A DNA stretch of 64,000 bases from Nymphaea colorata (GCF_008831285.2 NC_045149.1:17809035-17873034), one strand, 5' to 3'; shown: positions 1 through 64,000, counted from the first letter of the stretch. Notes: generated from the sequence alone by a model not told the origin. Translations and numbers: made by a program.

Positions 1-69
1 CATGTATGCATAATGAAGATGTACATATTTTTCAATTATGTGTCCTCTGACGTGCAAGTGGGTGTGCAG

Positions 70-1067
70 GTGAGAAATCAATGATAAAGAAGAGGTACAT
101 GTACTTGACGGAAGAGATACTGAAGGAAAACCCCAACGTCTGCGCCTACATGGCCCCGTCACTGGACGCACGCCAGGACATGGTGGTGGTGGAGGTGCCC
201 CGGCTGGGGAAGGAGGCTGCGGCCAAGGCCATCAAGGAATGGGGGCAGCCCAAGTCCAAGATCACCCACCTCATCTTCTGCACCACCAGCGGGGTGGACA
301 TGCCCGGTGCCGACTACCAAGTGACCAAGCTCCTGGGCCTGCGCCCCTCGGTCAAGCGGGTGATGATGTACCAGCAGGGCTGCTTCGCCGGCGGCACGGT
401 CCTCCGCGTGGCCAAGGACCTGGCGGAGAACAACAGGGGTGCTAGGGTGCTGGTCATATGCTCCGAGATCACCGCCGTCACGTTCCGCGGCCCAAGCGAC
501 GCCCACCTCGACAGTCTTGTCGGTCAGGCGCTCTTCGGCGACGGAGCGGCTGCGATCATCGTCGGCGCGGATCCAGTCCCTAACGTGGAGAGGCCCATTT
601 TCGAGCTGGTCTGGACCGGGCAGACCATCCTGCCAGACAGCCACGGGGCCATAGACGGCCACCTGCGGGAAGTGGGCTTGACCTTCCACCTTCTCAAGGA
701 CGTGCCTGGGCTCATATCGAAGAACATCGAGAAGAGCCTGGTCGAGGCGTTCGACCCGCTCGGCATCTCGGACTGGAACTCCTTGTTCTGGATCGCGCAC
801 CCCGGCGGTCCGGCCATCCTGGACCAGGTCGAGGAGAAGCTGAAGCTCAAGACCGAGAAGATGCGAGCTACCAGACACGTGCTGAGCGAGTACGGGAACA
901 TGTCCAGCGCCTGTGTGCTGTTCATAATGGACGAGATGAGGAGGAAGTCGAAAGAGGAGGGCGCGGCCACGACCGGGGAAGGGCTCGAGTGGGGTGTTCT
1001 CTTTGGGTTCGGACCAGGGCTCACGGTCGAGACGGTCGTCCTGCACAGCGTGCCAATCAGCGCCTAA
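70..1067 (+). CDS. CHS: Chalcone synthase, exon 2 (PKS1; exon 1 lies outside the window)
   Basis: Type III polyketide synthase that would condense p-coumaroyl-CoA with three malonyl-CoA to naringenin chalcone, the entry step of flavonoid synthesis in the cytosol. Only exon 2 is present. It opens after a TGTGCAG acceptor at 63-69 with GT, completing the Cys codon split in all CHS genes, and ends at TAA 1065-1067. Visible motifs are the catalytic Cys in QQGCFAGG, His in [11 protein letters not shown], Asn in EYGNMSSA and the family signature [26 protein letters not shown] and AIDGHLRE match classical CHS, so residues equivalent to alfalfa Thr132, Met137, Thr194, Thr197 and Gly256 are kept. The first 69 bases are the end of the intron. 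This is the only copy in the array with a fully canonical CHS active site. True CHS activity is inferred from residues, not shown; stilbene synthases arise repeatedly from CHS and cannot be fully excluded. Confidence 0.93.
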
Positions 1068-2228
1068 ATGTGAAACGGAGGGGACCGGACCTGGTCTATA
1101 TTTTTCTCTTTCGTGTGTCCGTGTTCTTCATTTTTCTTCTCCTTTTGGTAATATAATATCTTGTTTGCCTTTGCAAGTTGAGAGTGCAAGAACGAGTCAC
1201 ATGGCTTGTGATAAAGAAGTATAGTTATACGAAGTTGGGGAGTATTTCTTTGATGGTGAAAGTTCCCCAGATTGTGTGGTTGAGAGAAAGTTTGGCGGAA
1301 GCTGGAAATGGGCAGGCAGTTATGTATTCAGGCACAGGATAATTTAATAAATTGTTTGTTATTCTATTTTGTTCTTTATATGATATTGATGCGTTCATAA
1401 ATAATTGGAAACTCAAAGGGTGTGATCATGTTGTTTGGTGAGTCTTACACATGCATTAGGTTGATAATCGACTCTCTTGTTGCACCTAACAAACAAAGAA
1501 TAAGGAAAAAAATGAATGAGGTTTTCTTATGGGGAGCCACGTGTGGCCTTTGGCATTTCAATTGTCTTCCCAATTTGTTTTCAATCTTCTCAAATTGTTA
1601 TTATCTATTTTTCCCTTTTGTTTTTGATTTATAAATATCAAAATGACTATTCGCCGGTCATTCAAAAACGATTCTGTTATTCTGATTCGGTTTTCTGGGA
1701 TTCAGTAACATGTTGCCCAGCTCCCCCAGCACACACACACACATTGGACTTATGCATTGGATCCAATCTGACCTCAGAAAACTTTTCCATTATCCAAGAA
1801 CTTATGGACTTATGCTTTTCTCAAACATTATTAACATACACTCTTTAGCTACAGAAATATAAAGAAAGTTTAGTGCTTGAGATGGGCAGGCCAAAGCCCC
1901 TCTCCCTTCGAATCAGCTCCCATGGTTCAAGGCTACTTCAGAGGAACCTGGGTGGCCTGGCCATTAAGCATCATTCATATGGTTTGCATTCTGAGAAATA
2001 GCGCCCACACGAACAGGATCCCCACTCCTTCAGTCCAACTAGTTATGTTATCGTGAACATGAGCCAAGTCGAGCTCTAGCTGGAACATAATTTTTGCTCG
2101 GTTTCGAGCTGAAGTTGAGCTTCACAGGGTGAGCTCAAGCTCAATTAGACCATGAGTTATGAGCTAGATGGGCTCGAGCTTGACTCGTCGGGTTTCTTTC
2201 ACAAAGGAAGAATGGTGTACTGGCGTGT
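1068..2228. other. 3' flank of PKS1 and gene-free AT-rich DNA
   Basis: About the first 150 bases after the PKS1 stop look like its 3' UTR (T-rich, with AATATAATATC near 1150). The rest is AT-rich with no coding signal. At 2060-2190 there is a low-complexity stretch made of variants of GAGCTCGAGCT/GAGCTTGA, of a kind common in plant intergenic repeats. Confidence 0.5.
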
Positions 2229-2600
2229 AGGGATGTCAACCAATTAGATTTGGATCAGATATACCTTTTACCATATCCGATTTTCTGGATATTTATATAT
2301 TCGGATGAAAAAAATTTATATCATATCCGAATCCAGCTTTAAAATCTATATCTGAATCCGATCCGAATCTAATTTTTCAGTTATATCCGATCCGAATCCG
2401 ACTTTTAAATTATATCCGAATTCAATCTGAATCCGACTTTTAAGTTATATCTCTATCTGATCCGAATCCGCCTTTTAAGTTACATCTGTATCCGAATCCA
2501 ACTTTTACGTTATATTCGAGCCCGACTTTTAAGTTATATAATCCACCCAAATCCGATTTATGACTTTTAAGCCATATGTAAATCTGATCCAAATCAGACT
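2229..2600 (+). repeat. Degenerate tandem repeat of ATATCCGAATCCGACTTTTAA-like units
   Basis: Imperfect units of about 25-35 bp built on TATCCGAATCCGACTTTTAAGT follow one another across about 370 bases. The block opens with GGGATGTCAACCAATTAGAT. Similar openings and units occur at about 32530-32800 (reverse) and 36830-37140 (forward), so it is a dispersed family rather than a one-off expansion. No transposase or clear terminal repeats were seen. Confidence 0.7.
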
Positions 2601-3327
2601 TATGTACCAAAAACTGACTACATGTCCTCTAAGACAGTCTCAGCAGCAATCTAGATTCCAAAGATTTAAAACCCATTGGTTTTCTCGGGCAAAGAAGGAT
2701 AAATGCCTCAAGACTAATATGGAACATGTGAAATAGTTAAGAAATCCTTTGCATTGATGTTCTTTGCGCCAACCTCTGTTGAAATTGAAAATGATATCCT
2801 ATCATGGTTTCATAACAAAAGCTGGATATCAAAAGACTTCTTGGTCAGCCAAGTACCAAACTCTGTTGTTGCATACATCAAAGCAACTCAGTAGAACATC
2901 TTGTTTACTATAGTACAAAGAAGTGGAAACTTCAAAATGAAAAGAGTAACCTGCATAAGATCATTAAAAGCATTTATCTATCATGTATCACGTGCCAGTC
3001 TAGCAGAGGAAGATACAAACCGGATTACAGCCATAAACTCATGTGATCCCTGTATTCATTTATTCATACTTCCACCACCAGTATATCTCAAGAGGGCATC
3101 CAAAAGCGTCAAGATTCTAATAGAATCAACTAGTCATCGAAGCACTCAGATGTTGGTTCTGGTGGCAAGTTGCATGAGGGCGTAGTTTCTGAAGTAAAGA
3201 TCAATACAAAATTCTCACAAGAGCCAACACCAATATGCAGCAGCCAACTTCGGCACTAAATGCAATTGTGGACTAGCACTTTGCTGCAGAAAATAACAGT
3301 AACACATCTAGACTAAGGCTGAACAGC

Positions 3328-3527
3328 TTAGCTTCCTGCTACTGCAGGAATTGGCATAGGGTTCACATCTTCGGCTGTCTCGTGTTCTGGCCAAAGAATC
3401 TGTCATAAACCTAAATTTGTCGAATGAGGGATGAGAGGTAGATCACAAGCATCATATCATTTGTCTTCACGGAGAATGCCTTGATCAACTCATTAGCATT
3501 CAAATTGGGAAGCAGGTTGAACACATC
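3328..3527 (-). pseudogene. Fragment of a 26S proteasome subunit RPN8 (PSMD7) gene, 3' end only
   Basis: Reading the minus strand from a CCCAG acceptor-like site at about 3528, the frame gives 36 residues starting [18 protein letters not shown] and ending [10 protein letters not shown]. This is the conserved C-terminal exon of plant RPN8, the MPN-domain lid subunit of the 26S proteasome. It then reaches a stop within three codons. About 30 bases further on, the tail EHETAEDVNP...PAVAGS followed by TAA (3328-3330) matches the usual C-terminus. The piece between (SVIALHNLINNK in functional genes) is replaced by unrelated sequence. No upstream RPN8 exon was found. Intronic sequence precedes the fragment, so it looks like a genomic duplication, not a processed copy. 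Non-functional as a proteasome gene. Confidence 0.82.
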
Positions 3528-5400
3528 CTGGGATTAGACAGTCAACAAGAGAAAATTTGGTAAGAAAAAGCTTGGTGCAACCAGACATCAAACGCTGCCT
3601 GATTCAGCAGGATGTGAGCACTGAGAATTTAATAAGAAGCTCAAGGAATGCAGAAGCAGCGCATAGGGCAAATGATTTGGATGGGCAGTTAAAACACATT
3701 CTGTGCATGAACCTGGAACGAGGAAAAGGGAAAGCAGGAACACAGAGAAACGGCCAAAAAAACAAGCAGACATCAGCACAACTTCAAACATGCAAAAATC
3801 GAGCTACAATATCAGGAGCGGTGCATTTTGGGTACAGATAAGGGGGAACGAGAGAGTGGGAGAGAGAGAGCGAGTGAAAGAACGGCGTCAAGTTTGTACC
3901 TGTGGATGTCTGCAATGAAAGGTCGCTGAAGCATGAATCTTCACAGCGTCAAGAAGATGATGGCTGCTCCATGGTGTAAGACCGACATACAAAGGGGAAC
4001 GGAGAGATGCGCGTGCGTCTGAAATTAAGAGAACCCCTGCCTTTTTTTTTTTCAACCGCTAACAACAAGACGGCGGAAAGTCGAGTCCGCTCCCTGGCGA
4101 CTAAGTCCACCCTAACCCGGACGAACGGCGCCACCCCAAGTTAAGTACATCTCCCCCAAAAGCTGCTAAAAGACTTCGATGGCATCGGCAAGCGGATGGC
4201 GGACTTTTTCGTTGGCCCGGCGTGATCTGGGGCAATCACCGGCGAGACATTGCCTCCATCTTTTTAACTTCAGTGTGGGTTTGGATCCCAATAAGCAGAA
4301 TCAGACATGAAAATTTAATGAGAACCCTTTTATTAGAACAAAAGAACAAGAAAAAATGATCATATAAAAAGACAAACATACTCCTCCTGTTAAAAGGTGC
4401 ATGGATATCAAAATGCTAGCATAGCAAAACACCATAGAAAATTTATTTCAATGCTAAGTACTTGATCATTTCAATTTAGGACAATTTCTCTTCTAATGAC
4501 ACGCTCTTTTATATCCTTATTTTCACATCAATTGAATTATTCTTGCGTAGGACTCATATTTATAGATGAATCTAAGATGTACGTAAGTAAAGTACACAAA
4601 GAAAGGATATTAAGCTTGCTTTCAAAAGTTCAATGTTCTAGTGCTGACTGTCCTGACATGGAAAACGGCCTCCCTCGTCCGGCAAAAGTTCAAAGTATCA
4701 TTTTGACACTTACTATTTGAGGTAGTAGTAAATTAATTGTCTCGAAAAGCCTCAAATGACCTTGAAAATTATAAATAAACCTATCTTTTTTTCTACTTTA
4801 TTTTACGCCAGCAAGATTATGCATCCTTGGTCGCTTTACAGCTGGTTCAATCCATAAGAACGCCAGAACAAGCACTCCTATATCAGGATTAAACTGGTGA
4901 AGCTCAAACTATTTTGGAATGACAAAATTATCCTAAAAAAGATTTAAAGAAAAAAACCATAAACTAAAAAGAAAGTGCACATGTTGAGGGACCTGGGTTG
5001 AATGGGTGTATTTGTAAGAGTATTTAATTCTACCACTCGAGTATTTCATTCTACCACTCAATAAAGATAAGAAAAAAGAAGGCCCACTTTTCCATGCATC
5101 AATATACCATTGAAGACAAGATTTCATTGACTAAGGATGATGCCTCTCTTAAATTATTCAACTTAGCATATCAATGTTTTTACTTTTGCAGAACAAAGTT
5201 GACGGAAACTGATCATCTGCATCTCCTGTATATTCCCTTTCCTGTCCCTTACACCAACCCCTCTTTTGGATGGATGATGGGTGTATTTGTAATTACAAAG
5301 ATTTTATTTAACATTTCAAAATTTCATCACTGGATACTTTTTATACTGAATGAAATTAATTTTCCAACATTGTGTTATTGATATACTGGTCAATATATGG
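3528..5400. other. Gene-free interval
   Basis: No coding exon is recognisable. A GC-richer patch at 3950-4140, with an 11-base T run, resembles a 5' UTR or first exon read on the minus strand (a short frame ends MEQPSSS), but no gene could be connected to it. A GA-rich patch lies at 3846-3880. Confidence 0.4.
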
Positions 5401-5884
5401 CCGAATTGGCCGATCCCTTTGGCTGCAGGCCCGAATTAATTCATAGCTGCTCCCAGCTCCTATCATCCTGTTGGCGCCAAGAACATTTTCTCAAGTCAGA
5501 GGTCATGAAAACCAAGAGAATTTAGTTTTGCTCCCAGACAGAAGCCGATCCAACCGGAGAATTTCAAGAAGCAGGCCATCGAAGTAAAACTTGGCAAATT
5601 TTTATAAAATTTAATTTTTTTCTTTCCATTTTATTCATTCACGGAGATGTACCAAATGATGCACCCATGAACAACACATATATATAGAGAAACGAGATCT
5701 TGAGCACAAGAAGTAGTTACACAACCAACCAAACCAAACCCTTGTAACAAATTCAAAAGGAAGAAGCCAAATCTTGGAGCAGGCAGAGCACTCGAAGACC
5801 GCAACGAAATCCTAGAGGCATTATTTTTGGGAGAATATCACATGGCAGGTTAATATAGACCGACGTAGGGATTCCTGCATACGT
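5401..5884 (-). other. 3' flank of PKS2
   Basis: The stretch downstream of the PKS2 stop, about 5620-5880, carries GGAAGAAGCCAAA and TTTTATTCATTC blocks. These recur downstream of PKS3, PKS4 and PKS5, so the 3' UTR and flank were duplicated with the genes. The remainder shows nothing coding. Confidence 0.55.
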
Positions 5885-7338
5885 CTAGGCGTCGATGGGA
5901 ATGCTGCGTAGGACGACGGTCTCCACGGTGATGCCGGGGCCGAAGCCAAAGAGGACACCGTAGTCGAGCCCTTCCCCGGTGGTGGGCAGCCCTTCCTTCT
6001 TCGACTTCCTCCTCATCTCGTCCAGGATGAACAACACCGAGGCACTGGACATGTTGCCGTGCTGGCTCAGCACCTCCCTCGTGGTGCTCAGCCTTTCGTT
6101 CTTAAGCCTCAGTGTCTCCTGCACCTGGTCCAAGATGGCAGGGCCACCTGGGTGCGGTATCCAGAAGATGGAGTTCCAGTCTGAGATGCCCAGCGGGTGG
6201 AATGCCTCGGTCAGGATCTTGTCCAGGCCACCTGCTATCAGCGCCGGCACCTCCGGCCGAAGGTGGAAGGTCATCCCACTCTCCCGCAGGTGGGCCCTTA
6301 TGGCAGTGCTGCACTCCGGCAGGATGGTCTGCCCCGTCCATGAGATCTCGAAGATGGGTTTCTCGAGCGTGGGGACAGGGTCAGCGCCCACGATGAGCGC
6401 AGCAGCACCATCGCCGAACATGGCTTGACCCACCAGGTTGTCGAGGTGAGTGAGGCTGGGTCCACGGAAAGCGATGAGGGCGATGAGCTCGGAGTTTATG
6501 ACCAGCACCCTCGCACCCTTGTTGTTCTCCGCTAGGTCCTTCGCCAGCCGCAGCACCGTGCCCCCCGCAAAGCAGCCCTGCTGGTAAAGCATGTAACGCT
6601 TGACCGAGGGCTGCAGCCCCAGCATCCTGGAGACATGGAAGTCGGCGCCGGGAAGGTCAACGCCGCCGGTGGCGCAAAAGATGAGGTGGGTGATGCTGGA
6701 GGCAGGCTGCCCCCACTCGGCGATCGCCTTCACAGCTGCCTCCTTCCCCAACCGGGGCACCTCCGGGATGATGACATCGTGACGAGCATCCAGGGAGGGA
6801 GCCATGTAGGCCCTAACATTGGGGTTCTTCTCCGCTATCTCTTCATTCATGTAGACGTGTCTCTTCTTGATCATCGATTTCTCACCTGCATGCACACACA
6901 CACTATAAAAAAAAAGAAAAAAAAAGCATAAATCTAAAGCAGAACGCCAATTGAGAACATTATTATCAGTTGCTGCAGTGTCTCTCTTAGTCCATTTAAC
7001 TTAGTTAAAAGATGGCATGCATCATCAGCATCGTTTTTTTTCTACTTTTCTCTTGTCTGAGATCAAACAGTTGAGCACCATGTCTATGTAAGTAATTGGC
7101 AATGGAAAGTTGTATATATAAGGTCTAAAGCAGCCGGGAAAGTGGAGTCAAATTAATTACAGAGTCTCTTGAACTTGTCCTTGAGGCCGACCATATGATC
7201 GGAGTCGGTGAGCTTGAAGTACTTGTCGGCGTAGGTGCTTTGGTCGACCACCTGCGTCGGCGACGCGGTGCCGATGGCCATCACCGTTGCCACACCGCTG
7301 GCCTTCTCTGCCATTGGGAGTTCGGCGATGCTCCCCAT
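5885..7338 (-). CDS. CHS-like type III polyketide synthase with altered active site (PKS2)
   Basis: Two exons: 7161-7338 (ATG at 7338, MGSIAEL start) and 5885-6885, joined at the CHS-type T|GT Cys codon. The protein has 392 residues, usual for the family. The thiolase fold would extend a CoA starter with malonyl-CoA in the cytosol. The triad is intact: Cys in QQGCFAGG, His in WIPHPGGP, Asn in QHGNMSSA, plus GFGPG. It differs from CHS around the cavity. [10 protein letters not shown] becomes [18 protein letters not shown] becomes SELIALIAF, with one extra residue and both threonines lost. AIDGHLRE becomes AIRAHLRE, so the Gly256 equivalent is Ala. Such positions control starter size and chain length in the family, so a non-chalcone product is likely but cannot be named. 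It is nearly identical to PKS3, including its promoter. Confidence 0.9.
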
Positions 7339-7460
7339 ATTGTAAAAGATCTAGAGAGAGGGATGTATATTGGGGAGCGGCGAACAGATCAGAGAGAGAC
7401 TGAGAGAGAAAGAGGGAGAGGCTGAGGTTGGTTGTGGATGAAGGTGGTGGCTTGCATGGC

Positions 7461-7468
7461 CTTTTATA
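7461..7468 (-). promoter_or_regulatory. TATA box of PKS2
   Basis: TATAAAAG on the minus strand, about 125 bases upstream of the PKS2 ATG, within a stretch conserved with the PKS3 promoter. The same box followed by GGCC or GGC occurs upstream of PKS4, PKS5 and PKS6. Confidence 0.7.
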
Positions 7469-7515
7469 CAGTACTGGAGTAGGGGCTGCCGCAAGAAGAC
7501 GGTAGGGAGCAAGTC

Positions 7516-7521
7516 CACGTG
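7516..7521 (-). promoter_or_regulatory. G-box CACGTG upstream of PKS2
   Basis: A palindromic CACGTG lies about 50 bases upstream of the TATA box, at the same relative place as in PKS3. G-boxes in CHS promoters are known bZIP/bHLH sites for light and stress induction; a role here is inferred from position and conservation. Confidence 0.55.
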
Positions 7522-7749
7522 ATACCGTTGCCAGCATGGATCGAAATAGAATCCCACTTCTTCTTCAGTTAAATTCCAGAAGGCGAGGTGCCAAAATCTC
7601 AGCTTCATCATTTTCTTCATTTCCGTCGTTTCAATTGGGAGGGGAGAGAGAGAGAGGCAGAGACCGAACCATATATAATTCTTCTCTAGAATCCCAGGCA
7701 AATCTGCATCTATGTAAAATCAAGGTCATCTTATCTATTCTAAACTAGT

Positions 7750-8843
7750 CTTGTGCATTTTCAGTTTCAATTCGTATTAGCCATACTGATCAGATTCAAT
7801 TCAGCATCGAGGTCGGGATATGTTTCTAAGAATCCAAGATAAAAATGAATCCAGCTTGGTAAAAGCCGCAAAATCTATACATATTAGGGTTTCCTTCATT
7901 TGTTATTCTTTCAGGTTTCATGGATCAGATATTGTTAAGGTCAGATATTATAAATGTGAAGCTAGTTTATTCCATAGTCATTTTTGATAAAGTCTGTGGT
8001 CTTGTGATCGTACATAGGCGGCTGCTGGCTGATAGTTGAATATCAATTAAGTGGTACGTCTCATAATCAATCTACATAGTCTTTATATTTGCTAAGTCTA
8101 CATATTTCGAAAGTCTTTATGTTCGGTTATTTCTTGATCAAGAGTTATTCTCATTCAAATATTTTAACATCAAGGTGTTTCGGCTTTTATTCAAATGGTT
8201 GGTGACAACACTATTTGTACCAGTGCTTCTTTGACATGTTCAAATGCCGTGTAGAACAATTTTCTTCGTTATTATTATAGTCCCATTGATTGTTTTTGGT
8301 CCAGTCATGAGCGCCATTTGTTCTTTTGAGCCCCATAAGGGTCATCACTTTTACAAGTTAATAAAAAAATAATTCACATAATTTTAGGAATAAACACACG
8401 AAGGAGCCCACGCACGCCAATCCATGGGTACAAAACATATTGAATTGCATATATAATGCAGATTCAAATAAGTAACGGGGGCAAAAGATGAAAATGCCCT
8501 TAAACCGAAACAAAGGAAAGAGAAACTCATAGGGGCAAAACTAAAAGAGTAAAGAGTTACCTTTTTTATTAACATGAACATACCTTGAAACAAATTAAAA
8601 AATATGTACGCACTCTTTGCATGTTAAAATTAACACAGAGAACACATATCGACGTTGCGCTATTTGTTGTAAAACTTCTTCTCTTTTGTAAGGCTTGATG
8701 GTCAGTATCATGCATGCTTAAATTTTAATGGGAAGAGATTTATTAGTCGGGTCGACTACGTGAATTCTCTCTTTCAGAACAGAGTTGAGCGGAGAATGTG
8801 TTGCCAACGAGCTATTGAAGATCCGTAACTGTAATATATCATG

Positions 8844-8889
<46 letters not shown>

Positions 8890-11800
8890 GGATTTATTTA
8901 CCAAGTAAACATTAGAAAAATAAGAAGAAAATGAAACGTAAGCACCTTCGTATTGCTACGCGCTAACAATTTACAGTTACAGAACATTGGAAAACTATGA
9001 AGAGACATGATGCTTCAATTTGTACTTAATAATGCATCACCATCATTCCTACCATGACTTTGTCCCTTTAGAACCTAAAAATCATAATGCTTCTGCTAAC
9101 ATGATCTGTCGGTCAAGATTCGAATAGAACTATTAGAAGTTGCTTTCCGAGGAATAGCGACCATCTGTTCTTTTCCCTGAAAAACAGTTCGCCCATTAGA
9201 TAGCAACAAAGACAAAGGGCTTCCAGTCAATGCCGGAGCTTGAAATATCTGAAGGAGAGGTAATAAACTTTAAATTGCAAACTTTAGAGGGCAGTCCACA
9301 TGTAAATAAGTAAAAGGACATGAGATATTATTTCTATATAAATAAACAATTCAAGTGGGATTGGTGCGGGCCATTGCCCACACAAGATATGCCACTGCTT
9401 CTGGTAATTAGAATAGTGGCAGTCCAAGGCAACTGACGAAGCAGGTTTTGAGGCAGTGAATACAATAGGGGGATCGCCCTTGAAGCTTGGGAAATTGAAA
9501 GGAAAAGGTACCAACAAGTAACTACCAATAATTTAATGCAAAGAACAGTCAATTTGTTCAAAAGAAATATGGGTCAGCTGTTGTTGATGTTGGATCTGGA
9601 CCTTAAGTGGCTGAAAGAGAACTGTTTTTAGTTGTTTGGATCACCAAACTGGATCAGAAGAAACAGAATTCAAGTTCAGGAAACTTATATGAGAACCCAT
9701 TCATTTTTATCCAATATCTATGTCTCTGACCAACTTCTCTTAAAACCTCAAATATCCTGGACCAATTCTGTTGCTAAAATCTTTCATGTAATGAAGACAT
9801 TTGTTCCATAAGGGAGTGTTCAATAACATACCATCACTGCCACGTGAAACTGCCCCTAAAAAATGGAGCAGATCCATCCAATATTACAGTATTTCATGAA
9901 TCTATCTTATTTTTTATTGGAGATTAATGGGACCGTGACAATGTGTTACAGTTACCAATCCGCCCCTAAACTCATCACTGACAACATGGATGAGGACTCT
10001 CTTGGCAATGAATTACCTAAGGATAGATCTGATATACGCAACAAAGGTGACATGGATGATATTCTAGCAAAATTTACAGTCCTTCACTCGTTCAGATATT
10101 TGATGCATGATTTATACACGCCCCTGCAATGGCTTTTACATTTTCTACATTGGTAAAACCTAAATGTGTTACATCCAATCTATCAAATTTTTTACTCGCT
10201 TAGAGAGAAAGTAGACACCTTTTCAGTAGTACGCGAGAAAGAGCAGAGGAGCAACTTTTGACTGCCGCCGAGAAAAGAAATCTCTTTTTCACACCAGCTA
10301 GACGCTCAACGCCTTTTAAGTTTTGAGGTTCCAATAGTTATGGGATGTACCGTAGGTGTTTCTCTGATACTGACTGTCCTTTTGGATCGTTATTGCGCTT
10401 CTATGAAAGACCCCAAGCAACAAATTAAAGCCCCAATTATGTTGGAACAAAAAGTCATAAAGGGAATCATTAGTATGTTGAATGAAGGGGAGGGGGAGAA
10501 ATACCAATGCATATAAGAACAAAGTGTGACTTGTCATGTCCCCATAATAATTCTTCCCTCCCCTTCATAATCATCCCCATAAACACCAACAACCAATTGA
10601 TTCATCTCCAAACCTTGGCCTCTTCCTCCTTCAAACTTAGCCACATTTTGATGGTTATCATTTCGGATCAATGAGTTGAAATGTGTATTATTACCAAGTT
10701 CGAACTAATCGGATTCTTTGCAGACTGTATTTTTTCGAACTGGTTCGGTCCAACAAATGTAACAAGTAAGAACTGACACTTGTATGTAATTCGATCAGAT
10801 TTCAGTTGCTCAGGCATCGAACTCAGATTTGAATTCAGTCATCGAACTGCATACTATGCTTCAGCCTGATTACTAGTAATTGGAATTAGGGGAGATACTA
10901 CTCCGAAGAGGTCGAAGCCCCTCCTCCTTCTTTTCCCTACACCAGGGTCCAGGGCTATTTTGGGATCTGGGTAGAGAGTGGGACACCATCAGAAAATTCA
11001 ATATAAAATCAGGATCTCTTGTAGCTAAACAAATTCAGAAAAGAAAAGAATCAGTAATTAGATATATCTGATCCGTTTACAATTTACCGAACACAGCTGC
11101 CAATATTGCAGGACCGGCAAACCCTTGTTTGGATAGACGGTGTTTGGTGGGCTGTCCTGATCATGACCAAGATGGCAGTCCGCTTAAGATGCTCTAACAG
11201 ACAGCCAACAAAAATGCTCGATCAGTAGTCCCTTAACTTCAAGTCTTCAAAGACATAATTATGTGATGCTCCTCCTGCTAGTAAGGATGGATTTGGCCAT
11301 GCATAATATCAATTCGGTTGAACAATATTCTCATCAACATCAGTATCTATTATCCTCTATCAAAGATTCTGTGTACGCAAGCACATAGTTCACATATAAG
11401 ATAGGCCCCTCGACGTTTATGATCATCAAGGAATAGGTAGGCCCGTGTGGTTTGATTTGTTATCAAAGAACAAGAAAAATATCTTAAGTTCACGCTAAGC
11501 ATTACAGTTGTGCATTAATCGTTGTAAAACTGCACACCGAGTATCATCAGTTTTCCTTCTCAACCAAAAATTTACATGTCTATGCCTCTAGATCTCATCA
11601 AATTAAAATTTTGCCTCCACCTCCATCAGATCCGATTCACGATATGGCGCTTGCATCTGTTGGTTCTGTTGTAGTCACCACATATCTCTTCTTTCTTCAG
11701 TATCACCGTTGCTGCCAGTGCAGTTTCCCACAAACATGTGTACAATGGAAGCCAGTGTTGAAATCATTTTCCTGTAGAACGAATCAGATGGGAGAGGATG

Positions 11801-14800
11801 CACGACAAAGCATATAATCCAGACTGACTTTGCATGTCCCCATTGACCAACATGCACCCTACCTGTCCCCATCTCCCCTGTAGTTGCTTTTCTGAACCTA
11901 TTCTCGTATCTTAAATTCGCCCAAGAATCACACTTGTGCATCACTTCTTCAACTATATCACGGTCATTTTCAAATTAGATATATACTCAAGTTGAAGTCT
12001 CACTAGAATATGATCTAAATCTACAATATTATGGGCATTTTTTTCCTTCGTAAATCCAATAGTCTGGATTCTTAAAATTCTAATTTTCAGAACAAGAACA
12101 CCTTTAGCAAGCATGTTTGTAAGAAGAGGATGTCAGATCCACTCAAGAATGCGATTTTGCAGATGGACTTAGAGCTGGCAACGTATAATCCCCGGCCTGT
12201 GTGCGTACATGGAGTGATGAATCTGCGTTCTTTTGGTTGCCCCACTTTGATATGCAATATTAGTTTCTCACATGCATACTAAGCAACAATCTTTGTACAA
12301 GATTTTGCTCTATGCAGTGGGGGCTCAACCCATTTGTCTTGTTTCTATGAACCAGTTGGAAATGGATGCAACCGTTTGGTGCCGGGCTTGTAATCGATTG
12401 GATTGATGAAATAATTCAGATTTCGCTTTCTTTAATTTCGTTCACTTTTCTTTCTTCTTCCTTGTCCAGATGGCCGACGTATATCCTCATCAAGTTGGAA
12501 GAAGGATCAATTAATTCTCTAATACGTTAATGAAAGCGCTCGTGCATTGTTTCATATCGTCTCCGTTTTCTTGCTGCAAGTTTCTTATTCGCCTTCATGG
12601 CTACCCACTGTCACTACTTCAGACTACCATCATCGCAAAACTTCTAATCAGTTAACTCGTTCATCCAATTGCAGACCGAAACAAAGAAAAATTAAGAGAA
12701 ACTCATTGATGTCAACATCTAAGTATGAAGAATGAAGACTCGAGATTAGGTCTTATCTCCGTCATTTTATTTGTACTGCGTGAGCTTAATTTTCTTTGAT
12801 GTTGTCCCCTTCGGCTCATTCACAATTGGAAAAAGAAAATTTAACAAGGTTGACTTGCACAGGAGGTAGAAAGACACATGGCAAACCTCTATGGAAGTGC
12901 ATTATGGAATCGCCGCCATGAGTCCGCAGCCTTAGGTGTGAACGGAATTGTTGAAATTTTGATCGTAGTTACTGAAAACTTCTATATAGTTGAACGGAAA
13001 ACTGACACCCCTATATATAAGCAAGTTCCCGGGCCGGAGGGCTTAGAACTTGAGAGATGGAAGCTTGAGGAAACATAACTGTATGTAAGTTTCCTTGTGA
13101 GCAGATGATCAGTGTGGTTACAGAATGTGAAAGGCGCGCCGAAATGATCTGTTTTCGCTTCTTAGTCGATTTTCCCGTTTTTTGATTGTTTTTCCATACT
13201 CAATATCAATAAACATGCCATTCAAGCTACCATATTTATATGCTTTGGTCTTAAAATTTTTCACCTTGTTTTGCCTTTTACTCATTTTTGTGTTCTTTAT
13301 CATTTGTTTGCGTCCTTTAATTTTGTATTTGATTGTTCTAACTTAAATGTTAGAGGTTCCCAAGAAGGATCATGTTGTCGCCTTCTATATATCTTCAAAG
13401 ACCTCAGTTCAAGGGAATGGGTAGATAACCTTTTACTTTTCGACCCCAAGAGCATCATGCATGGTTTCAGTTGAGAAAATATGGTGTAGAGACGGGCCGA
13501 GAACCATTAGTCCCTTTTTCTCCTATTTGGTATATGCACTGCACTGCAATTGCAGTGTTGTTAAAATCGGGATGAATTCTATCAAATATTGGGAAATCAA
13601 ATGGATTCACGGGTCGTCATAAGAGTTCTACATGTCACACATTGTTTCTTGTTGTATTATATTGTAAATACTTTAACGTCTTTGTAATTATTGTACATAT
13701 ACAGTTTACTTTAAAAAATAATGTTTTTGCTGATTCACAGCCGATACAGAATCAGCAAACCTCTCATTTCTAACCGGTTTCCGATTTTCAAAACGCGGAT
13801 ATAGTAAGAGTTGATACAATACAATTAACAGCGAAGTAGATCTAGAATCGGAGAGCAGATCTGCCTCTCGACCACAATCCGGACAGCGGGTCCCTCTGTC
13901 AAAGTTTTGGCCCCATTTTTTAACCATTCATTATGTGTTTCCCTAATTGCTATTTGTCTATTGCATTAGTAACTACAAGACATGGTAAGATAGAGGCTGT
14001 CCTATGGCCATCACAAGCGGCACGTATCCAGATCAAATTTAATTATCCAGATCCAAAAAGTAACAAGGGTTCCGCTTCAAATGGTCCGAACATCTATGCG
14101 TGTGGTTCATTGGCAGCGCTATCAACTACGAGATAATTTATTTAGCGATCTGCTTCGAGTTAATTAACTAGCCAAAGACTGAATCGGACATAACAATTTT
14201 CCGGGTCATTTTCGGCTGGATAAGCATTTCGCATCTGATCTATAAATCCACTCCGACATTTGGTAGTCAATCAAGAAATTGGAGTTGGTATTGGATCGAA
14301 GTTCAGAACTTGTGATCGGATTTTCTGCATGGTACATACATACAAGTCATGGTTAACAATATTGGACAGAAACCCAAACCCTCCAGGTCCGTGGCCTGTG
14401 ACTCCTATGTGTTCAAGACGTCAAGGTCCGGACCAACTGTGTGTGCTCATCCAGATTAGAACTTGGATCAAACCTAGCTAGACAACCAAACAGAATTGAT
14501 CCAATCCGTATTAGCTTCCTTGTATCCAAACCTAATGCATACATCCCTTCATCCATCCTTATCCATTATCCACGGTTCATGTGAGAGTTTTCTGACATGA
14601 GAAGGCAGAGGGCAAAGATGAACTACAAATTAACATCTTGCGTGGGACATGGCCATATACTGAAATAAATCATGATCGTCTGATAAAGAGCTTCATGGTA
14701 ACTGATCTATATATAGGGAGGGACTCTAAGGAATGGTGGTAGAGAGGGTGTTACTCTGCGCCATTTTTTTTGCCTCTGTTCCTCCAGTTACTTCACCAAC

Positions 14801-15000
14801 AAGAGTGGTTCCTCTAATCCTTGCATAGATCCACCTCTCCCAAAGTGGCAAAAAGGGGTGTGCGTGTGTGTGTATGTGCTGAAAATTGGGTGGGTGGAGC
14901 ACAATCTGCGGCTAAGCATGTTTACTTTAGGTAAGCTAGGTAGCATGAAAACCAAGAACTCACACCTGCACGACTCACCCACACCTAGTATCTGTTCCTT
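7750..15000. other. Long gene-free interval between PKS2 and PKS3, left part
   Basis: About 7 kb of AT-rich DNA. Frames are short, none resembles a known protein, and no RNA gene was recognised. It contains a CT microsatellite (8851-8885) and scattered low-complexity runs. Undetected diverged transposon remnants are likely. Confidence 0.4.
8851..8885 (+). repeat. (CT)n microsatellite
   Basis: Uninterrupted run of about 17 CT dinucleotides. Confidence 0.95.
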
Positions 15001-15003
15001 TAA

Positions 15004-15182
15004 AGGATTGTTTGGCATTAGGGATACTATATGAGTGTGTCATGAATCCGACCCAAAGATTGGACAGATTCATAGAACACTAAAACTAGTATTCCATGAA
15101 TATGCAGAATTTTTGGGACAGTATTTTATGAATCTGCCGAATCTTTGGGCAGATTCGTGAAACATTGATGCCAAACAACCCT
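15004..15182. mobile_element. Tourist-like (PIF/Harbinger) MITE, 179 bp
   Basis: The terminal inverted repeats AGGATTGTTTGGCAT and, at the other end, the reverse complement of AGGGTTGTTTGGCAT enclose a stretch that can fold on itself; the interior also repeats forms of CAGATTCATGAA in both orientations. It is flanked by the direct repeat TAA (15001-15003 and 15183-15185). TIRs containing TGTTTGG with a TAA/TTA target duplication are typical of Tourist elements. It carries no coding capacity. Confidence 0.78.
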
Positions 15183-18031
15183 TAAGGATTCACCAGCAGT
15201 TCATATATGCTCATTTGAGTTCATATAGGCTTGTTGACATATATTTTGAGTTCTTTTTGGAAGTAGAATGAAAAATATAGCCCACCACCATCATAAGATC
15301 AAGCAGGGTAAAACCCAACAGATCCTTCTTTATCCCAAGAGCTGCACCGATTTGACTCGCACACTATTATATATAAGTACTTATCTATTTTTCATGTTAA
15401 TTATGTGAAGACCATGTAGTGTTGTACATGTAAACTTTTAGGGCATAATGCGCACATGCATATTCTTGTTGGCTTATTGTGAATTCACAAACCTTCTTTC
15501 TCTTAATGGATAGGTGAAATGGCAGAATGGCTTGACATAGCAGTGTAGGCAAGCATGAATGCACTTTGAGCATAATGTGTATAAATTAATTACTAGATTA
15601 TTGCTTAGCTAAATGAGCCTAAAGTCCATCTTGGGGTGGTGCATGCTAGCAAAGGAGGTCACATGCCTGCGATGCTAACAGAAGCTTCCTGGTAAGATAG
15701 TTGCGACCATTGTTTGTGCGTGTTGCAGGTATTGAACATGTAGAGTGCGGCTTTCACATATCAGCTGATCTCAGGAATACTACAAAGATAAGCGTACTCA
15801 GATGAGAGTAGTATTAGAACAAATAACCTTCTAAATACTCGTGTAATGTTCCTTTTTCATCTCATGTTGCACCCCTTCTTTCATAAAATGTGTATACATG
15901 TATAGGTGGTTATATATCGTTCCGCGGTTCAGACTACATTGCCATTTGTATTGAGTTAGTGTGACTTGCATACAATATATGCAATTATCTTCTTTGTTGA
16001 CAAGAGAGTGTATATGTCTAGGGGTTATTGTAGATTACATTGAGCGAGACTCATATATAGTTACTAAAAGATATGTTCTCTCTTTTACATAAATTTATTT
16101 GCCCTGGAACTTCTGTTTTCCATTATTGTCAGAGCGGCATCTCTTGCTCTAACCTACTTAACAATATTTTTCAAGATGAATTGCTTCTCTGCTTTCACTG
16201 CAAGTACCAACTTCCACATCTTCTTGATTCACCTGTAACTTTATGCCAAAAGCTCGACAGTATTGCAAGTTTGCAACCTAATGGTCAAGTTTTTTTTTTT
16301 TTTTGTTATTTTTTTAGGGAAATGCAAGTGTATGTTTCCATGTCACCCGTGCAAATGGGGATCTGTCTTTCACTGTTTTCGCAGAAGGGTATTTTTGTCT
16401 TTTTACAAAAAATCAATTCTTGAATCTTGCTGTTTATAGAGGGGGTCTTCTTTTTTACCATCAATATTTTTTTATTATTTTCGGCCGCTAACACATTGTC
16501 TCATGTTAAGCCTAACATATACCCTGCTCAGATGAAAAGCTGTAAATCACAGTTGAAATGTTATAACCTACTTGTTCCCGACCAGTAAAGCGATGAGAGG
16601 ATATTGACACCATGAACAAAGATCATCAATCAGGAGAATGACAAAGTTGGAACTTGATTCAAGGTCTTCAACTTATAGAACTCCTCCTCATACCATCTCT
16701 TCAGTACCCAAAATATATGTTTAGTTCCATATATACAACAAAATTTATTCTTTTGGAAAAATAATATGTGCAGCAATATTAGCAAAGAAGGGACATACTG
16801 GACCCAGATTGTTAATTTCGACAACAATACGGGTGCAGGTCTTCGGTTTTAATAGAAGTAAATTTGTATTCTTATAGTTCGATCCCGATCCATATGCAAC
16901 CGAAGTAAATCCTTGATCACTTCATTTTTAGGATCGCCAATCTGGGTCCCCATATTCTATGAGTGGTCGGGGGTATTTTGGTCATTTTCATTTTTTTACA
17001 AGAACTACTCCTTTTCATCTAAGGGGGACATTTGCATAATTTCAACCCCTTAACATGCAGCACCGTGTTAGGATCCGAACATGCGAACTCCTCCGGCCTC
17101 AGATTGGCCTCTTTTAGAAAAGAAAATGAGAACAAAGTCTTGTTTGAAAAACTAGATATGATATTCACATGGTATGCAATTGACTAGACATTAATTATGG
17201 TGCTTACGTTTACTGGGGACCGGCAGGCCTATAGTGAGTTGTGTGCCTAGGTGAATAGCAACGAACTGTTTCATAATTCAACCTGTCTGCTGATTAATGG
17301 AACAGTTTTTTTTACTGTTCCCACTGCCAAACGGCCTTTAGAAATAACTAAGATGCTTCAAAGAGGTTCATCTATAGGGTCTTTAGTGGTAATCCTCCGA
17401 AAAAACTAGTTTCTCAATGAAGTTATCCGACTTTATGTTTATAAGACTAATCTGGTGCACGCTAGTTTCAGTACTCTGGTCTATTAGTTGCTGTGTTTTG
17501 GTGCCTCTTGTTTCGTCTAATTCAATATTATAACTCATGTTGTTGAGTTTTACTGACTTGGTAGGCTGGGTACTTCATATTTCTTTATGTGGTCTTTTAT
17601 GTGGTCTCATGAAAGGATTGCCAAATGAGACAACGGGCTCGGTAGGAGCTTCCACTCTTTTATAATGATAGTAAGATGAAATACTTCTCTGGACTACTTG
17701 ATTTGATGGACAGTCTTAGTTCAAGCCCCATGGTTGTCAATCCTCCGTACAAGGTCATCCTAGCTGCCATATTAGCATTACGGTTTTACGTCACCCAGCA
17801 AGCAACAAAGTTTCCAGACCCGGGTGCAGTTTCCCATGTAACAAACAAAACGAAACACAAAGAGAAAAGTATATCTAAAGAGAGTTACCACCTTCAATAG
17901 TAGCAAACTATTCAATGAGGCAGTTGATGAAAGTCAGGTTTGCTTGCAACATGGGCCCTTCTTGTTATTTAAAATGAATCAGGTGACATGTCAAATCACC
18001 AATCCTACCAGTCGATCGATCGACCAATGAA

Positions 18032-18245
18032 TCTCCACTAAGCACCAAATATATATGCATTGGATTCATGTAAGTGGATTTCAGATCTTAATTAAAAATC
18101 TCGATGTGTCTCTGCTTAGCGCCAAGTACGAACTGGATGGACATAAGTGTGTCTCGGACCTTAAGCTCAATTCGTTTCTGCTTAGCGCCAACCATGACTT
18201 GGATTCACATAATTGTGTTTTAGATTTTAGAGGCAGCAAGCAGGA
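18032..18245 (+). repeat. Three imperfect tandem units of 66-79 bp
   Basis: Units begin at about 18032, 18111 and 18177. Units 2 and 3 share the opening TCTGCTTAGCGCCAA and the core TGGATNNACATAA; unit 1 is more diverged. The last two units stay in one open frame, giving a repeated LLSA-x3-DLDSH-like peptide, but no known protein matches. Confidence 0.65.
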
Positions 18246-20228
18246 AAGGATCAATAATCTAATGTACACAAATGTTTCAAAAGCTTGATCATGAGGGCAC
18301 TATCAATTATTCAAACCTTTTACTAACTTTATAATGCACAATTATTGCCAACTTAGGGTCCGCGCTATCATTCAAGTTAGTGTTTCCCTAAAAGGACATG
18401 TAGACAACTATTTTTGTTTGGTGCATGGCTCCAATTAAGTGGGATCTCCCCGAAAACTGTTGGCGTTTTCTGGTGCTCTTGACCGTCTTTTTGTGCATCA
18501 CCACCATTCGTAAGTCATGTGGCTTTAGGGCCCAATGCCCATTGCTCATGCCAAATTATGTGGGGACTAATTGGAAGTCCTTGTGTGAATCATTCTTCTC
18601 TTGAATCAAAAGGGAAGGATGCCAAAGCTTGTAATAAAGAGGGGGCTTGCTATGTCCCTTTCATAATACTCATCCGTGCCCATACATTCAATATTGATCG
18701 AGTTATTTTCTCTAGAAGTTGGCTTAATCAACATATCATAATCAAATGTGGAAATTATACTGAGTTGGTAAAGCTCAAGCTGAAATCCTCCGGCCATTTT
18801 GAGCTTCATTCAATTATGACTGCATGATACATTGCATTGAGTAGTGTATTGTGAGAAACCTTTCTTGTCCAAACCCCAATGGAGAAATCCACAACTCTAT
18901 TATATATATATATATGTTCACTGAAGATGGGTGTATTCAGATCACCGGAATGATCAGGGCTAAATAACAAGCGCGAGAAAATGGGGGCTATATATACCAC
19001 GAAGCCTGTTATGGATGTTTTTTCTTTTTTATCTCAAAAGTTGTGCCCAGATGAAAACTGATGTATTGTTTGAATAAATGATATGGATTTAGACTTGTCA
19101 TAATCCAATTGGCCGACAAACTCAAACTTATGCAATCTCCAATGATCGCATAAGGACGATGTGGCTGCATAATGTTGACATAAAAGACGGCAGACGACAC
19201 CTTCAATTACGTGAAGGCATGATTTAGAGGTTGACCAAAGTAGAATTACGTAAGGGCAGATCTAATTCAATTGTTGCAGAATGATCAACAGATGAACTCC
19301 ATTTTGTAAAGTTTTCAATATTAGTATTACACTGATATTAACTTTGGATGATGAATTCGAGGAGTGTTTCATTCTAGCTACCCTCACCCCTTCCTCTCCC
19401 GTCCTTGAGGTTTAAGGGTCTTTGTTGCGCTTCAGCTCATGCATGACTTTCTTTTTTTTGGAGCAAGGGGAGAGCATCCATGCAACTCGAACTAAGGACC
19501 GACCACATACCAGCCACTGGCCTGAGTAGATCGTGCCACTGACACTCAGTATTGTACTGGCATTAACTGGCTAAGAAACACGACTGAAACAGGAAGGTAA
19601 TTAAATATTAAAAGAACCTATGAAGTTACGATTACACACGTGAAGAAAGGATGATAACTAAAGATGCGCCTATTTGTTTTTATTGTTAAACACAGACCTG
19701 GGTTTTTTAATTCATAATGAATAAATTAAAAACATACATGCATTCATTTCTACCAGGAAGCTGTTTATTTAGAAACTCTTCTTTTAACGCTTAAAGAAAG
19801 TGCACAAGAAACAGATTCAGTTTCGCAAATACAACTAAGTTTTCGATGGCACAACATTTTGCCATACTTGCAATAAAATTTTTAACTAATTTTAATAATA
19901 ACAAAATAAGCATTTGAATGCAGTTGACCATGAATTGAAAATGTCACTTGATATGGTTAAAAAGCTAGTGCAACTTAACTAGAACAAGATTTGCTTATAC
20001 TAAGGGTTACCTCTTGTATCTCGTTAAGCCAACACAAATTTGTGGTAGTGTTTAATAGACGAACAAAAAGGTATAGGTGGTGTTTTAACAATATTAATTG
20101 ACCAACGATATAGTTTATAGTGTTGGCACTTGATCAATGTCCCATTCCTTGTTCCTCAACCACCATGTCCAATTGAACAATAGATGAAGCGCAACTAATT
20201 ACTTGAGATGCATATATATGAGATCCAT

Positions 20229-20250
20229 CTCTCTCTCTCTCTCTCTCTCT
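20229..20250 (+). repeat. (CT)n microsatellite
   Basis: Run of about 11 CT dinucleotides. Confidence 0.9.
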
Positions 20251-20755
20251 AGATCTATACAGAGTATCGAAGCATGGGCCGGTGAACCATTAATTAATGG
20301 GCTTGTTTGTTCTCCCGTGGACTGGATACTCAAGTCCTCCAAAGGAAGGGGAGTAGATAGAAGTCATGAACTGGAAGGCAGGAGATGGTTGGTGCGGTTG
20401 GGAATGAAGAAGGGGGAAGGGAAACACGAGGTGGAGAAACCTCACTACAAAAAACTGAGGAATCACTGACGGCCAGAAAATGTTGGTAAAACACATGCGT
20501 TGATGAAGGTTTTTCCAATGTCTGTTTTGATTGTCTTGAGGAAGGGGCATATTTCTTGGATCGCGAGAAAAGGAGAAGCTGGTTATATGCATCTCTCTGG
20601 TACAGAAAAAATTATGCACTAATGAGCAAAATGCTCCTGATCGTTTACATAAGGACAAACAAAGGTAATGAAAAAAATTTAAAAACCAGAAAAGGAAATG
20701 CCCCATTCCCTCCTTTGTATTTTTGGGTGCATATCTACTTCATGTATTAGGGTTA

Positions 20756-20932
20756 GTTGGAGGCAGAGCCAAGGGGATGGGGAGGGGCCTTGCCCCCTTT
20801 TCAAAATTTCAAAGAAACATCATTTAGCTCTATATAAAAATTTTGAAAAATTATACTTCGGCCCTTATTAAACTTTTGAAAGTATAGTTGGATCTCCCTA
20901 ACAAAACATTTCTAGCTCCACATCTAACCAAG
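20756..20932. mobile_element. Decayed hAT-like MITE remnant
   Basis: The stretch opens with GGAGGCAGAGCCAAGGGG and closes with TTCTAGCTCCACATC, a poor inverted pair resembling the GGCGGAGCC / GGCTCCRCC ends of the elements at 25304-26757 and 53864-54037. The interior has the same AAAATTTTGAAAA character. No target duplication could be fixed. Confidence 0.4.
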
Positions 20933-21962
20933 ATGGTGGTTCCCACAAAAGACGATCCCATCAATGTGTACATGACCCGCTGTGTTAAGGAACATACTGT
21001 TGCCATTGCACATGGTGCGGTCACTATAAATGGTGTGCAGGTGTGCTAAACATGGCGTGGTTACTACAAATGGTTGAAATGGGTTATGCACAATCTTATG
21101 CACCAAAAAAAAGTGTACACAAGAATGTGTAATTACCAAAATACCCTCATATTACAGATGCATGCAGAAAAAAAGAATGGTTGTTGAGAGGTAGTTACAT
21201 GCATCAGGGTGCACCGTGCAGAGGGTACATAATGCTCTTTTGATGGATGATGTGTTTTTTTTACAAACTTGGTTATATGCGTCATATTGATGCACAAATT
21301 TTTTGTGCCTGTTATGACAAAAATACTTTCAATTCACGCAGGAAAAAAAAAACTTTTTGTGAAAACAAAAAATGAAATGTAAAAACGACTAGAAAAAACA
21401 ATTCCATTTAGAAAATTACTCGAACGTTGCTCCACTTTTATTGTGTATATAGGTTGTGTGCACGTAACAGCGCATGCAACTCAATCCGATTTCCCTGACC
21501 CACTTCCAAAGTAGGTGTTATGCATTCAGACCTGACCTGAGCTTGTGTGTCCATCAACGTCCATAGTGGTTGGTGGATGATCCGAAAAGTTACAAGCTAG
21601 CACATAAATGTACAAACAACAATTTCTACCAATGAATAAGTCCATTGGAGGTTTCGAATTGCATCGGCCATTTAAATTAGTCGTTGGATGTGTATGCATG
21701 GTTGAATTTCGTGCATAAAGCTATTCTATAAAAATACTTTTGAAAGGATGAAATGACTTATTTTGTTATTGGGGAAATTTCAACAAAAAGGTTTTCTGTT
21801 TACTCATCTCCCTTTCTCTATCCAACCTCCCCTTTCTTTCTCCAATTGAAACAGAGAAAGGAAATGATGATTCTGAGATTTTGACACCTCGCTTTCTGAA
21901 GTTTAATTGAAGAAGAAGTGGGGTTCTATTCTCCTTTGTTCGATGCATGCTGCCAACAACAT

Positions 21963-21968
21963 CACGTG
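21963..21968 (+). promoter_or_regulatory. G-box CACGTG upstream of PKS3
   Basis: CACGTG about 52 bases upstream of the TATA box, conserved in position with PKS2. Confidence 0.55.
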
Positions 21969-22019
21969 GAGTTGTTCCCTACCGTCTTTTTGCTTTGCGG
22001 CAGCCCCCACTCCAATCTG

Positions 22020-22027
22020 TATAAAAA
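22020..22027 (+). promoter_or_regulatory. TATA box of PKS3
   Basis: TATAAAAA about 95 bases upstream of the PKS3 ATG, in a segment of about 340 bases that is recognisably homologous to the PKS2 promoter. Confidence 0.7.
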
Positions 22028-22121
22028 GGCACCGCCACCTTCATCCACCACCAACCTCAACCCTCCCTCCCCCTCTTCGCCGCTCCCTTATACACATCTC
22101 CGTCTCTAGATCTTCTACAAT

Positions 22122-23688
22122 ATGGGGAGCATCGCCGAACTCCCAAAGGCAGACAAGGCCTGCGGTGTGGCTACGGTGCTGGCCATCGGCACCGCGTCGC
22201 CGACGCACGTTGTCGACCAAAGCACCTACGCCGACAAGTACTTCAAGCTCACCGACTCCGAGCATATGATCGGCCTCAAGGACAAGTTCAAAAGACTCTG
22301 TAATTAATTTAACTCCACTTCCCACTTCCCCGACGGCGTTAGACCTTCTATATATAACTTACAATTGCCATGCACTTACATAGACATATGATGCTTCGAT
22401 TGGATTCGCACATTATTTGGACTAGTTTTACGCAAAGACATCGATCGCCCGGCTTGGTAGAAACCCACCCTGATGACCGACGCTTCGTTTACTTGATCCA
22501 AGAAACGAGAAAAGTAGAAAAAAGCGAAGCTGATGACGCATGCCATCTTTTAACTAAGGAAAATGGAATAACAGAGACACTGCAGGAACCGATAATAATG
22601 TTCTCAATTGGCGTTCTGCTATTACTTTCTTCTTTGTTTTTTTCTTCAGAGACATTTGACTCTGTGTGTGTGTGTGTGTATGTGCAGGTGAAAAATCGAT
22701 GATCAAGAAGAGGCACGTTTACATGAATGAAGAGATAGCGGAGAAGCACCCCAACGTTAGGGCCTACATGGCTCCCTCCCTGGATGCTCGTCACGACTTC
22801 ATCATCCCGGAAGTGCCCCGGCTGGGGAAGGAGGCCGCTGTGAAGGCCATCGCGGAGTGGGGGCAGCCCGCCTCCAACATCACCCACCTCATCTTTTGCG
22901 CCACTGGCGGTGTTGACCTTCCCGGCGCTGACTTCCATGTCTCCAGGATGCTGGGCTTGCAGCCCTCGGTCAAGCGTTACATGCTCTACCAGCAGGGCTG
23001 CTTTGCGGGAGGCACGGTGTTGCGGCTGGCGAAGGACCTAGCGGAGAACAACAAGGGTGCGAGGGTGCTCGTCATAAACTCCGAGCTCATAGCCCTGATC
23101 GCTTTCCGTGGACCCAGCCTGACCCACCTCGACAACTTGGTGGGTCAAGCCATGTTCGGCGATGGTGCTGCTGCGCTCATCGTGGGTGCTGACCCTGTCC
23201 CCACGCTCGAGAAACCCATCTTCGAGATCTCATGGACGGGGCAGACCATCCTGCCGGAGTGCAGCACTGCCATAAGGGCCCACCTGCGGGAGAGTGGAAT
23301 GACCTTCCACCTTCGGCCGGAGGTGCCAGCGCTGATAGCTGGCGGCCTGGACAAGATCCTGGCCGAGGCATTCGGCCCGCTAGGCATCTCCGACTGGAAC
23401 TCCATCTTCTGGGTACCGCACCCAGGTGGCCCTGCCATCTTGGACCAGGTGGAACAGACGCTGAGGCTGAAGGAAGAAAAGCTGAGCACCACAAGGGAGG
23501 TGCTCAACCAACATGGCAACATGTCTAGTGCCTCCGTGTTGTTCATCCTGGACGAGATGAGGAGGAAGTCGAAGAAGGAGGGGCTCGCCACCACTGGGGA
23601 AGGGCTTGACTACGGTGTCCTTTTCGGGTTTGGCCCCGGCATCACCGTTGAGACCGTCGTCCTACGCAGCATGCCAATCGACGCTTAG
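22122..23688 (+). CDS. CHS-like type III polyketide synthase with altered active site (PKS3)
   Basis: Exon 1 is 22122-22299 (MGSIAEL start) and exon 2 is 22688-23688, after a TGTGCAG acceptor. The 388-bp intron splits the Cys codon as T|GT. The product has 392 residues and differs from PKS2 at only a few positions. The catalytic Cys (QQGCFAGG), His (WVPHPGGP) and Asn (QHGNMSSA) and the GFGPG signature are present. It shares the clade-specific changes of PKS2: [19 protein letters not shown] with an extra residue, and AIRAHLRE. A cytosolic malonyl-CoA-dependent PKS is certain by family; starter and product are unknown. It lies in opposite orientation to PKS2, about 15 kb away, head to head. The promoter, intron and 3' flank are also related, so the whole transcription unit was copied. 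Confidence 0.91.
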
Positions 23689-24689
23689 CACTTAGCAGGA
23701 AGGTCTATATCTAAATATATGCAGCGTGCAGTTCAATAATCTGCCATTTCATATTCTTCCAAAGAAATACTGTCTTGACGAATCTATAGCTGTCTTTGAG
23801 TGTTCTTGCTGCTGTAAGCTTGGCTTCTTTCTTATGAATATCTCACATGGGTTTAGTTGGTCGTGTAACTCTTTCCTTTGTAGATAAGCTGGACAAAGGT
23901 GCACCGTTTGGTGCATCCTCATGAATGAATAAAATCTGGGTTTCATATTTTATGGACTGCGGCTCTTGTTTCCAAAGAAAGAATGCCCAATTGTTATTCT
24001 CCCATTGAACTTCAGTTTTTTATTAGATTAGAACGGAATATCAATTGTGCAAACAAAGTTAAACTGTCAACAACCATCCTTGCCTTCCTCCGGAACACAT
24101 TGCAATATATAGTATGGAGTTGTGAATGCTAAGTACAAATGACACAAGACAAATGGATGGTCAAATGAGACTTTTGAAATTTGTGGTTGTTTGTGTTATT
24201 GGATCATAAGAAGTTAACTGCATGACACTTGCAAGTTCTTACTTAGTCTGTAAATTAGAAAATGTTCTGCTCTTTTTGGAAAAAGGCTGTTGTTTTCAAT
24301 AAATATAGTAATGCTTTAACTCTTTGCCGGCATAAACAGATTTTGGGCCCAATAGGACATAATGTCCTGAAGTAGTTATTCGTGGCACATATAATAAGCT
24401 TTAAGACGTAATCTCCCCAAAATTCAGTCTTTACCAAAGTTGGGCATTACTTATGCTCTCCCATAAATGAGCATAGTATAAGTAGCAGTAACAACTATAT
24501 TTCCTTCATATTTCTTCATATTAACGAACTTGCTCTCATCACTAGTCTTGTGATTTGAGCGTATAGAATTAATCCCAAACAATCTAAAATTGATATTCTG
24601 CTCTTTCTTTACTAGATTTATATAAGAAAGCTTGCATCCTTCTACCAACTCTTGCATGGTCATTTCTTCTGCCTTGATCGAGTATAGAA

Positions 24690-24761
<72 letters not shown>

Positions 24762-25295
24762 TTTATATAAGAAAGCTTGCATCCTTCTACCAACTCTTGC
24801 ATGGTCATTTCTTCTGCCTTGATCGAGTATAGAAGTGATATATATATATATAGTTTTAGCAACTTCTCCATGTTATGAACCACTCGCTATGACTACAATT
24901 TTTTCATCTATCTTGACTCTGCAATTAGCGCAAAGTGTCTCAGCTTTCACATCTAGAACATTTCTCTTTTGTGGCCACTATTGTGGCTTTCCTCTTCTTG
25001 TACCTAGTGCACCTTTTTGTCTATTTTCTTGAATTTTCCTTTCTTGAGACCTTGAAATTGTCTTAGATGGTCTATGTGGTCTTGATTATTATTAAGCATT
25101 ACTTCATTGCTGTTTATTTTTTAAGTAAAAGTCTCTTCAATTGTTTTGGTAATGTCTCTTGATTAAGAGATTCTCCAAGTCTTGAACATCAACCATAATG
25201 TGGCTAAAACTCTAGATGAAGTCTACGCTTAAGAATTCTCTACATATGGGTCTCATATAATTTTATACATATGGACAATCTGAGAAATCTCACGA
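23689..25295. other. 3' flank of PKS3 and gene-free DNA
   Basis: At 23840-24000 the sequence is the counterpart of the 3' flanks of PKS4 and PKS5 (GGATGCACC and ATTTTATTCATTC blocks, here followed toward the gene-distal side by TTGTTTCCAAAGAAAG). Beyond it no gene is seen. A TA microsatellite with flanking duplication lies at 24613-24852. Confidence 0.55.
24613..24852 (+). repeat. 145-bp tandem duplication containing a (TA)n tract
   Basis: The segment starting TAGATTTATATAAGAAAGCT at 24613 recurs from 24758 with essentially no change over about 80 unique bases. Copy 1 ends in an AT run of about 66 bases (24693-24759); copy 2 ends in a short run at 24839-24852. The near-identity of the copies points to a recent event, or to an assembly artefact at the microsatellite. 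Confidence 0.9.
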
Positions 25296-25303
25296 CAACA
25301 AAT

Positions 25304-26757
25304 CAGTAGCGGAGCCACGCCAGCCCAAGAAAGCTCCACAGTGAAATGGAGCCTCAGTCTGCCTCACACCCGTGTTGATGACGTGTTGCCCATGCCAAAA
25401 ATGGATCAGGTCCAGCTGTCCACAGCGATCCAACTCCATAAAACATAAAACAGTCGCCCGCCCAAATTCACTCGAAAGTAGAAACTCCCGAAGGGCGAAC
25501 AGGCGAAGCAGCGAAGGGCAAGGCCTCAACCTCAAGGCGCAGCCGCGCAAGCCGCAAGGGTCAAGCCTCCAAGTCCAAGGGCGGCAGCAGCCGGCAGGGT
25601 GGCGCTGCTGCGGGCACCAGCCGCTAGGTGCTTCTTCTTCTTCTTCTTGAATGATTGAATGAACCTTTTCTTCTTGAATGGTGTTGGGTTTTCATGTGTT
25701 TTCCCCTTTTTCAACGCTTTTGCCTCATGCCTCTTCACTTATGTCTCTTGGTCTGATTTTTGTGCTAAAGAACAGAAGAAGCACCCAGATCTCGCCTACG
25801 CAGTCGGTGCTACGGTGGTTGCTTTGTCTTTGTCCCAGACTGGGGCTGGCAGACTCCCTGCTACGCCTCTACGGTAACTAGTTACTACGGTTTATCTTCT
25901 CGCTCGTTTTTTTTTTTTTTGGTTTGTTGCTTTTGTTCTTTATGTTATATTTCGTTAGGTTGTTTTCATAAAATACCGATTGTTCCCTTGGTTTGTTGCT
26001 TTTGTCTTCTTGAACAGTGTCTCACATAAACGATCCTCTAAAGACTACTTCCATTCTGTTTTGATACTTTTGTCTGTCCTATTGCCTATTGGTACATACT
26101 ACATAGAGTCTTCAATCGTAGTCTAGTTAAGGAAAAAAATCAATCAGTCTTTTCCTTTTTCTCCCTTGTTAAGAAACCTAAATTGATTGCACTGCTATGC
26201 TATCAGATTTGGTTACAAATTCAGTTGACCTGATATTGCTTAATGAGAATCTGTGTCAAATTCAAATTTAGTTGTTCATAGAAGCTTGAAATATATCAAA
26301 TTCAGCATGAAAACTTTGTACCAAATTCAAATTAGAATAGGGATTAAGCATAGACTTTCTTATTAAATTTCAATAATATATTTGAGTTCCAAATTTCCAA
26401 TCAACTATTAAATATTCCCCAAATCATTTATGAGTTTAGGTAGATCCAACCGGCTTGTGCCAACGGATTGGTCGCAAGTATTTAGACAGAGCTCTTGTTG
26501 GCATCAAAAGTAATACTTATAACAATTATTTTTAACAGACATAAGGAATTTCAGTCATCCAATTGACTATTTTGATGGCCAATTGTAATTTTGTCCACAA
26601 CACTAATGATATGATTTGCTTGTTGGGGCTCATTGTAAGTTTGTTTACAACTATGTTTATTTGTTTTATTTCAAAAAAACATACATTTTAGTTTGAAAAT
26701 TTTTTCACATACTATGTACTATTGCTCCATAGCCAAAAATTTCTGGCTCCACCACTG
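25304..26757. mobile_element. Non-autonomous hAT-like DNA transposon, 1.45 kb
   Basis: The left end CAGTAGCGGAGCCA and the right end, which on the minus strand reads CAGTGGTGGAGCCAGAA, form imperfect terminal inverted repeats. Flanking 8-mers CAACAAAT (25296-25303) and CCACAAAT (26758-26765) match at seven of eight positions, as expected for an aged 8-bp hAT target duplication. The interior starts with a GC-rich block (25440-25630) with codon-like composition and a TTC repeat. The rest is AT-rich. No transposase or BED/dimerisation domain is visible, so movement would need a partner element. Confidence 0.7.
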
Positions 26758-26765
26758 CCACAAAT

Positions 26766-27171
26766 AAAACTTTTGCGAACAATTGGAAACTGTTTCTAGA
26801 AGTATGAACGGTCATTCCTTATCAGAACCATTTTGCACTTTCTTTCGTTGAAGACAACTACAAGTTTGATGTTGTTTGACCCTTAAACACGTGATTAAGA
26901 CAACCCTGCTCGTGTATTGAAACAGTTTTTTCTTTTTTAAGTTAGAGGGCTACTTGAGTAATCTTAATATTCAATCTAACAAGGTCATGTTTATTAAAGG
27001 TAGTGTGTCCCTAAAAGGGTTGGCACAATAGTCGAGGTGGAAGCTAGTACACTGTTGTTCTTATTTTGAAACTCTAACGGGTCAATCTCTTGTGTCGCAA
27101 AAGGGGTCACTTATACACAAGTTTTTGTAATGGCGGCACCTTGATGCACCAAAAGCATGCCCTATACCCTA
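26766..27171. other. Gene-free spacer between two hAT-like elements
   Basis: AT-rich, no coding signal recognised. Confidence 0.4.
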
Positions 27172-27179
27172 AGGACAAG

Positions 27180-27927
27180 TAAGGCTGGGCATCGGGCCGG
27201 GCCGGCCCGACCCGGCCCAATAAAAATGTAAAAATGAAGCCCAATAACCTAAACGGGCCGGCCCGAGGCCCGGCCCGATTAATAATGGGCCGGGCGGGCT
27301 GAAATGGGCTTCGGCCCGGCCCGTTATTGAAAAAACTCAGACACAACGAATGCAGGAGGCAGCACAATTTACAGCTTCAGATGATGAAACACCATGGAGT
27401 ATCAAGTTCTTTTATAGGCACATTGATAGTTTACAGACTGAAGACCTTCACGGCAACCGGCACACGGTCACCGGAGAAGGCAGTCGATGGCGACGGCGAC
27501 GACCGGAGGAGCAGCCGATGGGCGAAGAGGAGGCAATGCCGCAAATGCAATGTCTCGAGTCTCGACGGGCGACGGTGACGACGAGTCTCGACGGGCGACG
27601 GTGACGACGGAAGGTCGAAAAGTAAACCCTAACTCTCTAAGCTCAAGTTCATTTTTATTTAACCCTAGGTCCCTAACGAGTAACGAAGTTCATTTAAAAA
27701 AAAAAAAAAACAACGGGCTTCGCGGGCCACCGCCGATCAAAGTGGCTGGCCCGCGCCCGGCCCGTTAGTTACTGGGCCGGGCCGAGCCCGGTAACTAACG
27801 GGCCGACTACTATAAAAGCAAGGCCCGGGCCCGGGACCAAGTCGGGCCGGGTACCCGGCGGCAGCCCGGGCCCGGGACCAAGTCGGGCCGGGTACCGGGT
27901 ACCCGGCGGCGGCCCGGCCCGGTGCCC
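27180..27927. mobile_element. GC-rich hAT-like element with GGGCCGGGCC termini
   Basis: The left end contains CTGGGCATCGGGCCGGGCCG; the right end, read on the minus strand, contains TGGGCACCGGGCCGGGCC. An exact direct repeat AGGACAAG (27172-27179 and 27928-27935) flanks the block, consistent with an 8-bp target duplication, although the right TIR is about seven bases shorter than the left. CTGGGCA plus GGCCCGGCCCG subterminal arrays are a well-known style of plant hAT element. The interior (27330-27700) has an unrelated GACGACG-rich segment, including a repeated GACGGGCGACGGTGACGACG, perhaps captured from a gene. No transposase. Confidence 0.65.
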
Positions 27928-27935
27928 AGGACAAG

Positions 27936-29209
27936 GGATTGGGTTGGGAATTTCAACTTTTTTTTGGGCAGTAGATGAAATACTCTTTTTGCTCTCCCAT
28001 TTTAGTATTAAAGGTGGTGCGTCCATGAGGGTTTGAAACACATGGTGCTCTAGAATTAACGCGAGTCTATTTAATTATTTCTAAAACTATTTACATGGTA
28101 CGAATTTATTTTATGAACATTACAGTAGCCAACATTTACAAGTAGAATCCTTGAATGCCAAAAATGTAAACTAGTAAATGGCTAGGTGATTCAAGGCAAT
28201 CCAGTTTGTTCTCCGAGGCTCCTCTGACACTAGAAAAGAGTCGATGAACGAATTTATGTGGAAAACATCTGCCTAAGTAATCCAGGCGATTGGCAATGGA
28301 AGCACCGCCGCTAGCTGGCTCTAACTTTGATGGAACGTATAGTACTAATCACCCAAGCAAATGACGAGCCAAGGAACCGCAGTAACAATGACATGATTTC
28401 GGCATAGTTAAACGAGGTATATGAATTGATCAATCATACAATCGTGATAATCGACCATAGATGAAGCTCGGCATATTAATCTTTAAGTTTAGTATCATGA
28501 ATAGAATTATAGGACCTCCATCCTCATCATCATCATTTGTAAGTCATGGCATAGTGATCCAGTAATTAATAACAAAAGATTTTCTACTCAGAAACAAAAT
28601 AAGAACTGACAAATTAATACTTCTTATGATCCGACGATCGACATAAAGAAGCTCAAGTTTCTACAAGTCTCATTTAAGCCTCCACTCGTCCTGTGTCGTT
28701 CGTACTTATCTTTCACAACTCTATCAGCAACTATAGTGTGATAAGGCGTGTGGCAAGGAAACAAAGGAGAAAGCATGAAATAGTTAGTGCGAGAAGGCGT
28801 GTTGTTCACAGGCACTTTGAATTTTGGCATAATTATTGTTGGTTAATAATTTAACTGTAATGGAAAAAAATAATATTCTGTTCCAACAAAGTGAGAAATT
28901 TTCTGTTGGAACCCATCAAGAAGTAGAAGGTTATCGGAACAATGACACTTGGGTTTTCTTTCTTTGTAAACAAGAGCTTCAAAATGCATAAAGTACATGA
29001 AACCCTAATTTTATTCATTCATGAGGATGCACCATTACATAACATGAGAAATTCATAAGAAAGAAGCCAAAACCTACAGCAGGGAGAACACTCAATGATT
29101 GCTATAGAATCTTTGAGGCATTATTATTATTATTATTATTATTTTGGTGAATATCACATAGAAGGTAATGAACTGCATGGTGCATATAGTCTGGGTGTAG
29201 ACTTTCCTG
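27936..29209. other. Gene-free interval and 3' flank of PKS4
   Basis: No gene recognised in 27936-28890. From about 28920 to 29209 the sequence is homologous to the 3' flank of PKS5 (AACAAGAGCTTCAAAATG..., GAGGATGCACCA..., GAAGAAGCCAAAAC...). A (TTA)n tract lies at 29121-29143. Confidence 0.5.
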
Positions 29210-30687
29210 CTAGGTGTGGATGGGAATGCTGGGTAGGACGACGGTCTCAACGGTGATGCCCGAGCCGAATCCAAAAAGGACACTGTAGTCGAGCCCTTCC
29301 CCGGTGGTGGCAAGCCCTTCCTTTTTTGACTTCCTCCTCATCTCGTCCAAGATGAACAACACGGAGGCACCGGAGATGTTGCCGTATTGGCTGAGCACCT
29401 CCCTTGTGGTGCTCAACCTTTCTTTCTTCAGCCTCAGTGCCTCCTGCACCTGGTCCAAGATGGCAGGGCCACCTGGGTGCGGTACCCAGAATATGGAGTT
29501 CCAGTCGGAAATGCCCAGTGGGTGGAATGCCTCGGCCAGGATCTTGCCCAGGCCACCAGCTATCAGCGCCGGCACCTCCGGCACCAGGTGGAAGGTCATC
29601 CCACACTCCCGCAGGTGAGCCCTTATGGCATTGCTGCTCTCCGGTATGATGGTCTGCCCCGTTCACGCGATCTAGAAGATGGGTTTCTCGAGGGTGGGAA
29701 CAGGGTCAGCACCCACGATGAGCGCAGAAGCACCATCGCCGAACATGGCTTTGACCCACCAAGCTGTCGAGGTGGGTGATGCTGGGTCCACGGAAAGCGA
29801 TGAAGGCGAGGAGCTCAGAGTTTATGACGAGCACCCTCGCACCCTTGTTGTTCTCCGCTAGGTCCTTCGCCAGCCCCAGCACCGTGCCTCCCGCAAAGCA
29901 GCCCTGCTGGTAGAGCATGTACCGCTTGACTGAGGGCTGCAAGCCCAGCATCCTGGAAGCATGGAAGTCGGCGCCGGGAAGGTCAACACCACTAGTGGCA
30001 CAAAAGATGAGGTGGGTGATGCTGGAGGCCGGCTGCCCGCACTCCGTGATCGCCTTCACAGCAGCCTCCTTCCCCAACCGGGGCACCTCCGGGATGATGA
30101 GGTCGTGACGATCATCCAAGGAGGGAGCCATGTAGGCCCTAACGTTGGGTAGCTTCTCCTACAGCTCATCGTTCATGTAAACATGCACACACACAAAATC
30201 AAATCTTAGTTCGTTGGGTAGCTTCTTGATGGTCGATTTCTCACCTGCATGCACACACAAACACACACAAAATCAAATCTTAGTTCGTTAGCAGCCGCTC
30301 TGTTTCCCAATTTAGCTTAATTCAAAGATGACATGCATGATCAGCTTCGCTTGGTTTATCTGTGAAGGACGATGTCTTTACACAAAACCAGTCTAAATAA
30401 AGTGCCATCCAAATGAAGCATCATATACGTGCAAATGCATAGCAAATAGGTTGTATGTAACGTCTAAAGCCGCCGGGGAAGTAGAAAGTGGAGTTAAATT
30501 GATTACAGAGTCTCTTGAACTTGTCCTTGATGTCGACGGCCATTTGGTTGGAGTCGGTGAGCTTGAAGTACTTCTCGCCGAAGGTGCTTTGGTCGACCAC
30601 CTGTGTTGGCGATGCGGTGCCGATGGCGAGCACTGTAGCCACACCCCTGGCCTTCTCTGCCTTTGGGAGGTCGTCGGTGCTCCCCAT
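29210..30687 (-). pseudogene. CHS-like polyketide synthase pseudogene (PKS4)
   Basis: Exon 1 (30507-30687) is open and encodes MGSTDDL through KFKRLC, with one extra codon compared with the paralogues. Exon 2 (about 30244 down to 29210) is broken. After the GT start it reads EKSTIKK and then runs into a local duplication that includes intron sequence. A TAG follows at 30159-30161. An extra T at about 29750 shifts the frame at GQ(A)MFGDG. TAG (29672-29674) and TGA (29663-29665) replace a Glu and a Trp codon just beyond. The catalytic Cys, His and Asn codons survive in separate frames, and GFGPG has become GFGSG. The gene belongs with PKS2/PKS3/PKS5 by its SELLAFIAF and [10 protein letters not shown] motifs. 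No full enzyme can be made; a transcript could still exist because the promoter and TATA box remain. Confidence 0.93.
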
Positions 30688-30783
30688 ATTGTTGTTGGAG
30701 AGAGTGAGAAGAGAGCAGCAACCTAGAGAAGCGAGGAAGCTGAGAGGGCTGAGGTCGGTGATGAAGGTGGTGCTCTCCATGGC

Positions 30784-30791
30784 CTTTTATA
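30784..30791 (-). promoter_or_regulatory. TATA box of PKS4 pseudogene
   Basis: TATAAAAG on the minus strand about 100 bases upstream of the PKS4 ATG, in the same context (followed by GGCC) as PKS2 and PKS5. Confidence 0.6.
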
Positions 30792-30814
30792 CGGCGGACT
30801 GAGTGGGCGCTGCC

Positions 30815-31600
30815 TCTGGCTTCCTCATTTTCATCATTTCATGTTTGTTCAATGAGAGTGGGAGGGAGAATTGTTTTTATCACCGTGAAAGTGCACCTAA
30901 CTTGCCCAACGCAGTTGCGCACAAGGTGTGTATTGGTTTAGAAAATATTCTGTGGTTTTATCTCCAGTCTTAGATTGTATATGTCGATGATTTATTGGTA
31001 ACATTCATGTCTATCAAACTTTACTTGTTGATTAATGAAAGACATTTTTGTTGACAAGTTTTTTTTTATATACATACAGGTGTAACGTAAAACTATATAA
31101 CTAGCGTTCCATACGAAACTTTTGTGCCTCCACCCGACATCCAGCACCAACTTAACACTAGCTAACCCTCAGTTTAAGCAATTTTCTTTTTCTAGTAAAT
31201 TCACACTACCTTTTTAGTTATGTCAATTAATTTTATTAATCCATTTTTAGATAAATGATTTTCCCGGCAACCTTATAAGGAAGTTGAGCAAGAGAAACTT
31301 GGGTGTATTTGAAAAGTTGAAATACTTCTCATGTTCTTTCTTTAAGTGTTGAAATAGTAATTTTACTAAACAGATTTTTCGATAGAAATAAACTTATAGA
31401 TGCATTTTTTTTTATTAACCATGAATGAGCAACTGAGTTCTGTTTTTGAAGACAAAAAAGTTGAAGTGCATTGTTAATTATTGTCAGCCTTTAAGCGAAC
31501 TTTCTTAATACTGCCATGTGCCGGATGTCGCACGCTGTATGGTTAAATTTTGAAAATTGACCATTAAAAAACAGTCGCTAAATTGGTGTCATGGTTTATG
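30815..31600 (-). repeat. PKS4 upstream region, duplicated with that of PKS5
   Basis: Blocks such as CTTCCTCATTTTCATCATTT, TTATCTCCAGTCTTAGATTG and TTTACTTGTTGATT recur in the same order at 35340-36090, upstream of PKS5, with indels between. The duplication unit therefore included several hundred bases of promoter. Confidence 0.75.
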
Positions 31601-31844
31601 CTGCGGTGAAGGTTTATGGTGGCTTTATTGACATTTTATGTTCGTTTTGGAGACGAAATTTAAATTTAAGTCATCCAACAATCATACACTGCAGCATTGA
31701 TTTCTATTTTATTGATCAATAAAAAGGGTTATGGGGGCCCTTCACCCCTGCAGGCTTGAAATGGAATTTTGTTGCTTGCAGAGAGATAGATTCCATGGCA
31801 AATCATAGGTTTTCAAGCTGGTATATACTATTTGCCATTCAATT

Positions 31845-31910
31845 GTGTTTTCATTCTTCATAAACAAGAGCTTCAATGCACAAAGTACACGAGATCTGTG
31901 AAACCATCCA
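31845..31910 (-). pseudogene. Relic of a PKS 3' flank without its gene
   Basis: ATAAACAAGAGCTTCAATGC followed by ACAAAGTACACGAGATC closely resembles the 3' flank of PKS4 at about 28965-29005. Here no exon 2 follows; the interval to PKS5 holds no PKS coding sequence. It probably marks a deleted copy. Confidence 0.5.
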
Positions 31911-32529
31911 CACCCACAAAACACATACACACAAGAAAACTTATCCTCATTTCCACAGCAGCTGAAGAGATATAAAGATATAAGACTAAAAAGAACGCCC
32001 TGCCTCCTGCTGCAGAATATTGCTGTCATCTCTTTCTCTCTCTCTCCGTCCTTGCAATTTTTTGGTAAGGATTATTTCATCTGGCCCATTGAATGGTTCA
32101 ATGGATTGTTGGGATTGAATGGGCTTTTCCTTCGTGTAGTTTCAGAATCATGACTGAATTTTGAAATATGTTAATCCGTAGATTATGTATCTGTGAAGTT
32201 TGTCATGATTGTGCTTCTTCTTGATGGAGAAGAAAAGAAAAAGTAAAGATATAGATGTACACTGATGACAGTATATAAACTTCAACTTTAGAGACATCGA
32301 CTTTTGATTGTAATTCATTTTTTTTATGTATAAATTGTGTAATTAATAATGAAATTTCAATTTTAAATAACTTTTCTCTTTAATTGATATATATATATGT
32401 ATATTTACGCAAGTATAGAAGGATGAGGGACTTTGCCCGCCATTTGAAAAGAGTCGGTGGTTTCCCCAACACAAGCAAGCCCGGCACTTGTCAATTGACG
32501 GTAGATGCTGTTTGTGGTGTTATTGGATG

Positions 32530-33130
32530 AATGCAGAATTCAAATATGGGCATCCTTTCGGGTTCGAATGTACTTAAATATCCAATTATATTTAAGCACA
32601 GATTCGAATCAGATTTATTTTCAAACCAATATCACATAGCAAATTCAGTTTAAAATTAAGATTTAGATTGTAAAATCGGATTTCAGATTTAGATATATTT
32701 TTTCTCTGTTCGTATTCAAATCTAAATATATAAATATCCCAAAAAGTGGATAAAATCAAGGGTATATCAATTAGAATCTGATTCATTCACATCTCTAAAT
32801 GGGAGAAGGAGAGAAGACAAAATTTTTTAAAAAAAAGGAAGAAGTTTTCTTTTTAATATTCATAAATCAAACTTTGTCCAACCAAAATTTTTAATTTATA
32901 TCGAACGAAGTGGAGAGAAGTTAAGGAAGGTACGCTGCTACATTTGGTAAGGGATAGGAACATTCTTGAAGGGCCACCTTAGAATGCGTTCGGTCACTGC
33001 TACATTTACTTGGGTTTCTTGTTCTCGGGATCAATCCTCAATCAGGCTGTGAGTTGATCAGTAGAGAGTAGAGACGTTCTTTTCTCAAATGTTTCAATGT
33101 GTTTTCAAAACCCTTTTGAAAAAAGAGAAA
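32530..33130 (+). repeat. Left arm of an inverted repeat flanking PKS5
   Basis: The core 32862-33130 is matched in reverse complement by 36391-36702: ATAAATCAAACTTTGTC, CTACATTTGG, GGGCCACCTTAGAATGCG, GATCAATCCTCAATCA and CTCAAATGTTTCAATGTGT are shared. Outside it, 32530-32800 is a degenerate TATCC/GATTCGAAT repeat whose relative lies outside the right arm. Confidence 0.75.
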
Positions 33131-33584
33131 AACAAGAATGGTTTTCTGGAATTAACAGCAATTCTAGAATTAATTTAATGCCTGTTCAAGTTTTCAGTTG
33201 GACAAATATGCAGGAAACTTTTTGCGCCTACGTTTCTTTATCACAGAAGCAACTCCCTATAGCATACCCCAGCGAGAAATTTTCCATTCCAACCCATCAA
33301 AAGGTTGAAGATCATCGATCGGAAGAACGACAATTGGGTTTCTTATTTTTCTTTGATAAACAAGTGCTTGAATGCATGACCCAGATTTTATTCATCCAAG
33401 AGGATGCACCAAACAGTCCACCCGCGCCCAACTTATGCACATAACAGAGAGTTATATAACCAACCAAAACCTTGTGAGAAATTCGTAAGGAAGAAGCCAA
33501 AACTTAGAGCAGGGAGAACACTCAAAGACTGCTATAGAATCTTCAAGGCATTATTTATTCGTGTGAATATCACGTAGCAGTTTA

Positions 33585-33712
33585 TGAACCGCATGGTGCA
33601 TCTCTTTAGATGTAGACTTTCTTAACATGTATCGATGGGCATGCGGCATAGAACGACTGGCATCAACGGTGATGAACTGTATGGTGCACATATTTAGATG
33701 TAGACTTTGCTG
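33585..33712 (-). repeat. Partial duplication of the PKS5 3' end
   Basis: CGCATGGTGCAT, TTTAGATGTAGACTTT, GATGGGCATGCGGCATAGAA and ATCAACGGTGATG (33585-33674) repeat, in the same order and about 88 bases away, the sequence that spans the present 3' UTR and the last coding bases of PKS5 (to 33763). The outer copy is a decayed C-terminus no longer used. Confidence 0.75.
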
Positions 33713-35205
33713 CTAGTAGGCAATGGGCTTGCTGCGTAAGACGACGGTCTCAACGGTGATGCCGGGGCCGAATCCGAAGAGGACACCGTAGTCGAGCCCT
33801 TCTCCGGTGGTGGCCAGCCCTTCCTTCTTCGACTTCCTCCTCATTGCATCCAGGATGAACAATACGGTGGCACCGGACATGTTGCCGTACTGGTAGAGCA
33901 CCTCCCTCGTGGTGCTCAACCTTTCCTTCTTCAGCTTCAATGTCGCCTCCACCTGGTCCAAGATGGCAGGGCCACCTGGGTGCGGTACCCAGAAAATGGA
34001 GTTCCAATCGGAGATGCCCAGCGGGTGGAACGCATCGGCCAGGATCTTGTCAAGGCCAGCAGATATCTTCCCTGGCACTTCCGGCAGAAGGTGGAAGGTC
34101 ATCCCACTCTCCCGCAAGCTGGCCCTTATGGCATTGCCGCAGTCTGGCAGGATGGTCTCCGCCGTCCATACGATCTCGAAAATGGGTTTCTCAACGGTGG
34201 GAACAGGGTCAGCACCCACGATGAGGGCAACAGCCCCATCGCCGAACATGGTCTGACCCACCAAGTTGTCGACGTTGGAGATGCTGGGTCCGCGGAAGGC
34301 GATGAGGGAGAGCACCTCAGAGTTGATGACCAGCACCCTCGCACCCTTGCTGTTCTCCGCTAGGTCCTTCGCCAGCCGCAGAACCGTGCCCCCCGAAAAG
34401 CAGCCCTGCTGGTAGAGCATGAAACGCTTGACCGAGGGCTGTAGACCCAGCAATCTGGAGACATGGAAGTCGGCACCAGGAAGGTCAGCGCCGGCAGTGG
34501 CGCAAACAATGAGGTGGGTGATGCTGGAGGTAGGCTGCCCCCACTCGGCGATTGCCTTCAGCGCCGCTTCCTTCGCCAGCCGGGGCACCTCCGGGATGAT
34601 GAGGTCGTGGCGAGCATCCAGGGAAGGAGCCGTGGGATCCCTAAGGTTAGGGTGCTTCTCCAACATCGCCTCCTCCAGGTATGTGTGTCTCTTGTGGACT
34701 GTGGATTTTTCACCTGCATCCAGACACACACAGTCAAGTCTCTCGTTCTCCTTTGCAAAAATATTGAAAACAAAAGCAAGTCGATTTGAGAATTTTATTG
34801 GTTAATTCGGTAGCAGAGTCTCTGTCACCCGATTTAGCTTAGTTCAAAGATGGCATGCATGATCAGCTTCTCTTGGTTTATCTGCTACACGAAGGCCACT
34901 GTCTTTGCATAGAAGCAGTGTAAAAGCATCATATAGATGTAAATGCATAGCAATAGCAATGGGAAGTTAAGTCGTATGTAAGCTCTAAAGCGGCCGGGAA
35001 GGTGATAAGTGGAGTAAAATTAATTACATATTCTCCTGTGCTTGTCCTTGAGGCCGGCCATATGTTCGGCCTTGGTGATCCTGAAGTAGAGGTCGGGGAA
35101 AGTGCTTTGCTCGATCACGTGCACCGGCGACGCGGTGCCGATGGCAAGCACTGTAGCCATACCACTGGCCTTCTCTGCCCTTCGAAGGTGGCCGGTGCTT
35201 CCCAT
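33713..35205 (-). CDS. Divergent CHS-like type III polyketide synthase (PKS5)
   Basis: Exon 1 is 35028-35205 and exon 2 is 33713-34713, joined at the T|GT Cys codon; 392 residues, ending KPIAY. The triad is intact: Cys in QQGCFSGG, His in WVPHPGGP, Asn in QYGNMSGA, plus GFGPG. It is the most diverged intact copy. [10 protein letters not shown] becomes [18 protein letters not shown] becomes SEVLSLIAF with the clade's extra residue, GHLREAG becomes ASLRESG, and exon 1 reads [16 protein letters not shown]. The family reaction is certain; the product is unknown, and the extra changes suggest a specificity different from PKS2/3. It lies inside an inverted repeat and has a partial duplication of its own 3' end just downstream. 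The intron and upstream region match PKS4. Confidence 0.88.
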
Positions 35206-35302
35206 ATTGTTGTTAGAGGATGTGATAATAGAGCAGCTGGCTAGAGAAGAGATGGGGCGGAGAGAAGCCGAGTTCAGTGATGAAGGTGGTTGTCTGCATG
35301 GC

Positions 35303-35310
35303 CTTTTATA
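35303..35310 (-). promoter_or_regulatory. TATA box of PKS5
   Basis: TATAAAAG on the minus strand about 100 bases upstream of the PKS5 ATG, in conserved context with the other PKS promoters. Confidence 0.68.
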
Positions 35311-36390
35311 GAGCGTACCGAGTGAGGGCTGCTTCTTAGCTTCCTCATTTTCATCATTTCATGTTTGTTTCAATTAGAGAGGGCAAGAGAAGTGTTTTTG
35401 TCAGCGTGAAAGCGAATTAAACTTGCCAAACACAATGCGTGCGCACAAAATGTATATTTAATTGAGAAAATATTCTATGCGTGATTTTATCTCCAGTCTT
35501 AGATTGTATCGATTATTGATGTCAATTAAACTTTACTTGTTGATTGAAAGAAATTTTTGTTGAAAAGCCCGAAGAAAGACGTTTGTTCACTTTTTTTGTT
35601 TAGTATGTTTGCATCTTTTCATAAGAGGCATACACTTGCAATACTAATCAAATTAAATAGCTGATACGTTTTGAAACCTCTGACAAACTTATTCATTGGT
35701 TGAAATAAATTAAGTGTTGTTTATATTTTTATGGGCTTGTTATTTATAAAGTGATCATATCATTGGACAAAAGCCAGACTGATTACAAATGTTAATACAA
35801 TCTAAGTCTGTTGAAGTAGTAATACTTTAGCAACTAAACAGCTTTTTTTTATACACATAAAGTTATGGATGGATGTTTTTTTATGAACTTAGCTCTGCTT
35901 TTTACTGCATAAAAGAGTTAGGTGCTTTTAAAATTGTTGTGAGCCTTTAAGCATGTTTTCTAAAACGTCTCTTCTTCTCTTTAATTAAATTGCTTCTCCA
36001 AAATAGTTTAATATCGGTGTGTCGGATGTTGTTGTATGGTTAAAAATTAAAAATTGATCTAAAAAAAACTAAATCGGTGCTTATTTACATTTGACAATTG
36101 TACAGTACACGAAGCATTGGCTTTTCCCTTATTTTGGTTCCATTTCTCAGCTCACACTGCTCGTCCAAGTACTGCAACATTAATCTTATTGAAAATTTTA
36201 CAGAATGGGGTGAATGGCGTCTGTTTTTTTATTTAACTTTTTACAGATCGACGCCTTACTTTTCATCTTCTCAAATGTCACCTCATATTATCATTTCAGT
36301 ACCGAGACATCAATTTGATGGAGCAAATGTTTTTTGTGCTTCACTTGATGTTTCTGTTTGCTTGTCATTTTTGTTTTTTATTTTTGTTCT

Positions 36391-37140
36391 TCCTCTTCTT
36401 TCAAAAGGGTTTGAGGACACATTGAAACATTTGAGAAGAAGAATCTCTGGTGATCAACTCCCGACTTGATTGAGGATTGATCTCAAGGGCAGATGAACAA
36501 GAAACCCAACTAAAATCCACAAAGCGCCAACAAACGGAAACAAATAGAATAATCATATGTGCGACCGTCCGCATTCTAAGGTGGCCCCCCAAGACTGTTC
36601 CGATCCTTTTCCAAATGTAGGCAGCGACCCTTCCCTAACTTTTATCTCTCCTCTTGGTGCTCTCTAAATTAAAAATTCTCCTTCGACAAAGTTTGATTTA
36701 TGTATAAGTGAATCAGGGAGTCTTCGTATTGCTTTTTTCCATCTTCTTTAGTGAAATGATAATCTTAATTTTGCTCTTCAACGGACACTTTTGACGATCT
36801 AATTTCATCAATACAAAATAGCAGGTATACGATAGGGCAGTCAATGTATCTAATGTGAATCAGATATTCGACCGAATGGTTTCAAAAATGATGGATATGG
36901 AAAAAATTTTAACATCTGAGTAAGATAAGATGAAATGGCATGTGATCAGATTCAGATTTAGACTTAGATAACCATAAATATCTGGTCAGATTCAGATTCA
37001 CGTCGGAATTTATTTTTGGATTGTGAAGTCAAATACAGTTAAAACTTTTCTTTGTTCATACTCAAATCCAAATTTGAATCGAATTATATGAATATCGGAA
37101 AAAGTGTCAAAAGTATATGAATATCCGAAAAAGTAGATAC
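36391..37140 (-). repeat. Right arm of the inverted repeat flanking PKS5
   Basis: 36391-36702 is the reverse complement partner of 32862-33130, with an insertion of about 40 bases in the middle. Beyond it, 36830-37140 carries the TATCC/CAGATTCAGATT degenerate repeat, related in inverted sense to 32530-32800. Confidence 0.75.
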
Positions 37141-38610
37141 ATTTAATTTTAATGTTTAAGAATTAATAATGAAAAGCCTGACGCAGAGTTCTATGTTCAA
37201 GTGTGTAAAGGGGGGAGTATTTTTTGTCATCTAGGAAAAAGAAGTAGGTAGATTTCTCACTATTGGAAAAAGAAAACTTTGTCCTTTTTATAAATTTTGT
37301 CCGCTCTCCTCCCATCCAAAGTGCGTTTTCATCCTTCTCTGCAAAAAATTGAGCCTTCAAGTGTAACACGACAGCGTGAAATGGAACTAACGAGAGTGAG
37401 GAATTTGAGGTGACGGACTCCGGGCTATTCCGATCTAACCCGAAGTGAGATGAATCTGAATTGCATGTAAAGCATGGAACAAAGAAATGACAATGGCTCT
37501 CAGATGTGACAATGCTTTTTTTTACATCATCAGAGGAAAAAAAGTTCTTCGTGAAATGGAATACCAAGTCCAGGGCCCTATTCACCACCGGTCGCTAGAG
37601 ACAAGGGGAGGGAGGGCTGGCCATTTTTTGAGCTGCTTTAAAGCTCACCTAAATTGTTGTCTTTATAAAGCTTGGTGGTTGGATATCAGCAGAAAAGACA
37701 ACCTATCGCATGTGAAATAATACTAATGCTATAAATATTGGTTTCTATCTATCCGAAAATTGAATGGTAGCTGTATCACCCATACACGTCGGCTTGTGGA
37801 CTGTATGAATATTTTGTTACCATTTCACTGAATTACCAGATGATGTGAAGCTGAATCCGCCAATCTGGCCTCGGTAAGTTCGGCTCTATATTGGTACACA
37901 CCATATCTGCAGACATGGTCGGATGTTGATAACAGTGAGTAAAAAGCATTTAGTGACAGAGGCACGAAAATAATAGTAGCTGTCTCTCGAACATCACTAA
38001 TATCTTCGTTTTTCTCGAAGCATAGGAAGCCATCTCTTTCATATCCCTGATCAATGCTCAGAATATCAATCACGAATAGAAATCAACCCAGGGACAAGAC
38101 AGGTGAGGAAAATGAAACTGAGATGGATAAAGGAACTGAAATGGGTACATAGATGATCAATGGTTGAAGCAATTTTGAGATCTTAGCATTCAATCACAGC
38201 TCATGAATCTGATCCATGATTTTACGAACAAAAATGGGATTTTCAAATATCTTCACAAACAATTAAAAATTCAATTAAGATTAGATTTTAGTTCTTTACA
38301 AGCGCTTATGTAAACAATGAATAAGGAACCCCTTGTTAGTAAAGGTACATGACATGCCCAGTCTTCGGTGAGTGAAACTCGCGCCTGTTCCTTCCAATTG
38401 TGAAAAAGAAGGCAATGGACGAAAGGCTTGCATCTTCCAGGAGAACACCTGCCATCCCAGTAAATCAATAAAACATCTTGGTTTTCATCTCAGATTATGA
38501 TGGGCTGAACAAAAAACAGCCTCCTCTCTCGCAAAAAAGAACCCTACCCCATCCGCTGGTGAAGTATGCCAGAAAATATACTTTACTGCAACCAATGGGC
38601 AAGGTGTGGA
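37141..38610. other. Gene-free interval and 3' flank of the GT14 gene
   Basis: No exon recognised. The last few hundred bases before 38611 presumably hold the 3' UTR of the GT14 gene. Confidence 0.4.
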
Positions 38611-41600
38611 TTATTCAGATAGACACTGCATAGAATGGAATGTCTCATTTGCAAGGCTTTTGATCAGAAGCCTCTCAACCCTTCTGGCTCCAGCTCCAGG
38701 CTTAAGAATATCAGCATCTCCCCACACAACGCAGGGGTCACGTCCCTTGCCTATGCACCATGCACCAGGAACAACCTTCCCGCTTTGACGGTTTAGCACC
38801 ACCTCATCTATCTTGTCAAGCACTGCATCATCTCGTTTGAAAGATTGAGCAAATGCTGCACCACTTTTTGTCATGTTGTCAAGATCAACCAATTCAAGCA
38901 TTCGATATGTTGACTTCAGAGGACTGTCCCATGCAGCAAATTGTAGATTTTCATTAACAATTGTTCTTTTGAATTCTTCTGCATTGCAGGCTACCGTATG
39001 AAAATAACACTCATGTGAAGCAGGAACATTTGTATAATACATCAGAAGAGTCCTTGGCAAGTTGTCCATACCCAATATGCAGTATTCAATAAACTTACGA
39101 CTCAAAATAGCAAAAGCAGAACCTGCACAGAAGTTAAATATATATTCAAGACTGGCCAACCATCATAATGTTAAAGATACTCTGCAAGTTCAAAGCCGTA
39201 AAATGATGCAGCCACTAATATAAATGCTTTAACCGACTAAATCTACAAGGTTATCCGAACAAACATTTATCCTCTAGCAAACAGTATCAACCAATCATGT
39301 GTTTCGGTGTTCAGATAAAAAATGAAGACAACTTGGGAGAACGTCACTGTGTTAACAGGTTCCTGCAAAAGATCGTAATTTTCCAATTCATGAAGTCAGG
39401 AGAACAGATAAAACAACCCATCCCATACAATATGGAATTCCTGATAAATCCAGACTTTTCATCAAACACAGAGACAAACATTTTGCAGAGACAAACATTT
39501 TGCAGGTAAACCCTTAGAAGCAACATATGCCAGCACTGAGAACATCCCTCGCTAAAAAAGTAGTTGAGATAATTAGTAAAAATCAAACAAAAACATCGCA
39601 TAAAAGAAACACCAGGCAAAGAAGAATGATCAACCAGGAAACTTTACTCTCTAGCAGCCTGATCAACACTATCAAGAGGAGAAACATGAGAAAAACCAAA
39701 GCATGGCACTACCAGAATTACTGTTTGTCAAATGGTATATTAAGACAATGCTCACAGGACCAAGATTGTCTATGAGCAGAAGTACCTTGCTGTGAACAGA
39801 AACTCAAAACACTCCGATATTTTACTATGACTAATGACTGACACTGGTAAGGTTAAGCCAGCCAGTATCAACCACGGTAACTTATCCAATTTACTGCACG
39901 TTGAATTAGGTCATCTGACTATAGAAAAGGATGCTTGCAAGTGGCGAAACAAAATCAAACTTTGAAGTACATGTCACTTATTGGTTCTCAACCAAATGCT
40001 TCAAGAGCCTAAAAAACATAGCAACAAGGACATTTCTTCTTCTTCCCCACATTCATAGGACAATACTACATACAGATATTTAATAAGGAGATTTTTCCAA
40101 AGGATCACTCAGGATAATAACTAAAGTGAACACAGATTACAAAAGAATACAATATACAGGCATATAAAATGAATGAGTTGCTGAATTTGCTGAATTAGAC
40201 AGCATAAAGATTTTGTAACTTATCATCCACTTACGTATCTTATTCTCAATGGTCAGAAACTGTTCTGTGTACAAAAATAAAGTTCATAACTCTAAATTCA
40301 TAATCCGGTGTACAGTTTCCTTTTCCAATTCAATTATTCACCAGTTAATTTGTTTGTTTTCGGATGTAGAACAAAAAACAAATATAAACAACCTAATCAA
40401 TCAACCTGATACCTGTAAAAAATTTGTAGGCATTAGGCATATCACGCCTCTGTGTTCCATAAAATACATCACTCTTGGATAAAAGGTAAAGTCCGGGGTC
40501 AACAATAATTGGCTTGAGCTTCCGGTACCTGCAGTATCAACCTTGTAATCATTAACCATGTGACACTTAGACCACGTCAGGTGTGGTGCATTATATCTGA
40601 AAAAATAAAAATCAATCCATGTATGAGTTAGTTTGATGTATACTCTTTCCAACCAATATGACTTGTGTGCTGTATAAAGTTTAGCTCCCTTGGTACAAAG
40701 GATAACAAATGAAGCAGATCTGCAACCAAAAGAACCAAAATCAATCAGTTCCATAACTGCCGGAAAATGAGCTACTAAGTGCACGCAAAACATATGCATT
40801 CAAGGAAAACTTCCTCTTGTAGAAGTATGGTAACTAAGTATTTCGGTTGCACGTTTTGAACAAGCCAAATAGATTATTTTTCCTAATTTTCATGTTCATG
40901 TGAATCATGTCAGCACATCATGCTAGTTGAGCAACTCCAGTCTTACAAGGCAATTAAGCCCTTGAAGACCTTTCACTGATTACTACTACAATACTTACAG
41001 CCAACGACCCACATAACATTAAGTTCCAAAGTAGCTTCCATTGGCTTAGCAGAGATGCAGAAACAACAGCATAATGACAATAACTGCTTAAATCATGCTT
41101 GAACAAGGGTACGTAAAGAGACGAGCGTGGTTGAGCCTTTGCTGCAGAAGGCTCGAGCAGGGGGGAAAAAAGGCAGGCCAAATCGTCGCAATGAATATCT
41201 GAATCAATCAAGTTCCTTGCACATTATGAAGCTGCTTTGAAGCTAATTTTTCAGAAAATTCCGTACGGTCTCTTGAGATATAGCCCCAACCGGTGATTGG
41301 CGAAGGTAATGAGGAAATCGCAGAGGGACATAACCAAGGGGTGGATCCAAAATGGTTAAAAGTAGAGGTTTCACCATATAATAAATGCAGAAAAATGAAG
41401 GCAATCGCAAAATTAACGAAATGGAACTCCAATGAAGCTAAAAAGGAACTAATCATAGAGAAGGAAAAAATGCATACCGTCCTGAGTGATCAGCGGGTAA
41501 TCTGAGGCTGACAAGTTGATGAACCAATCCCACTCTTCCAAATACCGAAGCATGATGGCGGCCCCATGGAGAGTCGCGGAGACGACCGTCGATCCCCGGG

Positions 41601-42042
41601 GGTTGACGGTATCCGGCTTGCCCATGACGTCTACATTTCCGGCAGCCTTAAACACGGGGACGGACTGCACGGCGAGAGCAAGCCGTTCCCTCTGGTCCTG
41701 AGAAGCGGAGCTGTCGAGGTGGAGAAGATACCGGTTCTTCGGATGGTAGACAGCGTGGAGAAGGCGAAGGACTCGGTCGCCATCGCCGTTGGAGCCGGAG
41801 ATGAAGTAGGCGAGAGAGGGAGGCGGTGGAGTGGTGGAGGCGGAGGCGGAGCTAGGCTCACGGAAGGGGATCGGGGGGTTGGACTGAAGGCGGGGCCTGG
41901 AAGACAGAGGGGAAGGCAAGCGGCAGGAGAAGGAGAGTATGAAAAGGAGGAGAGAGGCAAGGGAGGCGGAGAGGAGGCAGAGAAGGCGCTTCCCCTCCTT
42001 CGTCGACGTCAGGTTTATGCTTAGGGCGTGCTGCGGCTGCAT
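38611..42042 (-). CDS. GT14 family glycosyltransferase, probable arabinogalactan beta-glucuronosyltransferase (GlcAT14-like)
   Basis: Four exons: 41478-42042, 40644-40719, 40413-40528 and 38611-39122. All junctions are GT-AG and frame-consistent, giving 422 residues. It is a type II Golgi membrane protein: a short basic N-terminus, a membrane anchor at residues about 20-39 (LLCLLSASLASLLLFILSF), a Pro/Ser-rich stem, then the GT14 (Branch) catalytic domain from about residue 78 (LAYFISG). Diagnostic stretches are WDWFINLSASDYPLITQDDL, FIQHTSHIGWKEY, VDPGLYLLSKSDVF, FTGSAFAILSRKFIEYCI, DNLPRTLLMYYTN and YFHTVACNAEEF. Arabidopsis GlcAT14 enzymes add glucuronic acid to type II arabinogalactan of cell-wall AGPs, the likely role here. 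The start at 42042 was chosen over an in-frame ATG at 42174 because homologues begin shortly before the anchor. Exon 2 is only 76 bp. Confidence 0.92.
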
Positions 42043-44333
42043 TTCCCCTCTGGTAACAGCGCAGCGGCGGTAGTCGGATCGGTGGCGGAAGGGGCAACCG
42101 GTGGGTGGCGCTTCTGTACGGGACCGCCGGTTCGTCAGGGCAACGTGTTGATATACCGGACACTCACAGGCCACCGAACTGCTCTCCTTCCCGTTTCGGT
42201 GCCTCCAGACACCCCATCATTTCCCTGAAAACTACTTAAATGCCACTGTTGAATCAACCCCCCAGGAATCGAGATGGATATGATTCGACCATCCGACCCG
42301 AAGTTTGAGGGTCGGTTCTGGATTTCGGACCTGGACCAGACCAGGCTCAGTTCCCCATTCGGTAATAGTTTGTTAGGATTTACGTCCATAATTATACGTG
42401 CATTGAACGGTTTAGTACAATTTGAAACTTTTTTATTCAATTTTAGCTTCTTCGAATTCGACCCATTTGCAAAACAGGGTTAAGATATGTACAAAGACAA
42501 ACAATATTCAACTTGAATTTAAATTCATATAGCTAGATCCGATGATAAGATTCAGATATAATTAATTATTGATCGGAAAAAGGACATGGTATGGGATCGA
42601 TGTAAAAAGCGCAATTGAACCATTTTTCATATTTTCCATCTAAATATGATTCAGAATAAGCTAAGTCATAGTAAATCCAATTCGAATTCAATTTATTAAC
42701 ATTACGCAAGTTAATTTTAGAAAGTCAATTTTTAGTTCGATTCTTGTGGATGTTAACTTCATCCAGTTTTGGACCCTAGTGAAAAAGAAAAAAATTGAAA
42801 GAAGAAGAGTTTTAGCTTCTTGTGTTTAGCTGAAACTGTTTACACATATGAAATCTAAAGCACTTTTCTTTTTCATTTCTGCTTTTGTCTTTAGTAAACT
42901 TTTTAGGTTCTTGTCTCGCTCCAGGATAACTCATTAAGTAGTTTGTTCATTGGAAGGAGAGCTGTTGGAAACTCATAGACGGAATGTCCGCAGCGTACTT
43001 GAGACCAGAGAACATGTTCTGGGGACGGGGCCAAGTCAAGGCCGGACAACTAGAACGGGACAAGTTGTATGGTGCAGTTTGGTCAAAGTGTAACTGAAGC
43101 AAATGGAGGGCCTGTCTGCCTGGACTCAACCCACCTGATCAAAGTAGCTTGTACTAATAAAGCCGACATCTGGGCCTGGTCTTAATGATTTCTTAAATGT
43201 CTTCATGCATAATAACTTGGGCATAGCATGATTTGATTCTCCTTACGATAAATTATACGCGATTAATGTTTTATCATTTTATAAGGTTAAATGATAAATT
43301 AAACGTTCTAATATTTCAATTAATAAACAAATTGTTACAAAATCTTGTTTGCCAGAGAAAAAAAAGTCATATAAAAAAAATAAAACGATATTTTGCCTCC
43401 AAAACGCCTAAACTTACAAGTAATTTAAACCTTTGCAGACACTTGCATCAAAAAGTAAGCGTTATTGAAATGTGACTTAGGCTTAAATTTACGATTAGTC
43501 TACAAAAGTTAGTTCAAGTTTTTAAAATATTTGCAAACGCCTATGTATCTATTGAAATAATTTAAAAGTCATTTGAGCAATTATCTGATAACAAACAACC
43601 AAAGTTGAATGTATACCACATATAAATCCTAGTTAAAATATTAGTTGTTACTTTTCCTTTATCTTGTGAGCAATCATATGAGGTTTCTACCAAGTTCTTA
43701 TGAAGTTTTAGGAAATACATTTCTTCCTTTTCTCTGCGTACGTAGCAATTTCATCGAATAGTCACAATGTGCTGTTGATTAATGGTCGCAACTGCCAATC
43801 TTCAATGCCCGAAACTTTTCCCACCTGCTTCCACCAACTCCTACCTATCTGTTCTTAATCTTTTCTTCAAAGTAATATTTTCATCATGTACATCATACCA
43901 TCATACTGCTTTCTTTCTTTCTTTATTTATTTTTTGTCAGAAACGAATACATTGTATTTTAGACTTTCTCCAAATTTAAAGCTTTAAGACTAAACCCTGT
44001 CAATATAGTTTTTTAGTTCTTTCTTGTTAAAAATCTTAAATCCAACCCCTCGATTAAATGGAGCTTGGAAGCAACAGTTAATCACTCTTCAAAAGCATTG
44101 GATAAAGAATTTTAAATCTTTACTACTAATCGAAGACTTGAAAACTTGGAATCTGAGAACTCAAAATCTCAGATCCCGTAGGAATATCTTAATCGTTGCA
44201 TCAAAGTTAATCAAACACACCATCACATAATTATTGTGTATTTGCTGGCAGGAGCTGTTATACATGAATCTAAAAGATAAAAGAGTACTCAAACCTGCAA
44301 CTGTTTATGATTTTGCAAGGATATAACAAAGGT
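42043..44333. other. Gene-free interval between the GT14 gene and PKS6
   Basis: Includes the GT14 promoter and 5' UTR near 42050-42230. The rest is AT-rich; a GACCCGAAGTTTGAGGGTCGG patch near 42295 looks transposon-derived, but no ends were found. Confidence 0.4.
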
Positions 44334-45309
44334 CTAAGCGTCGATGGGTACGCTACGTAGGACGACGGTTTCGATGGTGATGCCGGGGCCAATGGCGAAA
44401 AGCACGCCGTAGTCCAGCCCTTCCCCGGTGGTGGCGTGCCCTCCCTCCTTAGACCTCCTCGTCATCTCATCCATGATGAAGAGCACAGATGCACTGGACA
44501 TGTGGCCGTACTCGCTGAGCACATGCCTGCTGGCGCTAAACTTCTCCTCCACCTGATTCAGGATGGCAGGGCCACCCAGGTGCATTACCCAGAATATGGA
44601 GTTCCAGTCGGAGACGCCCAGTGGGTAGAACGCCTCCGCTAGGATGTTTTCCAGCACCCCCGCTATGAGCCCCGGCGCCTCCGGCCCGATGTGGTAGGAC
44701 AGCCCACCCTCCCGGAGGTGGACTCCTATGGCCTCACCGGTATCCGGCAAGTGGTCCTGCCTCGTCCCGACGATCATAAAAATCGGCTTCTCAATCGTGG
44801 GGACTAGGTCCGCACCAACAATGAGGGCGGCAGCGCCGTCGCCGAACAAGGCGTGACCCACCAGGCTGTCAAGGTGGTCGATGAGCTCAGAGTTTATGAC
44901 CAGCACCCTCGCACCCTTGTTGTTTTCTGCCAGGTCCTTGGCCAGCCGTAGCACCATGCCCCCTGCAAAGCAGCTTTGCTGGTAAAACATGAAACGTTTG
45001 ACGGAGGGCTGCAGGCCCAGCATCTGAATGATGCGGACGTCGGCCCCAGGAAGGTCCACCCCGCCGGTGGCGCAAAAGATGAGGTGGCTTATGCTGGAGG
45101 CAGGCCGCCCCCACTCGGCAATGGCCTTGACTGCTGCCTCCTTCCCCAACCGAGGCACTTCCGGGATGATGAAGTCTTGGCGAGCATCTAGGGAAGGAGC
45201 CACATAGTCCTTAATGTTGGGTGCTTCTCCACCATCTCCTCGTTCATGTAAGTGTACCTCTTCTTCACCGTCGTTTTCTCACCTGCATGCAAACACACAA
45301 TCAAATCAA

Positions 45310-45368
<59 letters not shown>

Positions 45369-45817
45369 GAGAAGCATGTGGAAAGATAAGAATAAGAAGA
45401 AGCAAATTAAATTTAGCATATATGTATTCTTAGGATTACTGCAGTCTCTGTTAGTGCATTTCAGCTAAGTTCGAAGATGGCATGTATTATCAGGTCCACT
45501 TGTTTTTTCTACCCTTTTTTTTTCCTTAGCACAAATAGGAGAAGCCTCTGCCATCTGCATGGATTGCCACCATCCTGATTTCTTTGTGTAAAAATAAAGT
45601 GCAAGTGCAAGTTAGGTTAGGTCGAGGCAGCAGCAAGCGGAGTTATCTAATTACAGAGTCTCTTGAACTTGTCCTTGAGGCCGATCATGTGCTCGGAATT
45701 GGTGAGCTTGAAATACTCGTCGGCGTAGGTGCTGTGGTCGACCACCTGCGTCGGCAACGCCGTGCCGATGGCCAGCACTGTAGCCACACTCCTGGCGCCG
45801 TCGCCGACGTTCGCCAT
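44334..45817 (-). pseudogene. CHS-like polyketide synthase pseudogene with lost catalytic Asn (PKS6)
   Basis: Exon 1 (45655-45817) is open, starting MANVGDG, five residues shorter than its relatives. Exon 2 spans 44334-45282 (949 bp instead of 1001). The 52-bp deficit is explained by three lesions. One C is missing at about 45219-45221 (CACCCAAC for CACCCCAAC), which shifts the frame after EKHP. Thirty bases are missing, removing the segment before HLDSL that includes the FRGP loop. Twenty-one bases are missing after ILNQVEE. The catalytic Cys remains but sits in QQSCFAGG, His is in VMHLGGP, and the catalytic Asn is His (EYGHMSSA). GFGPG reads AIGPG, and the gatekeeper Phe265 equivalent is Tyr. 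Even without the frameshift it could not be a normal PKS. Its TATA box is kept. Confidence 0.92.
45311..45365 (+). repeat. Compound (CT)n(TA)n microsatellite in the PKS6 intron
   Basis: About 11 CT units followed by about 17 TA units, just inside the 3' end of the PKS6 intron. Confidence 0.92.
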
Positions 45818-45860
45818 ATTCTCACAGAGAGTTGGTGATGAAGGTGGTGGTTTGTGTAGG

Positions 45861-45868
45861 CTTTTATA
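45861..45868 (-). promoter_or_regulatory. TATA box of PKS6 pseudogene
   Basis: TATAAAAG on the minus strand about 45 bases upstream of the PKS6 ATG. This is closer to the ATG than in the other copies, so the leader is shortened. Confidence 0.6.
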
Positions 45869-45899
45869 GAGTGGAGTGGAGGCGTGTGGGCAGCCGCCC

Positions 45900-48800
45900 A
45901 CGCAAGCGCGTACATAGCCCTGCCACTGACTCTAAGTGAAGTGACAATTTTGTCTCCATGATTAAATTTGTCAAGTGAGAAAGGATCCCACTTCTTTTTC
46001 AGACTGCTGAATGCTAGGCTTCATACTTTCTTTTCATTTCTCTTTTTTCATGTAGACATTATTTTCGGCTTGGAGGCTGAAAATAGTAGTGCGCAAGAGA
46101 AATGTTGTGCGGGCCCCTTTTCATTCGGGAGACCAATAATGCGACCGGCAGCGACAACACATCCTTTTCGTGAAAGCAAAAGGAGAGTTGCCATCGTGCA
46201 GACCACGAAAAACTAAAGAACAACTGCGCCAAGTTTTATATGCAATAGTTGGAGAAAAAGGGCGTGGAAGAAAAACTCACCCATGGGAATATTATATTTT
46301 TAGAAAAGGTGAAACTAAAATTTTTTAACTCCTAACAGGTAAAAAATCTTGTTTTTCAATATTCTTGTAGAAGCCTTTTTATGTGAATTAGTGGCTGGCA
46401 ATTTTAGTTTTCTTTTAAAAGATTATTATTGTTGTAGATGTTAGTGTAGTTCGGGGATCGGTCAAGCAACGTTCTGCTGTTACAATCATAATAAACTGGT
46501 TATATGCGTCATATTGATTCATCAATTAAAAAAAAAAATTTTTAAATATATAATATAATAATATACTTTTTAAAAAATATATCTAAAAATTATTAAAATG
46601 TCCCCTTACTCTTCCTATGTATTTGATGGTACATTATTATAATGTTGTTGGTATGGTCCGACAGAGAGACGTGTTTTTTTCAAAGAACTTTTCTTTTTAA
46701 TGGCCAAGCATTTTCGTCATTTAACACAAAATCATTGGGTTCAACTGTCCATGCTATTAAATGAGTCTTATGTATGTACAACATGACCTGAGCCTTGAAT
46801 GGAGACTTTTCGAGTGATGGGACCTGTCTTGTCTTCTGTATATATATGAAAACTGGTAAAAAAAAATTCTCAGGCATAAAAGTCTGACTCGTTAAACTTA
46901 ATTATTAAAATAACTTTTCTACAATTTAACCTCATACATATGATTTAAAGAGCGATTTAGTGATAAATATATATATAATAGTGATTTTTTTACTTTAGTA
47001 ATGTTTTATTAATAATAAGAAATGAACGGCTTTTATAACATCAAAATTTTGATAATCAAGAAAACAAGTTTTTTACAACAATAACTTAAACTGAAACATT
47101 ATTTATAAAAAACCAATGTTTATAAACACATTAGTAGGTTTAAATTTTGTTTAAAATACTTTTTCACATATATTTAAAAGGTCTGCTTTCTATCCTTAGT
47201 TAGTAAGTGGTTGGCATTCCGTATTATAGAGAGAGGGAGAGAGTTGAAAAGAACTGTATTAAATGAGACAATAACTAAAAAAAGTGGATGGAGAAAAGTT
47301 ATAAAGTAACACAAAATGGGAATAAAAGATTCTCACATCAAAGAAAAGAAGATTAGCCAGCAACCTTTACCACAGTAAAAATGACAAACCAAAGAGGCTG
47401 CAAGAAAAGAGGGAAATTATAATGCATCCCACAGAACAAGATGTCAATGTCATTAAAAAAACTGATTGGAGGAGAAACCACCACAGGGCGAGAGAGAAAG
47501 AGAGGAGGGTGGCCTGTCTACAGAGTTGCCGCCCGTGAGTCCGTGGCCTGAGAACCAGCCGACACTGGTGAGAGGCCGCCTCCTTGTAAAGTGGGGGTGT
47601 CCTTTTCTGAAAGGTGGAAGTCCGTTATTAGTAGTTCAAAAAGGACGATGTTGTAAAAAAACAAAAATTATTTACAACAGTAGCAACAATACAAAGTGAA
47701 AAAAAATATGAGCAAATACGGCTGTCAATATCACTTTTACTTGTTGTACAACAGCAACAGACGAAACGGATAAGAGGTTTTGCCGCTGCTCCAGGGTAAA
47801 TACATTAAAAACAAAACCGAAACTACGTCCAATGTATTAGAAAATAACAAAAACTTCAAATTAGATCCTGGCTCATTTCTTAGAGCACCTTTTGCAGGAG
47901 GATTTGTCAAGCATGAAGCTCTTCATATATACTTTCCTAAATAAATCTAAAATCTCCATGCTTCTTTTTCTTAATGAATGACCTCCATCTCATGCATCAA
48001 GTTCATTGTAGTGAATTTTCACTGTATGCATTCTAAATTGAGAATCCGAGTCTGCCTGTGTTGCACAATGTAGCGGAGAGATAAGCAACCTCAACCCACT
48101 GAAAACATTTATGCTGATGGAAGCACGTCTAAGAGGTTTTGCCGCTGCTCCAACAGATGAAAAGTTCTTTGTGGCAGTTTTCCTGAGTAACAAGGAAATG
48201 AGTTGCCGAGTCCACAACAGTCAATTTTCTTGCTCAAACGTGGGGCGGACTCCGTCCAATCCCAACCAAGGTGCTTCACCAGTTGGCTCCGAAGCAGAGT
48301 CTTCAACTAAATAGAAGAAACTCTCATCGATTGGCCTTGCAAGATAAGCACAGAAAAGAAAAGAAAGCCGAGGACGACGGTCATTTCCTCTTGGTATACG
48401 AGATAAATATGAACATGGGGTGTTCAGCCACAGCTAACTCTCATAAGCTCGTTTGTGCATATATATTACACACGCCATGAAACTTTTTATCACATCTTCT
48501 GGTTATGCCAATGTGTACTCGTTCTCGATACTCCAAGCAACGCCGTAAACATCACGTTTCTACCGTATCATAATTCATAATCCTCAAATCCAACATACAT
48601 TGGCCTGTACAGAGCCATATTGGCCATAGAAATGGTAACTAGAAATACAGGGGTGTATTGGCAGATACAGGCCCAATGATGGTGAATATTCCACAGGAGC
48701 AATATTTGCCCCCCTTACCATTTTCGCTTTGCAGGCTGCACGATGCATACCAGCGGGAAGCCAATACACATTGATATTGATGACATCGAATCTGGCTTCA

Positions 48801-49175
48801 AGTCATCAAAAGCAAACTATCAACCAACTTGATCTAGAATTAGAATACTGGCCAACCAACAAGAAACTTTCAAGTATTTAGCTTTGTAAATGTACACAAA
48901 TGCCAATTACATGCAACATATGGCAATGTCTTCTTTCCAGTACGACAAGTTGGAGATGCTCGACTTTATCATGCTACGGCTGTTTCTAGCAATTTGGATG
49001 CATCACGCTCGGTGTGGCCTCCGACAAAAGAGAGATGAGTGACAGGGTCTAGAAGGAAATCCCCATTTTCAGAGAAAAATGTGGTCCTGATCGTACAATA
49101 ACTTACAAGCAGAGAGCAAAATCTGTTGGTGGTTTCGATGCATGGCATGTGCAAGCAACCGATGTCTTGTTCCTG
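45900..49175. other. Gene-free interval between PKS6 and the ZNHIT3-like gene
   Basis: No exon recognised. It includes very AT-rich sequence (46500-47200), a short GA-rich patch (47480-47510), and two exact copies of the 23-mer at 47771 and 48130. The region next to 49175 probably holds the 3' UTR of the ZNHIT3-like gene. Confidence 0.4.
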
Positions 49176-52100
49176 TCAACCAAGGAAAGACAGAATCTGC
49201 AAAGGGAAGGAAGCAGAAGAAACAGCCGCATAAGAGCATACTCAAAGATGCTACTAGTTCTATGCAGTAGTTGCAGTAGGTAATTATATATTGGCTATTT
49301 AACCTGCCAAATAAATCTCATCAAAGCATATAAAACATCCGCATATTTTGCTCCACGTTGCACCTAGGAAAAATTTCTGCTGTTACCTTGTCCGCGAACT
49401 CTCTGAAGGACCCTCCTTCCATGGCTTTCTCCAGTTCCTAGTAAAATGTGATGCAGCCACCGCACTTTAAATAGCATTCCTTGTGAAAATGGAAAGTAAA
49501 GAGGAGGAGAGGGGGAAGGAAATAAGGGGCTGTTAAAGAATACGATATCCAAAAGGGCTTACATCATATCCATTTGTGGAACAGTCAATTTTGCATATAA
49601 TTTCTCGAAGTTTTTCGTCCCTCAATGCATCTCGGATTTGATCTGAAGATGCTGAAAATAAAAGGAAAAGAAAACCTTATCCCACAGTTAACAAAGCTTA
49701 CATAATCAATAATATCATCATCACCATACAGCGTTCACACGCCTTTCATAAAGGTCATATTTGGAAAAGTACAAGAGGCCCATTAATCAATGGCAATACA
49801 ATGCAGACAAGTCACGAAGATAAGCAACAAAACAAGTGGAAGACTGGAAGTACTAGGATCATCGAAAATGTGAGTGGATCTACACTCGTCAATATGTAGT
49901 ATATATAGGGAGCAAGGAACATGCAGATAAGTATTTCAGAACTCTAAACGTCAAAACAGACAGGTAAAACAGAAAAGACATACACATTCTTTCAGTGAAA
50001 TAAATTATACACGACTGCTAACACAAGCATAAGGAATACACCTGCACAAGCCACTCCTGAGAACAATCTTAAAATCTTAAGAAGTTAATGAAGATCATGC
50101 TTCCACAGTCCCTGAAAATAGAAAAAAGTACCTAATAATTCGTACTGTTTTTTCTGAAGCAGCCAATCTTGTTTATCTACTTGCAATGGCCTTTCAGGTA
50201 TTACAACGGGCACTGCAAGACAGTGAAATGATTACATATAATTCAAAAGCCTGAGAAATAAGGAAAATGTGAATTAATCGCAAAAAACTGGACTATTATT
50301 AGTAAGCATAACCAAATCTAATCAGATTGGCAAAGATTAATTTTCAAAAAGTTATAGTAAAAAACTAAAGCATGAGAAAAAAATAAAAAGGAGAAATGGT
50401 TAACAAGTTCAAATGTTGGTAGAAACCTTACCCAGCTTTGCCTCAGAAATTGATGGTTTGGAGCAAGGAACTTCTGCATTATCAAAAGGTAAGTGATTCT
50501 CTAGTACTCCAGCAATCAAATGTACAAATCTAATAAAGATCATTTTGAGATATACAACACAGATATAACTGTTACTTGGAAACTGTAAATTCTATACCTG
50601 AATTTGTAATGACAAGGCCAAACAGAAATATGAAGAGAAAATGATTTTTTTTTTAAGAACTTATTGAGTTATTGTCCAGAGGTTCATGTATGGAACTATT
50701 GAAAGATGAAATCCTGGTGCACATTTGCACTAGTCAAAGACCACGGTATACAAAAGAGAAATAAATGAACAGAAAGAGAGCAGTACAAATTAAAATTACA
50801 GGGCATATCACAAGAGAGGGAGATGCTTACAAACACAATACGGAAAGAAAGGCTACTTTATTTTATTTTTATATGTAGGTTGCGAGGCATCATGCAAATT
50901 AAACAAAAATTCTTAAACTTTGTCCTCATTGGAACGCAAGAACAGCCAGCATTCACTATTGGCAGTTGGTCATCTAAGGTTCAAGCTTCTCACAACCTTG
51001 ATTTCTTTACAGACAGGATTAGCTATAAATACACATTATCGTACATCTATTTGGAGGGCTGCATATAAAAAAAAAAAAAATCATGTGTGAAGGGCATACC
51101 TTTGTGTTTCTTGAAACAGGCAAGTGAGCAACTGCACATTTAAAAACCTTTATAAATGACAAACTGAATAACTTGGCAGTTCCTAAAAAATTAACTTAGC
51201 CAATCCTCCAGTATATCAAATAAGCTCACACAACTAAACTTAACAATAAGAAACTACATCTGGACCAGCCAATTGCATAGCAGGACATCTCAAGCAACAG
51301 CATAGACGGTTGCAAACTGTCAATTAAATTCAAAACCTTCTCATGTGATGTCTACAAAGGCAGTAAACTAATCAAAGGAAGTCTTCAATCCAACGATTCA
51401 TCAAGTTTACAGAACTGAAGATTCAAGTATGTCTGTGTCGAGCACATATAAGCATCCCATCAGCAAACACCAGTCCAAATCTTGACATTAAGATATGCCT
51501 CCGGGTAATGAAGGATTCAGACGCTAAGTGCACACATTGGAAATTCAAAATTCAGAATTACGTTAATAAAAAACTAATAATTACTAACTGAGTTTGTGCG
51601 TCAGATTGTCAACAAGGGCTCTCTTCAATGGTCATACAAACTACAATTTTGAAATTATGGAAGGGAAGAAGCAGAGCAGAAAAATTGGTCAATGAATGTC
51701 CTGACATTGCGCCGAAAAGAGCACGGGTTGTTTCTGCAAGCATTAAGCAGTCGTGTCATATCTAGACATCCAGCAGCTTAAAGCTTATAGCCGCTAAAGC
51801 AGACCCGCCAAATGGACACCGGTCTTTTGGTTCAAACATCTAGAAAATGTCGTTTGTAAACTTCAGATTTCCCCTCCTGGTTTAGCATAAAAACTTGTCA
51901 ATCCCACATTTCTAGTCACGTTGTCACTCTAACCCAAATACGAAGCAAGCCAAATAAATTAAAAACATCAAGAAACATTTAAACCAATTAAATAACAGAA
52001 GTAAGAAAAAACAAGAAGGATACACCAAAAGATAAAATCATAATCCATTATTGCGCGGTGATAACAAATATCTCCTGATAATAGCACGGACTACACTGAG

Positions 52101-52475
52101 ACGTAGTTGAAAACTCAAGATGAAGCCAACCGACATTAGCAACAGTGAGTATTTCAAATTCTTTCAATGGAAAACTAGTAAACAAACGCAAAGAACCCAC
52201 AAAATACTCAAAACCCAAAAACACTAAGCTAAATTATACAGTCCAACTTCCAACCAACACCGATGAGCAAACCATAAACGAAAGCTTCCAGAAAAGAAAC
52301 AAAGAAAAAAACACATACACACTGATACAGGCACTGTTCAATAGCTTAAAAAGCTGCCCAAAAGAAAGAGAAGATAGACATGGGGAGAGGGATATTCTTA
52401 CTATGGAATAAGACATATGGGACACTTGTACTTGGATTGGACTTCCTCACACACCTGACATTGTCGAACACCCAT
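49176..52475 (-). CDS. HIT-type zinc finger protein, ZNHIT3-like
   Basis: Seven small exons, assembled from splice sites and homology: 52402-52475, 51100-51131, 50432-50473, 50132-50212, 49563-49651, 49387-49437 and 49176-49196. All are GT-AG and phase-consistent, giving 129 residues ending ADKILSFLG. The N-terminal zf-HIT finger has ligands Cys6, Cys9, Cys18, Cys21, Cys26, Cys30, His34 and Cys39 (MGVRQCQVC, YKCPICL, YCSLACFKKHKEVPC). A linker with RPLQVDKQDWLL follows, then the C-terminal helical domain (SSDQIRDALRDEKLREII, DELEKAMEGGSFREFADK). In yeast and humans ZNHIT3/Hit1 is a box C/D snoRNP assembly factor working with NUFIP; the plant protein is expected to be nuclear with the same role. 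The terminal 21-bp exon is chosen because its peptide matches the family C-terminus; reading into the intron would give an unrelated tail. Confidence 0.87.
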
Positions 52476-53863
52476 CCTATTTCCTGCAACTCACAAGAGG
52501 AGAATATGGGCAAGCAGATAGAATCAATTAGAGGGCAAGCTATTGAAGAAGATAGCGGAATTTCATCGCACCAGGTGGAGGGAAGGTGAAGAAGAACAGG
52601 ACACTCGAGAAAAAGCGAGGGAGGAGAAGGGAGCAAGGACGATCCTCGGTAGACGGTAGTACCGAGAAAGAGGGAAACGCGCAGCCCACGTTTTGACTGG
52701 CAACGTTTCGGTTCGGGCTCTGGGTCGAACACCCGTGTGACTCACCGTACGGGGTCTAAGACTCGGCCGGCTGGATTTTTTTGTGGGGGAATTTTTTTAA
52801 GGAAAAAAATTCATGGTAAACTGGCATGGGAGGTAATTTTACTTTTTTTTTTTTTTTGTTGGGATCATGTTTGATGGCCTAGAATTTTTTTGGAGGATAA
52901 AAAATTCATAATTTAATAAACAAGAAAACATGGCCTAGAATTTTTTTTGAGGGTAAAAAATTCATGATTTGATAGACAAGAAAATTTTTTTGTAGACAAG
53001 ATTTTTGACAATTAAACCTCCCTTTTTTAAAAAGTCAAATAGAAACATGGCAACCTTAAACCAAACATTATAAACATTTCACTGTTAAGGAGTGTGTGTA
53101 TAACGATGTATGTTGGATACGAAAATTCGAGTAAATTGACAGTAATAAAATATAACACCAAATAACTTACAGTAACGAACCAAAACGGCTTTCTGTTCTT
53201 GTTTCACGAAGTGCCCATAAACAATGAAATGAATGTAGTTCTTTTTTTCTCGTTTTACGAAGAGCCCATGAACTCCTAATCTAGATAGAACAAAAGGGAA
53301 AACCACACGAAACGGAAAACAGAAAGCTGCAACTGTAACAAATTCTGGTTTCTGATTCTGCTTCTTACCATCAAAAAACAAGGCGATGTTGAAGAACAAT
53401 TACTACTCGTATCAATTGCTGTTCATCAGTATATGCTCTACAAATAAAAATGCAGAGAGTAAATTCATAAACATATTAGCATATTAGAACAAAATGCAAA
53501 ACAGGAAAAAATGGTTTCTAAGAAAAGGAGAAATTTGAAGAGCGGCGGACAGAAGTAGAGATGGGGCGAGAGAGGAGAAGTGGCGGACACACAGTTCTCC
53601 TTCCAGGCGTCTCCTTCTGATGTGTTCCTATGGACACAATGCGTGCGGTGGACACACAGAGGGAAAGGCAGAGGGAGAGAAACAGGGTAGAGATGGGGCA
53701 AGAGAGGGGAAGTGGAACGATCTACCTGTGAAGAAATACGATCGCCCCGCCGACTCTGTGATGAGAAGAGAATCGAGGGAGCTCGGTCGATCGGAGGAGG
53801 AAGAGGCAGTGGCGAAGGAGAATAGAGACCATTGTTTCCCGTAAAATAAATCTTGCTTGGAAG
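52476..53863. other. Upstream region of the ZNHIT3-like gene, no further gene seen
   Basis: 52476-52740 is GC-richer and is likely promoter and 5' UTR of the ZNHIT3-like gene. 52874-52985 is a two-copy tandem repeat. At 53550-53720 two copies of AGAGATGGGGCRAGAGAGG occur. No protein was recognised in the short frames of this part. Confidence 0.4.
52874..52985 (+). repeat. Two tandem copies of a 55-57-bp unit
   Basis: ATGGCCTAGAATTTTTTTG, then GAGG-TAAAAAATTCAT and a TAAACAAG/TAGACAAG end, occur at 52874-52928 and 52929-52985 with a few differences. Confidence 0.75.
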
Positions 53864-54037
53864 CAGGGGCGGAGGGAGGTGTGGGTTACGTGTGGACAGT
53901 TGCCCACACGGTACCCAATTTTTTTTTATTTTGTATTGATTTTTTTAGTAATTTTTTTACTTACATGTTGGTGCTCTTTCAAATTTAAAATTTTACATTT
54001 GGTGCCCATTAACCAGAATTTTTTAGCTCTACCCCTG
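53864..54037. mobile_element. hAT-like MITE, 174 bp
   Basis: Begins CAGGGGCGGAGGGAGG and ends with the reverse complement of CAGGGGTAGAGCTAAA. It is flanked by CTTGGAAG (53856-53863) and CTTGGGAG (54038-54045), an 8-bp target duplication with one mismatch. The length, ends and duplication suit a miniature hAT element related to the larger one at 25304-26757. Confidence 0.75.
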
Positions 54038-54045
54038 CTTGGGAG

Positions 54046-55094
54046 TTTGGAAGTTTTGAGAAACATAACTTTCCTGTGTTCTTATAACTATTTTCCCGGA
54101 TTCATATGGTTACAATCTTTGAAATTGTTTGGAAGCACCATTTCGTGTATTATTTAGCTTTTATATTTTAGAGATGGGTGATATTTTTCCAAACATGCAA
54201 GAACATTCATGCCATACTAAAGCATCACACGAATACATAAACGGAGTAATAAGCACTAATTTCAACTCTCTGATCATAGTAGGCCGTGTGGTCAAATATT
54301 GTGGGATTGTTGTCAAAGAAGTGATCGTTTTGTCTACTAACTTTTGCATGTGTTCACTTGCGAGTCATCTGGTCATAGCATAGTGCTTACATCTGCTGGT
54401 TATTGCATTCCCTAACATGTAGTATAGTCATTGACTACCTACTGGCTATCAAGTTAATCCCTGGTGTTGGGCTTGAAGCTGGTCTGGTAACGCTTATCTG
54501 CAGATTCTGCACCAGTGTTGTGTATTGAAGAAAATTGGTGTTTCAGAACATTAGACTCTCCGTATTTATCCCCTTTTACAATGTTTTCGACTTTTTAGGG
54601 AAAAAAAAATTCTCATTTCATTGTTGTCCTTACAAGAGGGATCGTTCCCTTTTGTCATCAAACGTATTCTTGTCATTTTGGGCCTTGAACATCGTCTCCG
54701 TCTTTGAGGCCTGAATGTACATCCAGCTTTGAACTTCAGACCAGCCCATGGCAGATACTGTCATGTACCTGCCATTACCTATATGTTACACCTTGTTCTA
54801 GACCTGATGTTCATGACCCTGAAGCCCAATATACGTATGCAAAGAAAAAACAGAGAAGGAAAAAGATGCGAGCTTCAGATGGAACTAGCAGTTACATGAA
54901 TGAAGATAGAATGTTTACAAATATCATAAGGGCAAACAGTAAATACAAAAAAAAATTAAGAATGATGGAAAGCTTGTTCTCCGGCACTTTCTTTTATCCA
55001 AGATACATTTAGATACCAAAGGAGGGATGCTAATCCCCATAAAGAAAGAGGTACATCGTTAGACATGAATTAGATGTACACTTATTCTTGTTAT
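54046..55094. other. Gene-free interval and 3' flank of the LRR kinase
   Basis: No coding exon. The last few hundred bases before the kinase stop codon at 55095 presumably include its 3' UTR. Confidence 0.4.
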
Positions 55095-58000
55095 CTACAA
55101 AAGACTAGAAATTGGAGGTGGAGTAAAAATTGGCCTCTCTTTGTCATCACTGCTCTTTCTCCTTGGCTTAGCCTCCCCCAGCATGGTGACCACGTCTCTC
55201 ATGGATGGTCTGTCCTTTGGCTGTTTGGCCGTGCACAAGAGAGCAATCCTAAGGACCAGAAGCATCTCTTCTTGGACATGCCTGCATTGGCCTGCTATAT
55301 TTGGGTCAAGAGCTTGTTCTATCCCAACTTTGTTTCGAACCATTCGGAGAATCCACTCAACTATATCTACACCCTCTCCAAACTCAGGCTCTAATGGCTT
55401 CTTCCCTGTTACAAGCTCCATTAGCACAACGCCAAAGCTGTATATATCGATCCTCTGGTCTACTTTTGATGTGTACCCACATTCTGCAAGGAACCATTAT
55501 TATGTCAGGTGAAGTTTACAAAACGAAAATATTGACAGAAGCACAATAGCAGGATAGTTTTCAGAAGATTGTTGAGACAATTTTGGCATTGGACATAATA
55601 GAAATTTGGTAAAGCCAAAAAATGGTATCTGGATCTATCGATCACTGCATGAAAGATTGAGAGAACATTAGACTGCCAAAAGAATTGCTTGCTTGATCCT
55701 CCTCATGGCATCCGTGTCAGGCAAAAGGGACCCAAAAGGGCACGTAAAGGCCAAAAAGACAACAAAAAAGGAAAAATTAAAGAAGAGAACATCCACGTGG
55801 GCCTGTGGTTAGCCTTTTGGAATCTAGCAAAATAATTCAAACTCAATGTGCCACGTGCACGTGCTAAAGGGAAGCATCAAATGCCACATGGTATCCTCAA
55901 ATTAAGAGACTTAATGTTTGAGATGGATAATAATGACTCGTTCAATGAAGCAAAAGGACCATTGCTTCAATGAAATCTGACCCTGCTGTGAACTAAGCTA
56001 TTTAGTTAATGAACTTAAATTATTGAATATTTGATATTTATGATATGAATTCTCATATCTGCAATAAAACAAGGGTTTGCGAATTCAACATTTTTAAAAT
56101 GTAAGAACCACATCTTCAGTTGAAAAATATATCTTAAAGATTTGTAGGAAACTCATCACCATGAATCCATCGGTGCATCAAAATTTGCTTAAAACAGCGG
56201 ACAGAAATGAGTTTTTAGTGCCTGCAAAATTCGGGATAAGACGGTACTAAGAGATGATCACGGCAGTGAGGATCAATAAAGTGAGGAAAAGGAAGATCTG
56301 AATCTTTTTCAAGTCCAACCCACCTGGAGCAATGTAGCCACAGGACCCAGCTACTGTTGACATGGTCTCATACTTCCTCACCATCAGCCTCGCTAGCCCA
56401 AAGTCAGCTATCCTTGCCTCCAGGTTCGAGTCGAGCAGTATGTTGTTGGACTTGACGTCTCTGTGGATCACCGGAGGGTAGCAGTCATGGTGGAGGTAGC
56501 AGAGCCCTTGCGCCACCCCGATGGCCACGTTATATCTGGACACCCAGTCCATGAGCAGGCCGCCTCTGCCATGCAGCGCCTCGCCCAAGCTTCCATTGGG
56601 CATGTATTCGTATAGAAGCATGGTGTTCACGTGGTTGTGGAGGTAACCCAAGAGCCGCAGCACGTTCCTGTGGCGGAGCCTTCCCAGGAGGTTCACCTCT
56701 CCGATCAATTCGCCATTTCTGTCCATATCATCATCCGCAGTTTCCATCCTCCACAGCTTCTTCACGGCCACTACCGAACGGGTTCGAGGGATTTCAGCGC
56801 GGTAGACGATCCCCGCTGCTCCCATTCCGATCACGTTCGCTTCCTTGATGCATGCCACCACCTCGCTGCTGGTGAAGCTCAGCCTCTGGAATGCCGTCAG
56901 CCTCCATGGCCAGTCTCCCTTGCCTTCTGCGCGACCGCGAAAAAATGGGAGGAAGAAGCCGGACTCGCCGTTCAGGTGGCGCTTGTACGCCCATCTCCCT
57001 ATGGCGACGGCCAACCCGACGGCCGCCACCGTGCACATCCCGATCAGCCAGCCCAGGAGCACGTGCCGGACGTGCCGCCTCTGTGCCGCTGAGTGGGCGG
57101 CAGAGCTGGCACCGAGGCATGGCGGTAGAACGCCCCCACACAAGCCGACGTTGCCGATGAGGTCGTTGGGGTTCACCGTCCGGAGCATGCCGTTCATCGG
57201 CACTGGGCCGGAGAGGCGGTTGTAGGAGACGTTGAAGGACTCCAATGTCGGGGAGCTGCCGAAGTTGTCCGGGATCCTTCCGGTGAGGAGGTTGCTGGAG
57301 AGGTCCAAGATGGCAAGCGCCGGCATCGTCGCCAGCGTGGCCGGGATCTCGCCGGTGAGCCGGTTGTTCATGAGGTTGAGGGTCACCAGCTTCTCGCAGG
57401 ACCCGAGGCTTGCCGGGATGTCGCCGGAGAGGCGATTGTTTGACAGGTCGAGCACGGAGAGAGATGGGCAATCTTGGAATTGATCAGGAATTGGTCCCGT
57501 AAGGTTGTTGTTGGAAGCTAGGAAGCTCTGAAGGTTAGGCATGGAGACTATGCTTGATGGCAGTGATGACTGCAGCATGTTTCTTGAGAGATCAAGGAAT
57601 GAGAGAGATAAGGACTGAGACAGGTCGGTCGGTACGCGTCCTGATAGGCTGTTGTTGGCTAATTCTAGCCTTTCTAGCCTAGGGAGTGTTCCGAAGCCAG
57701 TAGGGATGCTACCCACCAAACGGTTGTCTTGAATTCTAACTCTCACTAAAGATGCACACCTAGAGAGACCCGCCGGAATACTACCGGAGAAGCCGTTGTT
57801 GAAGAGAATGAGCTTCGTGAGGGCACCACCATTGCACAATGCCGGTGGCATTTCGCCAGAGAATGAATTTGATGAGACGTCGAGCCATTGAAGAGCTGAA
57901 TGCTGGCCAAGATCCGGTGGCAGCGACCCAGTGAACGAGTTGTTCCACAGCTCCAGCACCTCCAGATTGGCCAACTTGCCGATCCCGGCCGGTATAGATC

Positions 58001-58958
58001 CGTTCAGATGATTGCACATCAGGTTCAACAGCTGCAAGCTCTTGAGGTTAGACAATTCAATCGGAACCTCGCCGGAGAGTAAGTTGTCTGAGAGGTCAAG
58101 CATCGCTAAGGATGTTATGTTTCCAACTTCTGGTGGGATCGAACCCTCAAGTTTGTTCTTGTAGAGGAAGACGGTGTTTAAATGCGGTAGACGGCCTAAT
58201 TCCGCCGGAATTGTGCCGCCAATGTTGGCAAGAGCAAGATCTAGGTACTGCAAATTGGTCAAATTGCCGAATTCAGGCGGGATCGAGCCCTCGAATTGGT
58301 TGTATCCCATTATCAAACTTTCCAACGTTTCAAGTTGGCCTAACTCAGCTGGAATCCGACCACCAAGATTGTTGCCTGACAAGCCGAGAAACTTGAGAGT
58401 TTTCATGTTCTTGTAAGATACAGGAATCTTACCTCGGAAAAGACTTCCCCTCAGATCCAGGATCTCAAGTCTACTGAGATTTCCAATCTCTTCAGGCAGG
58501 AAGCCAGTGAAATTGTTGCCGGAACCATTGATGGTCACCAAACCAATCGCTGCATCCAATCCAGAAGGAAAATCTCCGGCAATCTGGTTTGAGCTAACAT
58601 CGAAGTATGTCAGCATTGCCAACTTTGAAACCGATCTTGGCAGTGAATACAATGAATTACAGCACAGGTTGAGGAAGGAGAGCCGGTGGAATGACTGTAT
58701 CGCATCGGAGACATTGCCAGTGAGATTCATGTTGGACAGATCAATACCAGTGACAAGCCTGTCGGAGTCACAGGAAATCCCGGTCCAGTTGCAGTGTGAC
58801 GATTGGTTCTCAGAACTCCACCCCTTCAGGCAGTCAAGTGGGTCGTCTAAGCTTGACTTCATAGACAACAAGGCTGAACCCTCATCATCAAACTCAGTGC
58901 TCTGTGCTCCGGAAATGCAGAAGACTGCAACAAGCACAAAGAGCACAACCGGAGGCAT
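55095..58958 (-). CDS. LRR receptor-like kinase, subfamily XI, MIK1-like
   Basis: Exon 1 is 56324-58958 and exon 2 is 55095-55483, separated by an 840-bp intron in the activation-segment codon for Glu (APE); 1007 residues. The order is signal peptide 1-20, LRR N-terminal domain with the HCNWTGISC motif, about 20 extracellular LRRs to about residue 600, transmembrane helix about 633-653, and kinase from about 705. The kinase has its P-loop at 711-718 (GMGAAGIV), Lys733 (VAVKK), Glu754, HRD at 832-834 (IHRDVKSNN) and DFG at 852-854, so it should be active. Stretches such as [47 protein letters not shown] and [10 protein letters not shown] closely match Arabidopsis MIK1, a plasma-membrane receptor implicated in pollen-tube attraction, and its PXY/TDR relatives. 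The ligand is not deducible. Two Tyr of the usual SYGYIAPEYGY are Cys here. Confidence 0.94.
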
Positions 58959-59750
58959 TTTGCTTTTCGCTTATGCCTCAAACTTCCTGCATTTTTTGGC
59001 ACTGCAAAGCCGAGGAAAGAAGAAGTGGGGACGACTACCAAGAGTGCTATGTACTTCAGGAAGACGATGATGCCGTTCGGTATCTAACATTAAAGAAACC
59101 ATGCACCTCGTGCAGCCTAGGAAGATGGAACAGCCTGTTTATTACTTCATTATTGAGGGGTAGCATTTTCTCTAGTCATGAGTAGATCAGGAACTCATTC
59201 TACAGTAGCGACAGATAGAATGTGATTAGCCCATGGGAATTACCACAAGAGATAACTCTTTCTCTTGCCTAACGCAAGAACAAGAACTATCCTTTTGTAA
59301 ACATGGTTTACGCCACGGAATTTCCCGTGTAAGAATCACCAATAGAGGGCTTTCTTATTATTTGACGGGAAGCAAGAAAGCATAGGGCCGGAGCAAAAAG
59401 CTCAACAAGTTGCAATTGGTGAGTAGAAGGGGATTGAACTTGGAAAAAAAAAAGAGAAGAAAATAAAAGGGGAGGAATCTTTGCATGTTAGGAAGGTCTA
59501 AGCAAAAGCCAAATAATGGATGTGCAGCGAAGGTGCGTGATGTATGATAGCAGTGATGATGGTGAGGGTAGAAAGCATAAAGTAATAACAACAATTATAG
59601 TATAGCAACAGACCATGGGCTGTGAGGCAGTTCGCCTCCCACTCCCGTCCCTTTCCACATGCGCACATGATCACAGGCGCTTCTAAAAAATGCTTCGATT
59701 TCAGTAATAAACGTGGGCTCCATGTGACTTCTGACAGAATGCCTCCAAGG

Positions 59751-59751
<1 letters not shown>

Positions 59752-59785
<34 letters not shown>
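59752..59785 (+). repeat. (CT)n microsatellite upstream of the LRR kinase
   Basis: About 17 CT units, about 0.8 kb upstream of the kinase ATG. A second CT run of about 24 bases lies at 59943-59966. Read on the gene's strand these are GA repeats. Confidence 0.93.
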
Positions 59786-59786
<1 letters not shown>

Positions 59787-61067
59787 GCATAATTGAGTGC
59801 GTAGAAGCATCCTACACACATGCAAGGTGCAATTAGGGAGTGGTTGAATCGTGGATTGCTTTCATTACGATGCATTATTTAGCCATGATTAAGAGGCGCG
59901 GGGAATTCAAGGGGTGCCAGAGGTAGATGAACCTTCACCATCATCTCTCTCTCTCTCTCTCTCTCTTTTGCTTGCATGATGGGCAGATTGGGTTGTAAAA
60001 TAAGGCACCTTTACGTTGGGGCAGCATGTTCAGAAGCGTGTTACGCGCAGGAACTGTGCCTCCTTCTCTTACTAGAAAAATGCCCTCGTGCTTCGACAGT
60101 CTGCACAAAGTGGAAGGAAATTAGTAACAAATTTTAAATTTAAATGGACTGTGGTTTACGAATTTGTTTCGCGTTCTTTATTGATATATCCCTATGTGCT
60201 TTACATATACATTATAAAGAAAAGAATGCAGAAACTTCGCTCCACTATTTTCCTTCAACTTGCACACAAGTGTCATGGTAGTCCTTCATTTAAGCCATCC
60301 AAGCACTTGAGCTCAAAGTCCGTTCTCTTGAAAAGCTAAAATAAATTAACTGCGGCCTCAAAAACTTTCAATCATCTTAAACTTTTGAGAGCATTTACGT
60401 AAAGCGTGTGATCAAATATGAACAGATAACTAACTATAAATTAGTTATATTTTTGTTTCAAAAGGTTAGACTGTTTATTAGGAGGAAGAAAGAAATATTA
60501 GGAAATTAATTAGGAGAGACAAAAAACTGAAATAAAATTTCTTTAATAAATGACGTAAAATTACCCTTAATTTTTCTGAAATTTTATATAGAATGCCATG
60601 TGTTTTACATACTATAATGCCTAAGATGCCCCGATAAAAGTTCAGAATTATAAGAATTTCAGGGAAGTTGATGTCACTCTCAACATATTATGAACAGTTG
60701 ACTGATTCATAGTTGGCCATATCAAGATTTACAAAGTAAGGATTAGATTAAAAAACTGATAAGATAATAAACATATATTTTACCTCGCGAAAGAAATTCA
60801 CCGCTGAAGGCTCCACATTGATTTATTGGTGAAATCAATCGGAACCAGGGTGGGCATAGGCTTCATATTCAAGTCCGACCAAATCAACTACCCAGATCAG
60901 GGATTGTTTCCGCTTTCAGATTCGGCAAGCAGGAAAACCAGACGCTTTGGGTTTGGATTGTACGAGTTCACAAAAAGATAACGGGCCGCTCATCATATTA
61001 ACGACATACAATTGCCTTGCTTTCCTAATTCCTTTCCTCTTTAGGTCCCGTTTGATTGGGAAGACAA

Positions 61068-61363
61068 TTCATAGTTCCCAATTCTTCTTCCCACATTGTT
61101 AAATGAAATCATGCTTAGACATAAAAACAACTATTTTGCTTTCCTATTTCAATCTTAAAAAGGAGCACTTTTTAGATGGATTTTATTTGTTTTCCATACA
61201 TATCTATATAAAAGCTTCATAGTTCCCAATTCTTCTTCCCACATTGTTAAATGAAATCATGCTTAGACATAAAAACAACTATTTTGCTTTCCTATTTCAA
61301 TCTTAAAAAGGAGCACTTTTTAGATGGATTTTATTTGTTTTCCATACATATCTATATAAAAGT
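61068..61363 (+). repeat. Perfect 148-bp tandem duplication
   Basis: The unit starting TTCATAGTTCCCAATTCTTC at 61068 recurs without visible change from 61216 to about 61362. Identity over this length implies a very recent event. Confidence 0.95.
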
Positions 61364-61699
61364 GGCTGAATCAGCATACTTGAAGATGGAAAATCAATTC
61401 AATTCACAAGAATATACAACTGTGTCACGTGTCACGATATTTATTATTTTAAGGCCTTTCTTATTTTAAATTACTTTCATAAACTTTCTTCTTTCTTTTT
61501 TCAAACAACTCTGAAGTCCCTGAATCAGCCAATTCGCTGAATGAGAAGCTTGGATGATTTGGTTCAGTAGTGAAATTTTACAACACCTACATACTTAGTG
61601 TCTTTCATCAGCACCTTCTGGAGCTCCGAAGTAGAGGTAGAAAAACTTAGGGCTCCATATCCTTCTGGCGCGCCCTCTCAGAAGTAAAATCTCTAGTAC

Positions 61700-61925
61700 C
61701 AACATGGATATGGAATCAAACGGCAAACGACCAGCAGATTCAAAGAACTTCACAGGGGAATCAAGTGCCAACCAATGCCACCGTTGGGAACAGGCTAAAA
61801 GTGAACCGCCAAAACTAAGCAAACCATGGACATAGAATCAAGCAGCAAATAACCAGCAGAATCAAATATCTTGACAGGTGAATCAAGCGCCAACAATCTT
61901 TGAGCACAGACTAAAACCGAGTCAC
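61700..61925 (+). repeat. Diverged tandem duplication of about 122 bp
   Basis: CATGGATATGGAATCAAACGG, ACCAGCAGATTCAAA and GAATCAAGTGCCAAC (first copy) correspond to CATGGACATAGAATCAAGCAG, ACCAGCAGAATCAAA and GAATCAAGCGCCAAC (second copy). Confidence 0.75.
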
Positions 61926-64000
61926 TTGGATATAGTTTAATAGACGAATGTTAACAAAAAACTCATCTAATCATCTAAGTATCTATTTGATGCACCAAAT
62001 TATCCATCATCTCTGATTCATATCCAAACCATAACAAACAATCAGTAACTGGGTTAAGTCAAAAGATGATTTTATCTAAGGATCTGAGATTGAAATTTAG
62101 CTCATTCAAGCACGACAGAGACAAAGTTCGAACTGCCATTCCCAAACGCCAAGGAGTAGGGAGACCGACCAGAGATCTGAAATTTCATAAAGTGAACTAT
62201 TTTCAAGAACCCAATGGACCACGGAAGGGGAGTACAAAACTTTAAAATGGCAAACACTTGCAGAAGTAAAAGCTGAGGAGCACATACATGGGGAATTTTT
62301 CAAAACTTCTTCATTTCTCACTCACCCACTTTTTAGAGAATGGCTGAAAGAAAAAGTAAAAGAGAAAAAAAGTTGAAAAAAAAAATGTCGTATCTATATA
62401 TAGATATATAACCCCCCATACTGATCTCCCATATTTCCTTCACAAAAATCATGAACAAGAACAGTTAACCCAACTTTTACAAAAAAAAAAAAATGAAAGA
62501 AAATGCAAGCAAACGACTACCCCTTTAGCCGGCACATACCAGCAAAGTCTTCTGTTCTTTCAGTTTCCATCTTGTACATCATTGTCAAACGATCAAAAAC
62601 CTTTTTAGTAAACCTACACACGTCCAAAAACTTTAGATCCACACAATCATGTGGCAAGATGATTTTGTGGCGAGGCATACAAGGAGCTCAGGACGCACAT
62701 ATAAGCAAGGAACAATTGAAGACTATGGTAACCGTTTAACAATCCATTTCAACCGAAAAAAAAAAAGATTAATAAAATGCAAGGCATGTTCAATTCATAA
62801 TAAGTTCCAGCTCAACTCAAACAACCACTTGTTCGCAAGCCATTAGAGACTGAGGCTGATTAAAGCTCCACCAGTCAGTTGAAACTGCTTAACACGCCCC
62901 ACATTTTCCAGTCTAGACCATGTTGAGCCCTGATTGAGAAAATACTCCATTCCCATGCTCGGTCTTCAAGAGAGATAAGGCGTATATGTTTTATATACAC
63001 TCATTTTATAGAGAAGGATCTCAGTTAATTCATGTTCATCATCACAACTCAGTCTCTTACATTACATTCCTAATCCTTATTGGCTATTATGATCATGAAT
63101 TTCCAAGTCCGGATTTAGTGGACTGCCACAATAAAATTAAAACAAGAAAAAGCGTTGGATCGGTATACATTTCTCAGTGCCACTTCTCGACACCTAGATT
63201 ATTATGTAACAACTAACACTCAACAAAATAATAGATGCTTTCTATCAAAAATTGACAAACAAAATTTCTAGTTGTCCAACTAGAAAAGAATCAGACTTAC
63301 ATATTAGCTTCTGCCCTTCAGATATCCAGCTACCTTGATCAATAAAAAATATGACTCCGAGCAGCATGCCAGGTGAACGGTTGATAAGCCAAATATTGCA
63401 CGCCAACAGGGATTAATTTTGTACAACACTGCTAAGAGAAGGAACAAACATTTTACCCTCTGGCACAGACCAAGTGAGAGATAATCATAACAGGATGTTA
63501 TGAAGGCAGAACCTGTCTGCAGTTTATACCATAATTCCCAGAGGTTCCGAATCGCTTCACATTTTGATTTCCCTTGTCTCTGAACATGTCGATGTGATAT
63601 AGTTGGAAAACCACCTTGCTGAAGTGTTACCTCCATGGCTCCATCATTTCATTGCAAAGAATTAAGTATAAAGAATCATAAAAGCACAGCAAACAGAGGA
63701 TGAGGTTTTGCCTCCATCCTTACCAAAAGCATAAGGATTTCTCAAAGGGAACACAAAGCAATCAACCATTCCGATCTCAAAAATATAGCAAGTCCCCCCA
63801 CCCCTTCACATTTAGCCTTCAACCACTGAATTGATTCTTCATTATTTGAGATGATACAAACTTTCTGCTTGCCAACTAACTGCAATCTGCCCACCGTCAA
63901 TTCCAGCACCTGCTGCTCCATATGAGGACCATCCTTGTCAAACCAAAGGACCCTAGAAATCCATTTTTCCCAACTCAGAAACATACGATGATACGACGTT

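Follow-up and report, generated by a model that had tools for sequence, protein, structure and literature searches.

A maintained pair of divergent chalcone synthase-like genes in Nymphaea colorata, with a loop insertion convergent with that of kava styrylpyrone synthase

In plant type III PKSs of the chalcone synthase/stilbene synthase (CHS/STS) superfamily, certain pocket positions bear on specificity: the residue at 197 has been linked to both chain length and Claisen closure, that at 256 to the starter as well as chain length (PMC6274091; residues are numbered throughout as in alfalfa CHS2). Styrylpyrone synthase (SPS) halts after two malonyl-CoA additions and then lactonises (PMC9614166; PMC8388576). 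In CHS promoters, a G-box together with CTACC-type motifs has been described as the light regulatory unit (PMC8287782), and in Nymphaea colorata itself a falsely fused triple-CHS gene model has been described (PMC10283260). Here, we analyse a cluster of CHS-like genes of this water lily containing a divergent pair, PKS2 and PKS3, that is maintained, and a loop insertion that is convergent with one in kava and adds a new twist on a known kind of enzyme.

The window analysed is a stretch of 64,000 nucleotides (C12:17809035-17873034); positions given without a contig are counted from its first letter. We delimited the CHS cluster by a genome search with PF00195. It begins upstream of the window, with at least four further CHS-type loci there: copies A (C12:17791246-17792804, plus strand), B (C12:17799317-17797879, minus strand) and C (C12:17801365-17802936, plus strand, just upstream of the window), and an exon-1 fragment, D (near C12:17806654). 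The canonical CHS, PKS1, straddles the border, with exon 1 just outside it on the upstream side (C12:17808543-17808720) and exon 2 at 70-1067 (plus strand). The fused triple-CHS model may correspond to the tandem copies A, C and PKS1. Copy C is 93% identical to PKS1 and shows pocket changes of its own (T194A, T197M, R199H, and YQLGC for YQQGC); its 500-bp promoter lacks a G-box, and it appears to be a second, younger divergence from CHS within the same cluster. Exon 2 of copy B has a near-identical copy on contig C1 (43721545 region) with no exon 1 within 1.2 kb upstream, which suggests a 5'-truncated transposed duplicate.

Three intact divergent genes lie within the window: PKS2 (minus strand, exon 1 at 7161-7338, exon 2 with the stop at 5885-6885), PKS3 (plus strand, exon 1 at 22122-22299, exon 2 with the stop at 22688-23688) and PKS5 (minus strand, exon 1 at 35028-35205, exon 2 with the stop at 33713-34713). 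Each has two exons and encodes 392 amino acids, with GT-AG intron ends and a CHS-type intron that splits the Cys60 codon. Chal_sti_synt_N and Chal_sti_synt_C domains above cut-off, together with Cys-His-Asn and GFGPG, identify them as plant type III PKSs of the CHS/STS superfamily; NCBIfam matches were to distant bacterial models only. Two pseudogenes, both on the minus strand, belong to the same clade: PKS4 (29210-30687), with a 33-bp insert carrying a TAG and a 1-bp frameshift, and PKS6 (44334-45817), which in separate deletions has lost 1 bp, 30 bp spanning the loop and 21 bp. The stop and last codons of PKS5 are overlapped by an 88-bp two-copy tandem repeat (33584-33761, 76% match), and its C-terminus, SKPIAY, is unlike that of its siblings. 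The window also holds genes unrelated to the PKSs, a Branch gene (core-2/I-branching, PF02485) that has two or more exons and is situated between PKS5 and PKS6 (38611-42216, minus strand) and a long reading frame resembling a leucine-rich-repeat receptor kinase (56247-58970, minus strand), as well as a perfect 148-bp tandem duplication (61068-61362, 100% match) that must have arisen very recently unless it is an artefact of assembly.

An earlier note on this DNA had described PKS2, PKS3 and PKS5 as paralogues with a remodelled active site beside a normal CHS, and the alignments agree with it closely. Within intact two-exon models, the three keep Cys164, Phe215, His303, Asn336 and GFGPG, as well as Thr132, Glu192, Ser338, Phe265 and Pro375. 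They have in common T131A, S133G/A, M137L, C190N, L214M, D255R, G256A, L263M, K269P and D270E. As the note had it, TTSGVDMPG has become AT(G/A)GxDLPG (ATGGVDLPG in PKS2 and PKS3, ATAGADLPG in PKS5), the equivalent of Gly256 is Ala (codons at 6293-6295, 23278-23280 and 34121-34123 in PKS2, PKS3 and PKS5, respectively), and the 194-197 loop has gained a residue and has no Thr at either position. The segment around it, 13 residues long in CHS, has 14 in all three genes, and the lengthened loop reads NSELIALIA in PKS2 (6470-6496, minus strand) and PKS3 (23077-23103, plus strand) and NSEVLSLIA in PKS5 (34298-34324, minus strand). HMMER independently gives the same one-residue gap relative to alfalfa CHS2; the exact site of the inserted residue is ambiguous, as HMMER and MAFFT differ within SELIALIAF. 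The note's view that the changed positions matter for specificity is also well founded, since 133, 194, 197 and 256 have all been tied to it (PMC6274091).

We measured the extent of the remodelling against a reference set of eight CHSs that includes PKS1 itself and has 244 invariant columns. PKS1, which the note had called canonical, carries the consensus at 244/244, which only means that it agrees wherever all eight, itself included, agree. At these columns 37 changes are common to PKS2, PKS3 and PKS5, and PKS5 is changed at 17 that are unchanged in PKS2. Judged by the CHS pocket (S133, T194, T197, G256 and normal loop length), PKS1 fits a bona fide CHS and the three other genes do not. The loop change is not the product of chance or mis-splicing, since it lies within exon 2, PKS2 and PKS3 agree on it at a dS of 0.23-0.30, and the pseudogene PKS4 keeps the same lengthened loop and Ala256. 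That the insertion might stem from mis-splicing or from an assembly error was likewise dropped because it occurs in four paralogues.

The note had taken the inserted residue to be without precedent, which was not borne out. We searched all PDB sequences with an 82-residue fragment of PKS2 and with a comparable one modelled on rhubarb BAS. The latter served as a probe only; alignments used the sequences printed in PDB. Among the best 60 matches listed for each search, with some 40-50 lower-ranked matches beyond, only the 6OP5 chains, Piper methysticum styrylpyrone synthase 1 (PmSPS1), align without the one-residue gap. Its 194-197 loop, CSEITTAVNFRGPS in the PDB sequence, is one residue longer and has the same length as that of PKS2, PKS3 and PKS5; kava CHS (6CQB) has the 13-residue version. 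Ten changed positions are common to PmSPS1 and PKS2, against 3.0 expected (3.3-fold), with only two identical residues. The changes of the clade also overlap 2.3- to 2.8-fold with those of 2-pyrone synthase, BAS and pine STS, and 1.7- to 2.8-fold over other divergent PKSs, so the match with PmSPS1 in part reflects no more than the frequency with which these positions change.

We built trees from PDB sequences and this genome; their deep branches are weakly supported. The eight intact CHS-like genes of the genome form one group (94/94, or 87/94 with the loop columns removed), and PKS2, PKS3 and PKS5 come together as a clade with 100/100 support and a long stem. This clade falls inside none of the sampled clades of characterised type III PKSs, and the undescribed specificity that the earlier note had proposed for it is plausible. 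With the loop columns removed, PmSPS1 groups with Piper CHS (99/97), and forcing it together with PKS2, PKS3 and PKS5 is 41 lnL units worse (p-AU 0.00012), which led us to reject common ancestry of the clade with Piper SPS. Hence, the one-residue extension arose twice, independently in the water lily clade and in kava. In the DNA tree, PKS6 is the first branch of the clade, followed by PKS2 to PKS5; its loop region was removed by its own 30-bp deletion. As the pseudogene PKS4 also has the longer loop, the insertion predates the radiation of PKS2-PKS5, and the remodelled sites are ancestral to these genes. PKS2 and PKS3 themselves appear to have arisen via local duplication of a CHS. Elsewhere in the genome, copy L (C5:11276119-11278581, minus strand) carries another insertion of one residue, distinct from that of the clade and located three residues beyond it (FRGPGSGTQ), along with T132I, S133G, M137L and F265I. 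It appears to be a third divergent CHS-like lineage, and a broken neighbour, copy M, lies at C5:11254499.

PKS2 and PKS3 are under strong purifying selection, and the own branch of PKS5 is not distinguishable from neutral evolution. Pairwise dN/dS (NG86) is 0.11 for PKS2-PKS3, 0.41 for PKS2-PKS5 and 0.31 for PKS3-PKS5. Branch models on seven genes (our own GY94/F3x4 code, topology from the 94/94-support tree) gave an omega of 0.091 for CHS and neighbouring branches, 0.118 for B/L, 0.106 for the stem of the clade, 0.114 for PKS2/PKS3 and 0.63 for the PKS5 terminal branch. Fixing omega at 1 costs 57 lnL units for the clade and 24 for the stem; for PKS5 it costs 0.34 (2 delta lnL 0.7), which is not significant. 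The earlier note had three intact copies conserved under selection and proposed dN/dS among them as a check. Constraint was indeed found for PKS2 and PKS3, but not for PKS5, whose omega is compatible with 1 and whose promoter is without the CHS light unit. Wholesale gene conversion behind the match between PKS2 and PKS3 was dropped, as their differences are spread along the CDS.

The promoters of the pair keep that light unit. PKS2 has CACGTG at 7521-7516, CCTACC at 7506-7501 and TATAAA at 7468-7463 (unit 7501-7521, minus strand), and PKS3 has CACGTG at 21963-21968 and CCTACC at 21978-21983 (unit 21963-21983, plus strand). The CACGTG-CTACC spacing is 16 bp in PKS2 and PKS3 and 15 bp in PKS1 and copy A; the pair of motifs is absent from the 500-bp promoters of PKS4, PKS5, PKS6, B and C. 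Base-shuffled promoters show it within 20 bp in about 0.2-0.6% of cases. Since the unit was inherited from one ancestor, its presence in PKS2 and PKS3 is retention and not two observations.

Altered in this way, the copies probably make a polyketide different from chalcone. Our preferred reading, tentative and of somewhat less than even confidence, takes PKS2 and PKS3 to be functional type III PKSs of CHS origin, no longer mainly chalcone synthases, which under control like that of a CHS would turn hydroxycinnamoyl-CoA into an early-terminated pyrone, PKS5 being a drifting or newly diverging sibling and PKS4 and PKS6 dead copies. Its demonstrated parts are the homology, the changes in common, the constraint acting on PKS2 and PKS3, the promoter unit and the loop length convergent with kava; the product we infer. 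Local duplication of a CHS would have been followed by T131A, S133G, M137L, C190N, L214M, D255R, G256A and a longer, Thr-free 194-197 strand at the starter/cyclisation pocket, with purifying selection since then and retention of the CHS light-regulatory promoter in PKS2 and PKS3. Hydroxycinnamoyl-CoA would still be loaded on Cys164 and extended with malonyl-CoA. The shifted strand and the lost Thr197 would disfavour the folding of the tetraketide for Claisen closure, and the chain might be let go early as a pyrone, either a triketide styrylpyrone or a tetraketide lactone. By analogy with SPS, and given the role of position 197, a longer strand that lacks Thr197 would be expected to tip the outcome from chalcone closure towards release of a pyrone.

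One might speculate further that the water lily acquired its own pyrone-forming PKS via an insertion in the very strand independently lengthened in kava SPS, so that lengthening it would be a recurrent way of going from chalcone to pyrone; we regard this as doubtful. Descriptions of how type III PKS active sites change usually concern substitutions, and here there are two independent one-residue insertions at one strand. As the product of one of the two enzymes is known, they would provide a testable rule for turning a CHS away from chalcone. A specialised polyketide branch would also be added in one of the earliest-diverging lineages of flowering plants. A literature search for stilbenes or pyrones in Nymphaea gave nothing specific. 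The long reading frames around the PKS genes included none recognisable as a tailoring enzyme.

The pocket changes might have other consequences. The clade is changed in the stretches that separate pine STS from CHS (M137L, V98, V99, S133, D255, K269, D270) and keeps Thr132, Glu192 and Ser338; PKS2 and PKS3 might then perform an aldol-type, stilbene-like cyclisation, the changes at 96-99, 131-137, 255-258 and 268-273 altering the Thr132-Glu192-Ser338 network as in STS. STSs arose several times with different residues, which limits what a sequence comparison can say here. Only E54D and M137L are identical to pine STS residues and the longer loop occurs in none of the STS chains among the PDB matches listed, and we consider such a cyclisation unlikely. 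The pocket might instead accept a different starter, be it an aliphatic, benzoyl or dihydrocinnamoyl CoA, in the manner of 2-pyrone synthase, biphenyl synthase or bibenzyl synthase. The loss of Thr194 and Thr197 and the bulkier residue 256 do sit in the starter/elongation pocket, and in other enzymes comparable changes determine which starter is chosen (PMC6274091). The earlier note had drawn the parallel with 2-pyrone synthase, and 197 and 256 are both changed. But the analogy is weak, as residue 256 goes no further than Ala and Ser338 is kept, against T197L/G256L/S338I; the bulky 197/256/338 signature (L/L/I) is thus absent from the clade. Moreover, the CHS promoter unit alongside suggests a phenylpropanoid context, and a change of starter also seems unlikely to us.

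PKS2 and PKS3 might have remained chalcone synthases, extra copies with tolerated changes, which would agree with their intact catalytic residues, Phe215, Phe265 and GFGPG, their overall identity of 70% to PKS1 and the promoter unit they share with it. We find this quite improbable in view of the 37 shared changes at CHS-invariant columns, which include both loop threonines and the insertion. Drift in redundant copies of a wholly decaying clade would suit the pseudogenes PKS4 and PKS6 and PKS5, further diverged and with a branch compatible with neutrality, but is very improbable given omegas near CHS values for PKS2/PKS3 and the stem, and the cost of setting the stem to 1.

Returning to our preferred reading of PKS2 and PKS3 as pyrone-forming enzymes, its distance from the known systems can be set out. 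With bona fide CHSs (PKS1, alfalfa CHS2) the clade shares fold family, catalytic triad, the gatekeeper Phe215, GFGPG and intron position, and in PKS2 and PKS3 only the promoter unit, whereas CHSs have the shorter loop with Thr194 and Thr197, Gly256, Asp255, Cys190 and Met137. Pine STS is alike in its changed STS-specific stretches and M137L, but hardly any of the STS residues themselves occur in the clade and STS has no loop insertion. Gerbera 2-pyrone synthase is changed at 197 and 256 as well, but without an insertion and with L256/I338 where the clade has A256/S338. PmSPS1 differs in the letters of its loop (EITTAVNF against ELIALIAF in the clade), so that the match is one of length only; it keeps Gly256, Thr132 and Met137 where the clade has Ala256 and Leu137, and its F265I is absent from the clade. 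Yet its corresponding loop is also one residue longer, positions 98, 133, 197 and 255 are changed in it too, V100P and K115A are common to it and the water lily enzymes, and like them it appears to derive from a CHS of its own lineage.
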